DNA from: Echinarachnius parma
Lineage: Eukaryota > Echinodermata > Echinoidea > Clypeasteroida > Echinarachniidae
DNA: 64,000 nucleotides
Assembly: GCA_037951105.1 (NCBI GenBank)
Contig: JBAMJV010001409.1
Location: 62,001 to 126,000, forward strand
Direction: 5' to 3'
Both the position numbers and the translations under genes were made by a program. Below the pieces are notes generated by a model. The model saw only the letters and a list, made by a program, of their open reading frames with translations, searched no databases and was not told the origin of the DNA. Shown here piece by piece: positions 1 through 64,000 of the stretch (position 1 is its first letter; every line of letters begins with the position of its first letter).

Positions 1-207
1 TTGTGCTTACAATATAATTTAGTGCCGAAATTGACATAATAGCTAACTTGAGATTACATATTTTTTCCACAAAAAAATTACATTAACAAATTACTGTTCA
101 AAGAAGGCCCTTTTCTGTCTAATCGTTTTTAACTGGAACTCAACCAAATGATGAGAATGGTGCATATTAAGATCGCACATCATTTTGATGCTACAGCAGT
201 TCATTGT

Positions 208-402
208 CTTAGCTCCCGCGTCGTGCGATGCATGAGGCGACCATCACTCTCCGACTGGATCGGTCAGCAGTTATTGTGCTGATGTCGTTCGTATTCCTGA
301 GGCTGCCCTAGAGGTCCTGTTGGATGTTTTGTGGCCAGTTCATTTGGGCCGACTCGTTTGTCTTCTACCAGGGGAAGTCCACCAAAGAGTTTGGTTCGCC
401 AT
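208..402 (-). mobile_element. LINE ORF2 C-terminal fragment (first copy)
   Basis: The minus strand matches the open copy at 59934-60128, which encodes a basic tail with R-R-R-T-G-R-P-N-M-N-W. That pattern is typical of the extreme C-terminus of endonuclease/reverse-transcriptase LINE proteins of the RTE/I type. This copy is decayed and has no reverse transcriptase beside it. It lies at the same place relative to the 3' end of the next receptor gene as the copies at 14.6 and 60 kb, so it was duplicated with the receptor units rather than inserted three times. Confidence 0.5.
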
Positions 403-559
403 ATGGTCAGGGGGAGGCTTGCTTGTTCATAGTCGGACTAATACAAATTATATCATGCATTAACTTGACCAGGCTCTCTGACCACTCTCTTTGACCATGC
501 TCTCTGCCCAAGATCATCTACATTTAGGTTTCAAATCTTACAGTAATCCATATCTATAC

Positions 560-771
560 GCAGCTTCAGCAGCTCATAGTGGGATAAGTCAAATACGTCA
601 TCCAGGTAAACTAGGCCCAGATATCTGTCCATGGTATCAGGTAGCTCTCGTCCATCTTAGGTTACCTTTAAATCGTGACAGCTCGGGAATCCTCTACTAC
701 TCCTTATCCATGAGCGACTTCATCAAATCATAGGTAGACGAGTCATATAGGTCACCGGGGTAAATTTGGCC
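560..771 (-). pseudogene. Decayed distal tyrosine-tail exon 3' of gene A
   Basis: Read on the minus strand, positions 771-697 encode GQIYPGDLYDSSTYDLMKSL followed by MDKE and a stop. This matches residue for residue in spacing the end of the distal tail blocks at 30449 and 52248 (G-Q-x-Y, D-S-S-x-Y, M-D-x-E-stop). A second, weaker unit near 640-560 encodes Y-L-D-D-V-F-D-L-S-H-Y-E-L-L. The region between this and the gene has stops, so it is probably a remnant of an ancestral tail exon. An alternatively spliced functional exon cannot be excluded. Confidence 0.5.
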
Positions 772-1079
772 TATATCTTTCTTTTAGACTTGAACAGAAT
801 CTCCCCTGCCAGCAACGGTTGCACCGACCATCTTGAGATTAATTTCGTAATATTAATATGTTATATAATTAGCTTACAGCCATATACGACACGGGCTACC
901 CTGTGCAATATTGAACCGGATCAATGCGTAACTGGTACGATTGAGCTATCTGTAAGGTTCTCGAAACATATCAGTCATGGAGCCAATGGAATTGCAAATA
1001 ATTTGAAAAGACAATAAACTACACACATTTATATATAGCTGTAGCCGTATCTCGATGACAGCGGCTCTAACAATTTCAC

Positions 1080-1251
1080 AGACTATGATAATGTGAGACC
1101 CTTGATGTCTGTAGGATAGTTATTATTGATATCAAAAGGAACGATGACGACTGAAACTTCGTGCGTCTTTGCTGGTGCAGTGCCTCTGTCTGTGATGAAT
1201 TATACTTGTGGGCTCCCATCCGATATCGTAGGATAAAAGTACTCATAATCG
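1080..1251 (-). other. Conserved 3' block of short-tail genes (YPTISDGSPQV-stop)
   Basis: On the minus strand this encodes Y-P-T-I-S-D-G-S-P-Q-V then TAA. It aligns with the start of the distal exon of long-tail genes (S-Y-P-T-M-S-F-G-N-P). Homologous blocks lie downstream of the copies at 8.75, 15.55, 46.3 and 60.45 kb. In the 60.45 kb copy the TAA is CAA and the frame continues with an S-D-R-S-T-A-P-A-K-S-H-E pattern. This suggests a shared second coding exon, shortened in most short-tail genes. No consistent splice acceptor was found, so an exon is inferred, not shown. Confidence 0.4.
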
Positions 1252-1536
1252 GTCATGGATACGGTCAATGCTTCTAGGCTAAACAGTACATTAAAGGGCA
1301 TCAAGCGTGGGGATGCTACATAGCGGGTCGCCATTTTGAACTGGGTTAGTTTGCGCGCACCGCATGACACTGAGCTAACGTGCATTACGCACCGTGCGCA
1401 ACGCGTATGCAAGATGGCGCCGCGCATCTCATTTGACGAATCTGAACTACCTTTAACCATGTTAACATTAATGTTTAATACATTTAACTTATCTGCGCAA
1501 GATACAAATATCTAATCTGAATAGGATTCATTTCTA

Positions 1537-2808
1537 TTACAGATATTCGCTTAGAACGAGTTTAACAATATGGTACTGATACACCAAATCTAAAGTAAAG
1601 TGATGACCAGGTATTAGCAACATTATAATGCACACAGTTTCTTTTCCCATTTTATTACAGGATCGATCAAGTTTAAAGGTGTAATTCAATGGTAAGTCAC
1701 GCGGATCATCCTGCGGCTGCATCATAACTTTCTTCTCCTTGATGGACACTATGTTAAAGCTAGTCCCGATCTCCTCATAAGGCCTGCAATCATCCAGTGG
1801 CGATTGGACAGTGTCGTCAGTGCCATGATGTGCTCTTGGAGGATGATCTGATGTCTGGTGAAGTGGCCGTGGCAGATGAGTATGTTGCACATTTCCACGA
1901 TATACTCCCGAAGGACCACTGCTGACTGTGGGAGCATGGACACTTGGAACAGATAACATGGTCGGCTGTGGTGTCACGGAAGCCGTGTCTGTTGCTTCTA
2001 CTACAATTGATTGTCTGGTCCATCTCCTGAACATCCGTAGATTCTGGTTGTTGAAGCAAAGTTTTGCACTTTGGGTGCGCCTTCGCGCTGGAAGATAAAG
2101 CCCCGATACAATGCTGCACAGGAGTGCCAAAGATAGCGTGAGGATTCTGATTATGAAAACTATGTCCTTGGTTGTTAATGCTTGTCCGCATGAATTATTG
2201 ACAGATGGACGGACCGGACATGTCTCTCGTGAAGATTGAGACTGGTCTGTACCCGATGACAGCTCGGAAACAGTGGAAACAGTACTTGGTTTTATTCCGT
2301 CGCTCGTTTGCTCTGTAGTTTCAACATCATTTGTCGATGTTTCGGAAGACACGTTGTTACTGGCTGACGCTTCGAATTCTAGACTGGTAGTCTCTGTTTT
2401 TGTAAGGTTAAATGCGAGGTATCTGTCACCAGGGTCAACAGAAATGTAATATATACTGTAGTCACTTTCTTGTATAGGACCTTTGATACTGAAGGAAGCA
2501 CATTTCAATCCACAAAGTTCAAGTGTAAGATGCGGTACATGTTCGCGTACAGTGTCACACCATATGTAGCAATGTTTCGGACTGCAGCCTTGGGAGCCAC
2601 ATTCTCCAATTACCGTATCATCATATTGAATGACTTCTAATGCAGTTGATGGTGGCCAGTATTCATCCGTGATGCACTGAACAACAACACTCGTCCCATT
2701 CGTTTCTAGTTCATGTTGTCTCTCACATTGAAATAACAAGAAATAGCATGGCTGAACGAACAGAAACATAGAAAGAGTAGTAAACACAACATTTACAGCG
2801 TAAGCCAT
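1537..2808 (-). CDS. Receptor A: short-tail single-pass membrane protein
   Basis: The 423-residue reading frame begins at an ATG followed by a hydrophobic signal peptide (residues 1-26). The ectodomain (27-140) holds eight cysteines (28, 45, 70, 75, 80, 84, 99, 103) in the family pattern, N-glycosylation sequons and the motif L-E-L-C-G-L-K-C. A Ser/Thr-rich stalk (about 140-213) follows. The membrane segment spans about 215-239 and has Arg221 in its outer third, then a basic stop-transfer R-R-R. The tail carries P-L-D-D-C-R-P-Y-E-E-I at Tyr344; pYEEI is the classic Src-family SH2 ligand. The ectodomain is nearest subtype I. A role as cell-surface receptor is inferred from architecture only, and the ligand is unknown. 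The hydrophobic C-terminal end could be read-through of an unspliced intron. Confidence 0.8.
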   Translation of the reverse strand: MAYAVNVVFTTLSMFLFVQPCYFLLFQCERQHELETNGTSVVVQCITDEYWPPSTALEVIQYDDTVIGECGSQGCSPKHCYIWCDTVREHVPHLTLELCGLKCASFSIKGPIQESDYSIYYISVDPGDRYLAFNLTKTETTSLEFEASASNNVSSETSTNDVETTEQTSDGIKPSTVSTVSELSSGTDQSQSSRETCPVRPSVNNSCGQALTTKDIVFIIRILTLSLALLCSIVSGLYLPARRRTQSAKLCFNNQNLRMFRRWTRQSIVVEATDTASVTPQPTMLSVPSVHAPTVSSGPSGVYRGNVQHTHLPRPLHQTSDHPPRAHHGTDDTVQSPLDDCRPYEEIGTSFNIVSIKEKKVMMQPQDDPRDLPLNYTFKLDRSCNKMGKETVCIIMLLIPGHHFTLDLVYQYHIVKLVLSEYL

Positions 2809-2869
2809 CCCTTTTGATCGATATAGTGATGAGCCTTTTCTAACAGGACAATATTGTGTTTCAAAGCGT

Positions 2870-3000
2870 AATAAACTTTCTTTGTCAGAGACGCCGGTGT
2901 GTCAGTTATATTTTGGCCCGGTTGCTTCATCTGTCTTGTCGACTGCAAGGAAATCATGATGAAACGTAAAATAATCTAGACAAGTACGTAAATGTTGTTT
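2870..3000 (-). promoter_or_regulatory. Upstream region of gene A
   Basis: A diverged form of the box seen upstream of other members, around 2886-2900 on the plus strand (AGAGACGCCGG), sits about 85 bases 5' of the gene A ATG. Better preserved versions are at 3979, 20205 and 54448. The CCAAT core seen in those copies is not preserved here. Confidence 0.3.
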
Positions 3001-3428
3001 GCCAAAGGATTTCAGTGTCATCCAAATGACTGCCTAACCCATGACAAGTTTAGCTCGCTATCATCCTCTAGTTTCTGATGTATTGCATTCACTTTCGTAT
3101 CCGTGACAATTATAATTTTGGTTTCATTTATGGATTTGATTTGTAGGCCCTTTTACGCATGGGTTTGTTAACTAATGTATTGCACTTCAAAATTGGTCTG
3201 TTATTCTTCCAGTGTGTTTTGGTTTTGTAATAAAAATAATGATGTCCTTCAAGTGTTGAGCATGTTTTCTAAGTTTAAATGATTTGTGTTTATCTTCAAT
3301 TATCAATATATCATTGACAGATATTAAAGTGATCCATCAATTTTGTCAAACTCTACCAAAAGTACTTGGAATTTCTTTTGTACTGTTTTGTTTGGTTTAT
3401 GGTAACATAAGTATTATGGGTACTATGG

Positions 3429-3625
3429 TCGGGTGTTAATTAGCCGGTAGCGCCATCATCAGTGGCAGCTCCGCTAGTATGCTCCCCGGGGAGTTGAGAA
3501 AGTACGCAATATCATTGTGTTGGTTTGAAAATGTACCTGATGACCATGGGTAATAATAATTTAAATAGTTATTTAAGCGCAGTAGAGTATATATTTATAG
3601 TAGCTGCGCTATATAAATGTTCATA
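3429..3625 (+). mobile_element. 5'-truncated SINE copy
   Basis: The sequence from GGGTGTTAATTAGC through the C-T-C-C-C-C-G-G-G-G-A-G box to GCGCTATATAAATG matches the 3' two-thirds of the full SINE at 51824-52172. The tRNA-like head is missing. It lies between gene A and an orphan copy of the family promoter. Confidence 0.65.
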
Positions 3626-3929
3626 TTATGTAATCATTTAAGATGTTCAATTGTCCCTCTAGTTATTGAGTTATTTATGATTGAAAAGCGCCCGAACGCT
3701 TTTGGATTGTAGTCAAAATCAATGGACAGTAGGTGATAACATGCGATATCATTCATCACTAACAATTTCCATTTGTTAAAGGAAACATTTACATATCATT
3801 TAGAAGGATAGTACAACCATATTGTTGTATGAATGAAGTTTCAAATATCTCTTCTTTTTTTTATGAAGTTAATGGATCAGTTTAAACATTATTTGTCTAG
3901 ACATAACAGTATATAGAGGTTAAATATTA

Positions 3930-4150
3930 GAGGAAATGACCAGTCGATTTAATATGTCTGGTGAGATTATTATTGGCAGAGACGCCGTGAGAGTTTAGTA
4001 AAATCCTTGTTTATAATGGATGAATTTTAATGGGGAAGTGCATGTGCATTTACATGTATGTGTTGTATCGCTATGTCGGCTTGTCATCATGGTCATGTGG
4101 GCGGAAATAAAAACAAAACTCCTTTAGTCTGTGATTTATTCGGTTCACTT
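3930..4150 (-). promoter_or_regulatory. Orphan copy of the receptor promoter region
   Basis: Positions 3955-4150 closely match the sequence just 5' of gene G (54420-54660) and pseudogene D (20190-20300), including GGCAGAGACGCCGTGAGAG, the G-G-G-G-A-A-G-T-G-C stretch and T-G-T-C-A-T-C-A-T-G-G-T-C-A. On the minus strand it carries a CCAAT box (GCCAATAA). The next receptor ORF (gene A) starts more than 1 kb away and has its own upstream region, so this promoter seems to have lost its gene. Confidence 0.5.
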
Positions 4151-4699
4151 TCTAAATTAAATCACAACAGATTGTGGTTGCCTTTTATGTATCTTATTTA
4201 TGAATTGTGATTATATGGCCATTTAACTTTTGCGAGGTTACGGTCTGTTTGATTGGCACCAAGTTGATGATTTTTAAAGTATTTTTTGGGGTTTTATCGT
4301 GACATTATTAAGGTGCATTGACATATTGTGAGCATGTTTTGAAAGTATTTTCTTTATTACGTGTGTTCCTGATAATCTGTGATTGACTATTATGTAATTA
4401 TTAATCCCTGTATATGTTAAAGTATTGTTTGACATGATTATGTAACGTTTATTATTGATTGATTTCCCAGTTTAAAATCACATTCTTAATAATATGAAGT
4501 AATGACATTACTTTTTCTGAATTTTGAAAAATTGCCACTTTTGCTTTAAAGGGGACAGTCCCTCTTTTACAAAACGTCTGAACAGTTTCCAGTTGACGGA
4601 TGGGGATGAATGAAACACACACAAACAAAATCAGATCGAACAGCCCTATAATTTGGATTCTACGAATGAAAAACGAATGCGTCCCTCCATCAGACTATA

Positions 4700-5769
4700 C
4701 AGGGTGTTTAAAAAAAAAAGATAATCGAAGTTCAAAGGTCAATCATTTCAAAATGATACATTCTCATAATTTCAACTAGACATAGATGTAAAGAGTAGTT
4801 ATTCAGCTTTAATATGATACCTTTCCGGAATCAGTAATGTCACGCATCGCTGAGTTCTCTGTTGTTGAAGGTGACACGTCGAAAACACACTTTTTGCAAG
4901 TTTGGGCTAATGAATGAAAGCTTGAAAGTACAATAATGGTGCCACACTTTAATGAAAACATCGATTTGAACAATTTATGTTGGGTATGCGAGTTAATGAA
5001 TCGTTTAGCTGAATACCAATACATTCACCGATATCATGCATGATTATGTACATTTTACTTGAACATGAATATGCGCTGGCCTGCCATCCACCAGAAGTAA
5101 ATTCATATGTTGATATATTCGTTAAAAATGGGCAACTTGGATTAGAAACTTTGAGGAAGGTCAAGTGATTGGGCCATTTTTCTTCAAAGAAATAAACATT
5201 AGCTGGTAACATGTACATTCAGATGATACCTCAGTTGGAGGAACACATTAGGCAACAGGTGCGAGGAGTATTTAGACAGATTCATGACAGTGCCCAAACC
5301 TATCACCGTGTCGCTGTCACAGATGGACTAGGGGAGCTCTGACAGTGGGGAAAGGGTCATTGCGATAACAAATGAGATGGAATGGCCACCAAGGTCATCT
5401 AATAAATTTTTGATGACCTCTTAATGTTTGGATATTTAAAGAACAAGGTTCTGGATGATTTGCAGGGCCGCAATCGACACGAAGTGGATGTTTTAGCACC
5501 AAAATGATAACTAATCCCTAAGAGTTATGTGACACCACTCACTTTTCAAGAATCCATTCATAAGCCCAAACTTACAAAATGTGGGTTTTGCACCTGTCAT
5601 ATTCAACGGCAAAGAGCTCAGCGACGCCTGACATTGTTGATTCAGAAAAGGTATCAAATTAAAGCTAAGGAGATACTCTTTACATTCATATCTCATTTAA
5701 GGTGTTAACATATTTAGTTTTGAAATAATTGACCTTTGAACTTTGATTACCTTTTTTTGACACGCTCTG
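4700..5769 (+). mobile_element. Decayed mariner-like transposon with TIRs and TA duplication
   Basis: The ends are inverted repeats of roughly 45 bases, with 5' CAGGGTGTTT and the complement of CACGCTCTG at the right end. Both arms contain AGTTCAAAGGTCAAT, and TA flanks both sides. The 1.07 kb length fits a shortened mariner. The plus strand holds broken transposase pieces: V-I-G-P-F-F-F-K-E near 5170, a P-Q-L-E-E-H stretch near 5230, and M-F-G-Y-L-K-N-K-V near 5430. These resemble the DDE region and L-W-G-Y-L-K box of mariner-type transposases. Multiple stops show it is dead. Confidence 0.75.
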
Positions 5770-5773
5770 TATA

Positions 5774-6239
5774 TCGGTCAATAAAAGAGTTTAACTGATT
5801 TAGCATAATATTACAACTATATTGTACTTATTCTTGTAAAGGTATTGTGAAGATGACATTTGTAAAGGCATGTCACGGAAAAAATCTCAAAAATGATGAA
5901 TATGTAATTACATGTAGTCAGTTTAAACGAGGTTTGGTAATTTTGCCTAGTGTGCGGTCATGCTATTCTTATTTGTGTGCTGGTCACGTAGCTAGCGCGG
6001 GTCACGTAGAGGTCACGCATAGCGTTGTTGTACTTCGTGGAATCTGTGTACGAACTTCCTCACTGGGTGAATATACGTATAATGCACAATTAAAATTGGA
6101 CGACGGTTTATTAGTTTTAGGTCTATAACTCCACGAAAAAGAGATTTCAAGCCCTAATTTGTTCAGGCATGCTATTAAATGACATTTTCTTTCATATAAG
6201 ACAATAACCTCGCAACTTTTGAAATTTGGCTTGCAAAAG
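5774..6239. other. Unassigned AT-rich stretch
   Basis: No supportable gene. Short open frames on both strands overlap each other and show no recognisable motif. Confidence 0.4.
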
Positions 6240-6619
6240 AGAGGAATGTCCCTTAGTAACATTGTCCAAATCCTCAAAACCCAATTGAATTCTAGCGGTT
6301 CCCTCATAAGGCTTGTTGGATTCTCATCAACCAAAAAAGCATGGGACAGGTTTCGGTTTTTGTTAAATTTCCCTTTCGTTAAAAATATATTTACGATAGA
6401 AGTGTTCAGATGTCAAATTATCCAACGGATCGTCAGAACCGTGTACAAAGTGAGTTGGTGAATGTCACTTTGCATTTTTGCTCATTACTCGGCCATATAA
6501 AGTCCATTTAACTTGACATTTTCACACGGTACCTAGTGGACATAATTATACTAAGATAACAATAATATATATTGTATCAACCACTCATCACTTTTTGCAA
6601 AGTTACTAGATCCCTTTAA
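6240..6619 (+). mobile_element. MITE with TTAA-type end, copy 1
   Basis: About 380 bases, homologous in opposite orientation to the insertion at 19316-19687. Shared blocks include AGTAACATTGTCCAAATCCT, TCTAGCGGTTCCCTCAT and ACAGGTTTCGGTTTTT. The right end finishes in GTTACTAGATCCCTTTAA. The left end is eroded here. No coding capacity. Confidence 0.65.
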
Positions 6620-6726
6620 TTGCGCTAAGTCAGCCATAAACTGTTGGATAAATCTAATAATGTTCGCATACAAAATTGTATATATTACAATTAGAAATGG
6701 GTTTTAGTTTAATGTTAATTCAATTC

Positions 6727-6744
6727 CCCCCCCCCCCCCCCCCA
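6727..6744 (+). repeat. Poly-C tract
   Basis: Uninterrupted run of about 17 cytosines in AT-rich DNA; length may be unreliable in the assembly. Confidence 0.9.
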
Positions 6745-6764
6745 TCCTCTGGAATGTTGAAAAC

Positions 6765-6960
6765 GGCCATATTCGGCCGAAGAGCTCTGCACCTCAAATT
6801 CGGGCAAAACAAGACATATACGGGCAACACCATGTCATGTTCGGTAAATCAAAGTCATATTCGGGTAAATTAATTTCATATTCGGGCAAAACCGTCCCAT
6901 ATTCGGGCAAAAGTATTTTATTTTCGGACAAACAAAACAAAATTATTTTCGGGCATCATA
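6765..6960 (+). repeat. Diverged minisatellite of a CATATTCGGGCAAAA unit
   Basis: About eight imperfect copies of a 20-30 base unit built on T-C-A-T-A-T-T-C-G-G-G-C-A-A-A-A, flanked by poly-C tracts at 6727 and 7045. Open frames across it arise from the repeat. Confidence 0.7.
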
Positions 6961-7061
6961 GAGTCGAAGACCTTTTTGTTGTTGTCGTTGTGTTGTTTTG
7001 TCAGGTAAAAATAGTAAGGTTGTTCGGTCAAAAGACCTCAGTAACCCCCCCCCCCCCCTGA

Positions 7062-8570
7062 TACAAATATGCTCCTACGCCCATGTGTCCAGTTTCGCCT
7101 TGCACATACTCCAAGGCAGACGGAGAAATGATGCGACGAAATTGAAGTGAACAATTCATTTAAAGATGGAATAATAATAATAATAATGAAACATTTTTAT
7201 ATAGCGCATAACACATAAGCAAAATTGCATGTCTGTATGCGCTTTACAGAACAGAATACAAAAGGAATGAAATTGTGCACTGGGTTCATAATTATTAAAT
7301 GTTACGACATGTACAATTTAAACTAAACTATATTCCTAATGTCATTATGAAAATCAAAGCCATTGTTTTGGATTGCTCAATATTGTTATTCGGTGCACAT
7401 ACGAACACGCACCACACACATGGACACAACACATCAATTATTCACAGATTAAAGGAAGAAAATAACACAAAATACACTGTAGCAGTTCTGAAACGTTATA
7501 AATCTGTCAAGTTTTGAAAGTACATATAAATGTATTATATTATAATGAAATTCAGTGTTTATATTTAAGTAGGTTTAAACAATAGTCTGCAGTTCTTCTA
7601 GACACTCTATAATACACAATCATTAATTGCGTGCGTTGTACTACAATATATATGTATAATCAGCAATACTTTCACAACCTACAAACAAGCATATCTAGTT
7701 ATTACATTATTTATCAAATCGATCGAACAACAGACCATGGTATCAGTATGGAGCAACAGGTGGTGGGTTCGTAATGTTCTGTCTAATGCTATACATCTTA
7801 ATTATGATGTTTTCTCTATACATTCATTTGGTGCATCCATCTTATTTACAACCATCGGTGAATTAGTAGGTTATTACAAGATTATATTTGTAAAGTACTT
7901 TAACATTATCAACCTCGATCGACAAAAAGACAAGCGTAATTTGCATAAACATGAATAATCACGAGTTCAATTTTTTTTCATAATGACTTATTAACTCAAT
8001 GTCGTAGATTTAATGAACATGTTAAAACAAATCATGCCAAATTATGTAATTAATCATTATCACGATTGATTTGCTAATTGTACAAACTGTATATGAAATA
8101 TCAAGTTATTGCATGGATCACAGTGTAAATTGTGCAGCGCGACTATACCTAATAATAGTGAACATTCTAGCTATATTTTACTTTAACTTTCGTAGAGTCC
8201 ATGTAATACTGTGTACATTATATACAATCAAAACTGAAAATATTTGTATTAATAACCCAGTTTAAAATACAATAACAACAGTTTAATTATGTAATAATCT
8301 TTTAAATGTTTGTTTAGCAATTACTAGATAAAAAGATTAATGTCAAAAGACCTACAGGTCAATTTTCCGTTTTATTTCAGTAGGGTAGCTCTGTAAGTGA
8401 GCGAAGCACTGTTTTTGCAGAGGCCTTACAACATAATTTACAGGACATACATATACCAAGAAGTACAAATAGATATTTGTTTATATCAAAATATTCAACA
8501 TTGAAAGAATATTTTGTGACCAAATAACTAAATTATTATCAATAGTTATTTTTTAACATGCGCCAATATA
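7062..8570. other. AT-rich duplicated flank block
   Basis: No supportable gene. It holds a SINE-tail-like stretch (ATAATAATAATAATGAAACA followed by T-T-T-A-T-A-T-A-G-C-G-C) at 7170-7255. The rest resembles the AT-rich blocks at 13.4-13.9, 21.8-22.7, 27.6-28.0, 49.9-51.4 and 56.0-57.4 kb that accompany receptor units. Confidence 0.4.
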
Positions 8571-8572
8571 AG

Positions 8573-9345
8573 TTTGCCACAGCTAATATCAAGATAGTCA
8601 TTGTGAAAATTATGTCCCTTGGTGTTATTGGTTGTCCCAATTAAACCCGCGACTCCGGCTTTGTTATTGAATTGTTATTGAAAGCAGAAGGAACAAAGAC
8701 GACTAGAGATTCGTGCGACTTTGCTGGTGCAGTGCCTCTGTCTGAGATGAATTATACTTGTGGGGTCCAACCCGATATCGTAGGATAGAAGTTCTCAACA
8801 TCGGTCACGCGGATACAATCAGTGCTAAATAACGTATATGCGATATAGATAAAGATCTAATCTCAATGTAGTTTATTTGTATCATGTATGTTCGTACAGT
8901 ACAAATGTATCGATCGATATGGTATTGATACACCGTTTCTAAAGTAGAGTGATGACCAGGCATTAGAAACATCATAATGCAAGCTGTTTTTTTTCTCAAA
9001 ATTTATCAAAAGATCAATCAAGTTTAGATGTGAAATTAGATGGTAAGTAACGCGGATCATTCTGAGGCTGCATCATAACTTTCATCTCCTTGATGGACAC
9101 CAGATGAAAACTGGTCCCCATCTCTCCATATGGCGTGCACTCATCAAGTTGCGAATGTTTGGTGTCGAAGGTGCCACGGCATCCATGGGAGGCAGCTCCG
9201 GTGCATGGTGAAGTGACCGCGCCAAGTTCGGAAGTTGTACACTCACACTATCAACTCCCGAATTATCACCGGTGACAAGGGGAACATTGACACTTGGGTA
9301 AGATGAAATAATAGGCTGTGATGTCCCAGAAGCCGTATCTGCTGC
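8573..9345 (-). pseudogene. Receptor pseudogene fragments (long-type membrane segment and short-type tail)
   Basis: The minus strand near 8640-8573 encodes G-Q-P-I-T-P-R-D-I-I-F-T, like the start of the long-tail membrane segment (G-Q-L-I-T-P-R-D-I-V-F-I in gene E). From 9345 down to about 8800 the minus strand matches the short-tail cytoplasmic region, including the P-G-H-H-S-T-L-E-T-V-Y-Q-Y-H end. The 3' block with the Y-P-T-I-S codons follows near 8790-8690. Frames are broken and the ectodomain is absent. Confidence 0.65.
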
Positions 9346-10795
9346 TTCTTTTGATAGGCGAAAGAAACATGCTTGAAGTTCGGCAAATCCCTCCTTAATT
9401 CCAATGATTTCCGGAACTGGCTCCCAGAACAGAGACCAGATACTGGAAGGCAGTTACGTCGTCAAACAAATTTATATTCTATTGGTTGTAGGACAGAAAG
9501 GTATAGGTCCAGCCCTATTCCTTACATTGTGAGATGCTTGAATAAAAATACTAATTAGATACCTTAAAATCCCCATGTATATTGATGCATGTAATACATT
9601 AGACACGTAAGTTATGTACTATTATAATATACTGGTTTGATTTGATTATTGTGTTATAATTGTTCACGCACATAATTCCGATCTTTATTATGATGCTTCC
9701 TATCTTTATTATGATGCTTCCTTTGTGTGAGGCATTTGTGTATAATAACGGGCAATTATACTTTGATGGTAAAAATGCATTTATTCACCCTTACGAATTG
9801 TATTTGATAATTGATTTGGACAAACTAGTTATTACAGCGAGATACAGTACCTTATAATTGTACATTTAATACTTTTGCCTTTAAAAGTAAGTGTTGATTA
9901 TTATAAGCTATTGAACCAAACCAAAACACTCTTATTGAAATGCATTTGAATTCGCATTTTTGTGTACGAGTCTCAATTTACGGGTGATATCATTATATCC
10001 ATAATCCATGTAATTGAATAAAGTTAGTTAAGCCATTGAATGCAATACATTATGATTCATATATCATATTCTATTCGGATAATTAATTCTTACTAATTTC
10101 CAAGAATTGCTGCTAGTTTATGTAGTTTTGTATAAATCTTTAACTTGGTTAGTAAGTGTTATAAATATTAATTTATAAGTATTCTACATTTTATAATTTT
10201 TACTTTTAAATATTAAATTTGCATTAGAAAATCGAATTAATACACGATGCCTTAATATTATATTATGGGCTATTGTTAGTACTCATTTCATGTATCAATA
10301 TATATAACAACATTATTACTCACTGTCGTTGGTTAGTAATTACGGCTAATTCGTTATTCTATTAATGTGTGATTGAGCTATATTATGTAATTTTCGTAAA
10401 TGTTTAACTAGCCCAGTAAATGTTACAGCAGTCATAATGGTTTTAATGTTATCTTAAAATATATAATTTGCATTAGGAAATATAAATTGATACATGATGC
10501 CTATTGATTTTTGTAATCACTTAATTATTGATTAATCGATATACAAAATAATGATATAATTTATTGTCTTTCGTTAGTATTCATGCCTAATTTGTGATAC
10601 TATTCAGGTATATTATGATTTATTTCTCTAATTATTGTATATAATATATAAAGGTTTCTTTATACCTCGTGAGTTCATTAATGTTATTTCCATGTTTGTA
10701 AATATTGTTGCAAATGACACTGCAATTCAGCTTGTAGCTGTGAATGTGACATTTTGTTGAATAAAATACCATTATTATTATTCTACTGCATTTTA
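9346..10795. other. Very AT-rich spacer
   Basis: No gene, terminator or transposon recognised. Only short open frames without motifs, plus a direct CTTTATTATGATGCTTCCTA repeat near 9680-9722. Confidence 0.4.
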
Positions 10796-11060
10796 TTGTC
10801 TGGTCCATCGTCTGGTCGGCCGTAGATTTCAGTTGTTGACGCCCAGTTTTGCACTTCGTGGGCGTATTCGCGCTAGAAGATCCAGCCCCGATACGATGCT
10901 GCACAGAGGTGCCAGAGAAAGCGTTATGTTTCTCAATCATGAAAACCATGTCCTTGGTTGTGATTGCTTGTCCGCACGAACTCTCGACCGATGGTAGAAC
11001 TGTACATGTATAATTAGCTGTCTAGTATTGATCTGTAATGCACTGAACCACAATACTCAA
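10796..11060 (-). pseudogene. Receptor pseudogene fragment (short-type membrane segment)
   Basis: The minus strand encodes P-S-V-E-S-S-C-G-Q-A-I-T-T-K-D-M-V-F-M-I, matching the stalk/membrane junction of short-tail members. A one-base shift then moves the L-C-S-I-V-S-G motif into another frame. A piece resembling the N-terminal ectodomain coding sequence lies around 11020-11060, so this is a collapsed partial copy 3' of gene B. Confidence 0.6.
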
Positions 11061-11067
11061 TTGTTTT

Positions 11068-12201
11068 CTAGTTCAGGATGTCTATAAAATTGAACATTTC
11101 TAACATTGATCGAACGTTCGCATTTCTTTGCGAGCGCAGTAATTCTGTCTGCGATGATTTATACTGGTGGGCTCCCGGCTGATATTGTAGGATGTTACCT
11201 GTTTGTTTAATACCAATGTTTTCTGCAGATTGATCAGCGTTATAAGTGCAGTTCAATGGTAAGTCATATGGGACATCCTGTGGCTGCACTATCCTTGTCT
11301 TCCCCTTGATTTCCACTGGGTTGAAGCTAGTCCCGATCTCCTCATAAGGCTTGCAATCATCTAGTGGCGATTGTTCAGTGTTGAAAGTATCACGACGTTC
11401 TCCGGGAGGCAGCTCCGGTGTCCGGTGGAGTGACAGTGCCAAGTTTGGTAGTTGGTCATTTCCACGATCAACTCGCGAGCGACCACCGGTGACATGGGAA
11501 TCACTGACGCTAGGGAAAGCTGAAATGGTCGGCTGTGGTATCACAGAAGCCGTTGTCTCTATTGTATTTGATTGGCTGGTACACCATCTGGCCAGGCGTT
11601 GTTTCCGGTTGTTTTTGCCCAGCTTTGCACTTGGGGTACACCATGTACGCCGTCGAGCTAGAAGATACAACCCCGATACGATGCTGCACAGAAGTGCCAC
11701 GGATAGTGTTAGGCTTCTGATTATAAAAACTATGTCCTTGGTGGATGTTAGGGAGGACTTGTTGTCACTTGCTGAGGCTTCTAGACGGGTAGTTTCTATG
11801 TTTGTAAGGTTAAATGCAAGGTATTTGTTAGCCGGGTGAATAGAAATATAGTACTCATCATAATCTTTTTCTTGTAGAGGATTATTGATACTGAAGGAAA
11901 AACATTTCAGACCACACAGTTCCAATGTGAAATGATTTGTATGTTCCTCTTTAAAGTTACAAAACGTGTAACAACTTCTCGGATTGCAGCCTAATTGTGA
12001 GTAACAGTACCCAATAGATTCGTCATGCCTTCGATTTATTGTGATGTTATCAGCCGCCTTCAAGAATTCATCGATAACACACTGTACATTGAGAGCAATT
12101 CCGTTCTTTTCAAGTTCATGATGTCTCTTGCAATCAAACGACAACGGAAAGCATGGCTGGATGACAAGAAACAACGACAATGCTGCTAATGACACATTCA
12201 T
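11068..12201 (-). CDS. Receptor B: short-tail, ectodomain subtype III, shortened stalk
   Basis: The chosen ATG at 12201 starts the signal peptide M-N-V-S-L-A-A-L; another ATG lies four codons upstream. The product is 377 residues. Signal peptide about 1-21. The ectodomain has cysteines at 24, 41, 66, 72, 77, 81, 96 and 100. The membrane segment (156-181) has Arg162, followed by A-R-R-R, and Y-E-E-I is at Tyr286. Unlike relatives the Ser/Thr stalk is nearly gone: T-S-T-K-D-I-V-F follows the ectodomain directly, a loss of about 50-75 residues. The frame reads into the conserved 3' block in a different frame (C-terminal residues 330-377), so the C-terminus is unlike other members. Ectodomain closest to gene G. 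Confidence 0.75.
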   Translation of the reverse strand: MNVSLAALSLFLVIQPCFPLSFDCKRHHELEKNGIALNVQCVIDEFLKAADNITINRRHDESIGYCYSQLGCNPRSCYTFCNFKEEHTNHFTLELCGLKCFSFSINNPLQEKDYDEYYISIHPANKYLAFNLTNIETTRLEASASDNKSSLTSTKDIVFIIRSLTLSVALLCSIVSGLYLLARRRTWCTPSAKLGKNNRKQRLARWCTSQSNTIETTASVIPQPTISAFPSVSDSHVTGGRSRVDRGNDQLPNLALSLHRTPELPPGERRDTFNTEQSPLDDCKPYEEIGTSFNPVEIKGKTRIVQPQDVPYDLPLNCTYNADQSAENIGIKQTGNILQYQPGAHQYKSSQTELLRSQRNANVRSMLEMFNFIDILN

Positions 12202-12299
12202 CTTGTGTAACACCTATAAACGCATTAGTTTCTTTCCTAAAGCTTTTAGTAGGAGAGGCTATACCAGTGTGCTTAAAATTGTCTGATGAAACAATTATT

Positions 12300-12320
12300 G
12301 ACGCGGTGTGAGAGTATGTG
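12300..12320 (-). promoter_or_regulatory. Promoter-proximal box upstream of gene B
   Basis: GACGCGGTGTGAGAGTATG on the plus strand corresponds to the GACGCCGTGNGAGTA box found about 85-110 bases 5' of other family ATGs. The minus-strand CCAAT is reduced to TCAAT. Confidence 0.35.
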
Positions 12321-12500
12321 TAAGAATATCTTACTTGCTATAAGCGTTGATGGAAAAATTATGTAAACTAGACGAATGGGGAAGTGCAAAACTGTAAGAT
12401 AGATCTGTCCATGTAATGTTGGTGTGGCCATTTGTATGTAGATATAAGTTGTTTTAATTGATGGGTTTAACTTTTGGCACTTAACCTAGTGAGGATTTGG

Positions 12501-12577
12501 AAATAACAAATGAATTGAAAGAGAAACTAAAGCAACAAATCGTTGCTTTAGTTTCTCTTTCAATTAATTTGTTATTT
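12501..12577. repeat. Near-perfect 36-base-arm hairpin upstream of gene B
   Basis: Arms 12501-12536 and 12542-12577 are inverted complements with a single mismatch and a five-base loop (AAATC). It lies about 300 bases 5' of the gene B ATG, the same distance as an unrelated hairpin 5' of pseudogene D. Confidence 0.9.
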
Positions 12578-12579
12578 CT

Positions 12580-14632
12580 TAACTAGTTGGTTTCGTGACT
12601 TTAATGATCCTAGACATTATGTAGGCTTGTTTTGAAAGCAATGTTTATTGTTTGCCCGAAAGTGTCACTTCAAGTGTTCAAAGTGGTACATGAAACACAT
12701 GATCGTTAAATAAATTAAAAATGACCTCATATTTTGCAGCGTTTCGGGTATTTTGTCAGCAATTTGTACTCCCTTTTTACACAAAAACGGGTACAAATTG
12801 GCATTAAAACATTACAAAATTTGTGTGCATTCCGGATATACTAGTACACATTAACCTAAATCCACCTTTTTAGGACTTTAGTTACAAAGATACAAATAAA
12901 TTGCGCCATTCAACAAAAGTTTCGAATACATTTTTATGAAATTGTACACTTATTTATAATTTCCACGCACAAATTCATAAATTATATGCCCTATTTATAA
13001 TTTCCGCGAAAAAAAAAATAATGTTCGCTGAAACAAACGATCATGCGTATACATCGTCCATGTTTAGTAACACTACATGGATTGATTGGTGTCTGTACTT
13101 AAATATTATCGCATTCAATAAGAAGACGAACAATCATTGCGACGGAATCAAAGGTAACACTTCATCCTCAATTGAATGGCTACATTTTAAGCGATAATTC
13201 TTTGTTTGTATTTATCTTTTGTTTTTTATTCTCTTTTGTTTTATATTTCATTTATGTTGTATTTTTATTTTCTTATTTGTTGGGGGGGGGGGGGGGGGGG
13301 GTCTGTTCTTTACTTTTATTTTGCTGACATACGGACATGAAACACATGAACCAGCGACCATTCACATATCAAAAATAAAGAAATAAAAAACACACAAAGA
13401 TATGAAACACAATAGATCGTTCCTGACATAAAAATGTGCATTTAATAAATTAAAATAATAGTATGTAGTGTTTATATTCAAGTAGCTGTAAAATGTATAA
13501 GCAATAATCGTTTTTATGTAGACAATCTATCATAAACAACCATTTTTTGCGTGCGTTGTGATATATGTGTATATAATCTTCAATATGTTTACAACCTTCA
13601 CAAAATCTACCTAGCTTATATCAACAGATTAACTTTATCTAGAGTAATTGTTTATCAATCGTACAACTGCGTATCCAATAAGAGGTGTTTCTATTTTATT
13701 GCTGGTTCGTAATAATATGGCTAATGCTGTTCATTATAATTAGTATGCATGTCAAGGTTATGAATATTTTTGTGTTTATGTCATATTCTCAATGTGATGC
13801 ATCTAACCGTATGTACATTTAAATAAAACATTGCTCTACTCGGATTGAATCCGATTTCGTAAAAAGTTAGGCCTCGTCAACTTCTAATTACGTAGGTGTT
13901 CGGAATTGTGTTTGCTTCAACTGCCTTTCGGTATAATGGTGTTACGTCATTCATGTGTATTGCCAGAACTATTAAACATATTTTATATGCATGTGTATTA
14001 AAACATATTTTAAAGATCTCCCTTTCAAAATGCAGGTACAGTACGTTGGTTGGACAATGAGGTTACGTGGAAGATTAACATGCAATAGAGATTGCATACT
14101 ACATGTATAAACTATAAGTTTATACACCGACGTATATAAATCCTAAATGACTTTAAGATTTTCTGTAAATATTGGTGGCTAAAACGTAAATTATAGAAAT
14201 GATTATATTATGTTTGAACAGCATAAGATATAAATAGATCTGAACGTTTCATTTACGATACTGTTTTCATTCAAATAAAACACAAATTAAGATAACAGGG
14301 CGTTAATCATAAAGAGTTGAACAGTGTTACAATATGAATATACAAATATGCTATGGTTATATGGCCTTGTGGCTATGCTAAGGTTTTATACAACATAACA
14401 CTTGTGCTTATTTAGAATTTAGTGCCCAAATTGACATAATAGCAATTTAAATGAGATTATTTTCCTCAAAAGAAAACAAAAATGACATTAACTGTTCAAA
14501 TAAGGCCCTTTTCAGAGGATGTGATACACTTTGTCTCTTCGTGTTCAAGTGGAACTTAACCTCATCCACATGATAAGAATGGTGCATATTAAGATCGCAC
14601 TTCATTGTGATGCTTCAGCAGTTCATAGCCTA
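12580..14632. other. Gene-free flank between units B and C
   Basis: No supportable gene. A poly-G tract lies at about 13281-13301. From about 13800 the sequence matches the duplicated flank also seen at 39450-39560, 40010 and 58900-59490 (A-C-T-C-G-G-A-T-T-G-A-A-T-C-C-G-A-T-T-T-C-G-T-A), including its run into the CTTGTGCTTA stretch at 14400. Confidence 0.45.
13281..13302 (+). repeat. Poly-G tract
   Basis: About 21 consecutive guanines in AT-rich DNA. Confidence 0.9.
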
Positions 14633-14825
14633 AGCTCCCGCGTCGTTCGATACATGAGGCGATCATCACTCTCCGGCTGGATCGGTCAGCAGTTAGTGTG
14701 CTGATGTCGTTCTTATTCCTGAGGCTGCCTTAGATATCTTGTTGGATGTTGTGTTGCCAGTTCATTTTGGCCCGACCCGTTCGTCTTCTAACAAGGGGAG
14801 TCAACCATAGAGTTTGGTTTGCCAT
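14633..14825 (-). mobile_element. LINE ORF2 C-terminal fragment (second copy)
   Basis: Homologous to 208-402 and 59934-60128, in the same position 3' of the receptor. The minus-strand frame is interrupted. Confidence 0.5.
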
Positions 14826-14959
14826 ATGGCCAGGGGGAGGCCTGCTTGTTCATAGTGGGACTGGTAAAAACAATAATGTATATTAACTTAAACAAGATCT
14901 CTGACCACTTTCTCTGCCCAACATCATCCACCCTTAGGGTTTCGTATCTTACAGTAATA

Positions 14960-15200
14960 TCTATACACAGCTTCAGCAGCTCATAGACGGATGAGTCAAA
15001 TAAGTCAACTTATCCAGGTAGACTAGGCCCAGACATATGTTAAAGGTATCAAGTAGCTCTCGCCCATCTTAGATTATCATTAAATCATGTAAGCTCTGGA
15101 GTCATCTACTGCTCCTTATCATTGTGCGACTTCATCGGCCTATAGGCAGACGAGTAATTGAAGTCATCGACGTAAATTTGACCCGGATATTTGTTCTTGT
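14960..15200 (-). pseudogene. Distal tyrosine-tail exon remnant 3' of gene C
   Basis: The minus strand near 15185-15110 encodes G-Q-I-Y-V-D-D-F-N-Y-S-S-A-Y-R-P-M-K-S-H then N-D-K-E-Q and a stop. Its spacing is the same as in the intact distal tails of long-tail genes. A second decayed unit near 15030-14970 contains L-F-D-S-S-V-Y-E-L-L. No continuous frame joins it to gene C. Confidence 0.45.
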
Positions 15201-15469
15201 CTTCAGCCGACTATCCCCTGCCCCTATGCGACTTCAGCAACTTATAGCCATATATGACGAGGGCCACCCTGTGTTAACTTGAACAGGATCATTGCGTAAC
15301 GGGTACGACTGCGCTAAGATAGCAAACAGGTTGGTTGAGCAAAAGCAGCATTCGCTTCTTTGAGGACAAGATATAACATGATATTTAGTGGTAATTGTAT
15401 CTCGATGGCTGCGGCCCTCACAATTATCTACTCTGATAATGTAAGACACTTTAAGTTTGCAAGACAATT

Positions 15470-15600
15470 ATTATTGAAATTAGAAGGATCGATGACGAAT
15501 GGAACCACGTGCGACTTTGCTGGTGCACTGTTTCTGTCTGAGATGAGTTATACTGGTGGGATCCCATCCGATATCGGAGGACAGAAGTTCCATTATCGGT
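15470..15600 (-). other. Conserved 3' block of gene C
   Basis: Encodes P-I-S-D-G-I-P-P-V then TAA on the minus strand, equivalent to the block at 1080-1251. Confidence 0.4.
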
Positions 15601-15691
15601 CACGGATACGGTTAATGCTCCTAAGATAAATCTACGTTAATTGTATTGTTTAATACCCGTAATTATCTGCAAATGAGACAAAGATCTAATC

Positions 15692-16996
15692 TCAATAGAA
15701 TATAAATCTATCCCTGATATATGTGTAAAGTACAAATTTACCGATATGGTAATGATGCACCGTATCTAGAGTGAATTGTCGAACATTTATTAGCAACATT
15801 ATAATGCAAGTTGTTTCTGTTCCAAATGTATCAAATGATCGATCAAGTTTAAAGGTGTAACTCGATGGCAAGTCACGCGGATCATCCTGTGGCTGCATCA
15901 TCACTTTCCTCTCCGATATGGACACTAGATTAAAGCAGGTCCGGGTCTCTTCATAGGGCGTGCAATCATCCAGCGGCGATTGGTCAGTGTCGTTCGTGCC
16001 ATAATGTGCTCTGGGAGGCAGCAGCTCTGATGTCTGCTGAAGTGGCCGTGGCAGATGTGTATGTTGCTCATTTCCATGATCAATTCCCGAACGGTCACTG
16101 GTAACTATGGGAGCATGGAAACTTGGAAGAGATAACATGGTCCTCTGTGGTGTCACAAAAGCCGTATCTGCTGTTTGTATTGTATTTGATTGTCTGGTCC
16201 ATCGTCTGGCCAGCAGTAGATTCCGGTTAGTGACGCCCAGTCCTACACTTCGTGTGCGTTTTCGCGCTAGAAGATACATCCCCGATACGATGCTGCACAG
16301 GAGCGCCACAGACAGTGTTAGATTTCTTATTATGAAAACTATGGCATTGGTTGACAAAGCTTGACCGCATGAACTCTCGACCGATGGTTGGATCCTACAT
16401 GTTTCTTGCGAGGATTGAGACTGTACTGTACTCGATGACAGCGCGGAAGCAGTGGATGTGTCCCCATTGCTGGTATGCCGTGTAGTTACAGGAAAGCGCT
16501 TTTCATTCGAGTCTGTCCTTGGTGTTAGGGAGGTCACATTGTCGTGGTCGTGATGTGAGACGCTGGTACTAGGGGACGATTCTTGACTGGTAGCCTCTGC
16601 TTCTGTAAGGTGTAAAGCTAGGTGTTTCTTGGTATCGAGAAAAATGTAGTATTCACCGTAATCAGCTTCTTGCAGATGTTTTATTATTCTGAAGGAAAAG
16701 CATTTCAGACCACAAAGTTCAAGTTTAAAGTGTTTTTTGTGTTCTATGTCAGTATTACACCATATGGAGCAATAAATAGAACTGCAAGTATTAGAACCAC
16801 AATTACCAATCGGTGTTTCATCAGATCGAATGAAATCGAATGTATCAGTTGCTGCCCAGTATTGATTTGTGGTGCAATGTACGCTTATATTCGTCCCATT
16901 TACTTCTAGTTCATGATGTCTTTCACATTGAAGTGACAAGAAAAAACAGGGCTGGACGAAAAGAAGCAAGGACACTATTGCCAACAGCACATCCAT
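15692..16996 (-). CDS. Receptor C: short-tail, ectodomain subtype I
   Basis: 434 residues. Signal peptide 1-21. The ectodomain has eight cysteines (24, 41, 66, 71, 76, 80, 95, 99) and the sequence A-D-Y-G-E-Y-Y-I-F, similar to the F-strand pattern of Ig domains but without the usual Cys. The Ser/Thr stalk (135-215) contains S-Q-S-S-Q-E-T-C. The membrane segment is about 219-244, with Arg224 in the outer part and A-R-K-R-T-R after it. The tail has P-L-D-D-C-T-P-Y-E-E-T at Tyr348, with Thr where others have Ile. The ectodomain shares W-x-x-x-D-T-F-x-x-I-R-S-D with pseudogene F, while the tail matches A and H. Upstream sequence also matches that of F (GATATTCCGTGC). Function as receptor is inferred. 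Confidence 0.8.
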   Translation of the reverse strand: MDVLLAIVSLLLFVQPCFFLSLQCERHHELEVNGTNISVHCTTNQYWAATDTFDFIRSDETPIGNCGSNTCSSIYCSIWCNTDIEHKKHFKLELCGLKCFSFRIIKHLQEADYGEYYIFLDTKKHLALHLTEAEATSQESSPSTSVSHHDHDNVTSLTPRTDSNEKRFPVTTRHTSNGDTSTASALSSSTVQSQSSQETCRIQPSVESSCGQALSTNAIVFIIRNLTLSVALLCSIVSGMYLLARKRTRSVGLGVTNRNLLLARRWTRQSNTIQTADTAFVTPQRTMLSLPSFHAPIVTSDRSGIDHGNEQHTHLPRPLQQTSELLPPRAHYGTNDTDQSPLDDCTPYEETRTCFNLVSISERKVMMQPQDDPRDLPSSYTFKLDRSFDTFGTETTCIIMLLINVRQFTLDTVHHYHIGKFVLYTYIRDRFIFY

Positions 16997-16999
16997 ATT

Positions 17000-18390
17000 G
17001 AATCTCTCTCTTCTTTCTTAAGTTAAAGATTTTGAAGATATTCCGTGCGAGAAAAACAAATACCGGTCTAAGTTTATCAGAGCATTGTCTTGTTGCTGCC
17101 TGCTAAGTCTTGTCGACGAGCATTGAAGGAACTCATTGGTATTAGATGTAAAAGTAATCTAGACCTGTACGTGATACGAGTCATGACTGGCGTGTCAAGT
17201 ATACTCTCCCCTTCAGAAACTTTAGTCACCGACTCTCCTTCAGTCCGTGATTTATTCGTTTCTTTTTCGTGCTTAGGTCTCCATGAAAATTGCAATAAGT
17301 TATTTCTTTGATTTTCTTCATTTTCATTCAGGACTAGCCTCTTTCCATAAATTATGTGATGTTCGAATTTGCTTTGTATTGGTTTCCTCTTCAACTATTC
17401 TTGATTTATTTTTCACGTATCGGTTTCGTGACTTAGCCGATCGCCGTGAAAATTTGCACGCATGATAAGTGAAGTGCATAGAATACAATGGTAATTTTAA
17501 TTTTTTGAAAAATGTATTTATTTGCATATTTATGGTAATTTATGCAAATAAGGTCATAACATTCATATTTTTACCCATAAATCATATATTCTTCATAATT
17601 AAACTCTGGTTTTCACTAGATATATTCTTTAGAGCATTTGGAATAATAATACGACACAAAAATTTGAAAGAGCCAGGTTCTTCCTTATGTTTTCTATTGT
17701 TTTTATAATTTCTTATGTATTTCGTTTTTTGTACTTATGTATTTTATTGTTTTTGTTGTTTATTTTATTTCTAACTATAATTCAACTTTTTTTTTTTTAC
17801 ATTTTTGAACCCCAAAACAAACATATAAAATGTAAACAAGACCAAATAACCTACAAAAATCACGAAATTGAGCGATTTTCGGGCTGACATGCATAGACAA
17901 AAGGTCACGTGACTTCGTAACGGTCAGTCCGATTTTCGAAATTTTTGTTTTCAAATATGCCCAAGACCCAAACGAAAAAAGTCACCAAGCAGCTGCGGCG
18001 CGTCATCTTACCGCGTTTTGGAGCAATAACAAAAATCGCGGAGGGGAGGGTGGGCCATTATGCCCCCCCCCCCCCCCCCCCGGCCTTCTTAGGGTTAAAG
18101 GCATTTTTTTTCTTTTACATGTATTTTTGTTACCGTATTTTTCGATTTTATATAATTTTGTATAATTGCTCAATTTAAGAATTCATATTCCCCATATATA
18201 TTTTCCTTCGTTATTCATCGACAAAGTATGAGCAGGTTTTAAAAGTGTTTAGAATTTGTAAGTGTCTTTGATTAGTTTGTGACTATTTTTTTTTTGGGTA
18301 GTTTATTTAATTTCTATAAGAAGTTAGGTATATGTATTGCAAATACCTCATTAAGTTCAAATGTTACACACAAATAATAACTAAAGGTAT
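17000..18390. other. Upstream flank of gene C
   Basis: No supportable gene. The first 450 bases resemble the 5' region of pseudogene F (38045-38400). Poly-T-rich and poly-C (18062-18080) tracts follow. Confidence 0.4.
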
Positions 18391-18397
18391 CGATGCA

Positions 18398-20093
18398 TCA
18401 TAATGAAGTCAGGCAATGACCAGGAACTACAATGCCAGCTACTTCTTTTTGCCAAATTGTAGTAAGTTGATCAGCATGCAAAGGCATACAAACATTCAGA
18501 TATTGTTTCTCCTTGATGTCTACTAGGTTTAAGCTGTTCCTTTCATATGACGTGCAATCATCCAGCGGTGATCGTCCGGTCTTAGAAGTGCAACGGCGAT
18601 CGAGTTGTTCATTCCCATAACCAACTCCCGAATGATCACATGTGACACGGGAGCATTGATATCTGGGAAAGATAATATGATCGGTCAAAGTGGCACTGAA
18701 AATGCTAAGGTCATGATATGTATTGCTTTAACTGTATTTTATTGTGACAGTCTGGACACATTGATCGTCTGTTCACCGGTAGATTCCCCTTGCTGACGCC
18801 CATTCTGGCACCGCGGGTTGGACTTCGCGCGAGAAGAAAACGGCCCGATACAATAATCATGCATAGGAGTGCCACAGATAGTATTATGCTTCTGATTATG
18901 AAAACTACATCCTTTACTGCCACTGCTTGACTGCCTGAACGCCCGACCGATGGATCGTCCTTACATGTTTCTTGTGAGGATTGAGGATGCGCCGCACCCG
19001 ATGAATGCCGCGAACCAGCGGATTGTGTTCCGTCGCTCGTATATCCTGTAGTTAGAATTAAATGTTTTTCATCAGAAACGTCAGCCGTTGATGTGTGTGA
19101 CGAGGTTACCTTATAGACTAAAGACTGCACCGTATCCGATGGCAGGACAGAAATAGCGGTTTGTGCTCGATCACTCGGATGTCCTGCAGCGACAGCAGCA
19201 CGCAATTCTTCAGAAGCACCCGTCGTCGATGTTTCCGAGAAAGCATACTGATATGTGATGTCTCGAGTTGACATTTCTTGACTGGGTGTCGAAGGTTTAG
19301 TAAGAACGCTAATGTTTAAAGGGATCTAGTAACTTTTTTGACATGTGCAAAAAGTTATGAATGGTTGATGCAATGTATATTGCTGTTATCTCATATGTCC
19401 ACATGGTATTGTGTGAAAATTTTAAGTCAAATGGACATTGCATGGCCAAGTAATGAGCGAAAATGCAAAGTGATATTCACTAACTCACTGCACTCACTTT
19501 GTACACGGTTTTAAAACTCCACCGGAGTTTTTCTTATATTACATATCTTTGTAACGAAAGGGAAATTTGAAAAACCGAAACCTGTCCCATGATTGTATTG
19601 TTAATACGAATACAACAAGGTATGAGGGAACCGCTAGAATACAAAAATTATTTTGAGGATTTGGACAATGTTACTAAGTCCCTTTAAGGCAAGTTTTTTG
19701 TAATTTCCATGATCGTAAGAAATGTAGTTTTCACCGCAATTGGTGTCTTACAGAGGACCTCTGATTATTACGGATAAACATTTCAGTCCACACAGTTCAA
19801 ATATGAAAAGATTTTCATGATTCTTTTCCACTCTACACCATGTGTAACACTTGTTTGGTTTGCAGCCTAACTGTGCATAACAATAAGCAATAATTTCATC
19901 TATGTCCCGCTCGTGTCGAATCAACTGGAAGTGACCAATCTCTAAGTATTCTTCATTCTTCGGCAAAACACTGGACATTGACACCTGTTCCGTTCGTTTC
20001 AAGTTCATGAAGTCTCTTGCAAACGACAACGAAACCATGGCTAGATGACAACAATGAATGACAATGATACCATCAATCTACATGATAAAGCCA
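18398..20093 (-). pseudogene. Receptor D: pseudogene broken by nonsense changes and a MITE
   Basis: Three pieces keep the family order. 20093-19688 holds a damaged signal peptide and an ectodomain with F-E-L-C-G-L-K-C-L-S-V-I-I-R-G-P-L then a TAA where relatives have an Arg-Asn pair. A TTAA-flanked insertion occupies 19316-19687, within the Leu-Ala/Leu-Asn codons that end the ectodomain. 19315-18711 holds a long Ser/Thr-rich stalk with S-S-Q-E-T-C and a membrane segment V-F-I-I-R-S-I-I-L-S-V-A-L-L containing the class-typical Arg. The tail (18688-18398, another frame) has P-L-D-D-C-T-S-Y-E-R instead of Y-E-E-I. A functional product is very unlikely. Confidence 0.8.
19316..19687 (-). mobile_element. 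TTAA-flanked MITE inserted in pseudogene D
   Basis: Bounded by TTAAAGGGATCTAGTAAC at the left and GTTACTAAGTCCCTTTAA at the right, which are inverted repeats with a one-base difference plus TTAA at each end. TTAA duplication is typical of piggyBac-type elements. 372 bases, no coding capacity; same family as 6240-6619. Confidence 0.75.
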
Positions 20094-20189
20094 TGTTGCA
20101 CAACAGCATACTTATTCATTTCTGTCCTTGAGTTGAACGTTCAGTAATAAAGAAAATGTCCGGTCGGTTTAAAAATCATTTTCTGATCA

Positions 20190-20222
20190 GAAAATTATTG
20201 GCGAGACGCCATAAGAGTATAA
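20190..20222 (-). promoter_or_regulatory. CCAAT-containing promoter box 5' of pseudogene D
   Basis: On the minus strand GGCGTCTCGCCAATAAT carries a CCAAT core about 110 bases 5' of the D ATG. It is shared with the gene G upstream region and the orphan promoter at 3.9 kb. Confidence 0.4.
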
Positions 20223-20376
20223 AGAGAGTAAATCCTACTTGTTATGTTATGTACATGATGTAAAAGACATCTTAGAGAAAATGTAGAAAGTGCAAAACTG
20301 AAATTATATAGGTCTGCCCATTTATTATCGCTAGGACTAGCTTGTCATTTAAAATATATTTTATGATCTTCTCTTT

Positions 20377-20447
20377 GAACCCAATACAACGCGGACTTAA
20401 GGATATGCATTAAATGCACATCCTTAAGTCCGCATTTTATTGGGTTC
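20377..20447. repeat. 34-base-arm hairpin upstream of pseudogene D
   Basis: Arms 20377-20410 and 20414-20447 pair with about four mismatches around a three-base loop. Located about 290 bases 5' of the D ATG. Confidence 0.85.
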
Positions 20448-20449
20448 TC

Positions 20450-22742
20450 GGACAAAACATTAATATGGGTTGAATAGTTTTAAATTAATATATTTTATTA
20501 AGACATTTGTACTTTTACTTGTGCCAGAATTTGATATGTATTTGTTTTCTTTTTCGTAGATAGATAAGGTCGTTTTCCATGAGTAAAGGACCGTAGATAA
20601 TATCACAAGTATATTTAAAAGGTTTATGATTAATGTGACTCACTCTCTAATAAGATTTTATTGGCTTATATTTTTGGAGTACTTTGAAGTTTCCCATTTT
20701 GTGTTAAAATATGATAAAGATAAACAAACTTTTCTATTCGCTACGATTCACAGACATGTAAAAAATAACCGCCATGAATATAAAGTGAACTATAAGTTTC
20801 CAAAGCCATTGTCAAACTATTATTTCAAGCGATTACATTTTCTACATCGTCGACTTCATTTGTTTCGAAACTTCTTCGTCATCACTATCCTCTATATATT
20901 TCCGTGTTTATTCATTTACTTTCACCAATCAAAGTCATCAATTGGCACATTAATAGAAACGGTTTGTCAAACCATGGATAGTATCCATGGTCAAACACTG
21001 GTTCACTTTCATCCCACCACCGCAGCTAGAGTTCGATGTATATAGTTAGTCAATAATCATAATTGCGCATTCAGCGAAATACAATGAAATCAAGGAAGTA
21101 TGAGGCTCCCCCCCCCCCCCCCCCCCCAACAACAACGAACCAAAACAAATCCAAATAGAAATACAAATAAATAAATAAAACATGAACAAAGTTTTAAAAA
21201 TCAATAACTTTAAAAAATAACAGCAACAACAACGAACAAACAAAAACAAGCATACAAAATAAAAGATTCTATTTTCCTCATACGTGTATCTCGTATGGCA
21301 CTTCGGAAGTGGTATCGAACGACAAGTATTCAGGGCTCTTAAAACTCTCTTCATCCATAGACATACTAGCATGGACAGTCATCGACTTTTAACATATTCA
21401 TTCACCTGTTGAATACAAAGATATCACCATGGCACCCAATGCTTGCTTAATCCCATTGATCGTATCATCGTCGCCGCCGTGAAGACCGATGACAGTCAAG
21501 TTTTAAAAACAATTTTCATTAAACTTACATTTTCCGAAGAACTTGAACAAGCCGTGTCTTTGAGTTGACTTTTAATGAAAGAACGTGATTTGATGATCAT
21601 TTAATATTGATCTGTATTGATATCTGTGTATTGTGTGTACTTTTGTGTGGGGGGGGGGGGGGGGGGGTGGGTGGTAGGGGGGGGGGGGGTGTGGAACTGC
21701 AGCCGCCAAATACGCCAGTGAATACAAGGAGCATTCATATTAAATGAATAAATAAAAATGATGTTATAAGTGTTATATTCTTATTCTTTTCTGATGAATT
21801 AGTGTTATTATAATGAAGCAGTTTATACCAAAAATCAACATCTCTGTCAAACTGAAATAATAAAATTGAAATTTATATTTCATGAAATTGAATGTAAACA
21901 CTAGATTATCGTTCAAATATAAATGCCAATCAAAACCATATTGTATCTGCCCTTCAGTGTTAGTATGCTCACATACGAACACAAAGCACACACGATAACA
22001 ACCATCACAGATCAAAGTAAGAAATAAAAAGACACCGTTCTGTAACGTAATAAATTTGTCCATATGTTAGAAAGTGAATTTAATGTAACATTATCACATG
22101 TTGTGATTATCCAGTAGCTGTGAACAATATTCAGTTTACCTATACACAGTATGTTATTCAAATTAAGTAAGCTATCACTATGATACACAGACATTATTTG
22201 TTGTGAGTTTTTGTTGCTACGTGTTTAAATGATCAGCAATATTTTGTACAAATCTGTTTAATACATTATTAATTATTACAGGAAAAAAGCAAATACTTAA
22301 TGTGTTGATGGTGCGCACTATACTATATTATTCTTGATGATTCTCCTTACCTGCAGTATACATGTATTTACAATCATCTATGTAAAAGGAAAAGGGCAAG
22401 CTATTGAATTATTGATTCTTTGTACATAATTAATTTCATGATTATTAGCGTCGATCGAGAAAGAGACCTATGTAGTTCTCATTTACATTAAAAATTACAC
22501 ATTCAATTATCTGGGATCTCAATACCATTATCAAATGTATTGTAGATTTGTTAATACGAAATACTTCCCGATCAGGATTAATTATGCTATTTTGTTATCT
22601 ATTTTCGAAATATAGTAATAGCATGGACGTGAGTGAAATTACGCAACAGACCTCAATTACGAATAGAAGTATGCATTTGTTGAGCTATTCTTTATTTCAA
22701 TGTTTATAATCCGTTTTATTCTTTTTACATTATTTACAATCA
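20450..22742. other. Gene-free AT-rich flank with poly-C and poly-G tracts
   Basis: A 139-codon plus-strand frame (20626-21045) has no motif, is Lys/Phe/His-rich as expected from AT-rich DNA, and is not called. Poly-C at about 21107-21127. Poly-G at about 21650-21690, broken by short T/A interruptions. 21900-22500 matches the AT-rich block repeated at 27.6, 49.9 and 56.0 kb. Confidence 0.4.
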
Positions 22743-23230
22743 AAAGTGATACGAAAATTGTTAAACTCTAATATCATCAGTTTAATTATTTTGTTGTCAA
22801 TAACACCGACAAAGGATTTCATCTATCACGAAGAAAAGCTTTCTGATGATAATAACACTCCTTGCTATTAAAGTAATACGGCTCATTTCCTTGATTGATT
22901 GACTAATCGAATCAAAGAATTATACGTGTTCGATATGTATAATTGATTGTATATATATACACATTATATATCTGCATTATAAATACAAAGTGATACGAAA
23001 ATTGTTAAACTCTAATATCATCAGTTTAATTATTTTGTTGTCAATAACACCGACAAAGGATTTCATCTATCACGAAGAAAAGCTTTCTGATGATAATAAC
23101 ACTCCTTGCTATTAAAGTAATACGGCTCATTTCCTTGATTGATTGACTAATCGAATCAAAGAATTATACGTGTTCGATATGTATAATTGATTGTATATAT
23201 ATACACATTATATATCTGCATTATAAATAC
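22743..23230. repeat. Perfect two-copy tandem duplication, 244-base unit
   Basis: 22743-22986 and 22987-23230 appear identical base for base by reading. Non-coding, AT-rich unit ending in G-C-A-T-T-A-T-A-A-A-T-A-C. Confidence 0.9.
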
Positions 23231-23256
23231 ATAAACTAATATATAAAGATATCATA

Positions 23257-23782
23257 CAGGGTGGCCCAAAAAAACCGAACGGAGCACTTCCCTAAATACA
23301 TTTTGAAAATAATTATGATTATGATTATGATTAAAATGATTATGATTAAAAAAAAAAAATTTTGGTCGTGTAAATTATGTTTTAAGGCGCTGTGAGGGAC
23401 ACTGTCAGGTTCCCATTTTTGTCAATTTTTACCAAGTCACTGTATGATAAATTGCACTTACTGCCCGCCAGAGCATCGAACAACGAGCAATTCGCGCGCT
23501 ATTGTTAGTGTACATTCAGCTATGTGCCGAGAGAATTGGCATGGTTGTTCGAAGCTATAACTGGCAGGAAGTGCGATTTATCAGGCACTGACTTGGTAAA
23601 AAATGCCCGAAATGGGAGCCTGACAAGGAGTTACTCAGAGCGCCCTAAAACAAATACTTCACGACCAAAATTACTTTTCTTGGTATTGATTTTCATTAGA
23701 AAAGACATCAAATCCGATGGACATAATCATGTTGTTACTTTATTTTGGGAAGTGCCCCGTTCCGCTTTTGGGGGCCACCCTG
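23257..23782. mobile_element. Fold-back MITE with CAGGGTGG ends and TA duplication
   Basis: Ends CAGGGTGGCCC and GGGCCACCCTG, flanked by TA. The inverted similarity continues inward: TTTTACCAAGTCACTG in the left half pairs with CAGGCACTGACTTGGTAAAA in the right, so each half is essentially one arm of about 250 bases. Mariner/Tc1-type non-autonomous element by its TA target and terminal bases. The 87-codon frame inside is not a gene. Confidence 0.8.
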
Positions 23783-23953
23783 TATAACAGTTGTGTACAT
23801 TCTGTAAGTATTAACAAAGTGTCGTGTTTATATCAGAAATTTTATGTCAGATGACCAAATGAGTGTCAAGATAAAATCTGGAGTTCCAGCAGCCTTTGTC
23901 CGTTATCCGTGAAGCACCGCTTATACAGGGTTTTTGCCGCATGTTTTATTCGT

Positions 23954-24364
23954 TTATTGCTGATCCATGTGTGGGTTCAGCAGCGCGTAGTCAGACGAGT
24001 CAAAGAACTCGTCCAGGTAAAGGTGGACCGGATCTCTGCGCGGGACCATGCCAGAGGACACTCTCCCGCTTGCTCCGCTGCTTGCCTGCGGTGCATCGCT
24101 CCCCTGCTGTACATAATCATGAATCGCCGATGAAAACAATGTCGGCTGCCTGAAGTCATTGCCGACGTCGTAACCACTTCTTGGAGCGGGAGTATCGCCC
24201 GAAAAGCAAGGAAGATGACTGTACTCAGTATCTGCTGACATCGCTTCGCTATTCTCTCCAGACTCGACATCAGAAGGAGCGTGGACGTCTGACAGGCTTG
24301 ATGCACTTGTGGGAGCGTCGCGTCCGTCTGCAATGCGAGCGGCTGGTTGATTCTCGCCCGACAT
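23954..24364 (-). CDS. Distal tyrosine-tail block of receptor E
   Basis: 136 codons from ATG, Ser/Asp-rich and disordered-looking. Motifs: T-E-Y-S-H-L at Tyr48, V-P-R-R-D-P near 110, and Y-L-D-E-F-F-D-S-S-D-Y-A-L-L-N-P ending M-D-Q-Q-stop. S-D-Y-A-L-L fits the ITIM consensus S-x-Y-x-x-L. The conserved end and its place about 120 bases beyond the E reading frame, as also seen 3' of F and G, indicate a second coding exon of the long-tail receptor. However, the position matching the G acceptor lacks AG here and no phase-matched donor is evident, so splicing is unproven. A separate small gene is the alternative. Confidence 0.6.
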   Translation of the reverse strand: MSGENQPAARIADGRDAPTSASSLSDVHAPSDVESGENSEAMSADTEYSHLPCFSGDTPAPRSGYDVGNDFRQPTLFSSAIHDYVQQGSDAPQASSGASGRVSSGMVPRRDPVHLYLDEFFDSSDYALLNPHMDQQ

Positions 24365-24488
24365 CGTAGGACAATTGTTTTAAAAAATGGTCACATAACT
24401 ACTTGAAAACGCCATGGCATCAAAGTGCTTTGTTCAATTAGCCATCTACGTATTTATCGACGTAATGGCTGTAAAATGTGTGTTGCAA

Positions 24489-26006
24489 TTACGAACTAAT
24501 ACTCGGTTTACATGTTGAGAAGGTAACATTGATTAGTAACATATTTGTATTAGTCCATAATTGACCATATATTGATAACAGCACAATGCAAACATTTTCT
24601 TTTCCAGAGGCTAGTATAAGATTATCGTAATCAGAATCGTCAACATCTCCAGGAAAGTATGAACACACGTTCTTCTCGACCTTTTTATACTGCATGCTTC
24701 TTTTCTTATCTGGTTTAGCATACAGGGCACTCAGGATATCATCATCGACTGTGTTGCATTCTACCGATAAATCGTCGACGGTTGAAGCTGGTAGGTTATG
24801 CGAGGTCCGATGACCACTGCCCTCGAGATCAGGGATGTCATTGTGTTTGTAATCATCTACCGTGCTGTATGTGTTCTCGTTCTGTAGGCCTCCACCGTCA
24901 GCACCACGTGCTGTAACTTCAATTGCTACTGAAGTCCCTTGTCCATTGACCTGGCCAATTTCAGGACGACCTCCGCGTGTAATGGGCACTAGATTCAAAC
25001 TGCCCCCACTCTCTTCATATGGTGAGCAATCATGGCCCAGGTCAGAAGTGCCGTTGTATGGCCTTGGAGGCAATGTCGGTGGTTGATGTTGATGAAGTGA
25101 CCAGGGCAAGTTTACATGACTTTCATTCCCACGAACACCTCCGGACTGATCATTGGTGGCAGAAAGAGCATTAACACTTGGGAAAGATGAAAGTGTCGGC
25201 TGTTGTGGCATAGAGATCATATCGATGGCATCCGTTGTGTTTGATCGTGTCAGGGCAACTGAAAGGTCCTGATGGTTGATGTTTAGTCTTTCATTTCTTT
25301 TACGCCCCAGAACAGTGGACAGGATTGCCACAGATAAGATTAAGATAGTGATTATGAAAACTATGTCTCTGGGTGTTATTAGTTGTCCGGCTGAGCCTTC
25401 GTTCGGTGGTTGGGTCGTACATGTTTCTTGCGAGGATTGAGGTTGTACCGAACCCGTTGTTAGCACGGAATCAGTGGATTGTGTTCCGCCATTCTTACGT
25501 CCGGTAATTACAGAAATACTTATTTCATCAGAAACAGTTGTATGCTGATCGATGTTGTCACTAGTGGAAAGTTCCTGACTGATTGTTGAAATTTCTGTAG
25601 GCTCGGTAAGGTTTAAGGCAAGGTTTGTGTATTCACCATGGTTGTAGGTAATATAGTATTCACCGTAATCAGTATTACGCAGAGGACCTTTGATAATGAA
25701 GGAAAAGCATTGTAGACCACAAAGCTCAAATGTGAAATGGCTATCATGTTCTATTTTGGCGTTACACCATATGTAGCAATTGCGCGGATCGCAGCCAAAT
25801 TCGGAACGGCAATTCCCAATAGATTCGTCTTCACTTCGATTGAATTGGATTATATCTGATGCATTCAAGTACTGATCGATAATACACTGTACATTGACAA
25901 CTGTTCCGTTCCATTCAAGTTCATGATGTCTCTTGCAATCAAACGAAAACGAAGAACATGGCTGGATCACGAGAAACAGTGACCAGACTGCCAGAAATAT
26001 ATCCAT
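24489..26006 (-). CDS. Receptor E: long-tail, ITIM-like, ectodomain subtype II
   Basis: ATG at 26006 is chosen because it begins the signal peptide M-D-I-F-L-A-V-W-S-L; 15 in-frame codons precede it. 505 residues. Ectodomain 22-135 with cysteines 24, 41, 66, 72, 77, 81, 96, 100 and N-T-D-Y-G-E-Y-Y-I. Ser/Thr stalk 136-212. The membrane segment 214-234 (I-V-F-I-I-T-I-L-I-L-S-V-A-I-L) has Thr where short-tail members have Arg. The tail has P-T-L-P-P-R-P-Y at 310 (class II SH3 ligand form), Y-E-E-S at 330, T-Y-S-T-V at 380, L-Y-A-K-P at 429 and S-D-Y-D-N-L at 460 (ITIM form, also YxN). Inhibitory-type signalling through SH2 phosphatases is inferred from motifs. The last about 35 residues may be intron read-through. 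Confidence 0.82.
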   Translation of the reverse strand: MDIFLAVWSLFLVIQPCSSFSFDCKRHHELEWNGTVVNVQCIIDQYLNASDIIQFNRSEDESIGNCRSEFGCDPRNCYIWCNAKIEHDSHFTFELCGLQCFSFIIKGPLRNTDYGEYYITYNHGEYTNLALNLTEPTEISTISQELSTSDNIDQHTTVSDEISISVITGRKNGGTQSTDSVLTTGSVQPQSSQETCTTQPPNEGSAGQLITPRDIVFIITILILSVAILSTVLGRKRNERLNINHQDLSVALTRSNTTDAIDMISMPQQPTLSSFPSVNALSATNDQSGGVRGNESHVNLPWSLHQHQPPTLPPRPYNGTSDLGHDCSPYEESGGSLNLVPITRGGRPEIGQVNGQGTSVAIEVTARGADGGGLQNENTYSTVDDYKHNDIPDLEGSGHRTSHNLPASTVDDLSVECNTVDDDILSALYAKPDKKRSMQYKKVEKNVCSYFPGDVDDSDYDNLILASGKENVCIVLLSIYGQLWTNTNMLLINVTFSTCKPSISS

Positions 26007-26497
26007 TTTGTATAAAATCGGCAATAAAGATAATTGCCTCTTTCCTTGCACGAATAAACGTAGAGGAAATATGCAGTCGGTTCAAATAGTCTAATGAGAT
26101 TACTATTGACAGAGACACAGAAAGATGGTCAGAGTAGTACAGCCTACTTGGTAAGCCTTTTTGGCGAAGGTAAAACAGACGAGTGGGGAAGCGCAAAACT
26201 CCAATAAATGGATAGGTCCATCAATTCTGTATCGGTATGTCCGGCTTGTCATCATGGTCAAGTAGGCGGTAATTTATAATTCTCTTGTCAACTTGTTTCA
26301 AAAGTTATTCAACGATTCTCCTTTAGCCAGTGATTTATTGGGTTTACATTCATATACATGAAACAACAATAGTTTGTGGCAGCATTATGTATGAGTTTTT
26401 ATTAATTGATGTTTTTTTTTATGGGCACTTTACTTTTGTGATGATTTTATCTCTTTGATTGGTTTCTCCTTGTTTCACGTTTTGGTTTCATGACTTT

Positions 26498-27062
26498 AGA
26501 GGGATAGTTGAGTTTTGTCATTGAGGGCGCTACACAAATAATTATTTTATGAGATAATGACAAACGGAGTGTCAAATTCGAAAGAGCATACAATTTTGAC
26601 GACAGAATAAACTTTATTTGATCATAATCGGTTCAGAAATGGCTGAAATATCCATAAACATTACCATTTGTAATATTTGTGGGCCCTACAAATATTCGAT
26701 AATTTTGAACCAGCCGTAACAAATTTTTTGTTTTAAATCGTTCCTTATTTCAAAAATTTACAAAAGAGGTTTGTAAATAGTTGGTGATTATCGATCTATC
26801 TTATCACTTTTTCACCAAAACATCACATGCACTATAACTTATTTTAAATGGTTGAAACCAATGAGTTTTTAGAGAGCGCCCTCTTGAGTTTTAACAGCTC
26901 TTTTGTAATAATAACAGGCTCTCTACTTAGTCATTTGTAATTTGTCATTCCTTTCGGGCATGATGGAGTTATTACTATGTAATTGTGCAGGTTTTTGGTT
27001 ACTAAACTTCAGTTTGACCAATACTGTACTCTCTTTTAATTACCAAAACTCAACTATCCCTT
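26498..27062 (-). mobile_element. MITE family 2, about 565 bases
   Basis: Terminal inverted repeats AGGGATAGTTGAGTTTTG and its complement at the right end, inserted between a TTTA and TTTTAA context. Genes G and H keep an uninterrupted version of the same flank at 54800 and 48098. Related copies in inverse orientation lie at 38545 and 57938 (shared AGAGAGTACAGT, GGGGGCGCTCTCT-like and GATGATTATC-like blocks). Confidence 0.65.
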
Positions 27063-27284
27063 TTAATTACCTTTATGAAGCCCAAGCCATTTGGCGTTCC
27101 AAGACACAAGAGGGGCACATAGCGCCCCCTATAATTCTGTTATTATTAAATCGACCACTTACATTCATATTTGGGGCACATGTTAACCACGCCAAGCCCT
27201 ACAAGTTGCAATTATATACATTTCTAAATGTCAAAATATGAGGGCGCTTTTCAGGCATGAGGGTCGTGTAAGCGGGGTGAGGGT

Positions 27285-27530
27285 GGGGGGGGGGGGGGGG
27301 GGGGGGGAAGCCGAGTCCGAGACCACTGGTACAGTTGTGTGATCGGGGGGGATCCGAGACCCTTCATTTAGTAAATGTTCGAGACCGATACAAAGTGGAC
27401 TCGAGACCGGTCAAAAGTGCACCCGATGCTGACAAAAAGGAGACCTTCCTGAATGGGGGGTGGGGTCTCGGGTCTACTTTTTACCGGTCTCTAGTTTACT
27501 TTGTATCGGTCTCGGACTCGGACATTGTCC
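27285..27530. repeat. Poly-G tract and GAGACCGATACAAAGT inverted repeats
   Basis: After about 20 guanines, the motif CGAGACCGATACAAAGT then GAGACCGGTCAAAAGT recurs in inverse orientation at 27475-27520 (ACTTTTTACCGGTCTC, ACTTTGTATCGGTCTC). Together they could form a hairpin of about 45-base arms. No gene. Confidence 0.6.
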
Positions 27531-27539
27531 AACATTCAA

Positions 27540-27992
27540 CATGGATGAGAATAACTACAGGCTAAATTATATTTAATTTAAGTGGTTTTCTGCTCCTTTT
27601 GCTCACATAGACACACACAACGCACCAATAAACAAACATTCAAACAAACAGATCAACAGAAGAAATAAAAACAGAACGCACTGGTGTGCAACTATTTTGC
27701 CAAACGTAAGTATCGGATTTAATGTAACAAAATCGAAATTTGTGTTCTAGAATCGAGTCGATGAAATAGTCTTATATTCGTATTGATATAAAACAATATG
27801 TTATTCAAATTTATTGGGATATCACTATAATAAACGTACATCAATTATTGGTGCAGTATTTTTATAATTATTAAGTAATCTGCAAAATTCGTATAATCTT
27901 GCAAAATAGCAAGCTATAAGCAATGCATGGTCAATTATTTCTAAATTAAGTATCAACCTCGATCAACAAACAGACCTGCGTATGTGCAATAT
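27540..27992. other. AT-rich duplicated flank
   Basis: Matches the blocks at 49905-50230 and 56030-56350; no gene seen. Confidence 0.4.
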
Positions 27993-28974
27993 TGTAACGG
28001 ATTTTGCCGTTTTGACGGACAAAATGTTATAGGATGAAGATGATGATGATAATGGATGTCTGGAAGGCCGAGGTTATATAGTTCTAAATCACATTCATAA
28101 TCACATTCACTCTTTAAGCACGTTCCACAAGCTTGGAGAATAGATCACAGCTGGCGAGAGTTATTCGGTTACTCGTTTATTCTTCTATAAACAGCTTCGT
28201 ACAATGCAATGACGTATAACTTCTAACTGAACTAACTTCGTACTCAAACTGTCTTCTACAACTTAACTGTCTCAAATCTTGTACTGAACTGACGACTGAC
28301 TAAACTTGAATTCCACTCCCTAATAATAACTGACTTTTATGAACTTGATGATAACTAACAACTGACTCCGAATGAACTATGAACCCCGAATGAGAGAAAT
28401 GTCGAAGTATATATAGGCCAGAGGACAAAGGATGACATCTTAAAAGGCACCGAAGAGGGAACTAAAATGCAACAAAGAAAGACCTCTAGTGACTTGACAT
28501 TACAACACTTCTTAGAAATACACCTATAAACATTGCAGGGCAATAAGATTAAGCTAACGGTAAAGATCTAAAGGTAAGGGTCAACACAATGGAGGATATC
28601 TGCAGGTAGATGCGAGGTTCACGACTAAAGAATTAAGGACATGGTAAAACAGATTATAGACATCAAAGTATAACACCGCTTTTGAGAGAGGAGGGTTACA
28701 AGGAAAGAAGAGCATACAAAGATGAAGTTAAGATGAGAGACAATAGATGGGCAAACGGGGGAAACACATAAAAGCGATGGTATATGAATGGCATTGTAAG
28801 GTGAGGGTTAAGTGGGAACCAACTCACACGGTTTAAGAGGGTGGAAGTTGCTGGTTGGTAAACAGCGCAAAAACAAAGAAGTAACAGACTATATACATGG
28901 GGAATATAGAGGTCAGTGACTGGGTCCAATACTAATTGCAACACTATTAAATGCATGTATCTACATTCGTTACA
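27993..28974 (+). mobile_element. Probable solo LTR
   Basis: Starts TGTAACGG and ends CGTTACA, with inverted TGTAACG/CGTTACA termini, flanked by ATAT (or AATAT sharing one base). 982 bases, distinct base composition from neighbours, a TATA-like AGTATATATAGGCC at about 28407, and no gag/pol on either side. This fits a solo LTR of a Gypsy-like retrotransposon; strand is assumed from the TATA-like element. Confidence 0.6.
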
Positions 28975-30448
28975 ATATATATATTCCAAAGTACTTCTCT
29001 CTATTATCATTATATTCATATTGTTCTGTCTAATGCCACTGCCTAGTTTCAATTATTCGAGTATATTTTTGTTCTATAATATGCGGTGCATTTAATCTGA
29101 TATATATATATACATGTATTTACAAACCATCCTTGAAATAGTTATATAAATAGTTAAATAACAGGGTTATTTTTTAAGAATATTAACCACAACCCTAACC
29201 CTAACAAACAGTCAAGCGAAATTCTCATAAACATGAATAAGCATAGGTTCAATTATCTTTCACTATGTCTTCTAAATAAAAGTTTGTCCAATGCTGTACA
29301 TTATATGAGCATGTAGAACGAATCACTCCGAATTATATAATTGTTTATTATCTGGACTGATATGCTTAATTCACAATGAACACTATTCCATAAAAAGTAA
29401 CGAGCTATCGCATATATAGATGATACAAAGTTGTATTCTCTATCATGATTGTTTCGTGATGTTTTGTCTAAAAATGTATATTAGGATGACGTGTTTTCAA
29501 CATGCTTAATTATGTGGTGCGCCTTATCAGCAATATTTTTACAACAGCCATAAAATAGCAAGACACTATTGGATTATTTGTGTAGAAAACTTGTACATTA
29601 TTAGTTTCAATCGACAGAGAGACCTGCTTAATTCTCATATCCATGAATAACCACACGTGCAATTTTCATTCGTGAAATTCTATGTATATTTTGTCTGAGA
29701 ATGAACATGTTGAACGGAATAATTCCCGATAATGTGTAATCTACTTTGAAAGTATTGAGTGTAAATCTTGTGAAAAGGTTCATTTTCATCTATCCTTCGA
29801 TTCAAAGAATCCATGTTATACCGTTTGAATTAGTGACAATCAAAAGCGGTATTAAGATTCCATTAAACATCCAGTAAAGAAACAGTATCATCATTCGAAT
29901 TATAAAAAAATAAGAACATCAACAGAACATTAAACTTTCAAACACCTATGGGACATACTGAATGATTTAAGTGCTTTATATACATGCATTTATCCATAGT
30001 GATCACGTTTCGTTTATTCTTCAATGAAAGTCAATCGTCAGTATTAACAAAAATATATATGTATTTACATCAGAATGCTGGCTCTTCGTGTCAGTTTACA
30101 CTTTACAACATGTGGCTTTATCAGCTCAAAGTCAATGAATCCAGACGAGTGTCAAGATCAAAGCCGGATCTCTAATTATCTAACAAAGCGTTCCGTTACC
30201 GTTCGGCTGTGGGGAGTGGCGTGGACGGGCTTTATTGTGGTGCTTGCTTGTTGGTCGGTCATTTTAATGTTAAAGCTAACATTACATGAGCTTCCGGGAT
30301 GCTCACTCCCTGGACGCCACCCAAAGCGACTCGCGCTTACTACGCGCTTGCAGGTTGGAGCCCCCATAACAGAGTTTCTGACTACGCCTCTGTCTGTAGG
30401 CCAAGGACTGCCCTCAACTAACACGATGTCGCTGGTTTGATTATTATC
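28975..30448. other. 3' flank of unit F, copy of a repeated block
   Basis: No supportable gene. Matches 50370-51640 and 56440-57540, including the ACCCTAACCCTAAC stretch at 29190 and the G-A-T-C-A-C-G-T-T-T-C-G segment at about 30001. 30180-30230 matches the sequence at 51720 that precedes the SINE in unit G. Confidence 0.45.
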
Positions 30449-30892
30449 TTATTCTTGATCCATTTGTGGACTCAGCAACGCGTAGTCAGATGAATCAAAG
30501 AACTCCTCCAGGTAATGTTGGCCTGGATCTCTGCGTGGGACTACACCCGCTGACACACTCCGGCTTGCTCCCCCACTTCCCCGAAATGCAACATTCCCCT
30601 GCTCTACAGAAGCAGGAGTCGTCGTTGGAAACCGGGTTGGCTGCCCGACGTCAGTGTTGACGTCATCACTTCTAGGAGGAGAAATTTCATCTGCATAGCG
30701 ACGGGGATGACTGTAGACAGATCCTCCTGCAAAGGCGCCATCATTCTCTCTAGAATCTGATTCAACGAGACGTGTAGTGCTGGGAGGGTAGTCATCACTG
30801 ACATCAGCTGGAGCGGGCAGTTCCGGTGGGTTAGAGGCCGCTGCGCCTTGTTTTGCGATGCTGGACGCTGGTGCTGGGTTTCCAAACGACAT
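30449..30892 (-). CDS. Distal tyrosine-tail block of pseudogene F
   Basis: 147 codons from ATG. It begins M-S-F-G-N-P like the G block and ends with G-Q-H-Y-L-E-E-F-F-D-S-S-D-Y-A-L-L-S-P-Q then M-D-Q-E and a stop. The CTTTTAAG sequence just upstream resembles the acceptor seen in G. The frame is intact although the body of gene F is destroyed, so it is a recently orphaned exon, or is used by another transcript. Ser/Pro/Asp-rich, no folded domain seen; Y-S-H-P occurs where E and G have Y-S-H-L. Confidence 0.55.
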   Translation of the reverse strand: MSFGNPAPASSIAKQGAAASNPPELPAPADVSDDYPPSTTRLVESDSRENDGAFAGGSVYSHPRRYADEISPPRSDDVNTDVGQPTRFPTTTPASVEQGNVAFRGSGGASRSVSAGVVPRRDPGQHYLEEFFDSSDYALLSPQMDQE

Positions 30893-31091
30893 CGAAGGAT
30901 ATGAGTCTTAAAAGCCGGTCATCATAGGGATAGCTATATATTCCTAACTTAAGATGCTTGTGCATTATACACTTAAATATGTATCTATCAACATGATCGA
31001 CGAATGACAAGTTTAATACATTTGTACCGGTAGAAAAATGACATTCAGCTGACATTATGCCATGTAAACAGTCATTTCTTGCAAGAATATG

Positions 31092-31426
31092 TCAGGTGCA
31101 AAGTTGTCCAAATATTAGCCGGAAAGGGGAAATTTCTGTCTTGATCTTCCCACGCTGATCATCCCTTCTCTTCTCTGGTTTGGCATACAGAGCACTCAGG
31201 ATATCATCATCGACTGTGTTACAGTCTACCGATAGATCGTCGACGGTTGAAGTTGGTAGGTTATGCGAGATGCGATGACCACTGGACTCGAGACCAGGGA
31301 TGTCATTGCGCTTGCAATCATCCACCGTGGAGTAAGTGTTCTCATCATGCAGGCTTCCATCTTCTGCACAAAGTGTCGCAACATCAACTGCTATGGAAGT
31401 CCCTTGCTCACCGTCTTGGCCAATTA
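31092..31426 (-). pseudogene. Receptor F, 3' part (cytoplasmic tail)
   Basis: Continues the long-tail reading frame after the transposon: E-N-T-Y-S-T-V-D-D, G-H-R-I-S-H-N-L-P, then L-S-A-L-Y-A-K-P-E-K-R-R. Compared with G, the S-D-Y-D-D-L segment and the G-K-E-N-V-C-I end are deleted; K-T-E-I-S-P-F jumps to L-I-F-G-Q-L. Together with the 5' part at 36976-38044 this is one gene split by a 5.5 kb insertion. Confidence 0.8.
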
Positions 31427-31994
31427 CTCTCTTAATTTCTAGGACTTATTTTTAAGTCCAAAGGATTTATTTGTTTAAGTCCAAGTGGACTCAGGAGAGT
31501 GACAAAACCATAGGACTTAAAATCAATCTATCCTAAGACTTACAATTTTAAGTCCATGTAGGACTTAAATTTTAAGTCTATTGGATTTATAATTTAAATC
31601 TTTCACGACTACTTTTTAAAACTTCTTAGATTTATTTCTAAAATAAGTCCATCATGGATTTAAATATTAAAGTCTTGATTTTAAATCTTTCTTGGATTTA
31701 TTTCAAAATAAATCCATGATGGATTTATTTCAAAATAAATCCATGATGGATTTAAAAGAAAACACTTAAAAGAAAACGAGTTGATACACTTTTTCTGTTG
31801 GTGTAAATTTGTTTATTTCATCTAAATTGAAATGTACATTTATTTCACAATAATATAAATCAAAACATATAAAGAATCAATATAAACCCTGGACCTGTAC
31901 ATATATACAATTGAACAAAAAGTTCCTTTGACAAATTATATATACTGCTACAAGCCAACATAAATCAAATATAGCAACTGAACTTAGCGGAGTA

Positions 31995-32857
31995 TACAGT
32001 GTGTATCAAAAAGAATGGTACAGTCAGAAAATATATATTTTTTAATATAAAAATTGTTTGTAATATAAGTATTTTATATCATATTAAAGCGAAGTAATGC
32101 TCTTTATGTTGCTATTTTAATCATACTTATTGCTTTTGTTAATCAAGAGTTATGCCACGTTTTAAGCGATTAGGCAAAATCCTGTTTGTGCCACTTTTTG
32201 TATTTATCGTCGAAATTGTCATGAAGGTTTAAACAATGGAATAGTATTATTACTGTAAATAGATAATTATGAGGAAAATACTGACCAAAATCCGCCAAAG
32301 CATCTTCCAGAATTATATATAATACTTAGTAACACATACACAAACACAAACACACACGTACATATATACACTAATGAGCGTGTGTGGTGTACGAATGGTG
32401 TGTTTGTGCGTACACACATACACACATACACAAACATACATACACCCACAAGCCAATGTGAGTGTGTGACATACGTACAAAACTAAAGTATGTGCGCGTG
32501 TATGCTTGTGTTCGTGTGTGTTTGTACGTGTGCTACTAAGTAATATATATCATAGTAAAAAATGCTTCAGTAATTTCTTCCATCTTTGTCCTCCCAAAGT
32601 AACTGTTTTGTCGTTGAAACTTTCATGACAATTTCTTTGATGAATACGTAAAGTGGCACAAATGGGATATTGTCTTGCCGCACTAAACGTAGCATAACTC
32701 TTGATTTACAAAAGTAAATGATATGATTTGAAAAGCAAAAGAAAGAGCTATCATTCTGCTTTAATATGATAACAAATACACATACATTTTCAACAAAGAT
32801 CATACCTAGATAATTTGTTTTCCTGACTGTACCATGTTTTTTTTTGTACAGACTGTA
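31995..32857. mobile_element. Nested fold-back element
   Basis: The left end ACAGTGTGTATCAAAAAGAA and the complement of the right end (ACAGTCTGTACAAAAAAAAA) both lead into TGGTACAGTCAG. The arms (about 31995-32300 and 32530-32857) stay similar inwards, for example AATCAAGAGTTATGC in both, around a CA/TG-rich centre (32330-32530). TA flanks the ends. The 103-codon frame at 32567 derives from one arm. Confidence 0.7.
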
Positions 32858-32859
32858 TA

Positions 32860-34958
32860 AAACACGATGTGCTTCCATCCTGATTGTAAAGTTCTATCAA
32901 ACTTGACGAAAGAAATAAGCATTTTTTCATAAATATCAGAAATACAATTTGGTATGATAACTACATTTGTATCAAACTTATAATTCATTTTATACATACA
33001 TCAATTAAGGTAACAATGACAAATTATCGTAAATAAAACAAATAAATAAAACTGAAAATTACAATATAAAATATACAACTTCATGGGATAAAGTTATCAA
33101 AGTTAATAGGGTTAAATTACTCATTGCAATCCAGGTTTATATAGGCCTAGCCCAGAAAAAAAGCAGCACGGTTGATTTTTAATTCCTGCATGTCAGAAAT
33201 TCCTTATTAGCCTTATCTGTTAACTAGTGTATTTTATGCTGAAGAAAATGAAACACAAAGATATTGGTTAAGCCTTGGTAACACATGCCCTTACGAATGC
33301 TGTACGAACAACTTTTATACCATATTGCAGCCATACAAAATCAATCGTACGTACAATGTTCGTAAAGGGATTTGTGACCATGGCTGTAAATAGTTTTGCT
33401 TACACATATCTGCTAACAAAAGAAGAAATAAGTAATGATTATGTTGGAAATCCGTAATACTTGCATGTTTTGCATGGAACTACATGGTGTTTCTATTAAC
33501 AAAAAATAGTAATCTTCAGTGAATAAGTAACCAAAGTACCAAACCAGACAAATCTGACGATGGAATTAATACTGAATACTAAGAATTAGTAATAGTTTGT
33601 AGCTATGATACTTCTTCAGCCAAATTCCATCACTTTTGCAAATTGTTATACATGGTATACAGCTGGGAAACCAGTATTCATTCAAAGGCAACTGAATCCG
33701 AACGGACACTTTTTCACAGCTAGGTAAGCACCAAGCACGCCGTCCAAACTCTGTGGTCGGCTTGTGACTTACATGAAACACTATAATTTGTTTAACTCCT
33801 TTTGCTAAAGAAGCGTAGAAGCAAAACTGCTCAACCAAAATTGATGATCTTGGGTGTCATTTTCTGAAAAAGCATTTATTTTTAGATAAGAAATACTCTT
33901 GTGACATAAATATAGCAAAACTCTTGTGTGCCGTTTTTGGAGGTCACCTTGCATAACTAAAATAATTACATTTCATAAATACTGATTTTATACATTAAAT
34001 TACATGATTACTGCACATTTAAATCAAACTCTTAATTCATTGTTCAAAACTGCGAATTGACTGTAAATTCTTACTGGAGTAACAAGAAAAATGTTAGAAA
34101 ATAATCAGCAGTATGGTCCATAATATGAGAGAAGATGTAAAAGAAAAAAAAAAAATTAGGAAAAAAAAAAAAAAATTTTATATTTAAAGTAAAGGGGGCA
34201 GTATAATACCAGCATGGTAACAGTTACTCAGGAGAATATGTAAAGGTTACATTGTAAGAGGTGTAGGCAGAGTGATATTAAAGACAAACATAAGAAAGAA
34301 AGAAAAATAGATATAACTGGCTTACTGGGAATATTAATATTGTATTACATTTATTATACTCATTATTATTACTCATGGATTGCAAAAATCTTGTCTAACT
34401 AGTCTAACACATGTCTAACTAGTTTCCTTGTAAGCATTGTAATAATATTACTTCGCATCATCATTATGCATAAGAATAAATCACAAACTTCACCGTGCCA
34501 ATCATGCTATTGACATCACAATAGGTTACATTATACACAGTAAACATAAAAACAAAACAACGAAAATAACAATAACCTTTTTCATACCGAGTTCATGATA
34601 CAATTGTTATTTTATCCGAGTCTTCTTAAATCATGTCAAAGTCTCAAAGACCCATAGTCTTCCAAAGTTTAAGTTCTCTGATTGTGACAGTCCAAAATGT
34701 TATTAAGAAGATTCAACAGTCAACATCAGTTTTTCCTGACATAATAGTTATTTGCAGTTGTAATGTTCAAACTATAATTATGGAATCACTGTTCTTCAAG
34801 ATTTGTCACAGTTCGCTATCCATAATTGGGCTAAAAACAGACACTGTTCTCCACTGCACATAAGTTCTGCAAAAACAAAGCAGATTACAGTTTTCAAAGT
34901 TACTTCAAAATCGGCTTCTTACGCGTTTTGAAGTTCCGCTCAACCAGCGTACTGAACG
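32860..34958. other. Interior of the 5.5 kb element, no gene recognised
   Basis: AT-rich. Frames at 33275, 33566 (minus, 90 codons) and 34633 show no motif I can name. Confidence 0.35.
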
Positions 34959-35485
34959 TCAGCACACTGACCAAAGAGTCCATGTTCCGATAACACCGAC
35001 GATGTCAAGTCGCTCCTCGACGATAACGCTTGAAACGTCCAACCTGGCATTCGCGTACACTCTTTCGACGTGCTCGCGATCTGCAACCTTCAACAGACGA
35101 TCTCCGTCCGGCCCATCGTTGACTCCACGATCTCCTCCGATGACCAGACGTCGCTTGCGATTAACAGGCTCTCCTTCCTTTCGACGTCGCTGACGTCCAT
35201 CCCAATGATGCTCACCTTCCCTTCGATGTCGCTGACCTCCATTTCGGCGAGGAAGACAGCGCAGATAGCGGCATGCACCTCCCTCCGTGAAGCCCCTCAC
35301 CTTGCCACGGATGTTGCTGCTTACGAAGTTACGATGCTCCCCACCTTGACCACCACACCAACTCTCCAGCTGCAGCAAGGGCACCCTCTGGAACCGCAGT
35401 CCCTCTGCTCCCACAGACATCTCACGCACCTTCCCCGGCGTTGCTTCGCAGACTGGCTCAGCCACGTCTCCCTCTGCATCCTATG
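34959..35485 (-). CDS. Possible exon(s) of an unidentified split gene in the TIR element
   Basis: A GC-rich island. On the minus strand an open frame begins exactly at a good 3' splice site (TTTTATTCATAG, in-frame stop just before it) and runs with D-A-E-G-D-V-A-E-P through L-R-F-Q-R-V-P-L-L-Q to I-R-G-K. There the DNA reads GGCAAGGTGAGG, a strong 5' splice site near 35302. Beyond it frames compete and no protein is clear. I do not recognise the product. It may be part of the element's own gene or captured host sequence. Confidence 0.3.
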
Positions 35486-36666
35486 AATAAAAATGTGAGA
35501 ACGAAAAGTAATCTTGTCACGATACATATATGGAGAAGGCCTGACAGGTTCAATAAGTACAATAGAAGACGTTTACGATTCTAAATATTTGCTCATAATC
35601 TAATGATTATTTACAAGGGAATGCAAACAAAAAAAGAAGAAAAATATCTGTTGATTATTGTTAGTATCATGAGTTGCACCACCTACTACCTAGTCTTATC
35701 CAACAAAGAAAACGGACCCTTTAATAGGGAGCCATATTATGATGGCGATGGCCAACGGTCGGCGAGATGGACGATGAATGCACAATCTTCTCCGCTCGCG
35801 CTCCTGCTCCATGAAAGTGAGGCCACCAGCTCCTCCTCGAACTCATCGCCAACAGATCGATGACAACCCAGAGCCTCCCACCACACGCCGAATTTAGCAA
35901 TGCTGGACACCATGACCAACATTTACATCGATCTCTTATCGTTCATCCATGTTAGGAGACTTGGCCATACATGTAATACCTTCGGGCGCATAAAAACTAA
36001 TGGGAGTTATGTAACCAAATCAAGACCATTTTTTTTTATTTACACATTTCTGCTTTATTGTAACAAAATAAGAGTACTATTATCAGTGAATCTAAACACA
36101 ACACAAAAGTTCCCCCTAATTTTAAAACAAGTCCTTGTAATTTCAAAACCTGGAATTTGCACAAACTACTATCAGGCACACATGTTGCTGTAATATCAGC
36201 TACATTTCGTGAGAAATTGAACAATTTGAAGGAAAGTCATCTCGACTTTACGGTAAGTCTTAACTTAAGTTAAGTCTGACAAAGTGTGCACATGCATCAT
36301 CCAAATCTGCTGAATATTCTAGACAATGTGAGTAAAATTTCAATAATTTCAGTGCTTTTTATCTTTTGATAAAAATTGTTAAATATTAGCCATTCGATGA
36401 GTAGTTATTGCAAGTCTACAATTTTACAAACATGAACAGTTAGCGCTGCAGTCCGGCCTGCGCCTGCAGCTAGCGGCGGCTAGCACAGGCCAGGGTACGC
36501 GTACGTACCGGTGCATTGCATGCAGACTGCAGTCTGTCATGTAATCCCGGGGCGCTAGTTGTTCGCAGTTAGGCCTACTTAGATGAAATTTACATATTTA
36601 TCGTCGGCTGTTGACTCCCAGATTAATCTATCACATCCTATTGCATTCACATTACATTATGCTTAC

Positions 36667-36805
36667 CTTTGAGTAGCTTTGTCACACTCCCATCGTCATC
36701 GATTTGTTCGAGAAATTCCTCCATCAAGCCGCGTCGACGTCGCTTCGTGAAATCCAAAATGGCAGTCAAAACGGGTTTCAACTCTTGCGAATTGCATGAC
36801 GTCAT
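36667..36805 (-). CDS. Candidate first exon of a gene carried by the TIR element
   Basis: Minus strand: an ATG at 36805 opens 46 codons starting M-T-S-C-N-S-Q-E-L-K-P-V-L. They include a basic K-R-R-R-R stretch (possible nuclear signal) and the acidic helix-like M-E-E-F-L-E-Q-I-D-D-D, ending at AAAG/GTAAGC, a near-perfect splice donor. A palindromic TGACGTCA (CRE-like) overlaps the ATG. CpG-richer than surroundings and next to the element's right end, as expected for a promoter and first exon. Function unknown; phase 1 does not fit the 35485 exon directly, so an intermediate exon would be needed. Confidence 0.4.
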
Positions 36806-36975
36806 TTGTGGGTAGTCTGATTGGCTTAAAGATTTAAGTCCCCATTAGATTTAGATTGCGAAGCCAAATTTCAATCGAAGGGTACAGGAGGCCCAATGAA
36901 ATAAGTCTTTAGGACTTAAAATATTTTAAGTCGTAAGAAAGACTTAAAATTTAAGTCCTAGAAATTAAGAGAGTA

Positions 36976-38044
36976 GAGGATAATGCAAGCGTGCAGTGGA
37001 CACTGGATTCAAGCTGGCTCCACTTTCCTCATATGGAGTGCAATCATCCAGCGACGATTGCCCCATGTCAGAAGTGCCATGGTAAGGTCTCGGAGGCAAC
37101 TCCGGTGCCTGATGATGAAGTGACCACGACAAGTTAGCCTGAGCATCATTCCCACGACCACCCCCAGCCAAAGCATTGGTGACAGAAAGAGCATTTACAC
37201 TCGGGAAAGATGAAAGTGCCGGCTGTCGTGGCATAGCAATCATATCGATAGCATCCGTTGTGTTTGATCGTGACAATGCAGCTGAAAGGCTCTGATGGTT
37301 TAGTCTTTCATTTTTTCAACGCGCTAAAACAGTGCACAGTGTTCCCACAGATAATATAAAGATAGTGATTAAAAAAATGTCCCTGGTTGTCACCGTTTTT
37401 CCGACTAAACATTCGTTCGAATATTGAGCCGTACATGTTACTTGTGAGGATTGAGACTGTATCGAGTCCGATGCCTGCACAGTGGATTGTGTTTTTTTCA
37501 TTCTTACGTCCTGCAGTTACAGAAAGATACCTTTCATCTTAATGACCGGTCGTTGAGGCTTCAGAGGTCGCATCGTAATGGTCGTGATGAAAGACGATTT
37601 TAATCGGTGACGTTTCTTGACTGATGGTTTCTGGTTTTACAAGGTTAAATACGCGGTATATGCTAGCAGGATAGACTACAATCGTATACTGACCGTAATC
37701 AATTTCTTGCAAAGGACCTTTGATTCTAAAGGAAAAACATTTCAGACCACATAGCTGAAGCGAAAAATGAGGGGTGTGTTTACCTTCAATTATACACCAA
37801 ATAGAGCTGCAAAATGTCGCGTCGCAAACGCCGTGGGAACCGCACTTCCCAATCGTCGTATTATCAGAACGAATCAATTCGAATGTATCGGCTGTTTTCC
37901 AGTAGTTATTCGTCGTGCAATGAACGGTTACATTCGTTCCATTCACTTCTAGTTCACTGTGACTCTCACAATCTCACAATCAACTGTTAAGAAATAGCAG
38001 GGCCGGGCGAAAAAAAAACAATGACACTATGGTTAATAGCCATG
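36976..38044 (-). pseudogene. Receptor F, 5' part (ectodomain, stalk, membrane segment)
   Basis: Long-tail member with subtype I ectodomain (N-G-T-N-V-T-V-H-C, D-T-F-E-L-I-R-S-D, L-C-G-L-K-C-F-S-F-R-I). The signal peptide is out of frame with a stop near 37983. A stop follows S-T-T-G-H near 37541. The stalk frame changes near 37510, and a stop follows V-L-A-R near 37315. The membrane segment lacks Arg (D-I-F-L-I-T-I-F-I-L-S-V). The tail keeps P-E-L-P-P-R-P-Y and P-Y-E-E-S before the 5.5 kb insertion. At least four disabling changes in addition to the insertion. Confidence 0.85.
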
Positions 38045-40384
38045 ATGTATCTCGTTACCTCTTTCAGTTAAAACATTGAAGATATTCCGTGCAAGAATTG
38101 TAATTACTGGTTTAAGTTTAACAGAACGATATCTTGATTCTGCTTGCTAAAGTATTATCGACGAACATTGAAGGAACTCATTGAAATTTTAAGAATTATC
38201 TAGACGTGTACTTATGAAGAGTCAGGACTGGCGTGTCAAGTACACAGAAATATGCGCTTCCCTTTAGAAACAGTAGTCCCCGACTTTCCTTCAGTCTGTG
38301 ATTTATTACTTGCACTTTCATGCTCATGTGTCCATGCAAAATACAACAATGTAATCCGTCAGTTATCTTGATTAGTTATCTTAAATTATGTTATGGTTTG
38401 ATTTTTTTCTGATTGGTTTGCACTTTAACCATCCTTGATTTATACATTAATTGATATTAGTTTCATGTTTTACAGGATCGTCAACATAGTTATCCTAATC
38501 ATATTAATGATGTTACTTTGTTCGTGTTTTTTTTTATCAAGAACTTTAGTGAAAGGGACAGAACTGGTAAAGAGAGTACAGTTTTAATCAAACTAAATTT
38601 TAGTAATCAAAACCTGTATCATTACATAACAAACTAATAGTTATAACTCCATCATGCTCGAAAGGAATACAATATTACAAATGACTAGGAAAAAAGCCTG
38701 TTATCATTAAAAAAAGAGCAATTCAAACTCAAGGGGGCGCTCTCTGAACACACCTCGGTTTCAACCATTTTAAATAAAATATTGTGCATGTGTTGTTATG
38801 TTATGTTGAAATGATGACTAGATAGATAGATTATCAACAACCGTTTAAAAACACTTTTGTAGTTTGTTTAGAAGAGGAAGCATTTAAACAATCTGTCATT
38901 AAAATTGTATGCCCTTTCGAATTTAACAATCAGTTTTTCATTATCTCACAAAAAAATATATTTTGAGTAGGGCCCTCTTTACCAAATCTCTTGTGTCCAT
39001 CATTTTAAACATGTGTCATCCACATTTTATATTTTGCTTTTGTTATTCACTGACAAAAATAGAAGCAGGTGTGTTTGTGTATTCACTTATGTTTTGTATT
39101 TGTTTAATTGTGTTTAACTTAATTTGAAACGATTAAAAAACATGAACGTACACACACACAATAGGCATGCAAGTAATCAAATAAACAGAATAACAAATAT
39201 AAACCCTTTGGTATAATCATGTTAATTTAATTCTCTAATTGATGGTGAGGACATACAGTTGGCTACATTCAGTAATAATCAATGTTACTTTTCATAAACT
39301 TGTAAGGTTGATTTATAACTGTATCCCTGAATTAATCAAATAACTGTGTGTTGTATATTTATGTTTAATCGATCATAGTAATGCGTATTATCTCCATATA
39401 TATCAAATACAAATGTTAGAATAGAGCAATGCACAAAATATCAAAAGCATTTAAATAAAACATTGTACTATTCGGATTAGATCTGATTTCGTAAACAGTT
39501 GAGCCTCGTCATCATCTTTTAAATATGTAGGTGCACAAAATTGTGTTTGTAAACGTTCATTCTTTCAACTGTCTTTCTGTATACTAGTTTTACAATATTC
39601 TTGTTGATCTATATAATGTATAATTGATATAAACAAATTGTAACAGTTCGTATATTTGATTGGAACCAATTGCCAATAAATGTAACAAAATAGGCAGAAG
39701 AACCGAGATAAAGTTTGGGGTATAATCATTTTAATTGGATGCTATAAATATAGGATGGTGAGTGCATACAGATGGATACATACTGCAATAGTCAATGTTA
39801 CTTTTCATAAATGTTGATTTATAATATATAATTATATCCTTTAGTTATCAAAATATGTACATGCAATTGTATCCGCAATGTGTGTTGTATCTCTATAATC
39901 GATCATAATAATGCGAATTATCTACATATATTAAAATACAAATATCAGCCTAAAGCAATGCAACAAATATCAAAATAATTTAAATACATGTAAAACATTG
40001 TACTACTCGGATTAAATCTGATTTCGTAAACAGTTAGCCTCGTCAACTTCTTCTAACTATGTAACCAATTATGGCACCAATTGCCAATAAATGTATGTAA
40101 ATATAAGTAATTATCAGTAAAAATCAGTAAGTTAGTTATAAAATTAACGTTATCAGTATTGCGATGAAATAACCAGGATTATTAGGATATGTTGAATAAT
40201 ATTATGCAATGCTGATGTTATCTATGAGCTTACAAACCGACGTGTATCTATCCTAAATGACTCTAACGAAAACATATCAGTGGTTAAAACTTGTCGCATT
40301 GGAAACTATGAATATGATTTGATCACTAGGCAGAAGATCTAAATAAATAATGAACCTCTCATTAATTATTTTATTATTATTATT
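38045..40384. other. Upstream flank of F; segmental duplicate of 57.6-59.1 kb
   Basis: 38235-39560 matches 57625-59130 closely, including MITE family 2 copies (about 38540-39000 and 57935-58390). No gene. Further partial repeats follow at 39700-40060. Confidence 0.6.
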
Positions 40385-40683
40385 TTATTCATGTTTTCTT
40401 TATAAAAATACAGGGTAGGCCGTTCAGTTGAAAAACTGCTTTACAGCGGCGCCCTGTATGAGACGTATAAATATATATTACAATATAGTTAAAGACATAA
40501 TCTATACATTAAATAATAAACAACATCGTACATGAGATACAAACAAAAAAAAAAACAATAAAAATATACACGTCAACATGCATTATCTACCCCAATCTCC
40601 CTACCTGATAAATACATTATAACTGAGAATTATAGTAAAAACCAGTTTAAATATAACAGTAATAATGGGTCATATATATGTGC

Positions 40684-43600
40684 CTATAACATGTTTATTG
40701 CACTTCTACTTTTCTGTTTAAAAATACTTAATGAAGAACTATATTGAATTGAGATAGGAAGTTTATTAAATAGCGAACTACCTGTATAGACAAATGATCT
40801 CTTCATATATTCGGTACGAGGATAAGGAACTGTGAGAGGGCTTCTCAATGTGTATCTAGTTACATAATGAGTGGTGCGTCGTTCTATTAATAATTCAATA
40901 TACACTGGAGTCAAACTATTAAGAGCTTTATACATGATTACACAATAATGATATTTTATTCTTTGTTCCACCGATTGCCAATTCAGTGTAGTTAACAAGA
41001 AACACTTAGATGTAAAGCGGTCCACATTTAAAACAAGTCTTGCATATCTATTCTGTAATTTCTGTATCTTTAATAAATTTACCTTTGAGCAGCTTCCCCA
41101 TGCAGTGCAACAATAATCTATATAGGGTAAAATGAGTGCGTAATATAAGTTAATAAGTACTTTATTAGGAACTAAATGTTTTATCCGTCTTATACATGCT
41201 ATAGACCGTGATATTTTCAGACATATAGTTTCAATATGCTTTGACCAAACTAACTGAGAGTCAAGTATGACTCCAAGATATTTTAAATGACTGACGTTTT
41301 CTAATTCACTATCATTATATTTTATAGAAAGGACGAGGTTATGCAGCTTTCTTTTTGGACCAAAAGTAATCACTTTAGTTTTATCCGGGTGAATATACAT
41401 ACCATTATACTTAAGCCATTTTACAATCAAGTCAAAATCTCTTTGCAAATTAATTTGAATTTGTGAATGATCACTATCCTTATTAAAGATAGCGGTGTCA
41501 TCCGCATAAAGTGAAATCTTTGATTGAGAACTAAAACTCAATTTACATATATCATTTATAAACAAGCAAAATATGAGTGGGCCAAGAATTGACCCTTGTG
41601 GAACACCAGACTGAACAGTTAAATAATTACTTGAACATCCTTGGACTGATACACAATGTTTTCTACTTAACAAATAAGACTCAAACCACTTATATTCATC
41701 ATTTCTTATGCCATAAAATGACAATTTCGCAAGAATCAAATGTAATGGAATGACATCAAACGCCTTTTTGAGGTCTAAAAATACGGCACCTATTAACTGA
41801 CCTGAATCCATATTTTGTAAAAGAAAATCTACTATATGAGTCACACATGTGGCTGTTGAGTGTAATGGTCTAAAACCAGATTGCTCTTTTGATAAGAGTT
41901 TATTGTTATTTAAGAAATCATACAATTGTTTATGCACAGCCTTTTCCAGTATTTTAGAGAGAATTGGCAGTATTGAGATTGGACGAAAATTACTTATTTC
42001 AAATGCACCACCTTTGTGTATCGGTGTGATACGTGCAGTTTTAAAATCCATTGGAATGTCAGAGGTTATCAAAGATCTATTAAATATGTGAGCTAAAGGA
42101 GCTGCAATGTATTCGACAGCTAACTTTAGTAATTTAGGATGTAGACCATCCACACCAACAGCCTTTTTACAATTTATATTCTCTAATTCATTCCTAACAA
42201 ATTCAACAGATATTTCCTTAAATTTAAATTCCTTGTCTATTTGGCATAACGTATCAAGAGCATTTATATCTCTAACACTAGGCGGGGCGCCTTCATTCAA
42301 TCGATTACTCACTTCATTGAAAGCGACATTTAGTTTGGATGCTATTTCCTCAGCATCAGTAATAATATTTCCTTCTATTACCAACTTTACATCCATAGCT
42401 CCATTTTTGTTTGGAAGGAGATTCTTCAAAATTTTCCAATTTTTCTTAATATCACTACCACATTCCAAAAATTCATTTTGATAAAAATTTCTCTTCAACT
42501 TTTTATTCATATTGTTTGCTTTATTTCTAAAGCCTTTAAATTTATCCCAGTGACATTGTAATTTAGTTTGATAGTATTTCTTTCTAAAATAGTCGCGTTC
42601 ACGTGCTAATAATATATATTCATTGGTTATCCATGGTGCACCATGGCGCTTTCTCCTAACCGAAATAAAAGGAGCATGAATATTACTCAATTCAACAAAT
42701 TTAGTTTTAAATTCCATCCATAACTCTTCTACAGAGATATCATCAGAATATAATTTACTCCAATCTACTTCAAGTATGTCTTTAATAAATTTGTCTTTAT
42801 CAAAAAAACGAAAGGATCTAAATTTACTTACTTTAGGCTTTAGCAATCTACACGTTCCCTTTAACACTGTGTACACTAGTGCATGGTCACTAAACCCAAC
42901 ACATTGCACACCAGATTGAACAATATTGTCTACATTTAATGTAATTATCAAATCAATTAACGTACTACTATGTGGATTGATTCGTGTCGGTTGTTTAACC
43001 AATTGCTGCATTTGCATAGAAATACATAACTCTTTAACTTTTTTTGATAGTCCATTTTCTGTTAGCATATTACAATTAAAGTCTCCTAATAAAATTACAT
43101 TATTTGAGAACGACAATACGTTTTCAATAGTATTTTCTAAATGTTCAAAATATAAATTATGTTCATTGGGTTTCCTATATGTGACAGCAACAAATAATGA
43201 ACTTGCATTTGACTTCTTGATCTCCAACCACATCAGTTCCAATTCATTGGGTTCTAAATCAAATCTTCTTATGTATGTGTATTTTTCTTTAATATAACAT
43301 CCAACTCCACCACCTAATTGTCCTCTGTCTCTTCTCTCAAATTTATACCCCGGTATTGTGATCATATTATCAGTTATATCTTCATCCAACCACGTTTCTG
43401 ATAAGCACAATATATCATAAGGATTATTAATAAGAAGCTGCTGTAAATCTATAACCTTGTTTCTTAAACTTCGTATATTTAAGTGTGCAATTTTTATACC
43501 TTTATCAACTGGGAACTCAAAATTGTTAGTACCATCCAATTGATCGCCTAGATCACCTACGTGAGGATCTACTCTCACGTGTATGCTTTCATTATTACCA

Positions 43601-43818
43601 ACGTCTAAATCACTAGATTCCTCATCTCTAAAAGGCATATGTACAAATAAACATTTCGGACATTCCCAATTTTCAAATTTGTTCTGTATACATTCATACT
43701 GTTTTTTCAATACATGACCACAATTTATATGAACCCATTTCAGGCATGTTGTACATAATAATGCTTTCTGGTTTTTCCTAACAGGTTTTTCACAACAACT
43801 ACACGGATGTTTTACCAT
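40684..43818 (-). CDS. LINE ORF2: PHD finger, endonuclease, reverse transcriptase
   Basis: 1044 residues without a stop. N-terminal PHD-like Cys/His cluster (residues 6-56, C-S-C-C then W-E-C-P-K-C). Apurinic-like endonuclease 107-318 with A-H-L-N-I-R-S, L-S-E-T-W, L-L-G-D-F-N and F-S-D-H. Reverse transcriptase about 590-850 with N-F-R-P-I-S, S-G-F-R-P-L-H-S-T, F-L-D-L-K-K-A-F-D, G-V-P-Q-G-S-I-L-G-P and the catalytic Y-A-D-D at 771-774. C-terminal thumb region to 1044. All key residues are present, so the enzyme could be active. The layout fits CR1/Jockey-group elements; exact clade not assigned. Starts at an ATG just before the PHD motif. Confidence 0.93.
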   Translation of the reverse strand: MVKHPCSCCEKPVRKNQKALLCTTCLKWVHINCGHVLKKQYECIQNKFENWECPKCLFVHMPFRDEESSDLDVGNNESIHVRVDPHVGDLGDQLDGTNNFEFPVDKGIKIAHLNIRSLRNKVIDLQQLLINNPYDILCLSETWLDEDITDNMITIPGYKFERRDRGQLGGGVGCYIKEKYTYIRRFDLEPNELELMWLEIKKSNASSLFVAVTYRKPNEHNLYFEHLENTIENVLSFSNNVILLGDFNCNMLTENGLSKKVKELCISMQMQQLVKQPTRINPHSSTLIDLIITLNVDNIVQSGVQCVGFSDHALVYTVLKGTCRLLKPKVSKFRSFRFFDKDKFIKDILEVDWSKLYSDDISVEELWMEFKTKFVELSNIHAPFISVRRKRHGAPWITNEYILLARERDYFRKKYYQTKLQCHWDKFKGFRNKANNMNKKLKRNFYQNEFLECGSDIKKNWKILKNLLPNKNGAMDVKLVIEGNIITDAEEIASKLNVAFNEVSNRLNEGAPPSVRDINALDTLCQIDKEFKFKEISVEFVRNELENINCKKAVGVDGLHPKLLKLAVEYIAAPLAHIFNRSLITSDIPMDFKTARITPIHKGGAFEISNFRPISILPILSKILEKAVHKQLYDFLNNNKLLSKEQSGFRPLHSTATCVTHIVDFLLQNMDSGQLIGAVFLDLKKAFDVIPLHLILAKLSFYGIRNDEYKWFESYLLSRKHCVSVQGCSSNYLTVQSGVPQGSILGPLIFCLFINDICKLSFSSQSKISLYADDTAIFNKDSDHSQIQINLQRDFDLIVKWLKYNGMYIHPDKTKVITFGPKRKLHNLVLSIKYNDSELENVSHLKYLGVILDSQLVWSKHIETICLKISRSIACIRRIKHLVPNKVLINLYYALILPYIDYCCTAWGSCSKVNLLKIQKLQNRYARLVLNVDRFTSKCFLLTTLNWQSVEQRIKYHYCVIMYKALNSLTPVYIELLIERRTTHYVTRYTLRSPLTVPYPRTEYMKRSFVYTGSSLFNKLPISIQYSSSLSIFKQKSRSAINML

Positions 43819-44161
43819 TCAACATACAACATTCAACAAAAAATACTGAAGAAAAGTAACAAAAATCTTACTGCTACCACGATAAAAAAATTAATAATAC
43901 TCGGTACTAGGATAAAAACGTTAAAAATTAGCCCTTTCTGGAAACTAAGTGAATACAAATTCATAAAATATTACATAATTGTGTTGATGCAATTGAGTTT
44001 GTTCATCTTAAATGAGTATTGACTCTTGAGTCATTTATTATGTGCTTTATCAATTCTCTAGTGTACTGGTATCTGTTGAAAGTTACAGTTTTTGAGTATA
44101 TTGATTATTTGTTAGAGTTTGCTGATTTCAAGTGTACAGATACCTGAGTGAGTATCGAACT

Positions 44162-44530
44162 TCACAGAGCTCTGAGGTCTTCATGGCAGGTGATCAGTTT
44201 CTTCACTGTGGTGTGACCAGTTGACGGCAGCGCTACAAATACCCTGCCATCTGTGGACCATGCCGCTGCTACTTTTTTGTCTTTGAACTTTTTGTACGCC
44301 TCCTGAAGAAGAGCACGGCTTTTGGGGGTCAGGTCTTCCTGGATTGTGATGCCAGATGATTTGAGCTTTCGACGGTTCATCAACAGCTCCTGTCGTTTGC
44401 GGTGTTCCTTAAGCTTCACGATGATCGGGCGTTCTCCTTTCCTGTTGGTGGCGTTATTTGCCCCGACCCGATGACTGGTATCGATGTCATTGCGCTGTAG
44501 GGGGACGCCGATCTTTCTCGCAACTTCCAC
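44162..44530 (-). pseudogene. LINE ORF1 C-terminal part
   Basis: The open stretch starts with GTG (no ATG), so it is the truncated end of a longer ORF1. It contains S-H-R-V-G, E-R-P-I-I-V-K-L-K-E-H-R-K-R-Q and I-Q-E-D-L-T-P-K-S-R, typical of the C-terminal domain of LINE ORF1 nucleic-acid-binding proteins, and ends 343 bases before ORF2. Confidence 0.7.
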
Positions 44531-44639
44531 AACTACGTCAACTACGTCAACTACATTAATGATATTGTTTCACTCAATATAAAAGACATTAATACAATAG
44601 GATATGAATCATGCAAAATGTGAACAATGTTACCCTATA

Positions 44640-45040
44640 ACTTTATACAAATATAATTATGTCTTGAAGAATAATATGCGAATGAGGTGATGGATGAATA
44701 CAACCTAAAACTGCATAACATGTGCGTACATTAACAATAGTGCCGACATTGGTGTAAGAGCAGTTTACATGAGATTTGATACTTTGTTCTAAAAACTAAA
44801 TTATAAGAAGGCCCTTTTCAGAGTTTGTGATCTACTTTTTCTTGTCGTGTTCAAGCGGCACTTATCCTCATCCACATAATGAGAATGATGCATATTTACA
44901 TCGTACATCATTGTGCTGAAAAGGTAGCTCATAGTCGGACTAGTAAAAAAAAACAATCATTTATATTAAAGTGATCCAGGTAAAGTGTCAGATATGGCAC
45001 AACATGACATTTCAGACTTCAATCCTATATCAATATCAGA
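44640..45040. other. Duplicated 3' flank of unit H
   Basis: Resembles 1-180, 14400-14600 and 59490-59680. The LINE C-terminal fragment of the other copies is missing here. Confidence 0.4.
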
Positions 45041-45044
45041 TCCC

Positions 45045-45090
45045 CACTCCTGACGACGGATAGTCAACCTATTCGAAACGTCGAGTCCCT
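45045..45090 (+). ncRNA. Possible hammerhead-ribozyme-like core
   Basis: CTGACGA (fits CUGANGA) at 45050-45056, a stem G-G-A-T-A-G / C-T-A-T-T-C with a short loop, GAAAC at 45075-45079 and then GTC. This is the order of a hammerhead catalytic core, seen in Penelope-like elements and retrozymes. The first stem II pair would be C-C rather than G-C, and stem I/III partners were not established. Tentative. Confidence 0.25.
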
Positions 45091-45109
45091 CCTACCATAC
45101 ACCCTCTCC

Positions 45110-45475
45110 TCGCAATACCGCAGTCCTTTCTAGGACTATCAACAGTCCTTTCTAGGACTACCAATTGTCCTTTTTAGGACTCTCCTAGAAAGAATACCAA
45201 CAGTCCTTTTCAGGACTATCCCAACAGTCCTTTCTAGGACTAACAACAGTCCTTTCTAGGACTAACAATTGTCCTTTTTAGGACTCTCCTAGAAAGAATA
45301 CCAACAGTCTTTTTCAGGACTATCCCAACAGTCCTTTATAGGACTACCAACAGTCCTTTCTAGGACTACAAACAGTTCTTTTTAGAACTCTCCTAGAAAG
45401 AATACCAACAGTTATTTTCAGAACTACACCAACAGTCCTTTCTAGGACTACCATAGTCCTTTTCAGGACTTACCA
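45110..45475 (+). repeat. Minisatellite of near-palindromic AGTCCTTTCTAGGACT units
   Basis: About 15 copies of an AGTCCTTTYTAGGACT word separated by A-[C/T]-C-A-A-C-A linkers, with a higher-order period containing CTCCTAGAAAGAATACCAAC. Each unit is a short inverted repeat. Confidence 0.85.
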
Positions 45476-45759
45476 ATCCACCCATCTCACATGGTGTACC
45501 CGTAAACCGCACGTATTATATCAATATCATTGTAAAATACAATTTAAAGATTTGTGAAAGTTTTGTGAAGCAAACGAACACTGTTTACCTAGTGAAACAA
45601 ACGAATATTGAGTTCATATTTTATCACCGAATACTGATCGTCTATACCATTCATTGTCACAGGAATAATCAGCCATTTGAGATATTCGCACCCGTGTTTG
45701 TTTACAGACGTAGTACAGAATTAATGGAATTCGCGTGCAAAGTTCAATCTACGGAATGT

Positions 45760-46400
45760 GCAACAGATTATAGTCGGACGGGTCAAATAAGTCATTCTGG
45801 TAAACTAGGTACATATCTGTTCAAGGTATCAAGTAGCTCTCGCCCACTTTAGGTTACCTTTGAATCATGTAAGTATGGGAATCCTCTACGGCTCTTTTTC
45901 CATGTGCGGCTTCATCAGCTTATAGACAGGCGAGTCAATTAATTTGACTAGGATCTGTGTTTTTCTTTTCAACCAACTATCCACTGCCCCTATTCGGCTT
46001 CATCAACTTATAGCCATATTTGACCAGGGCCAACCTGTGTTAACTCGAACATGATCATTGCGTAACAGGTATGACTGTGCTAAGATAGCAAACAGGTTGG
46101 TTGAACAAAAGCTGCATTCGGTTCTTTGAGGACAAGATACAACGTATACATATATTTAGTGGTGATTGTATCTCGATAGCAGCGCCTCTAAAAATGTTCT
46201 CTTCTGATAACTTGAGACCCTTCATGTGTGCAGGATAATTATTACTGAAATTAGAAGGATCGATGACGAATGGAACTTCGTGCAACTTTGCTGGTGCACT
46301 GCTTCTGTCTGAGATGGGTTATACTGATGGGCTTTAGTCCGATATCGTAGGATAGAAGCTCTCCTAATCGGTCACCGATGCAGTCGATGCTTAACTCTAC
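45760..46400 (-). pseudogene. Tail-exon remnants 3' of gene H
   Basis: The minus strand near 46345 encodes Y-P-T-I-S-D then TAA. 46285-46055 stays open, with V-P-F-V-I-D-P-S-N-F-S-N-N-Y-P-A-H shared with units A, C and I. Near 45945-45880 it encodes L-I-D-S-P-V-Y-K-L-M-K-P-H-M-E-K-E-P and a stop, and near 45815 D-L-F-D-P-S-D-Y-N-L-L. Frames do not join into one exon. Confidence 0.45.
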
Positions 46401-46475
46401 ATTAATACCATTGTTTAATACCTTGAACTTATCTGCAAAAGAGATAAAATATAATCTCAATAGGATTTCTTTTAA

Positions 46476-47672
46476 TTATAGATATCCGTACAGTAAACAT
46501 TTACCGATATCATGGATATGGTATCGAGACACCATATGTGAAGTAAAGTGATGACCAGGTATCAGAAACATTATAATGCAAGCTGATTCTTCTCCAAATT
46601 TATCAAAGTCACAAGGATCTTCATGCGGCTGCATCGTCACTTTCTTCTCCTCGACGGACAAAAGATTAAAACTGGGCCCGATCTCCTCATAGGGCGTGCA
46701 ATCATCAAGCGGCGATTGGTCAGTGTCGTTAGTGATATGACGTGCTCTGGGAGGATGATCTGATGTCTGCTGAAGTGGACTATGTTGCGCATTTCCACGA
46801 TCAGCTCCCGAACGACCACTGGTAACTGTGGGAACATTGGCACGTGGGGAAGATGAAATAGTCGGCTGTGGTGTCCCGGAAGCTGTTATTTCTACTGCAT
46901 TTGATTGTCTGGTCCATCGTGTGGCCAGCCGTACAATCCGGTTATTGACGTCCAGTCGTGCACTTCGGGTGCGTTTGCGTGCTAGAAGATACAGCCCCAA
47001 TACGATGCTGCACAGGAGTGCCACAGATAGTGTTAGGAGTCTGACTATGAAAACTATGTCCTTGGTTGACATTGCTTGGGCGCATGAACTCTCGATAGAT
47101 GGACATGTTTCTTTTGAGGATTGAGGTTGTACCAAGCCCGATGTTAGCACGGAAACAGTGGATTGTGTTCCGCTATGCTTACGTCGAGTAGTTACAGAAA
47201 CACTTGTATGCTGATCGACGTTTTCACTAGTGGACAACTCTTGACTGATGGTTGACATTTCTATAGGCAGGGTAAGGTTTAATGCAAGATGTGTGTACTC
47301 CCCGTTGTTGTAAGTAATGTAGTATTCACCATAATCAGTATTACTCAGTTGACCATGGATAATGAAGGAAAAGCATTTCAGACCGCACAGTTCAAGTGTA
47401 AACTTATTTTTGTATTCATCTTTGACGGAACACCATATGAAACATCTGCTCGAATTGCAGCCGAAATCGGAAAGACAATTCCCAATACATTCGTCTTTAC
47501 TTCGATTGAATTGGATCGTATCTGATACATTCAAGTACTCATCGATGGTACACTGTACACTGACAACAGTTCCATGTCGTTCAAGTTCATGATGTCTCTT
47601 GCAATCAAACGAAAACGAAGAACATGGCTGGATCACGAGAAACAGTGACCAGACTGCCAGAAATATATCCAT
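46476..47672 (-). CDS. Receptor H: short-tail with subtype II ectodomain (chimeric)
   Basis: ATG at 47672 begins M-D-I-F-L-A-V-W-S-L, the same signal peptide and 5' flank as gene E; six in-frame codons precede it. 398 residues. Ectodomain 22-135 is nearly that of E (cysteines 24, 41, 66, 72, 77, 81, 96, 100, with an extra Cys62; N-T-D-Y-G-E-Y-Y-I-T-Y-N-N-G). From the stalk (S-S-K-E-T-C at 190) onward it is short-tail type: the membrane segment 205-231 has Arg211 and A-R-K-R-T-R follows, with P-L-D-D-C-T-P-Y-E-E-I at Tyr328. It looks like a recombinant between an E-like 5' half and an A/C-like 3' half. Expected to signal like A and C while binding what E binds; inference only. Confidence 0.82.
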   Translation of the reverse strand: MDIFLAVWSLFLVIQPCSSFSFDCKRHHELERHGTVVSVQCTIDEYLNVSDTIQFNRSKDECIGNCLSDFGCNSSRCFIWCSVKDEYKNKFTLELCGLKCFSFIIHGQLSNTDYGEYYITYNNGEYTHLALNLTLPIEMSTISQELSTSENVDQHTSVSVTTRRKHSGTQSTVSVLTSGLVQPQSSKETCPSIESSCAQAMSTKDIVFIVRLLTLSVALLCSIVLGLYLLARKRTRSARLDVNNRIVRLATRWTRQSNAVEITASGTPQPTISSSPRANVPTVTSGRSGADRGNAQHSPLQQTSDHPPRARHITNDTDQSPLDDCTPYEEIGPSFNLLSVEEKKVTMQPHEDPCDFDKFGEESACIIMFLIPGHHFTSHMVSRYHIHDIGKCLLYGYL

Positions 47673-50600
47673 TTTGTATAAAATCGGCAATAAAGATAAT
47701 TGCCTCTTTCCTTAAATTGTGTAATGAATAGACAGGGGCACATTAAAAGTAGTAGAGCCCACTTGGTAAGCCTTGTTGGCGAAGGTAAAATAGACAACTG
47801 GGGAAATGCAAAACTACAATTTAGGTCTGTCCATGCTGTATCAGCATGACTGGCTTGTCATCATGGTCATGAAGGCGGACATTTATGTTCTCTTGAATGT
47901 GTCAAAATGTATTCAACGGTGCTGCTATAGTCAGTGATTTATTTGGTTCACTTTCATGTACATGACACAACGAAAGTTTGTTGAAGTGTTATGTATAAAA
48001 TTTATTATTGAATGTTTATTTATGGGCACTTCACTTTTGTGAGAATATTACCTTGGTGGTTGGTTTCTTTTTGTTTTTACGTTTCGGTTTCATGACAGTT
48101 AGATTAAATGAAGCCCAAGCTATGCTGGCGTTATCAGAACCAAGAGGGGCACACAGTGTCCCTTATATAATTCCTGTAATATATATATATCGATCATTTT
48201 CATATTTTTCGCACGTGTCAAGCAGGTCAAGCTCTATATTTTGCAATACTGGAAACATTTCCGAAGGTCACCATATAAAGGCATTTTTTACGATAATATG
48301 ACGAAAAACCTAAAAAGTGCTCTGAATTCTGACATATTACTAAGTTGTTTTCGCCAGATGAATTGATTTATTCAGGGGAAACAAATTTGTCAGCATTATT
48401 ATGCAAGATCAAATATTCGAGAACATAGTTCATGACATTACTGTGGTATTTGATGGATTTAGGAATGTAGTCCGCAAAGTCATTGTGGAGGGGACCTTCC
48501 TTAGCATACGAATTGCCATTACAGTACATTATCATGTGTTTATTCAATTTCTTCAATATGCACCATATAAACCTGAACCAAAGTGAGATTTTGTATACAT
48601 CTTTAGAAACCCTCTTAGCATATTTCAATCACAAATAATATAACAATACACCAATACAATATTTGTTTTACTTCGTATTATTATCATTGTTTTGCGCCAT
48701 TTTGTCGTTAAATATAAAGAAATACAAAGGTATTCGAAAAGTGTATTAATTTCACATAATGGCAACCTGTTACTAATGATTTTCATGATATATGGATAGA
48801 AACCAAAATTAACTTGTTTACTAAGAGAAAAACTCAAATGGTCGACAAATGCAAACACATGCTCTTCAGTTTATGGCCGATGCAAATGAATTTCATATAA
48901 AAATGCTTGCTATAAGATTTTAGGAAAAGTCACAAAATTGTGTGCCAACCGAACGAAAATTGTGGAAGTTGTGATCGAAAGTATGGTCAGGGGTCACATT
49001 GTGCCCCCCCCCCCCCCCCCCCCACCCCATTGGCTTTATTGTGACCATGGACATACAGATTAGGGGGCACGCGATTTATTGGGGGCACTGTTTATGCATT
49101 CTTTTATTTATTTATTTTTTGTCAAAGATTTCCCTCATGTTTTTATTGTTTCTTCAAAATATGATAGACACGTGCACTTTCACCGTGTTCCCGTGGATAT
49201 GCCTTTGTGAGGATGTGTATAAGGTTATGTCTATAATTAGTATAAACAGATAATTAAACGTCAATGGCAAATTTAATTTTGAGTAAGCCTACCCCTACAT
49301 ATCTGACATATTATTACAATCTTTTTAACGATTCATAGACATGTAAGGTTACCATAGTTTTATGTTTTGAAAAAAATAAATGCTTAAAGGGATGCCTGTA
49401 AAGTATCTAACTCCACGAAAATTACTTGGAGCTTCCTCGTTTCTCTTCTACCGTGTTGAGCTTATGGTAAGAGATGAAGAAAATAGGGTTAGATGTTTTC
49501 AAATGCGCCTTTAGTATGACGATATCTATCATTCAGCTCAAGAGTGTTAATGAACGATCACAAACCTCGTAACCGTCATACAGTAATTCGTTGTAAAAGC
49601 TAACGCATATTTTCGCTTTTTCAACCAGGAAAGCAGTGTCCTTTTTCATTTGGATACATTATGTTGCAATGATTTTGGTACAGGATTGAAGTTTCAAATG
49701 TCATTTTGGACAATATCCGACACTTTACACTGTACATTTAATGGAAAATGTGTACCATTTGAAGTAAAGGTCTTCTTATTATCATCCTCTTTTAAAAATG
49801 AAGAAATATTGAAGTTGACAATGTCTAATAATAAACATGGATGGGAATACCTTAATGCTAAAGTATATTTCATTTGAGTGTTTTGGTCTGCTCTATATTG
49901 TTATTATGCTATTATAGAAACGCACAATACACCAATAAAACACACATTCAAACAAACATATCAACAGAAGAAATAAAAACAAAACGGATTGGTGTGCAAT
50001 TCAATGAATCGTTCCCGATATAAATATCGAATTTAATGTAAGAAAATCTAATTTAGTGCTTTATAATACGGTCGATGTAGATGTGAACAATATACTTCAA
50101 TTCATAATACAATATTTTATTCAGTTTAATTAGGATATCACTATAATACACATATAACATTATATGCGTGCACTTTCAGTCTATACTGTTTGAATTATCT
50201 GCGAAATTGCACGACCGTCAATACAGTAGAAAGCTTTTAAATGGATAGTTATTTGTTAGAATAATTATGAACCTCGGTCAGCAAAAAGTACTTTTCTCTA
50301 TCATCATATATTCCATAGTTCGTGATGTTCTGTTGTTTGTTTTTAATATGTGCTCTATGGGGTGCATTTAATATGATATATTTACAAACCATCCGTGAAA
50401 TAGTTATTACAGAATTATTTATGTAAAGAATATAAGCCTTAATCCTATAGCAAACAGTCAAGTTTAATTCTCATAAACATGAATAATCACAGGTTCAATT
50501 ATCTTTCATCATTACTTTGTAATAGACGTGCAATATGTAGTAGACTATAATAATGAGCATGTTGAGCGAAATCATATCAAATTATGTAATTCTTCATTTT

Positions 50601-51823
50601 CAGGATTGGTATGCTTATTTCACAATCTACAATATTCCCAAAAAATTACAAGCTATTGCATTATACATGCCGATTAGAATTTAGCTTTCATACCGACTAA
50701 CAGAGCTGCGTATCCGTAGGTGATCAAAAGTATTAATATTAAAAGATTAATATGCTTATTTCACAATGTACAATATTCCACCAAAAATTACAAACTATTG
50801 CATAATGCTGCTTAGAGCTTATCGACTATCCATAGGTGATAAAAAAAAGAGTTACTCTCTGTCTGTCTGTATGTATGTCTGTCTGTCTGTCTGCCATGAT
50901 TGTTTTTATGATGTGTTGTCTATATAAAAGTATTATTTGGATGACGTGTTCTTTTAACATGCTATAACATGTGGTGCGCCTTATCAGCAATATATTTACA
51001 ACCATCTATAAATTAGCAAGACATTACTTTATTATTTTTGTAGAAAACTTGTACATTATTAATTTCAGATAGACCTGCTTAATTATCATATCCATGGATA
51101 ACCACACGTGCAATTGTATGTAAATTTGTTATGACATTGAACATTTTGAACTGAATCATTCCCGATTATTTGATTGTTTACTATCAGGATTAATATGGTA
51201 ATTTTGCAATCTACTGTTGAAATACGTATTGAGTGCAACTCTTGCAACACGACCTCAACCGAGAAAAAATAAATTTTCAGCTATCCTTCGAGCTAATCCA
51301 TGTTATACAGTTTAAATTATTGACAATCAATATAGTGGTATTAATTCATATTCCATTAAACACTTAGTAAAAATACAGCATCATCATTTCAATAATTAGT
51401 TCTTATAAAATCAACAGAACATTAAATTTCAAAATGTGCTTATATGCAGGCATTTATCCAAAGTGATCACGTTTCGATCGTTAATTCTTCAATTTTTTAA
51501 AGAACATTTATCATGGACAATCAATCATCAGTATTAAAAAAAAAAAATGTTATTTACAGCCGAATGCTGGCTCTTATTGTCAGTAGCTCAGAGTCAAGAG
51601 GTCAATGAATGAATCCAGACGAGTGTCAAGATCAACTCCGGATATCAAGCGCATTTAGAATTCCTCCGGTTTTGAAATGCGCTATAAAAGAAATATGTAT
51701 TATTATTATTATTATTATTATCTCTAACAAAACGTTTCGTAACAGTTTGGCTGTTGGGAGTGGCGTAGCAAGGGGATGGGGATTTCTGTACATTGCTTGT
51801 TGCTTGCTTGTTAGCCAGTAATT
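47673..51823. other. 5' flank of H and 3' flank of G
   Basis: No supportable gene. 47690-48300 matches the E and G upstream regions. Poly-C lies at about 49003-49023. 49900-51640 is the AT-rich block shared with 27.6-30.1 and 56.0-57.5 kb. A TCTG/TATG microsatellite is at 50857-50893. Confidence 0.5.
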
Positions 51824-52172
51824 GGGGATGGTGTGGCACGATCGGATGGACGCTAGACTTCAAATCTAGAGGTCGTGGGTTCAAACCCGGTCGATGTCCC
51901 ATCATTTATGTCCTTTAGCAAGACATTTAATCCATATTGCTGCTCTCTACCCAGGAGTATAAATGGGTACCTGCTTGGGTGTTAATTAGCATGTGCGCTA
52001 TATATCATATGGCTGCCATTAGCTAGTATGCTCCCCGGGGAGTTGAGATGGTGCACAAGATAGTTGTGCGGGTTTGAACTGTACCAGTAACGACCAGGGT
52101 AAAAATACAAACGCATAGAGACGTGCATCGGCAATGTGATATGCGCTATATAAAAACTGTTTATTATTATTA
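51824..52172 (+). mobile_element. Full-length tRNA-derived SINE
   Basis: The head (51824-51900) has a tRNA-like A-box region (G-T-G-T-G-G-C-A-C-G-A), an anticodon-like stem CTAGA/TCTAG with loop CTTCAAA, and a B box GGGTTCAAACCC. The body contains T-A-T-A-A-A-T-G-G-G-T-A-C-C-T-G and C-T-C-C-C-C-G-G-G-G-A-G. The tail is GCGCTATATAAAA then TTATTATTATTAT. It sits in the 3' flank of unit G; the equivalent place in unit F lacks it. Confidence 0.8.
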
Positions 52173-52247
52173 TGTTGAATCACAGGAGTTCCCGGGGTTT
52201 CCATCCCCTTGACGCCACCCGAAGATGTCGCTGCTTTGATTATTCTG

Positions 52248-52699
52248 TTATTCCTGGTCCAGTTGTGGCCTCAGCAGCGCGTAGTCAGACGAATCCAGGA
52301 ACTCCTCCAGGTAATGTTGGCCTGGATCTCTGCGTGGGACTACACCCGCTGACACACTCCGGCTTGCTCCTCCACTTCCCCGAAATGCAACATTCCCCTG
52401 CTCTAGAGAAGCAGGAGTCGCCGATGAAAACTGGATTGGCTGCGTGACGTCAGTGTTGATGTCATCACTTCTTGGAGGAGAAATGTCATCTGCATAGCGA
52501 CGGAGATGACTGTAGCCAGAACTTCCTGAGAAGGCGCCGTCATTCTCTTCAGACTCTGATATAACGAGACGCATAGCGCTGGTCGGGTAGTCATCCCTGA
52601 CATCAGCTGCAGCGTGCAGTTCCGGTGGATTAGTGGCAGCTGCGCTTTTGCCTGCGATGGACGCTGCTGGGTTTCCAAACGACATCGTAGGATATGAGC
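52248..52699 (-). CDS. Distal tyrosine-tail block of receptor G
   Basis: A possible exon start at 52699 follows CTTTTCAG, and the frame reads S-Y-P-T-M-S-F-G-N-P onward for about 150 codons; the frame is open further upstream but diverges from its relatives there. It carries S-G-Y-S-H-L (ITIM form), V-V-P-R-R-D-P-G-Q-H-Y-L-E-E-F and L-D-S-S-D-Y-A-L-L-R-P-Q, ending D-Q-E-stop. Very similar to the block of F and alignable with that of E. Likely the C-terminal exon of the long-tail receptor; donor not identified in matching phase. Confidence 0.6.
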
Positions 52700-52881
52700 C
52701 TGAAAAGCCGGTCATCATCGAGGTTAATATTCCTAGCTTAAGATGTGCATTATACACTTCATAATTGATATATCTGTCGACATGATTGACGAATGACAAG
52801 TGTAACCCAATTGCGTCAGTAGAATCATGACATTTAGCTGGCATTGTGCCATGTTAACATGGTCTTTTCTTGCACAATATG

Positions 52882-54363
52882 TCAAGTCCATAGTTGACCA
52901 AATATTGGCCAAGGCATAATGCAAACATTTTCTTTTCCAAAGTTTGGTCTGAGATCGTCATAGTCGGAATCGTCAATATTTCCTGAAGAGAAAGGGAGAA
53001 TTTTTGTCTTGACCTTACCATGCTGCACACCCCTTCTCTTCTCTGGTTTGGCATACAGAGCACTCAGAATATCATCATCGACTGCATTGCACTCTACCGA
53101 CAGATCGGCGACGGTTGAAGTCGGTGGGTTATGCGAGGTCCGATGACCACTCGTCAAAAGGCCGGTGACTTCATTACGTTTGTAATCATCTACCGTGCTG
53201 TACGTGTTCTCATCATGTAGGCCTCCAACGTCAGCACCAAGTGTCGCAACATCAACTCCATTTGAAGTCACTTGCCCACTCTCTTGGCCAAACAGTGGAT
53301 AATGTAAGCGTGTAGTGGACGCTACATTTAAGTTGGCTCCGCATTCTGCATATGGAGTGCAATCATCCACCGACGATTGTCCCGTGTCAGAAGTGACGTG
53401 GCAAGGTCTTGGAGGCAGTTCCGGTGCCTGATGATGAATTGACCATGACAAATTAGCCTGAGCATCATTCCCACTACCACCTCCCGGAAAAGCGTTGGTG
53501 ACAGAAAGAGCACTTACACTTGGGAAAGCTGATGTCATCGGCTGTCGTGTCATGGAGGGCATATTGATATCATCTGTTGTATTTGATCGTGTCAGGGCAA
53601 CTGAAAGGTCCTGGTGATTGATAGTTTGTCTGTCACTCCTTTTGCGCGCCATAACAGTGCTCAAGATTGCCACCGATAATATCAAGATAGTAATTATGAA
53701 CGCTATGTCCCTGCTAGTCATTTCTAGACCATTACTTTCGACCGATGATTGGACAGTACACGTTGTTGGTGAGGATTGAGACTGTACCGTAACCGTTGGC
53801 GACACGGAAACAGTGGACATTGTCCAATTGCTCGTATTCATTTTTGTTGCAGGAGTGTGCATTTTTGAAGCACCTGTTGTTGATGTTTGGGAGGTCACAT
53901 TGTCGGGGTCGTGATTAGAGACCTTGGTACAAGGTGATGCTTCTTGACCGGTAGTCTCTGTTTCTGTAAGGTTTAATGCGAGGAATTTGTTAGCAGGATC
54001 GACAAAGATGTTGTATTCACTGTAATCAAGTTTTTGCAGTGGACGTTTGATACTAAGAGAAAAACATTTTAGCCCACACAGTTCAAATTTAAAATGATTC
54101 ATATGTTCCTTTTTGACGTTGCAAAATAAGCAACAATTGTTTGGATTGCAGCCTGTTTGGGAATGGCAATCCCCAATACCTCCGTCGGTCGTTCGAATTA
54201 ATTCGATGTCGTCATTTGCATTCAAGAATTCAGCCGCCATACACTGTACACTGACAGCAATACCGTCCGTTTCAAGATCCTGATTTCTCTTACATTCAAA
54301 CGACAACGGAAAACATGGCTGGATCACAAGAAACAGTGACAAAACTGCCATAAATGCATCCAT
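52882..54363 (-). CDS. Receptor G: long-tail, ITIM-like, ectodomain subtype III
   Basis: ATG at 54363 is chosen over the upstream in-frame ATG at 54609 because it starts the signal peptide M-D-A-F-M-A-V-L-S-L. 493 residues. Ectodomain 22-135 with cysteines 24, 41, 66, 72, 77, 78, 81, 96, 100, most like gene B. Thr-rich stalk 136-216. The membrane segment 219-238 is A-F-I-I-T-I-L-I-L-S-V-A-I-L with no charge, then A-R-K-R. Tail: P-E-L-P-P-R-P at 314, P-Y-A-E at 338 (replacing Y-E-E-I), T-Y-S-T-V at 388, L-Y-A-K-P at 437 and S-D-Y-D-D-L at 468 (ITIM form). Distal tail block 3' at 52248. Inhibitory-type signalling is inferred. Confidence 0.82.
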   Translation of the reverse strand: MDAFMAVLSLFLVIQPCFPLSFECKRNQDLETDGIAVSVQCMAAEFLNANDDIELIRTTDGGIGDCHSQTGCNPNNCCLFCNVKKEHMNHFKFELCGLKCFSLSIKRPLQKLDYSEYNIFVDPANKFLALNLTETETTGQEASPCTKVSNHDPDNVTSQTSTTGASKMHTPATKMNTSNWTMSTVSVSPTVTVQSQSSPTTCTVQSSVESNGLEMTSRDIAFIITILILSVAILSTVMARKRSDRQTINHQDLSVALTRSNTTDDINMPSMTRQPMTSAFPSVSALSVTNAFPGGGSGNDAQANLSWSIHHQAPELPPRPCHVTSDTGQSSVDDCTPYAECGANLNVASTTRLHYPLFGQESGQVTSNGVDVATLGADVGGLHDENTYSTVDDYKRNEVTGLLTSGHRTSHNPPTSTVADLSVECNAVDDDILSALYAKPEKRRGVQHGKVKTKILPFSSGNIDDSDYDDLRPNFGKENVCIMPWPIFGQLWT

Positions 54364-54436
54364 CTTGTAAAACAAGGAAAACAAGTTCTGTAATAGAGTA
54401 AATTTCCAGTTGTTTAAAACTTGTCTGATGAGATTA

Positions 54437-54470
54437 TTATTGGCAAAGACGCCGTGCGAGTAGTAAAGCC
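54437..54470 (-). promoter_or_regulatory. CCAAT-containing promoter box of gene G
   Basis: On the minus strand GGCGTCTTTGCCAATAATAA lies about 85-110 bases 5' of the ATG. It matches the boxes of D (20205) and the orphan promoter (3979). Confidence 0.45.
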
Positions 54471-54474
54471 TGCT

Positions 54475-57400
54475 TGCCGAGCATTGTTGTCGAAGGTAGA
54501 ATAGACAAATGGGGAAGTGCAAAACTGCAATATGGTCCTGTCCATGGTGTTGGTATATCTGGCGTGTCTTCATGGCCAGGAAGCAGAAATGTATGTTCTC
54601 TCGTGTCAAAAGTTATTCAACGAGTCTCCTTTAGTCAGTGATTTATTGGGATCACTTTCATATACTTGACGCAATAACATTTTGTTGAAGTATTGTGAAT
54701 GAATTTTATTAATGGATGTTCATTCTTGGGCACTTTACTTTTGTGAGGATATTACATTTTTGATTGGTTTCTTCTTGATTTTACGTTTCGGTTTCATGAC
54801 TTTAAATTAATCTTCTAAAGTCCAAGCTATTGTGGCGTTCCCACGCCCAATTTCCCAATTCCTTCATTATTAAATCAACAACCTTCATGTTTGGCGCACA
54901 TTTTAAGCAGGTCAAGCCCCACACGTTGCACATAATATGAAGGTCACCATTTTAGGGCGCTTTATTATATCATGCACAGAGACACAATATAGAACTATTT
55001 CTATATTGCATTTCTGTGTATAACAATTTGTGTATGCAATTTCTTAAACGTATACCCTTTAAACGTGAACCAAAATGAGATTGTTCATTTCAAAATGTTT
55101 GTAGACCCCATCAGCATATTTGTATCACTAATATTATTTCAATACATCAAAACAATATTTATTATAATATTAATATCTTTATTGATTTTGCGCCATTTTT
55201 CTTTTAAAAAAATACTAATTCTAAAAGGTAATTAATTGTCGATAACGACAACCAGTTTATGATGGTTTTCATGAAATACGGTTAGACAAAACCCAAACTT
55301 CACTTGTTTAGTAAGAGGAAAGCATACAATTAAGGGGGAAATGAAAAACATTATCCGTAGTTTGTAGTTACCATAACAACGGGAAGTGGGCGATGTAAAT
55401 GAATTGTATGTACAAATGTTTGATATAGGATTTTAGGAAAAGTCAAAAAAAGTTGGTGTCAATCAAACGAAAACTGTGGAAGTGGCTTTTCAGGGGACCA
55501 TGGACTTGTAACAGTTAGGTAGCGTGGGTGGACACTATAGGGGGCACTATTTATGCATTCCTTTATTTGGTATGTTTTCACAGATTTTCCCTTATGTTTT
55601 GTATTTTTTCTCCAATATATGGGCGGGTGCACGTGATATTTCACCGTGTCACCGCAGCTATCCCTCTGTGAGGATGTATATAAGGTTCTGTCGATTAATA
55701 GCAAAATTATTTTGGAGTAAACCTATTTCTAAATATTATATATATTTGAATGTTTTAAAATCTCTTCGCTACAATTGACAGATACGAAAGGTTTCCATAG
55801 TGTCATGGTTTGTGAAAAATATGTACAATTTGAAGCAGAAATCCTCTATCATCCTCTTATAAAATGAAGAAATATTGATGTTCACAATGTCTAGAATTGA
55901 ACATTTGTATTGATTATTTATGTATGAATTTATTTATTCAGTCTTATTTAAAGAGGGTAGCCCCGGCAGGGATCGAACACTGTTATCCAGGGGGCTAATA
56001 ATCAGGTTCTCTGCTCGGTATTGTTTATATAATACAACACACCAATGAAGCAAACATTGCAACAAACAGATCAAGAGAACAAATGAAAACAAAACACACT
56101 GGTGTGCAACTCAATCTATCTTTTCCGACATAAATATCGAATTTAATGTAAGAAAATCAAACTGTGTGTGTTATACAAAGAAACAGTCTTCAAGTGTCGT
56201 ATTATCATACAATCTGTTATTCAAATCAATAGGGTTATAACTATAGAACACGTACATTTTAATGTGGGTGCATTTTTTTTTATGTTTTAATAATCTGCCA
56301 AATTTGTACAACTTTACATGGTTAATTCTTTCTAGATTAATTATCAACTTCGATCTCCAAACAGAAAGTATTACAAAGTTATTTCCTCTATATTCATATA
56401 TTCGTAATGTTCTCTGTAATGCTGCTTAATGTTATTTATGCGTGTGTATTTGATCTATACTTTGAGGTGCATTTAATATGATAAATATATTTACAAACCA
56501 TCCTTGAAATAGTTAATACAGTATTTGGTTTGTTAAGAATATTAATCACAACCCTAACCCTATATAACAAACCGTCAAGCGAAATTCTCATAAACATGAA
56601 TAATCACAGGTTCAATTAACGTTCACACTAAATAATTGTTTGTCCAATGCTGTATATTATATGAGCATGTTGAACGAAATCATTCCGAATTATTTAATTC
56701 TTCATTATTAAGATCGATATGGTTTTTCACAATCTACAATATTCCATAAAATAGCTGAGTATCCGTAGGTGATTACAAGTATTATTCCATATCATGATGG
56801 TTTTATGACTTTGTTTCGTCTTAAAAAATATATTCTAAAGACGCGATTTGTTACGTGTTCGCCTTTAATTATCAACACAGGCATCCATGAAAAACCTTTG
56901 CAGAAAACGTGTACATTGTTAATCTCACTCGACAGAATAATATAATCCCGCGTACTTATCATACCCATGAATAATCACAATTGCAATTCTCTTTCGTTCA
57001 TGATGTACATTTTTCCTGACATTGAACATGTTAAACTGAATCATTCCAGATTATTTGATTGCTCGTTATCAGGAATAGTATGCTCATTTTAAAATCTACT
57101 TTTGAAATATCCCGTAATTGCATTAACTTGAGTGTAAATCTTCCAACACGACTTCAATAATGAAAACGAACACTTTTCAGTTATTCTTTGTTTCAATAGA
57201 ATTCATGTTATACTTTTTGAAATATTGACAGTAAAAAGTTATAAGATTTCATTTAACATCCAGTAAAAGATATAGCAACATATTAACCATGTCATAATGA
57301 TTTAAATACAGTAGTTTGTGCTTAAGAACATCAACACGATAGTCAATTTCCAAAAAATAGATGGTCTATACTTATGTACAGGCATTTATCCATATTGGTA

Positions 57401-57600
57401 ACATTTCGTTATTCTTCAATTTGTTTAGTAAACATATACAGGAATATAAATAGTGATTATTATTTTTATAAATAATTTATATTTACATTAGAAGGCTGTT
57501 TTTATGTCAGTTGATCGAGTCATCGGGTGAAATCAGAGTGTCAAGATAACCTCCGGATCTGCAACAAATTATAGTTCCGTTTATTGATTTTTTTGAGAGA
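54475..57600. other. 5' flank of G plus an empty 3' unit flank
   Basis: 54600-55700 parallels the upstream region of H. 56030-57540 parallels the 3' flanks of long-tail units (ACCCTAACCCTA at 56549; C-A-T-T-T-A-T-C-C-A-T-A at 57383), but no distal exon or receptor body follows. It ends in poly-G at about 57603-57615, where the 57.6-59.5 kb duplicate begins. No gene seen. Confidence 0.5.
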
Positions 57601-57624
57601 GGCGTAGCGAGGGGGGGGGGGGGC

Positions 57625-59490
57625 GAGTCAAGTACACAGAAATATGCATTTCCCTTCAGAAACTGTAGTCCCCGACTTTCCTTCAGTCTGTGATTTATTA
57701 CTTGCACTTTCATGCTCATGTGTCCATGCAAAATACAACAATGTAATCCGTCAATTATCTTGATTAATTATCTTAAATTATGTTATGGTTTGATTTGTTT
57801 CTGATTGGTTTGCACTTTAACCATCCTTGATTTATACATTGATATTGATTTCATGTTTTACAGGATCGTCAACATAATTATCCTGACCATATTAATGATG
57901 TTAGTTTGTTCGTGTTTTTTATCAAGAACTTTATTGAAAGGGACAGAACTGGTAAAGAGAGTACAGTTTTAATCAAACTAAATTTTAGTAAGCAAAACCT
58001 GTACCATTACATAACAAACTAATAGTTGTAACTCCACCATGCTAGAAAGGAATACAATATTACAAATGACTAGGTAAAAAGCCTGTTATCATTAAAAAAA
58101 AAAGAGCAATTCAAACTCAAGAGGGCGCTCTCTGAACACACCTCGGTTTAAACCATTTTAAATAAAATATTGTGCATGTGTTGTTATGTTATGTTGAAAT
58201 GATGACTAGATAGATAGATTATCAACAACTGTTTAAAAACACTTTTGTGGTTTGTTTAAAAGAGGAAGCATTTAAACAATCTGTCATTAAAATTGTATGC
58301 TCTTTCGAATTTGGCAATCAGTTTTTCATTATCTCACCAAAAAATATATTTTGAGTAGGGCCCTCTATACCAAAACTCAAATATCTCTTGTGTCCATCAT
58401 TTTAAACATGTGCCATCCACATTTTATATTTTGCTTTTGTTATTCACTGGCAAAAATAGAACCAGGTTTTTAAAAGTGTTATTATTTTGTTTGTGCACTC
58501 ACTTATGTTTTGTATTTGTTTGATTGTGTTTAACTTAATTTGAAACGATTAAAAACATGAACGTACACACACAACAGGCATGCAAGTAAGCAAATAAGCA
58601 GAATAAAAATATAAACCCTATTGGTATAATCATGTTAATTGAATGCTCTAATTATAAGATGGTGAGTACATACAGTTGGCTACATTCAGTAATAATCAAT
58701 GTTACTTTTCATAAAGGTTGATTTATAATAATATATAATGGTATCCCTGAATTAATCAAATAATTATGTCCATGCAATTGTATGCGTACTGTGTGCTGTA
58801 TCTTTATGTTTAATCGATCATAATAATGCGCATTATCTCCATATATTCAAATACAAATGTTAGAATATAGCAATGCACAAAATATCAAAATCATTTAAAT
58901 AAAACATTGTACTACTCGGATTGAATCCGATTTCGTAAACAGTTGAGCCTCGTCAACTTCTTTAGTTATTAAAATATGTACATGCAATTGTATCCGCACT
59001 ATGTGTTAAAATACAAATGTCAGCCTAAAGCAATGCAACAAATATCAAAATCATTTAAATAAAACATTGTACTACCCGGATTGAATCTGATTTCGTAAAC
59101 AGTTGAGCCTCGTCAACTTCTTCTAATTATGTAGGTGTACGAAAGTGTGTTTGTAAACGTTCATTCTTTCAACTGCCTTTCTGTATAATGGTTTTACATC
59201 ATTCATGTTTATTGACAAAACTATTAAACAATAGCATGTATATTAAAACACATTATATTTGTACATTTTTTGGAACCAATTGCCAACAAATGTTTAAAGA
59301 GGTTACCAGTAAAATCAAATCAAACGCAATTGCCTAAATCATTTTCAGTTAAAATTATATTCAGTATGGGTGTCATCTCTTTTTCAAAATGCACGTACAG
59401 TACATTGGTTGTTACAATAACAGTATGACTATGATGATCATGACAACATGATATGGCCTATATGGCTATGCTGAGATTTTATATAAAATA
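57625..59490. repeat. Segmental duplicate of the F upstream flank
   Basis: Matches 38235-39560 with few differences, including the MITE family 2 copy, but no receptor ectodomain lies at its left (3') side; it is joined instead to poly-G. Orphan promoter-side duplicate. Confidence 0.7.
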
Positions 59491-59933
59491 AAACTTGTGC
59501 TTACAATAGAATTGACTGCCCAAATTTACATTATAGCAATTTACATGAAATAAGATTTTTTTTTTCTCAACAGAAAACACAAAATTCCATTAACTGTTCA
59601 AAGAAGACCCTTTTCAGAGGATGTGATACACTTTGTCTCGTCGTGTTCAAGCGGAACTTAATCTCATCAAAATGATAAGAATGGTGCAAATTAGGATAAT
59701 AATAATTATAATATAGAGCACGTATAATGCGCCATGACTCTAGTATACTATTCTCAGGCGCAAGTAGAAAATGAAAAGGAAAAGAAAGGATAGAGAAAAG
59801 GAGTATAGTTCCTAATCAAATGCTAATTTAAACAAAATTGTCTTTATACCTATTTTAAATGACTCAATTGATGTTGCATTTCTAACATTAACTGATCGCA
59901 GATCATTGCGATGCTACAGTAGTTCGTATAGTC

Positions 59934-60128
59934 TTAGCTCTCGCGTCGTTCGATGCATGAGCCGATCATCACTCTCCGGCTGGATCGGTCAGCAGTTACT
60001 GTGATTATGTCGTTCTTATTTCTGAGGCTGCCTTGTACGTCCTGTTGGATCTTTTTTTGCCAGTTCATGTTTGGCCGACCCGTTCGTCTTCTAACTGGGG
60101 GAGTCCACCAAAGAGTTTGGTTTGCCAT
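59934..60128 (-). mobile_element. LINE ORF2 C-terminal fragment (third copy, open)
   Basis: 64 codons on the minus strand: W-W-T-P-P-V-R-R-R-T-G-R-P, N-W-Q-K-K-I-Q-Q-D-V and R-S-S-R-R-V-M-I, typical of the end of LINE reverse transcriptases. No upstream RT. Part of the duplicated 3' unit. Confidence 0.55.
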
Positions 60129-60229
60129 ATGGTTATGTGGAGGCGTGCTTGTCCATAGTCGGACAAGTAAAATAAGATTATATTAAATTAACCAGGATCT
60201 CTGACCAGGCTCTCTGCCTGGATCATCCT

Positions 60230-60500
60230 ACCTTATTTTTAAAATTGTACAGCAATCCATATCCATACGCGGCTTCAGCAGGTCATAGTCGGATGAGTCA
60301 AATAAGTCATCAAGGTGAACTAGGACCAGACTGTGCTAATGTGAGACTATTCTTCCTTGCAGAATAAGTATCATTGAAATCAGAAGGAACGATGACGACT
60401 GGAATTTCGTGCGACTTTGCTGGTGCAGTGCTTCTGTCTGAGATGAATTGTACTTGTGGGCTCCCATCCGATATTGTAGGATAGAAGTTTAAAAACTGAT
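60230..60500 (-). pseudogene. Tail-exon remnants 3' of pseudogene I
   Basis: Minus strand: Y-P-T-I-S-D-G-S-P-Q-V-Q-F-I-S-D, open through the position where other copies have TAA, to S-G-P-S-S-P. In a neighbouring frame it gives V-H-L-D-D-L-F-D-S-S-D-Y-D-L-L-K-P-R-M-D. This is the best preserved distal tail 3' of a short-tail copy. Needs one frame change to connect. Confidence 0.5.
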
Positions 60501-60612
60501 CACGGATACAGGCAATGATCCTAGGATGAACTGAACATTAATAGTTTTTAAGTTATCTGCAAAAGGGACACAGATTTAATTTTAATGGAATTTCTTTTTA
60601 TCACAGATATTA

Positions 60613-61170
60613 CTACAGTACAAATTTACCGATATGGTATTGATGCACCGTATCTAAAGTAAAATGATGACCAGGTATTAGCAACATTATAATGCAAGTT
60701 GTTTCTTTTACAAATGTATCAAAGGATCGATCACGTTTAAAGGTGTAACTCAATGGTAAGTCACGAGGATCATCATGCGGCTGTATCATCACCTTCTTCT
60801 CCTTGATGGGCACTAGGTTAAAGCTGGTCCCGATCTCCTCGTAAGGCGTTCAATCATCCAGGGGCGATTGGTCAGTGTCGAGAATAGTACCATGACGTGC
60901 TCTGGGAGGATGATTTGATGTCTCGTGACGTGGCAGTGGCAGATGTGCTTGTTGCTCATTTCCGCGATCAACTACTGGACGACCACTGGTAACTGTGAGA
61001 GCATTGACACTTGGGTTAGCTGAAATAGTAGGTCTTGATGACCCGAAAGACTATTATGTTGCTTTTACTGCCTTTGATTGCTTCGTCCATCTCCTGGCCA
61101 GTCGAAGATTCCATTGTTGACGCCCAGTCTTGCACTTCGGGTGCGTCTTCGTGCTAGAAGATACATACTC
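60613..61170 (-). pseudogene. Receptor I: tail-only pseudogene
   Basis: Keeps the short-tail cytoplasmic region, from about K-C-K-T-G-R-Q (shifted frame) at 61140 to the P-G-H-H-F-T-L-D-T-V-H-Q-Y-H end. The conserved Cys before T-P-Y-E-E-I is a TGA stop (near 60850). Signal peptide, ectodomain and membrane segment are missing; a fragment of the stalk (S-Q-E-like codons) at 61165-61230 leads into unrelated DNA. Confidence 0.75.
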
Positions 61171-61230
61171 TTGCGAGGGTTGAGCCTGTGCCGTATCCCA
61201 TGAGCAACGGGACAACACCCACTGTTTCTG

Positions 61231-62100
61231 TACTGTCATGGGTCTCGTAGGGAGCTCGCGCGACGGCCACGCAGCTCTTCCGACCTCCCTCCGAATATTA
61301 AAGCCTCAAATTGTCTAAAATCGTCAGATTGCCGCCGAATTACTGTCGAATACCTGCCGATGCCCGCGCGATCTATGGGAGACATGTTTACGAGACTTGC
61401 GACCTCAAAATTCGGCGTTTGAAAATCGCTGATTTGGGAGCAGGTTTCGATGCCCTGCGAACGACGGCCGAACCCTGAAAACGCGTATTCGCGCATACAC
61501 CGGCAGTAGTCCTGGCGAAAATGCAATTTTGAGCTCGCAGAGAAGTCGGGCGGGCTCCGTTTGTGATTTGTGACGGCCCCTTAATAATTATACACTTCTC
61601 CTTCAGCATTTTCGATCCATGTCGATTATAATCATAGTCGTTTTGTTCCGGTTCAATGTCGATGCCAACACTAGCACTCGGGTAGTATACCCAACCACAA
61701 GGAGCTCAGGCATAAACCTATCCTGCCACTTACGTAGGCATTCCCAAACTTAGAGAAAAAGTTGGCACTTACAAGTAGACATACCAAGATACAAGGGAAT
61801 ACTACATAATTGTTCTCAAAAGCAAATTTCACTCACGCATGGCAATGTTTAATAATGGGATGCGCAAGGTGTAAAAAGGTATATCCTACGAATGACATGT
61901 TCATATCTCCATCAGATAAGAATGATCTACATGTATGTGGGATTAGCATGTCATACGCGCTTTTCGCTATTCAAAAATAATTGGTGAGCTTTTATAGAAT
62001 GTTGTTACTGCTCTTAACATAAGTATACAAAGTGTATTCAGTAGAAGGAGGGGTCTGAGAACGCATTTGCGCGACTGCAATGCGTGACCTAACTCGTTTC
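61231..62100. other. Unassigned unique sequence
   Basis: 61235-61580 is GC-richer, with a 96-codon minus frame (61236-61526) that I cannot match to anything. This is where the receptor-unit repeats end. Confidence 0.3.
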
Positions 62101-62121
62101 GTTCGGAAACACACAATTCAT

Positions 62122-62192
62122 TGGGGGAGGGGCGGGGGGGGGGGGGGGAAGAATTGTTTGTAAAGCAATGCTCTCCCCCCCCCCCCCCCCCC
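62122..62192. repeat. Facing poly-G and poly-C tracts
   Basis: A G-run (about 62126-62148) and a C-run (about 62176-62192) face each other across about 27 bases, able to form a hairpin or G-quadruplex. Confidence 0.8.
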
Positions 62193-63010
62193 ATGCATTT
62201 TATTTTTCGGATGGAATCGGCCCGCCTGACCCAGCTGCAATGCCACAATAAATTGCTATTATGTAATGTACCGATTTTTTGTACTACGTTATTTCCGATG
62301 TGATGATAAGGTTAGGACTTAGATATGTTAGGACATTGACAATATATCCGTGTAGTTCAGATTGGTTTGCATACTAGCGCCTGGTATTCTTGGTGGACAC
62401 GTGAATGATACCAGATATCCATGTACAGTTCACACAGGTATATAAAGTCGAGTTTTGCGTTCAGAGTGGACGCTCGAATGGAAAAGACATCCATGCAGTT
62501 CAGGTTGGTGTTCACACATGTCTTCTGCGTACAGTACGCAAGGCAAATGCGGTGGTGATTATTAACGGACATCAACAAATGTCGAACGATCGAGTGTGGT
62601 GGTCATGTGTGTTTGGAAACCGAGACTGTGATTCCATTTCTAACTTCACCTACGTTGGTGCTAATGGAAAACTATTTCCGTTTGTAATGCTTGTAAGTGG
62701 TGGGATTTATTAGAATTAAGTGGGCGTCCTATTGTCCACCGCTATTATCGAGCTCACAGAAGGATCAATCAAAATTATATAAACGTTTGTCATGCAAATA
62801 TTTGCTCAGCACTGTTTTATCATGATGCCTATGAGGCACGTCAGCATGGTTTCCATGGTGCAAACGGAAATTGAATTCAAATTAAATTGTCAAAATCTGA
62901 ACATGGCTCATAAAGCGAAGGATGCATAAGCAATCAAATGATAAACACGTATCATGCCTGCTACGGTGTATTATCCCGGCCTATTGCTATATGACTCATA
63001 TTTCTAACAT
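62193..63010. other. Spacer before the right-edge gene
   Basis: A 102-codon plus frame (62405-62713) has no recognisable motif and is not called. Nothing else supportable. Confidence 0.35.
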
Positions 63011-63014
63011 GTGT

Positions 63015-63056
63015 TTGCGTGTGTGTGTGTGTGTGTGTGTGCGTGTGTGTGTGTGT

Positions 63057-63118
<62 letters not shown>

Positions 63119-63121
63119 GTG
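63015..63121 (+). repeat. TG microsatellite
   Basis: About 50 TG/TGCG dinucleotide units with four interruptions. Confidence 0.95.
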
Positions 63122-63558
63122 CCACTGACATAATTCAAACAGTCGTTAATTGTTATCCATCCGTAGGCCACAAAAACTGAGGAATAACAAAAATAATCCA
63201 ATAAATTTTATTTATTGTAACTCATTTCATTGTAAACATGTACTAATGGCTAATGCATTTGAGAACGGAAAGAGATTGTCATTGATGTTATTTGACGTGC
63301 TTATTAATTCGTTACCAATTAAGTTATGATCTACTGTCGCTCATGAGTAATGGTCGTGACTTGGAATTTAGTAAAAAAGGGAATTGAGTCATTGTTAGGA
63401 TTTGATCGAGGAGAGAAGAGCTGAAATTAGAAGAGGAGCGTCGATTTCAACAACTTTGCCAGAAGAAGGAGACATATACTACAAACGCTACCAATCTTAA
63501 TGTGTACGCCGTGCTACCAAAGTGAGATTACTGTGATTGACTGACTGGATAAGTTACA

Positions 63559-64000
63559 ATGGCTCATTCAAGTAACGTTCAGGAAAGCATTGGACGGATG
63601 GATGTCGGGAAAATGTGGAAGAAAATGTTGTTTCCTATGACATTGCTTCCTACATTCTGCGGCGGCTATCATCACATCTATCACGTTGATGATGAGCTTG
63701 AAAGTAATGACGTAGGTGGGAGTGGTGATCAAGAGAGAAGCGAAGTGCGTCCAATATCGGGGTGTGCCTCCCGATTAAAGCGTCTCTTCTTCGATAGGAT
63801 CCTTCAGATGAATCATTTCATTGTCACCGCCATTATGTCCGTCGTTTTCGGATATCTTGCAGTGTCATTTTTCTTGGACACCACCAATTCATTTGACATG
63901 TACTTGATCAGGCTGAGCTTTCAATTCCAAGCAGCAGTGAACAACGCCGTAATGTTTTGGAACTGCAGCACAAAGAACAAGTTTCGTAAATTCACGTCTG
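63559..64000 (+). CDS. Partial multi-pass membrane protein, possibly gustatory-receptor-like
   Basis: ATG at 63559 in good context (TACAATGG), open to the window end (147 codons, 3' incomplete). Residues about 19-40 (W-K-K-M-L-F-P-M-T-L-L-P-T-F-C-G-G) form a first hydrophobic segment. A polar loop with acidic and Gly/Ser residues follows, then F-F-D-R-I-L-Q-M-N-H leading to a second segment (I-V-T-A-I-M-S-V-V-F-G-Y-L-A-V), and a third (L-I-R-L-S-F-Q-F-Q-A-A-V-N-N-A-V-M-F-W) before K-N-K-F-R-K-F. This layout resembles the N-terminal half of insect-type gustatory receptor-like 7TM proteins of invertebrates, but without a signature motif; another 7TM family is possible. Not related to the receptor cluster. 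Confidence 0.6.
   Translation, partial: MAHSSNVQESIGRMDVGKMWKKMLFPMTLLPTFCGGYHHIYHVDDELESNDVGGSGDQERSEVRPISGCASRLKRLFFDRILQMNHFIVTAIMSVVFGYLAVSFFLDTTNSFDMYLIRLSFQFQAAVNNAVMFWNCSTKNKFRKFTS

Follow-up and report, generated by a model that had tools for sequence, protein, structure and literature searches.

The cluster of receptor genes described here raises the question of whether an echinoderm possesses paired receptors, in which opposite membrane and tail parts are joined to closely similar ectodomains. To our knowledge, adaptor-coupled paired receptors have been described mainly in vertebrates, and among the titles and abstract openings listed by a literature search that covered mostly papers free of subscription, neither this family nor a paired system based on a membrane Arg is described from an echinoderm. 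The cluster is located in the window, i.e., the whole stretch of 64,000 nucleotides of Echinarachnius parma DNA that was analysed, where the eight receptor copies A to H all lie on the minus strand (Table 1). A, B, C, E, G and H are intact from Met to stop, and D and F are broken; in pseudogene F approx. 5.5 kb of other sequence separates the 5' part from the distal tail. Two short-type pseudogenes were also observed beyond A to H, at approx. 9.45–8.5 kb and 61.2–60.2 kb, the second one outside 1537..54363.

Table 1. Receptor copies and remnants in the window (positions within the window).
Feature	Position	Strand	Details
Short-tail receptor A	1537..2808	-	Intact ORF, 423 aa; membrane Arg codon 2148-2146; YEEI 1779-1768
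Short-type pseudogene remnant	8500..9453 (about)	-	TPYGEMGTSF...KVMMQPQ; second frame decayed
Short-type stalk and membrane-segment remnant, adjoining B	10632..11021	-	
Short-tail receptor B	11068..12201	-	Intact ORF, 377 aa; without stalk; membrane Arg 11718-11716; YEEI 11346
Short-tail receptor C	15692..16996	-	Intact ORF, 434 aa; membrane Arg 16327-16325; YEET 15955
Short-tail pseudogene D	18398..20077	-	Membrane Arg 18893-18891
E second open frame	23954..24379	-	Ends in SDYALL (23995-23978)
Long-tail receptor E, first-exon ORF	24489..26006	-	505 aa; membrane Thr 25349-25347; YSTV 24869, YAKP 24722, SDYDNL 24635
Long-tail pseudogene F, distal tail	30449..31445	-	YSTV 31334, YAKP 31187; SDYALL frame (30490)
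Long-tail pseudogene F, 5' part	36965..37973	-	Ectodomain, membrane segment (Thr), proximal tail
Short-tail receptor H	46476..47672	-	Intact ORF, 398 aa; membrane Arg 47042-47040; YEEI 46691
G second open frame	52248..52853	-	Ends in SDYALL (52289)
Long-tail receptor G, first-exon ORF	52882..54363	-	493 aa; YSTV 53202, YAKP 53055, SDYDDL 52968
Short-type pseudogene remnant	60200..61200 (about)	-	YEEIGTSFNLV 60843; decayed second frame with SDYDLL 60293

A full receptor has a signal peptide, a single V-set Ig domain that is divergent, a stalk rich in Ser/Thr (B lacks the stalk) and a single membrane helix, and it carries one of two putatively ancient membrane-plus-tail cassettes, long or short. 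The ectodomain is predicted to be one divergent V-set Ig domain: its predicted structure has the V-set fold, and in the ORFs inspected the single predicted V domain is followed by the stalk. An earlier structure model, for which seven window sequences were used, was discarded because of its poor quality (pLDDT 40). Pfam V-set matched none of 39 family ectodomains at E 10, and the relative P0004 reached 17.7 bits, below the 26-bit cut-off. The canonical F-strand Cys (DxGxYxC) is absent, the consensus there being D-Y-G-E-Y-Y-I, and Cys is invariant or almost invariant at seven further columns. The eight window ORFs gave no Pfam family at family cut-offs, and neither a sushi nor a C2 domain at E 1. 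Relatives in the protein database were found by the ectodomain profile only, a search with full-length E giving no match, and a scan of viral contigs revealed no relative of the family. When a single window ectodomain served as query, the PDB sequence search gave no match; with the ectodomain profile it gave antibody heavy chains only, from E 0.0048, which were not used as evidence because the alignments were piecemeal.

The two classes differ at one column of the membrane segment. The preliminary description placed an Arg at a fixed position in A, B, C, H and pseudogene D, and these residues indeed share one column in the alignment; it reported Thr or Ile at that place in E, G and F, which is correct as to the non-basic character, the residue being Thr in all three. 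The comparison was extended to 72 family ORFs, 23 short and 49 long, a non-random sample that includes near-identical allelic copies (e.g., L063/L064, L042/L043 and G/L031). Classes were assigned by alignment, which replaced an earlier, too strict classing by regular expressions; two rows were dropped, namely the truncated long form L045 (with Thr) and the non-family ORF L040_2, and the distant long ORFs L073 and L076, which by eye have no basic residue at the column, were filtered out before alignment. A basic residue occupies the column in 22/23 short forms (21 Arg and the Lys of L053; the exception is L055, with Ile) versus 0/49 long forms, which exceeds chance (Fisher p ~1e-17, a statistic that ignores relatedness). 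The short cassette resembles one old lineage; therefore, these 22 cases represent one event that has been kept and not 22 independent ones.

The tails are also specific to each class. In E and G, SDYD[N/D]L, YSTV, YAKP and SDYALL lie where they had been described, although only part of these sites deserves the name ITIM-like: the consensus is matched by the SDYDDL-type site in 45/49 long forms (exon 1) and by SDYALL, versus 0/49 for YSTV and YAKP. The YAKP and YSTV tyrosines are present in 49/49 long forms, conserved as much as the ITIM-consensus tyrosine, and an SH3-ligand-like LPPR occurs in 48/49. SDYALL is located in a second open frame, beyond a gap after the first-exon ORF, and was detected downstream in 37 of the 39 long forms with enough sequence (not in L022 and L026). 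A putative donor, GTCA, is found at one phase-1 site in 37/48 long copies and the acceptor is variable; uniform canonical splice signals were not found at the exon 1–exon 2 junction of the long copies. As for the short tails, A, B and H read YEEI and C reads YEET, as proposed; pseudogene D shares the short tail, with YER instead of the expected motif.

The ectodomain tree conflicts with the membrane/tail tree (20 changes against 1), the breakpoints between ectodomain and cassette are sharp, and two cross-class pairs are nearly identical across the ectodomain (99% and 98%); closely similar ectodomains thus occur with either kind of membrane segment and tail. Both classes are present in two diverged subfamilies. 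Together with the class-exclusive Arg, the class-exclusive tails and the predicted V-set ectodomain, this repeated sharing supports the two-sided design, and we consider it likely that the cluster belongs to an echinoderm paired-receptor family with inhibitory long and activating short cassettes and exchanged ectodomains. The long cassette, with an uncharged key column, LPPR and conserved tyrosines that include the ITIM-consensus SxYxxL sites, would recruit an SH2 phosphatase and inhibit, and the short one, with a YEEI tail and a conserved Arg towards the outside of the membrane helix, would pair with an ITAM-type adaptor bearing an acidic membrane residue and activate. Ectodomains have probably been swapped repeatedly between the cassettes by gene conversion or recombination, so that both outputs, possibly serving an immune role, would be attached to closely similar binding domains.

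YEEI is a ligand of Src-family SH2 domains, and the short forms might instead signal directly, their tail binding a Src-type kinase while the Arg just anchors the helix with no adaptor; the classes would then differ in the SH2 protein that each recruits. Ile at +3 after the shared Tyr position (22/23 short versus 0/49 long forms) and retention of this Tyr in 20/23 short forms agree with it, as do the adaptor searches, which found nothing above cut-off: the best TCR_zetazeta score was 20.1 bits (cut-off 25 bits), the Pfam ITAM and DAP10 models gave no match, and these models gave nothing above cut-off in any control genome either. Six sub-threshold TCR_zetazeta places in five loci, among 12 matches listed, were inspected; a single repeat accounts for five of them, and in the sixth the helix is devoid of acidic residues. 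An SH2 domain on contig C2501 is not claimed as Syk because it scores alike to SHP-2 and ZAP-70/SYK. Direct signalling leaves unexplained that the Arg is exclusive to one class and that the helix bearing it is the most constrained segment; moreover, in L063, L064 and L065, which are distant short forms, the Arg is retained but the Tyr is replaced by Asn or Cys. We regard it as unlikely. A reversed or mixed polarity, where the long forms activate through Syk-, Src- or Crk-type SH2 proteins and the short forms compete for ligand, would account for the full conservation of two non-ITIM tyrosines (YxxP is a Crk site, which YAKP fits) and for LPPR. The recurrence of SxYxxL sites in the long tail opposes it, the Arg of the partner class would require another explanation, and of the readings weighed here we find it the least probable.

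Hardly more credible is that the Arg just marks the outward end of a helix that short forms extend inwards by six residues, these forms being non-signalling decoys or truncated long forms. Within the main clade, the Arg does coincide with the six-residue difference, and A, C, H and the two short-type remnants retain decayed pieces of the long-form second frame. A crude hydropathy scan, whose simplified weights were made for this analysis and cannot place the Arg, puts the helix after it in B and C but across it in A, D and H. On the other hand, the column is non-basic in all ten distant long forms counted. Eight of them retain the membrane segment at full length, L068 lacks one residue and L077 has Arg-Lys in the inner part of the segment. 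This weakens the original caveat that six extra residues put the Arg at the membrane edge; distant short forms carry the Arg as well. The Lys of L053 and the purifying selection on the short-form helix (dN/dS 0.27) and tail (0.56; the proximal tail is weakly constrained, 0.68) also speak against decoys. Some observations, however, count against the paired design. Lys occurs two positions further out in four of the ten distant long forms (L070, L072, L074 and L075). In the short forms approx. 20 mostly apolar residues separate the Arg from the inner basic cluster, and for this reason it lies further out than the membrane Arg of the human FcR-gamma partners. The Ile of L055, the apparently single lineage of the short cassette, the weak constraint on the proximal tail, the variable splice signals, the lack of a downstream SDYALL in L022 and L026 and the adaptor searches with nothing above cut-off point the same way.

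Several known systems resemble the proposed paired family in part. According to the NITR report, these teleost receptors, held to be confined to bony fish, are clustered, diversified V-domain type I receptors, mostly inhibitory with ITIMs, with few activating forms that have a membrane Arg and no ITIM (PMC2442602); in this layout they resemble the proposed family. In medaka 3/44 are activating, in contrast with 23/72 short forms in our non-random sample, and the NITR V domain comes with a J or J-like segment, or else with an additional I domain (PMC2442602), while the J-like FGxG was found in 0/72 family ORFs. In LILR/PIR, FcalphaRI, GPVI, NKp46 and Xenopus XFL, short-tail forms bear an Arg at the outer (N-terminal) helix end, forms whose tails have tyrosine motifs bear an uncharged helix, and ectodomains are paired (PMC2413239). 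The echinoderm family shares these features; however, its Ig domains are different, the NxxR motif of the LILR/XFL-type helix, whose partner is FcR-gamma (PMC2413239), is replaced by FxxR in 23/23 short forms (Phe for Asn), and Pfam searches found no such partner above cut-off. Siglec-11 and Siglec-16 likewise share ectodomains across opposite types, their exons, V-set included, being homogenised by repeated gene conversion, although this concerns one pair in primates (PMC5701461), versus many exchanges in the large family described here. Among invertebrates, the Botryllus fester family and its co-receptors also form a multigene family of the IgSF, in which both ITIM tails and tails of activating type occur (PMC12065747). 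The co-receptors combine V and sushi domains with two C2 domains, and their activating-type forms bear their own hemITAM or core motif, unlike the one predicted V domain plus stalk without sushi or C2 (Pfam, E 1) found here; the terms 'charged' and 'arginine' are absent from the main text of that report (PMC12065747). The passages that mention Hydractinia Alr and oyster CgIgIT2, IgSF/allorecognition receptors with ITIM or ITAM, do not mention a membrane Arg or matched ectodomain pairs (PMC12065747, PMC11999971).

On balance, we lean towards the view that an echinoderm lineage independently evolved a large single-V-set paired repertoire, in which Arg/ITAM-adaptor and ITIM cassettes traded ectodomains many times. 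The predictions of this model are specific, i.e., one Arg, one adaptor class and named tyrosines. If it is true, the logic of vertebrate NK receptors would also be an invertebrate invention, and matched ectodomains on opposite cassettes in an echinoderm would show the same solution arising outside vertebrates. The family would also offer a non-vertebrate system in which pathogen decoys or self-ligands could be tested as drivers of ectodomain exchange.

The window (G000:C1408:62001-126000, part of a 1.2-Gb assembly) holds eight receptor copies, all on the minus strand; the first-exon ORF is intact in A, B, C, E, G and H, and broken in D and F. The COX1 gene of this genome makes sense under code 9, with AAA translated as Asn and AGA as Ser (FPRMNNMSFW), which points to an echinoderm or, with lower probability, to another animal using that code; the look of the COX1 protein suggests a sea urchin. 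The other elements found in this stretch are listed in the table. The long ORF lying between pseudogene F and copy H presumably belongs to a CR1-like LINE, and the 244-base repeat is of very recent origin or else an artefact of the assembly.

Additional elements in the window
Feature	Position	Strand	Remark
ORF of 1044 aa	43818-40684	minus	parts resembling PHD, endonuclease and reverse transcriptase; lies between F and H
ORF1-like piece	44569-44162	minus	upstream of the 1044-aa ORF
Perfect two-copy tandem repeat	22743-23231		244 bases
104-base tandem array	45121-45477		22-base units with CAGTCCTTTCTAGGACT
Further receptor remnants	about 8.5-9.5, 10.6-11.0 and 60.2-61.2 kb		

Six-frame searches of the same genome returned at least 91 matches with E as the query and at least 102 with C; both values are lower bounds, and the two sets overlap and seem to include both haplotypes. 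Loci were taken from these lists in four groups (20 loci, then 20, 17 and 12 stretches), formed by the highest-ranking entries, the short-type matches and a small number of distant ones; the class proportions are therefore not a census. A single alignment was made of 74 ORFs from the fetched loci and the window; after exclusion of the truncated L045 and of L040_2, which is not a family member, the counts include 49 long and 23 short forms, classified by the tail block, i.e., without using the membrane residue.

The preliminary description had opposed an arginine in the membrane segment of the short-tail forms to threonine or isoleucine in the long-tail forms, and the further copies agree with it. 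At this column the short forms have Arg (21), Lys (1) or Ile (1), and the long forms Thr (35), Ile (9), Ala (4) or Val (1); hence, 22 of the 23 short forms and none of the 49 long ones have a basic residue there. Two distant long ORFs outside the alignment, L073 and L076, also lack a basic residue at this place, as judged by eye. It had been cautioned that the Arg could sit at the membrane edge, given the extra residues of the short forms. The difference is real in the main clade, where short helices are six residues longer, and for this reason the Arg could have been a length effect. Nevertheless, a full-length helix is present in eight of the ten distant long forms counted (in L068 it is one residue shorter), yet the residue at the column is Ile or Val in every one of the ten, whereas the distant short forms L063-L065 have Arg. 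Therefore, as read from these sequences, the Arg tracks class and not helix length, although this reading is clouded by four distant long forms (L070, L072, L074 and L075) with a Lys two positions outward of the column. In these four the outer Lys coexists with a tyrosine-rich tail, resembling a bifunctional receptor; another distant long form, L077, has Arg-Lys in the inner part of the helix. According to PMC2413239, the receptors that partner with FcR-gamma carry an NxxR motif at the N-terminus of the helix; their Arg thus lies near the outer end, as does that of the short forms described here.

An extra Cys is found about 8 residues before the helix in all the main-clade short forms (e.g., A, C, H and L049-L062) except the stalkless B, making a disulfide-linked dimer a candidate arrangement. 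Counting any Cys up to 14 residues from the helix, 21/23 short and 5/49 long forms have one; the close long forms L025 and L030 are among the latter.

Trees were calculated with 63 rows (21 short and 42 long), i.e., the 72 forms minus four near-copies and five incomplete ectodomains; both are based on a small number of columns, with many forks left open. On the ectodomain tree the class label requires 20 changes, no fewer than do shuffled labels (mean 17.8); forcing the short forms together was rejected (p-AU 1.1e-7). On the membrane-plus-tail tree, with the Arg column removed, one change is enough (support 85, not starred). Likewise, the best membrane-plus-tail match of every short form (23/23) is another short form; by DNA, the nearest ectodomain is long in 14, tied in one and short in eight, two of which (L063 and L064) are near-copies of one another. 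The identity between L058 and L015 is 96-100% up to codon 180 and then 43-83%; for L050 and L041 it is 95-100% over codons 24-183 and then 43-75%. These comparisons point to an exchange of ectodomains between the two classes.

The short cassette seems to be a single old lineage, and therefore the Arg would represent one event that was kept and not many independent gains. Its codons are AGA in 20 cases and AGG in one, too rare a synonymous change to carry weight. Pairwise NG86 dN/dS averages over related copies (ratio of sums; not site tests) were 0.27 and 0.37 for the short and long helices, 0.43-0.48 for ectodomains, 0.74-0.85 for stalks, 0.41-0.51 for long tails, 0.68 and 0.59 for the proximal and distal short tail, and 0.65 for the second frame; the short tail gave 0.56 from YEEI to a possible splice site and 0.83 in the read-through beyond.

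Regarding the tails, the +3 position of the shared tyrosine is Ile in 22/23 short and 0/49 long forms, and LPPR occurs in 7/23 and 48/49, respectively. The suggestion that the long tails are ITIM-like stands for part of their motifs: 46 of the 49 long forms retain the SDYDDL tyrosine, and in 45 the site matches the ITIM consensus. Of the 39 copies with over 1.2 kb of sequence downstream, 37 are followed by a second open frame containing SDYALL (the exceptions are L022 and L026; ten distant copies with too little sequence are outside this count). The suggestion does not stand for the YSTV/YCTV-type and YAKP-type sites, which keep their tyrosines in all 49 long forms but fit the consensus in none. 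A few of the 37 copies (L013, L036 and L048, for example) have a shortened or shifted second frame, and an additional SxYxxL occurs mid-frame in 15/30.

As for possible partners, the genome has an SHP-2-type phosphatase: contig C2244 carries its SH2 exons and phosphatase exon in order, and the N-SH2 piece matches PTPN11 at 3.4e-43. Models for zeta/FcR-gamma, ITAM and DAP10 adaptors found none in this genome, nor did they match any control genome, and they are presumed to be vertebrate-built. Another contig, G000:C3546, carries SH2 exons at 66.7 and 78.2 kb (the second with RasGAP as best match) and a receptor cluster at 134-160 kb.

Among the distant relatives from public contigs (P0001-P0009), several have a C strand that bears a Trp (WWRK or similar); P0008 combines a stalk with an uncharged membrane helix and lacks an SxYxxL tail. 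Receptor pairing had already been suggested for invertebrates (in passages of PMC2413239), and sections of PMC12065747 and PMC11999971 report ITIM or ITAM tails in Botryllus, Hydractinia and oyster. Since no invertebrate family combining a class-exclusive membrane Arg with matched ectodomains was found in the literature searched, this combination would be the new part. From their sequences, it is proposed that the short forms would act as adaptor-coupled activating receptors and the long forms as ITIM inhibitory receptors.
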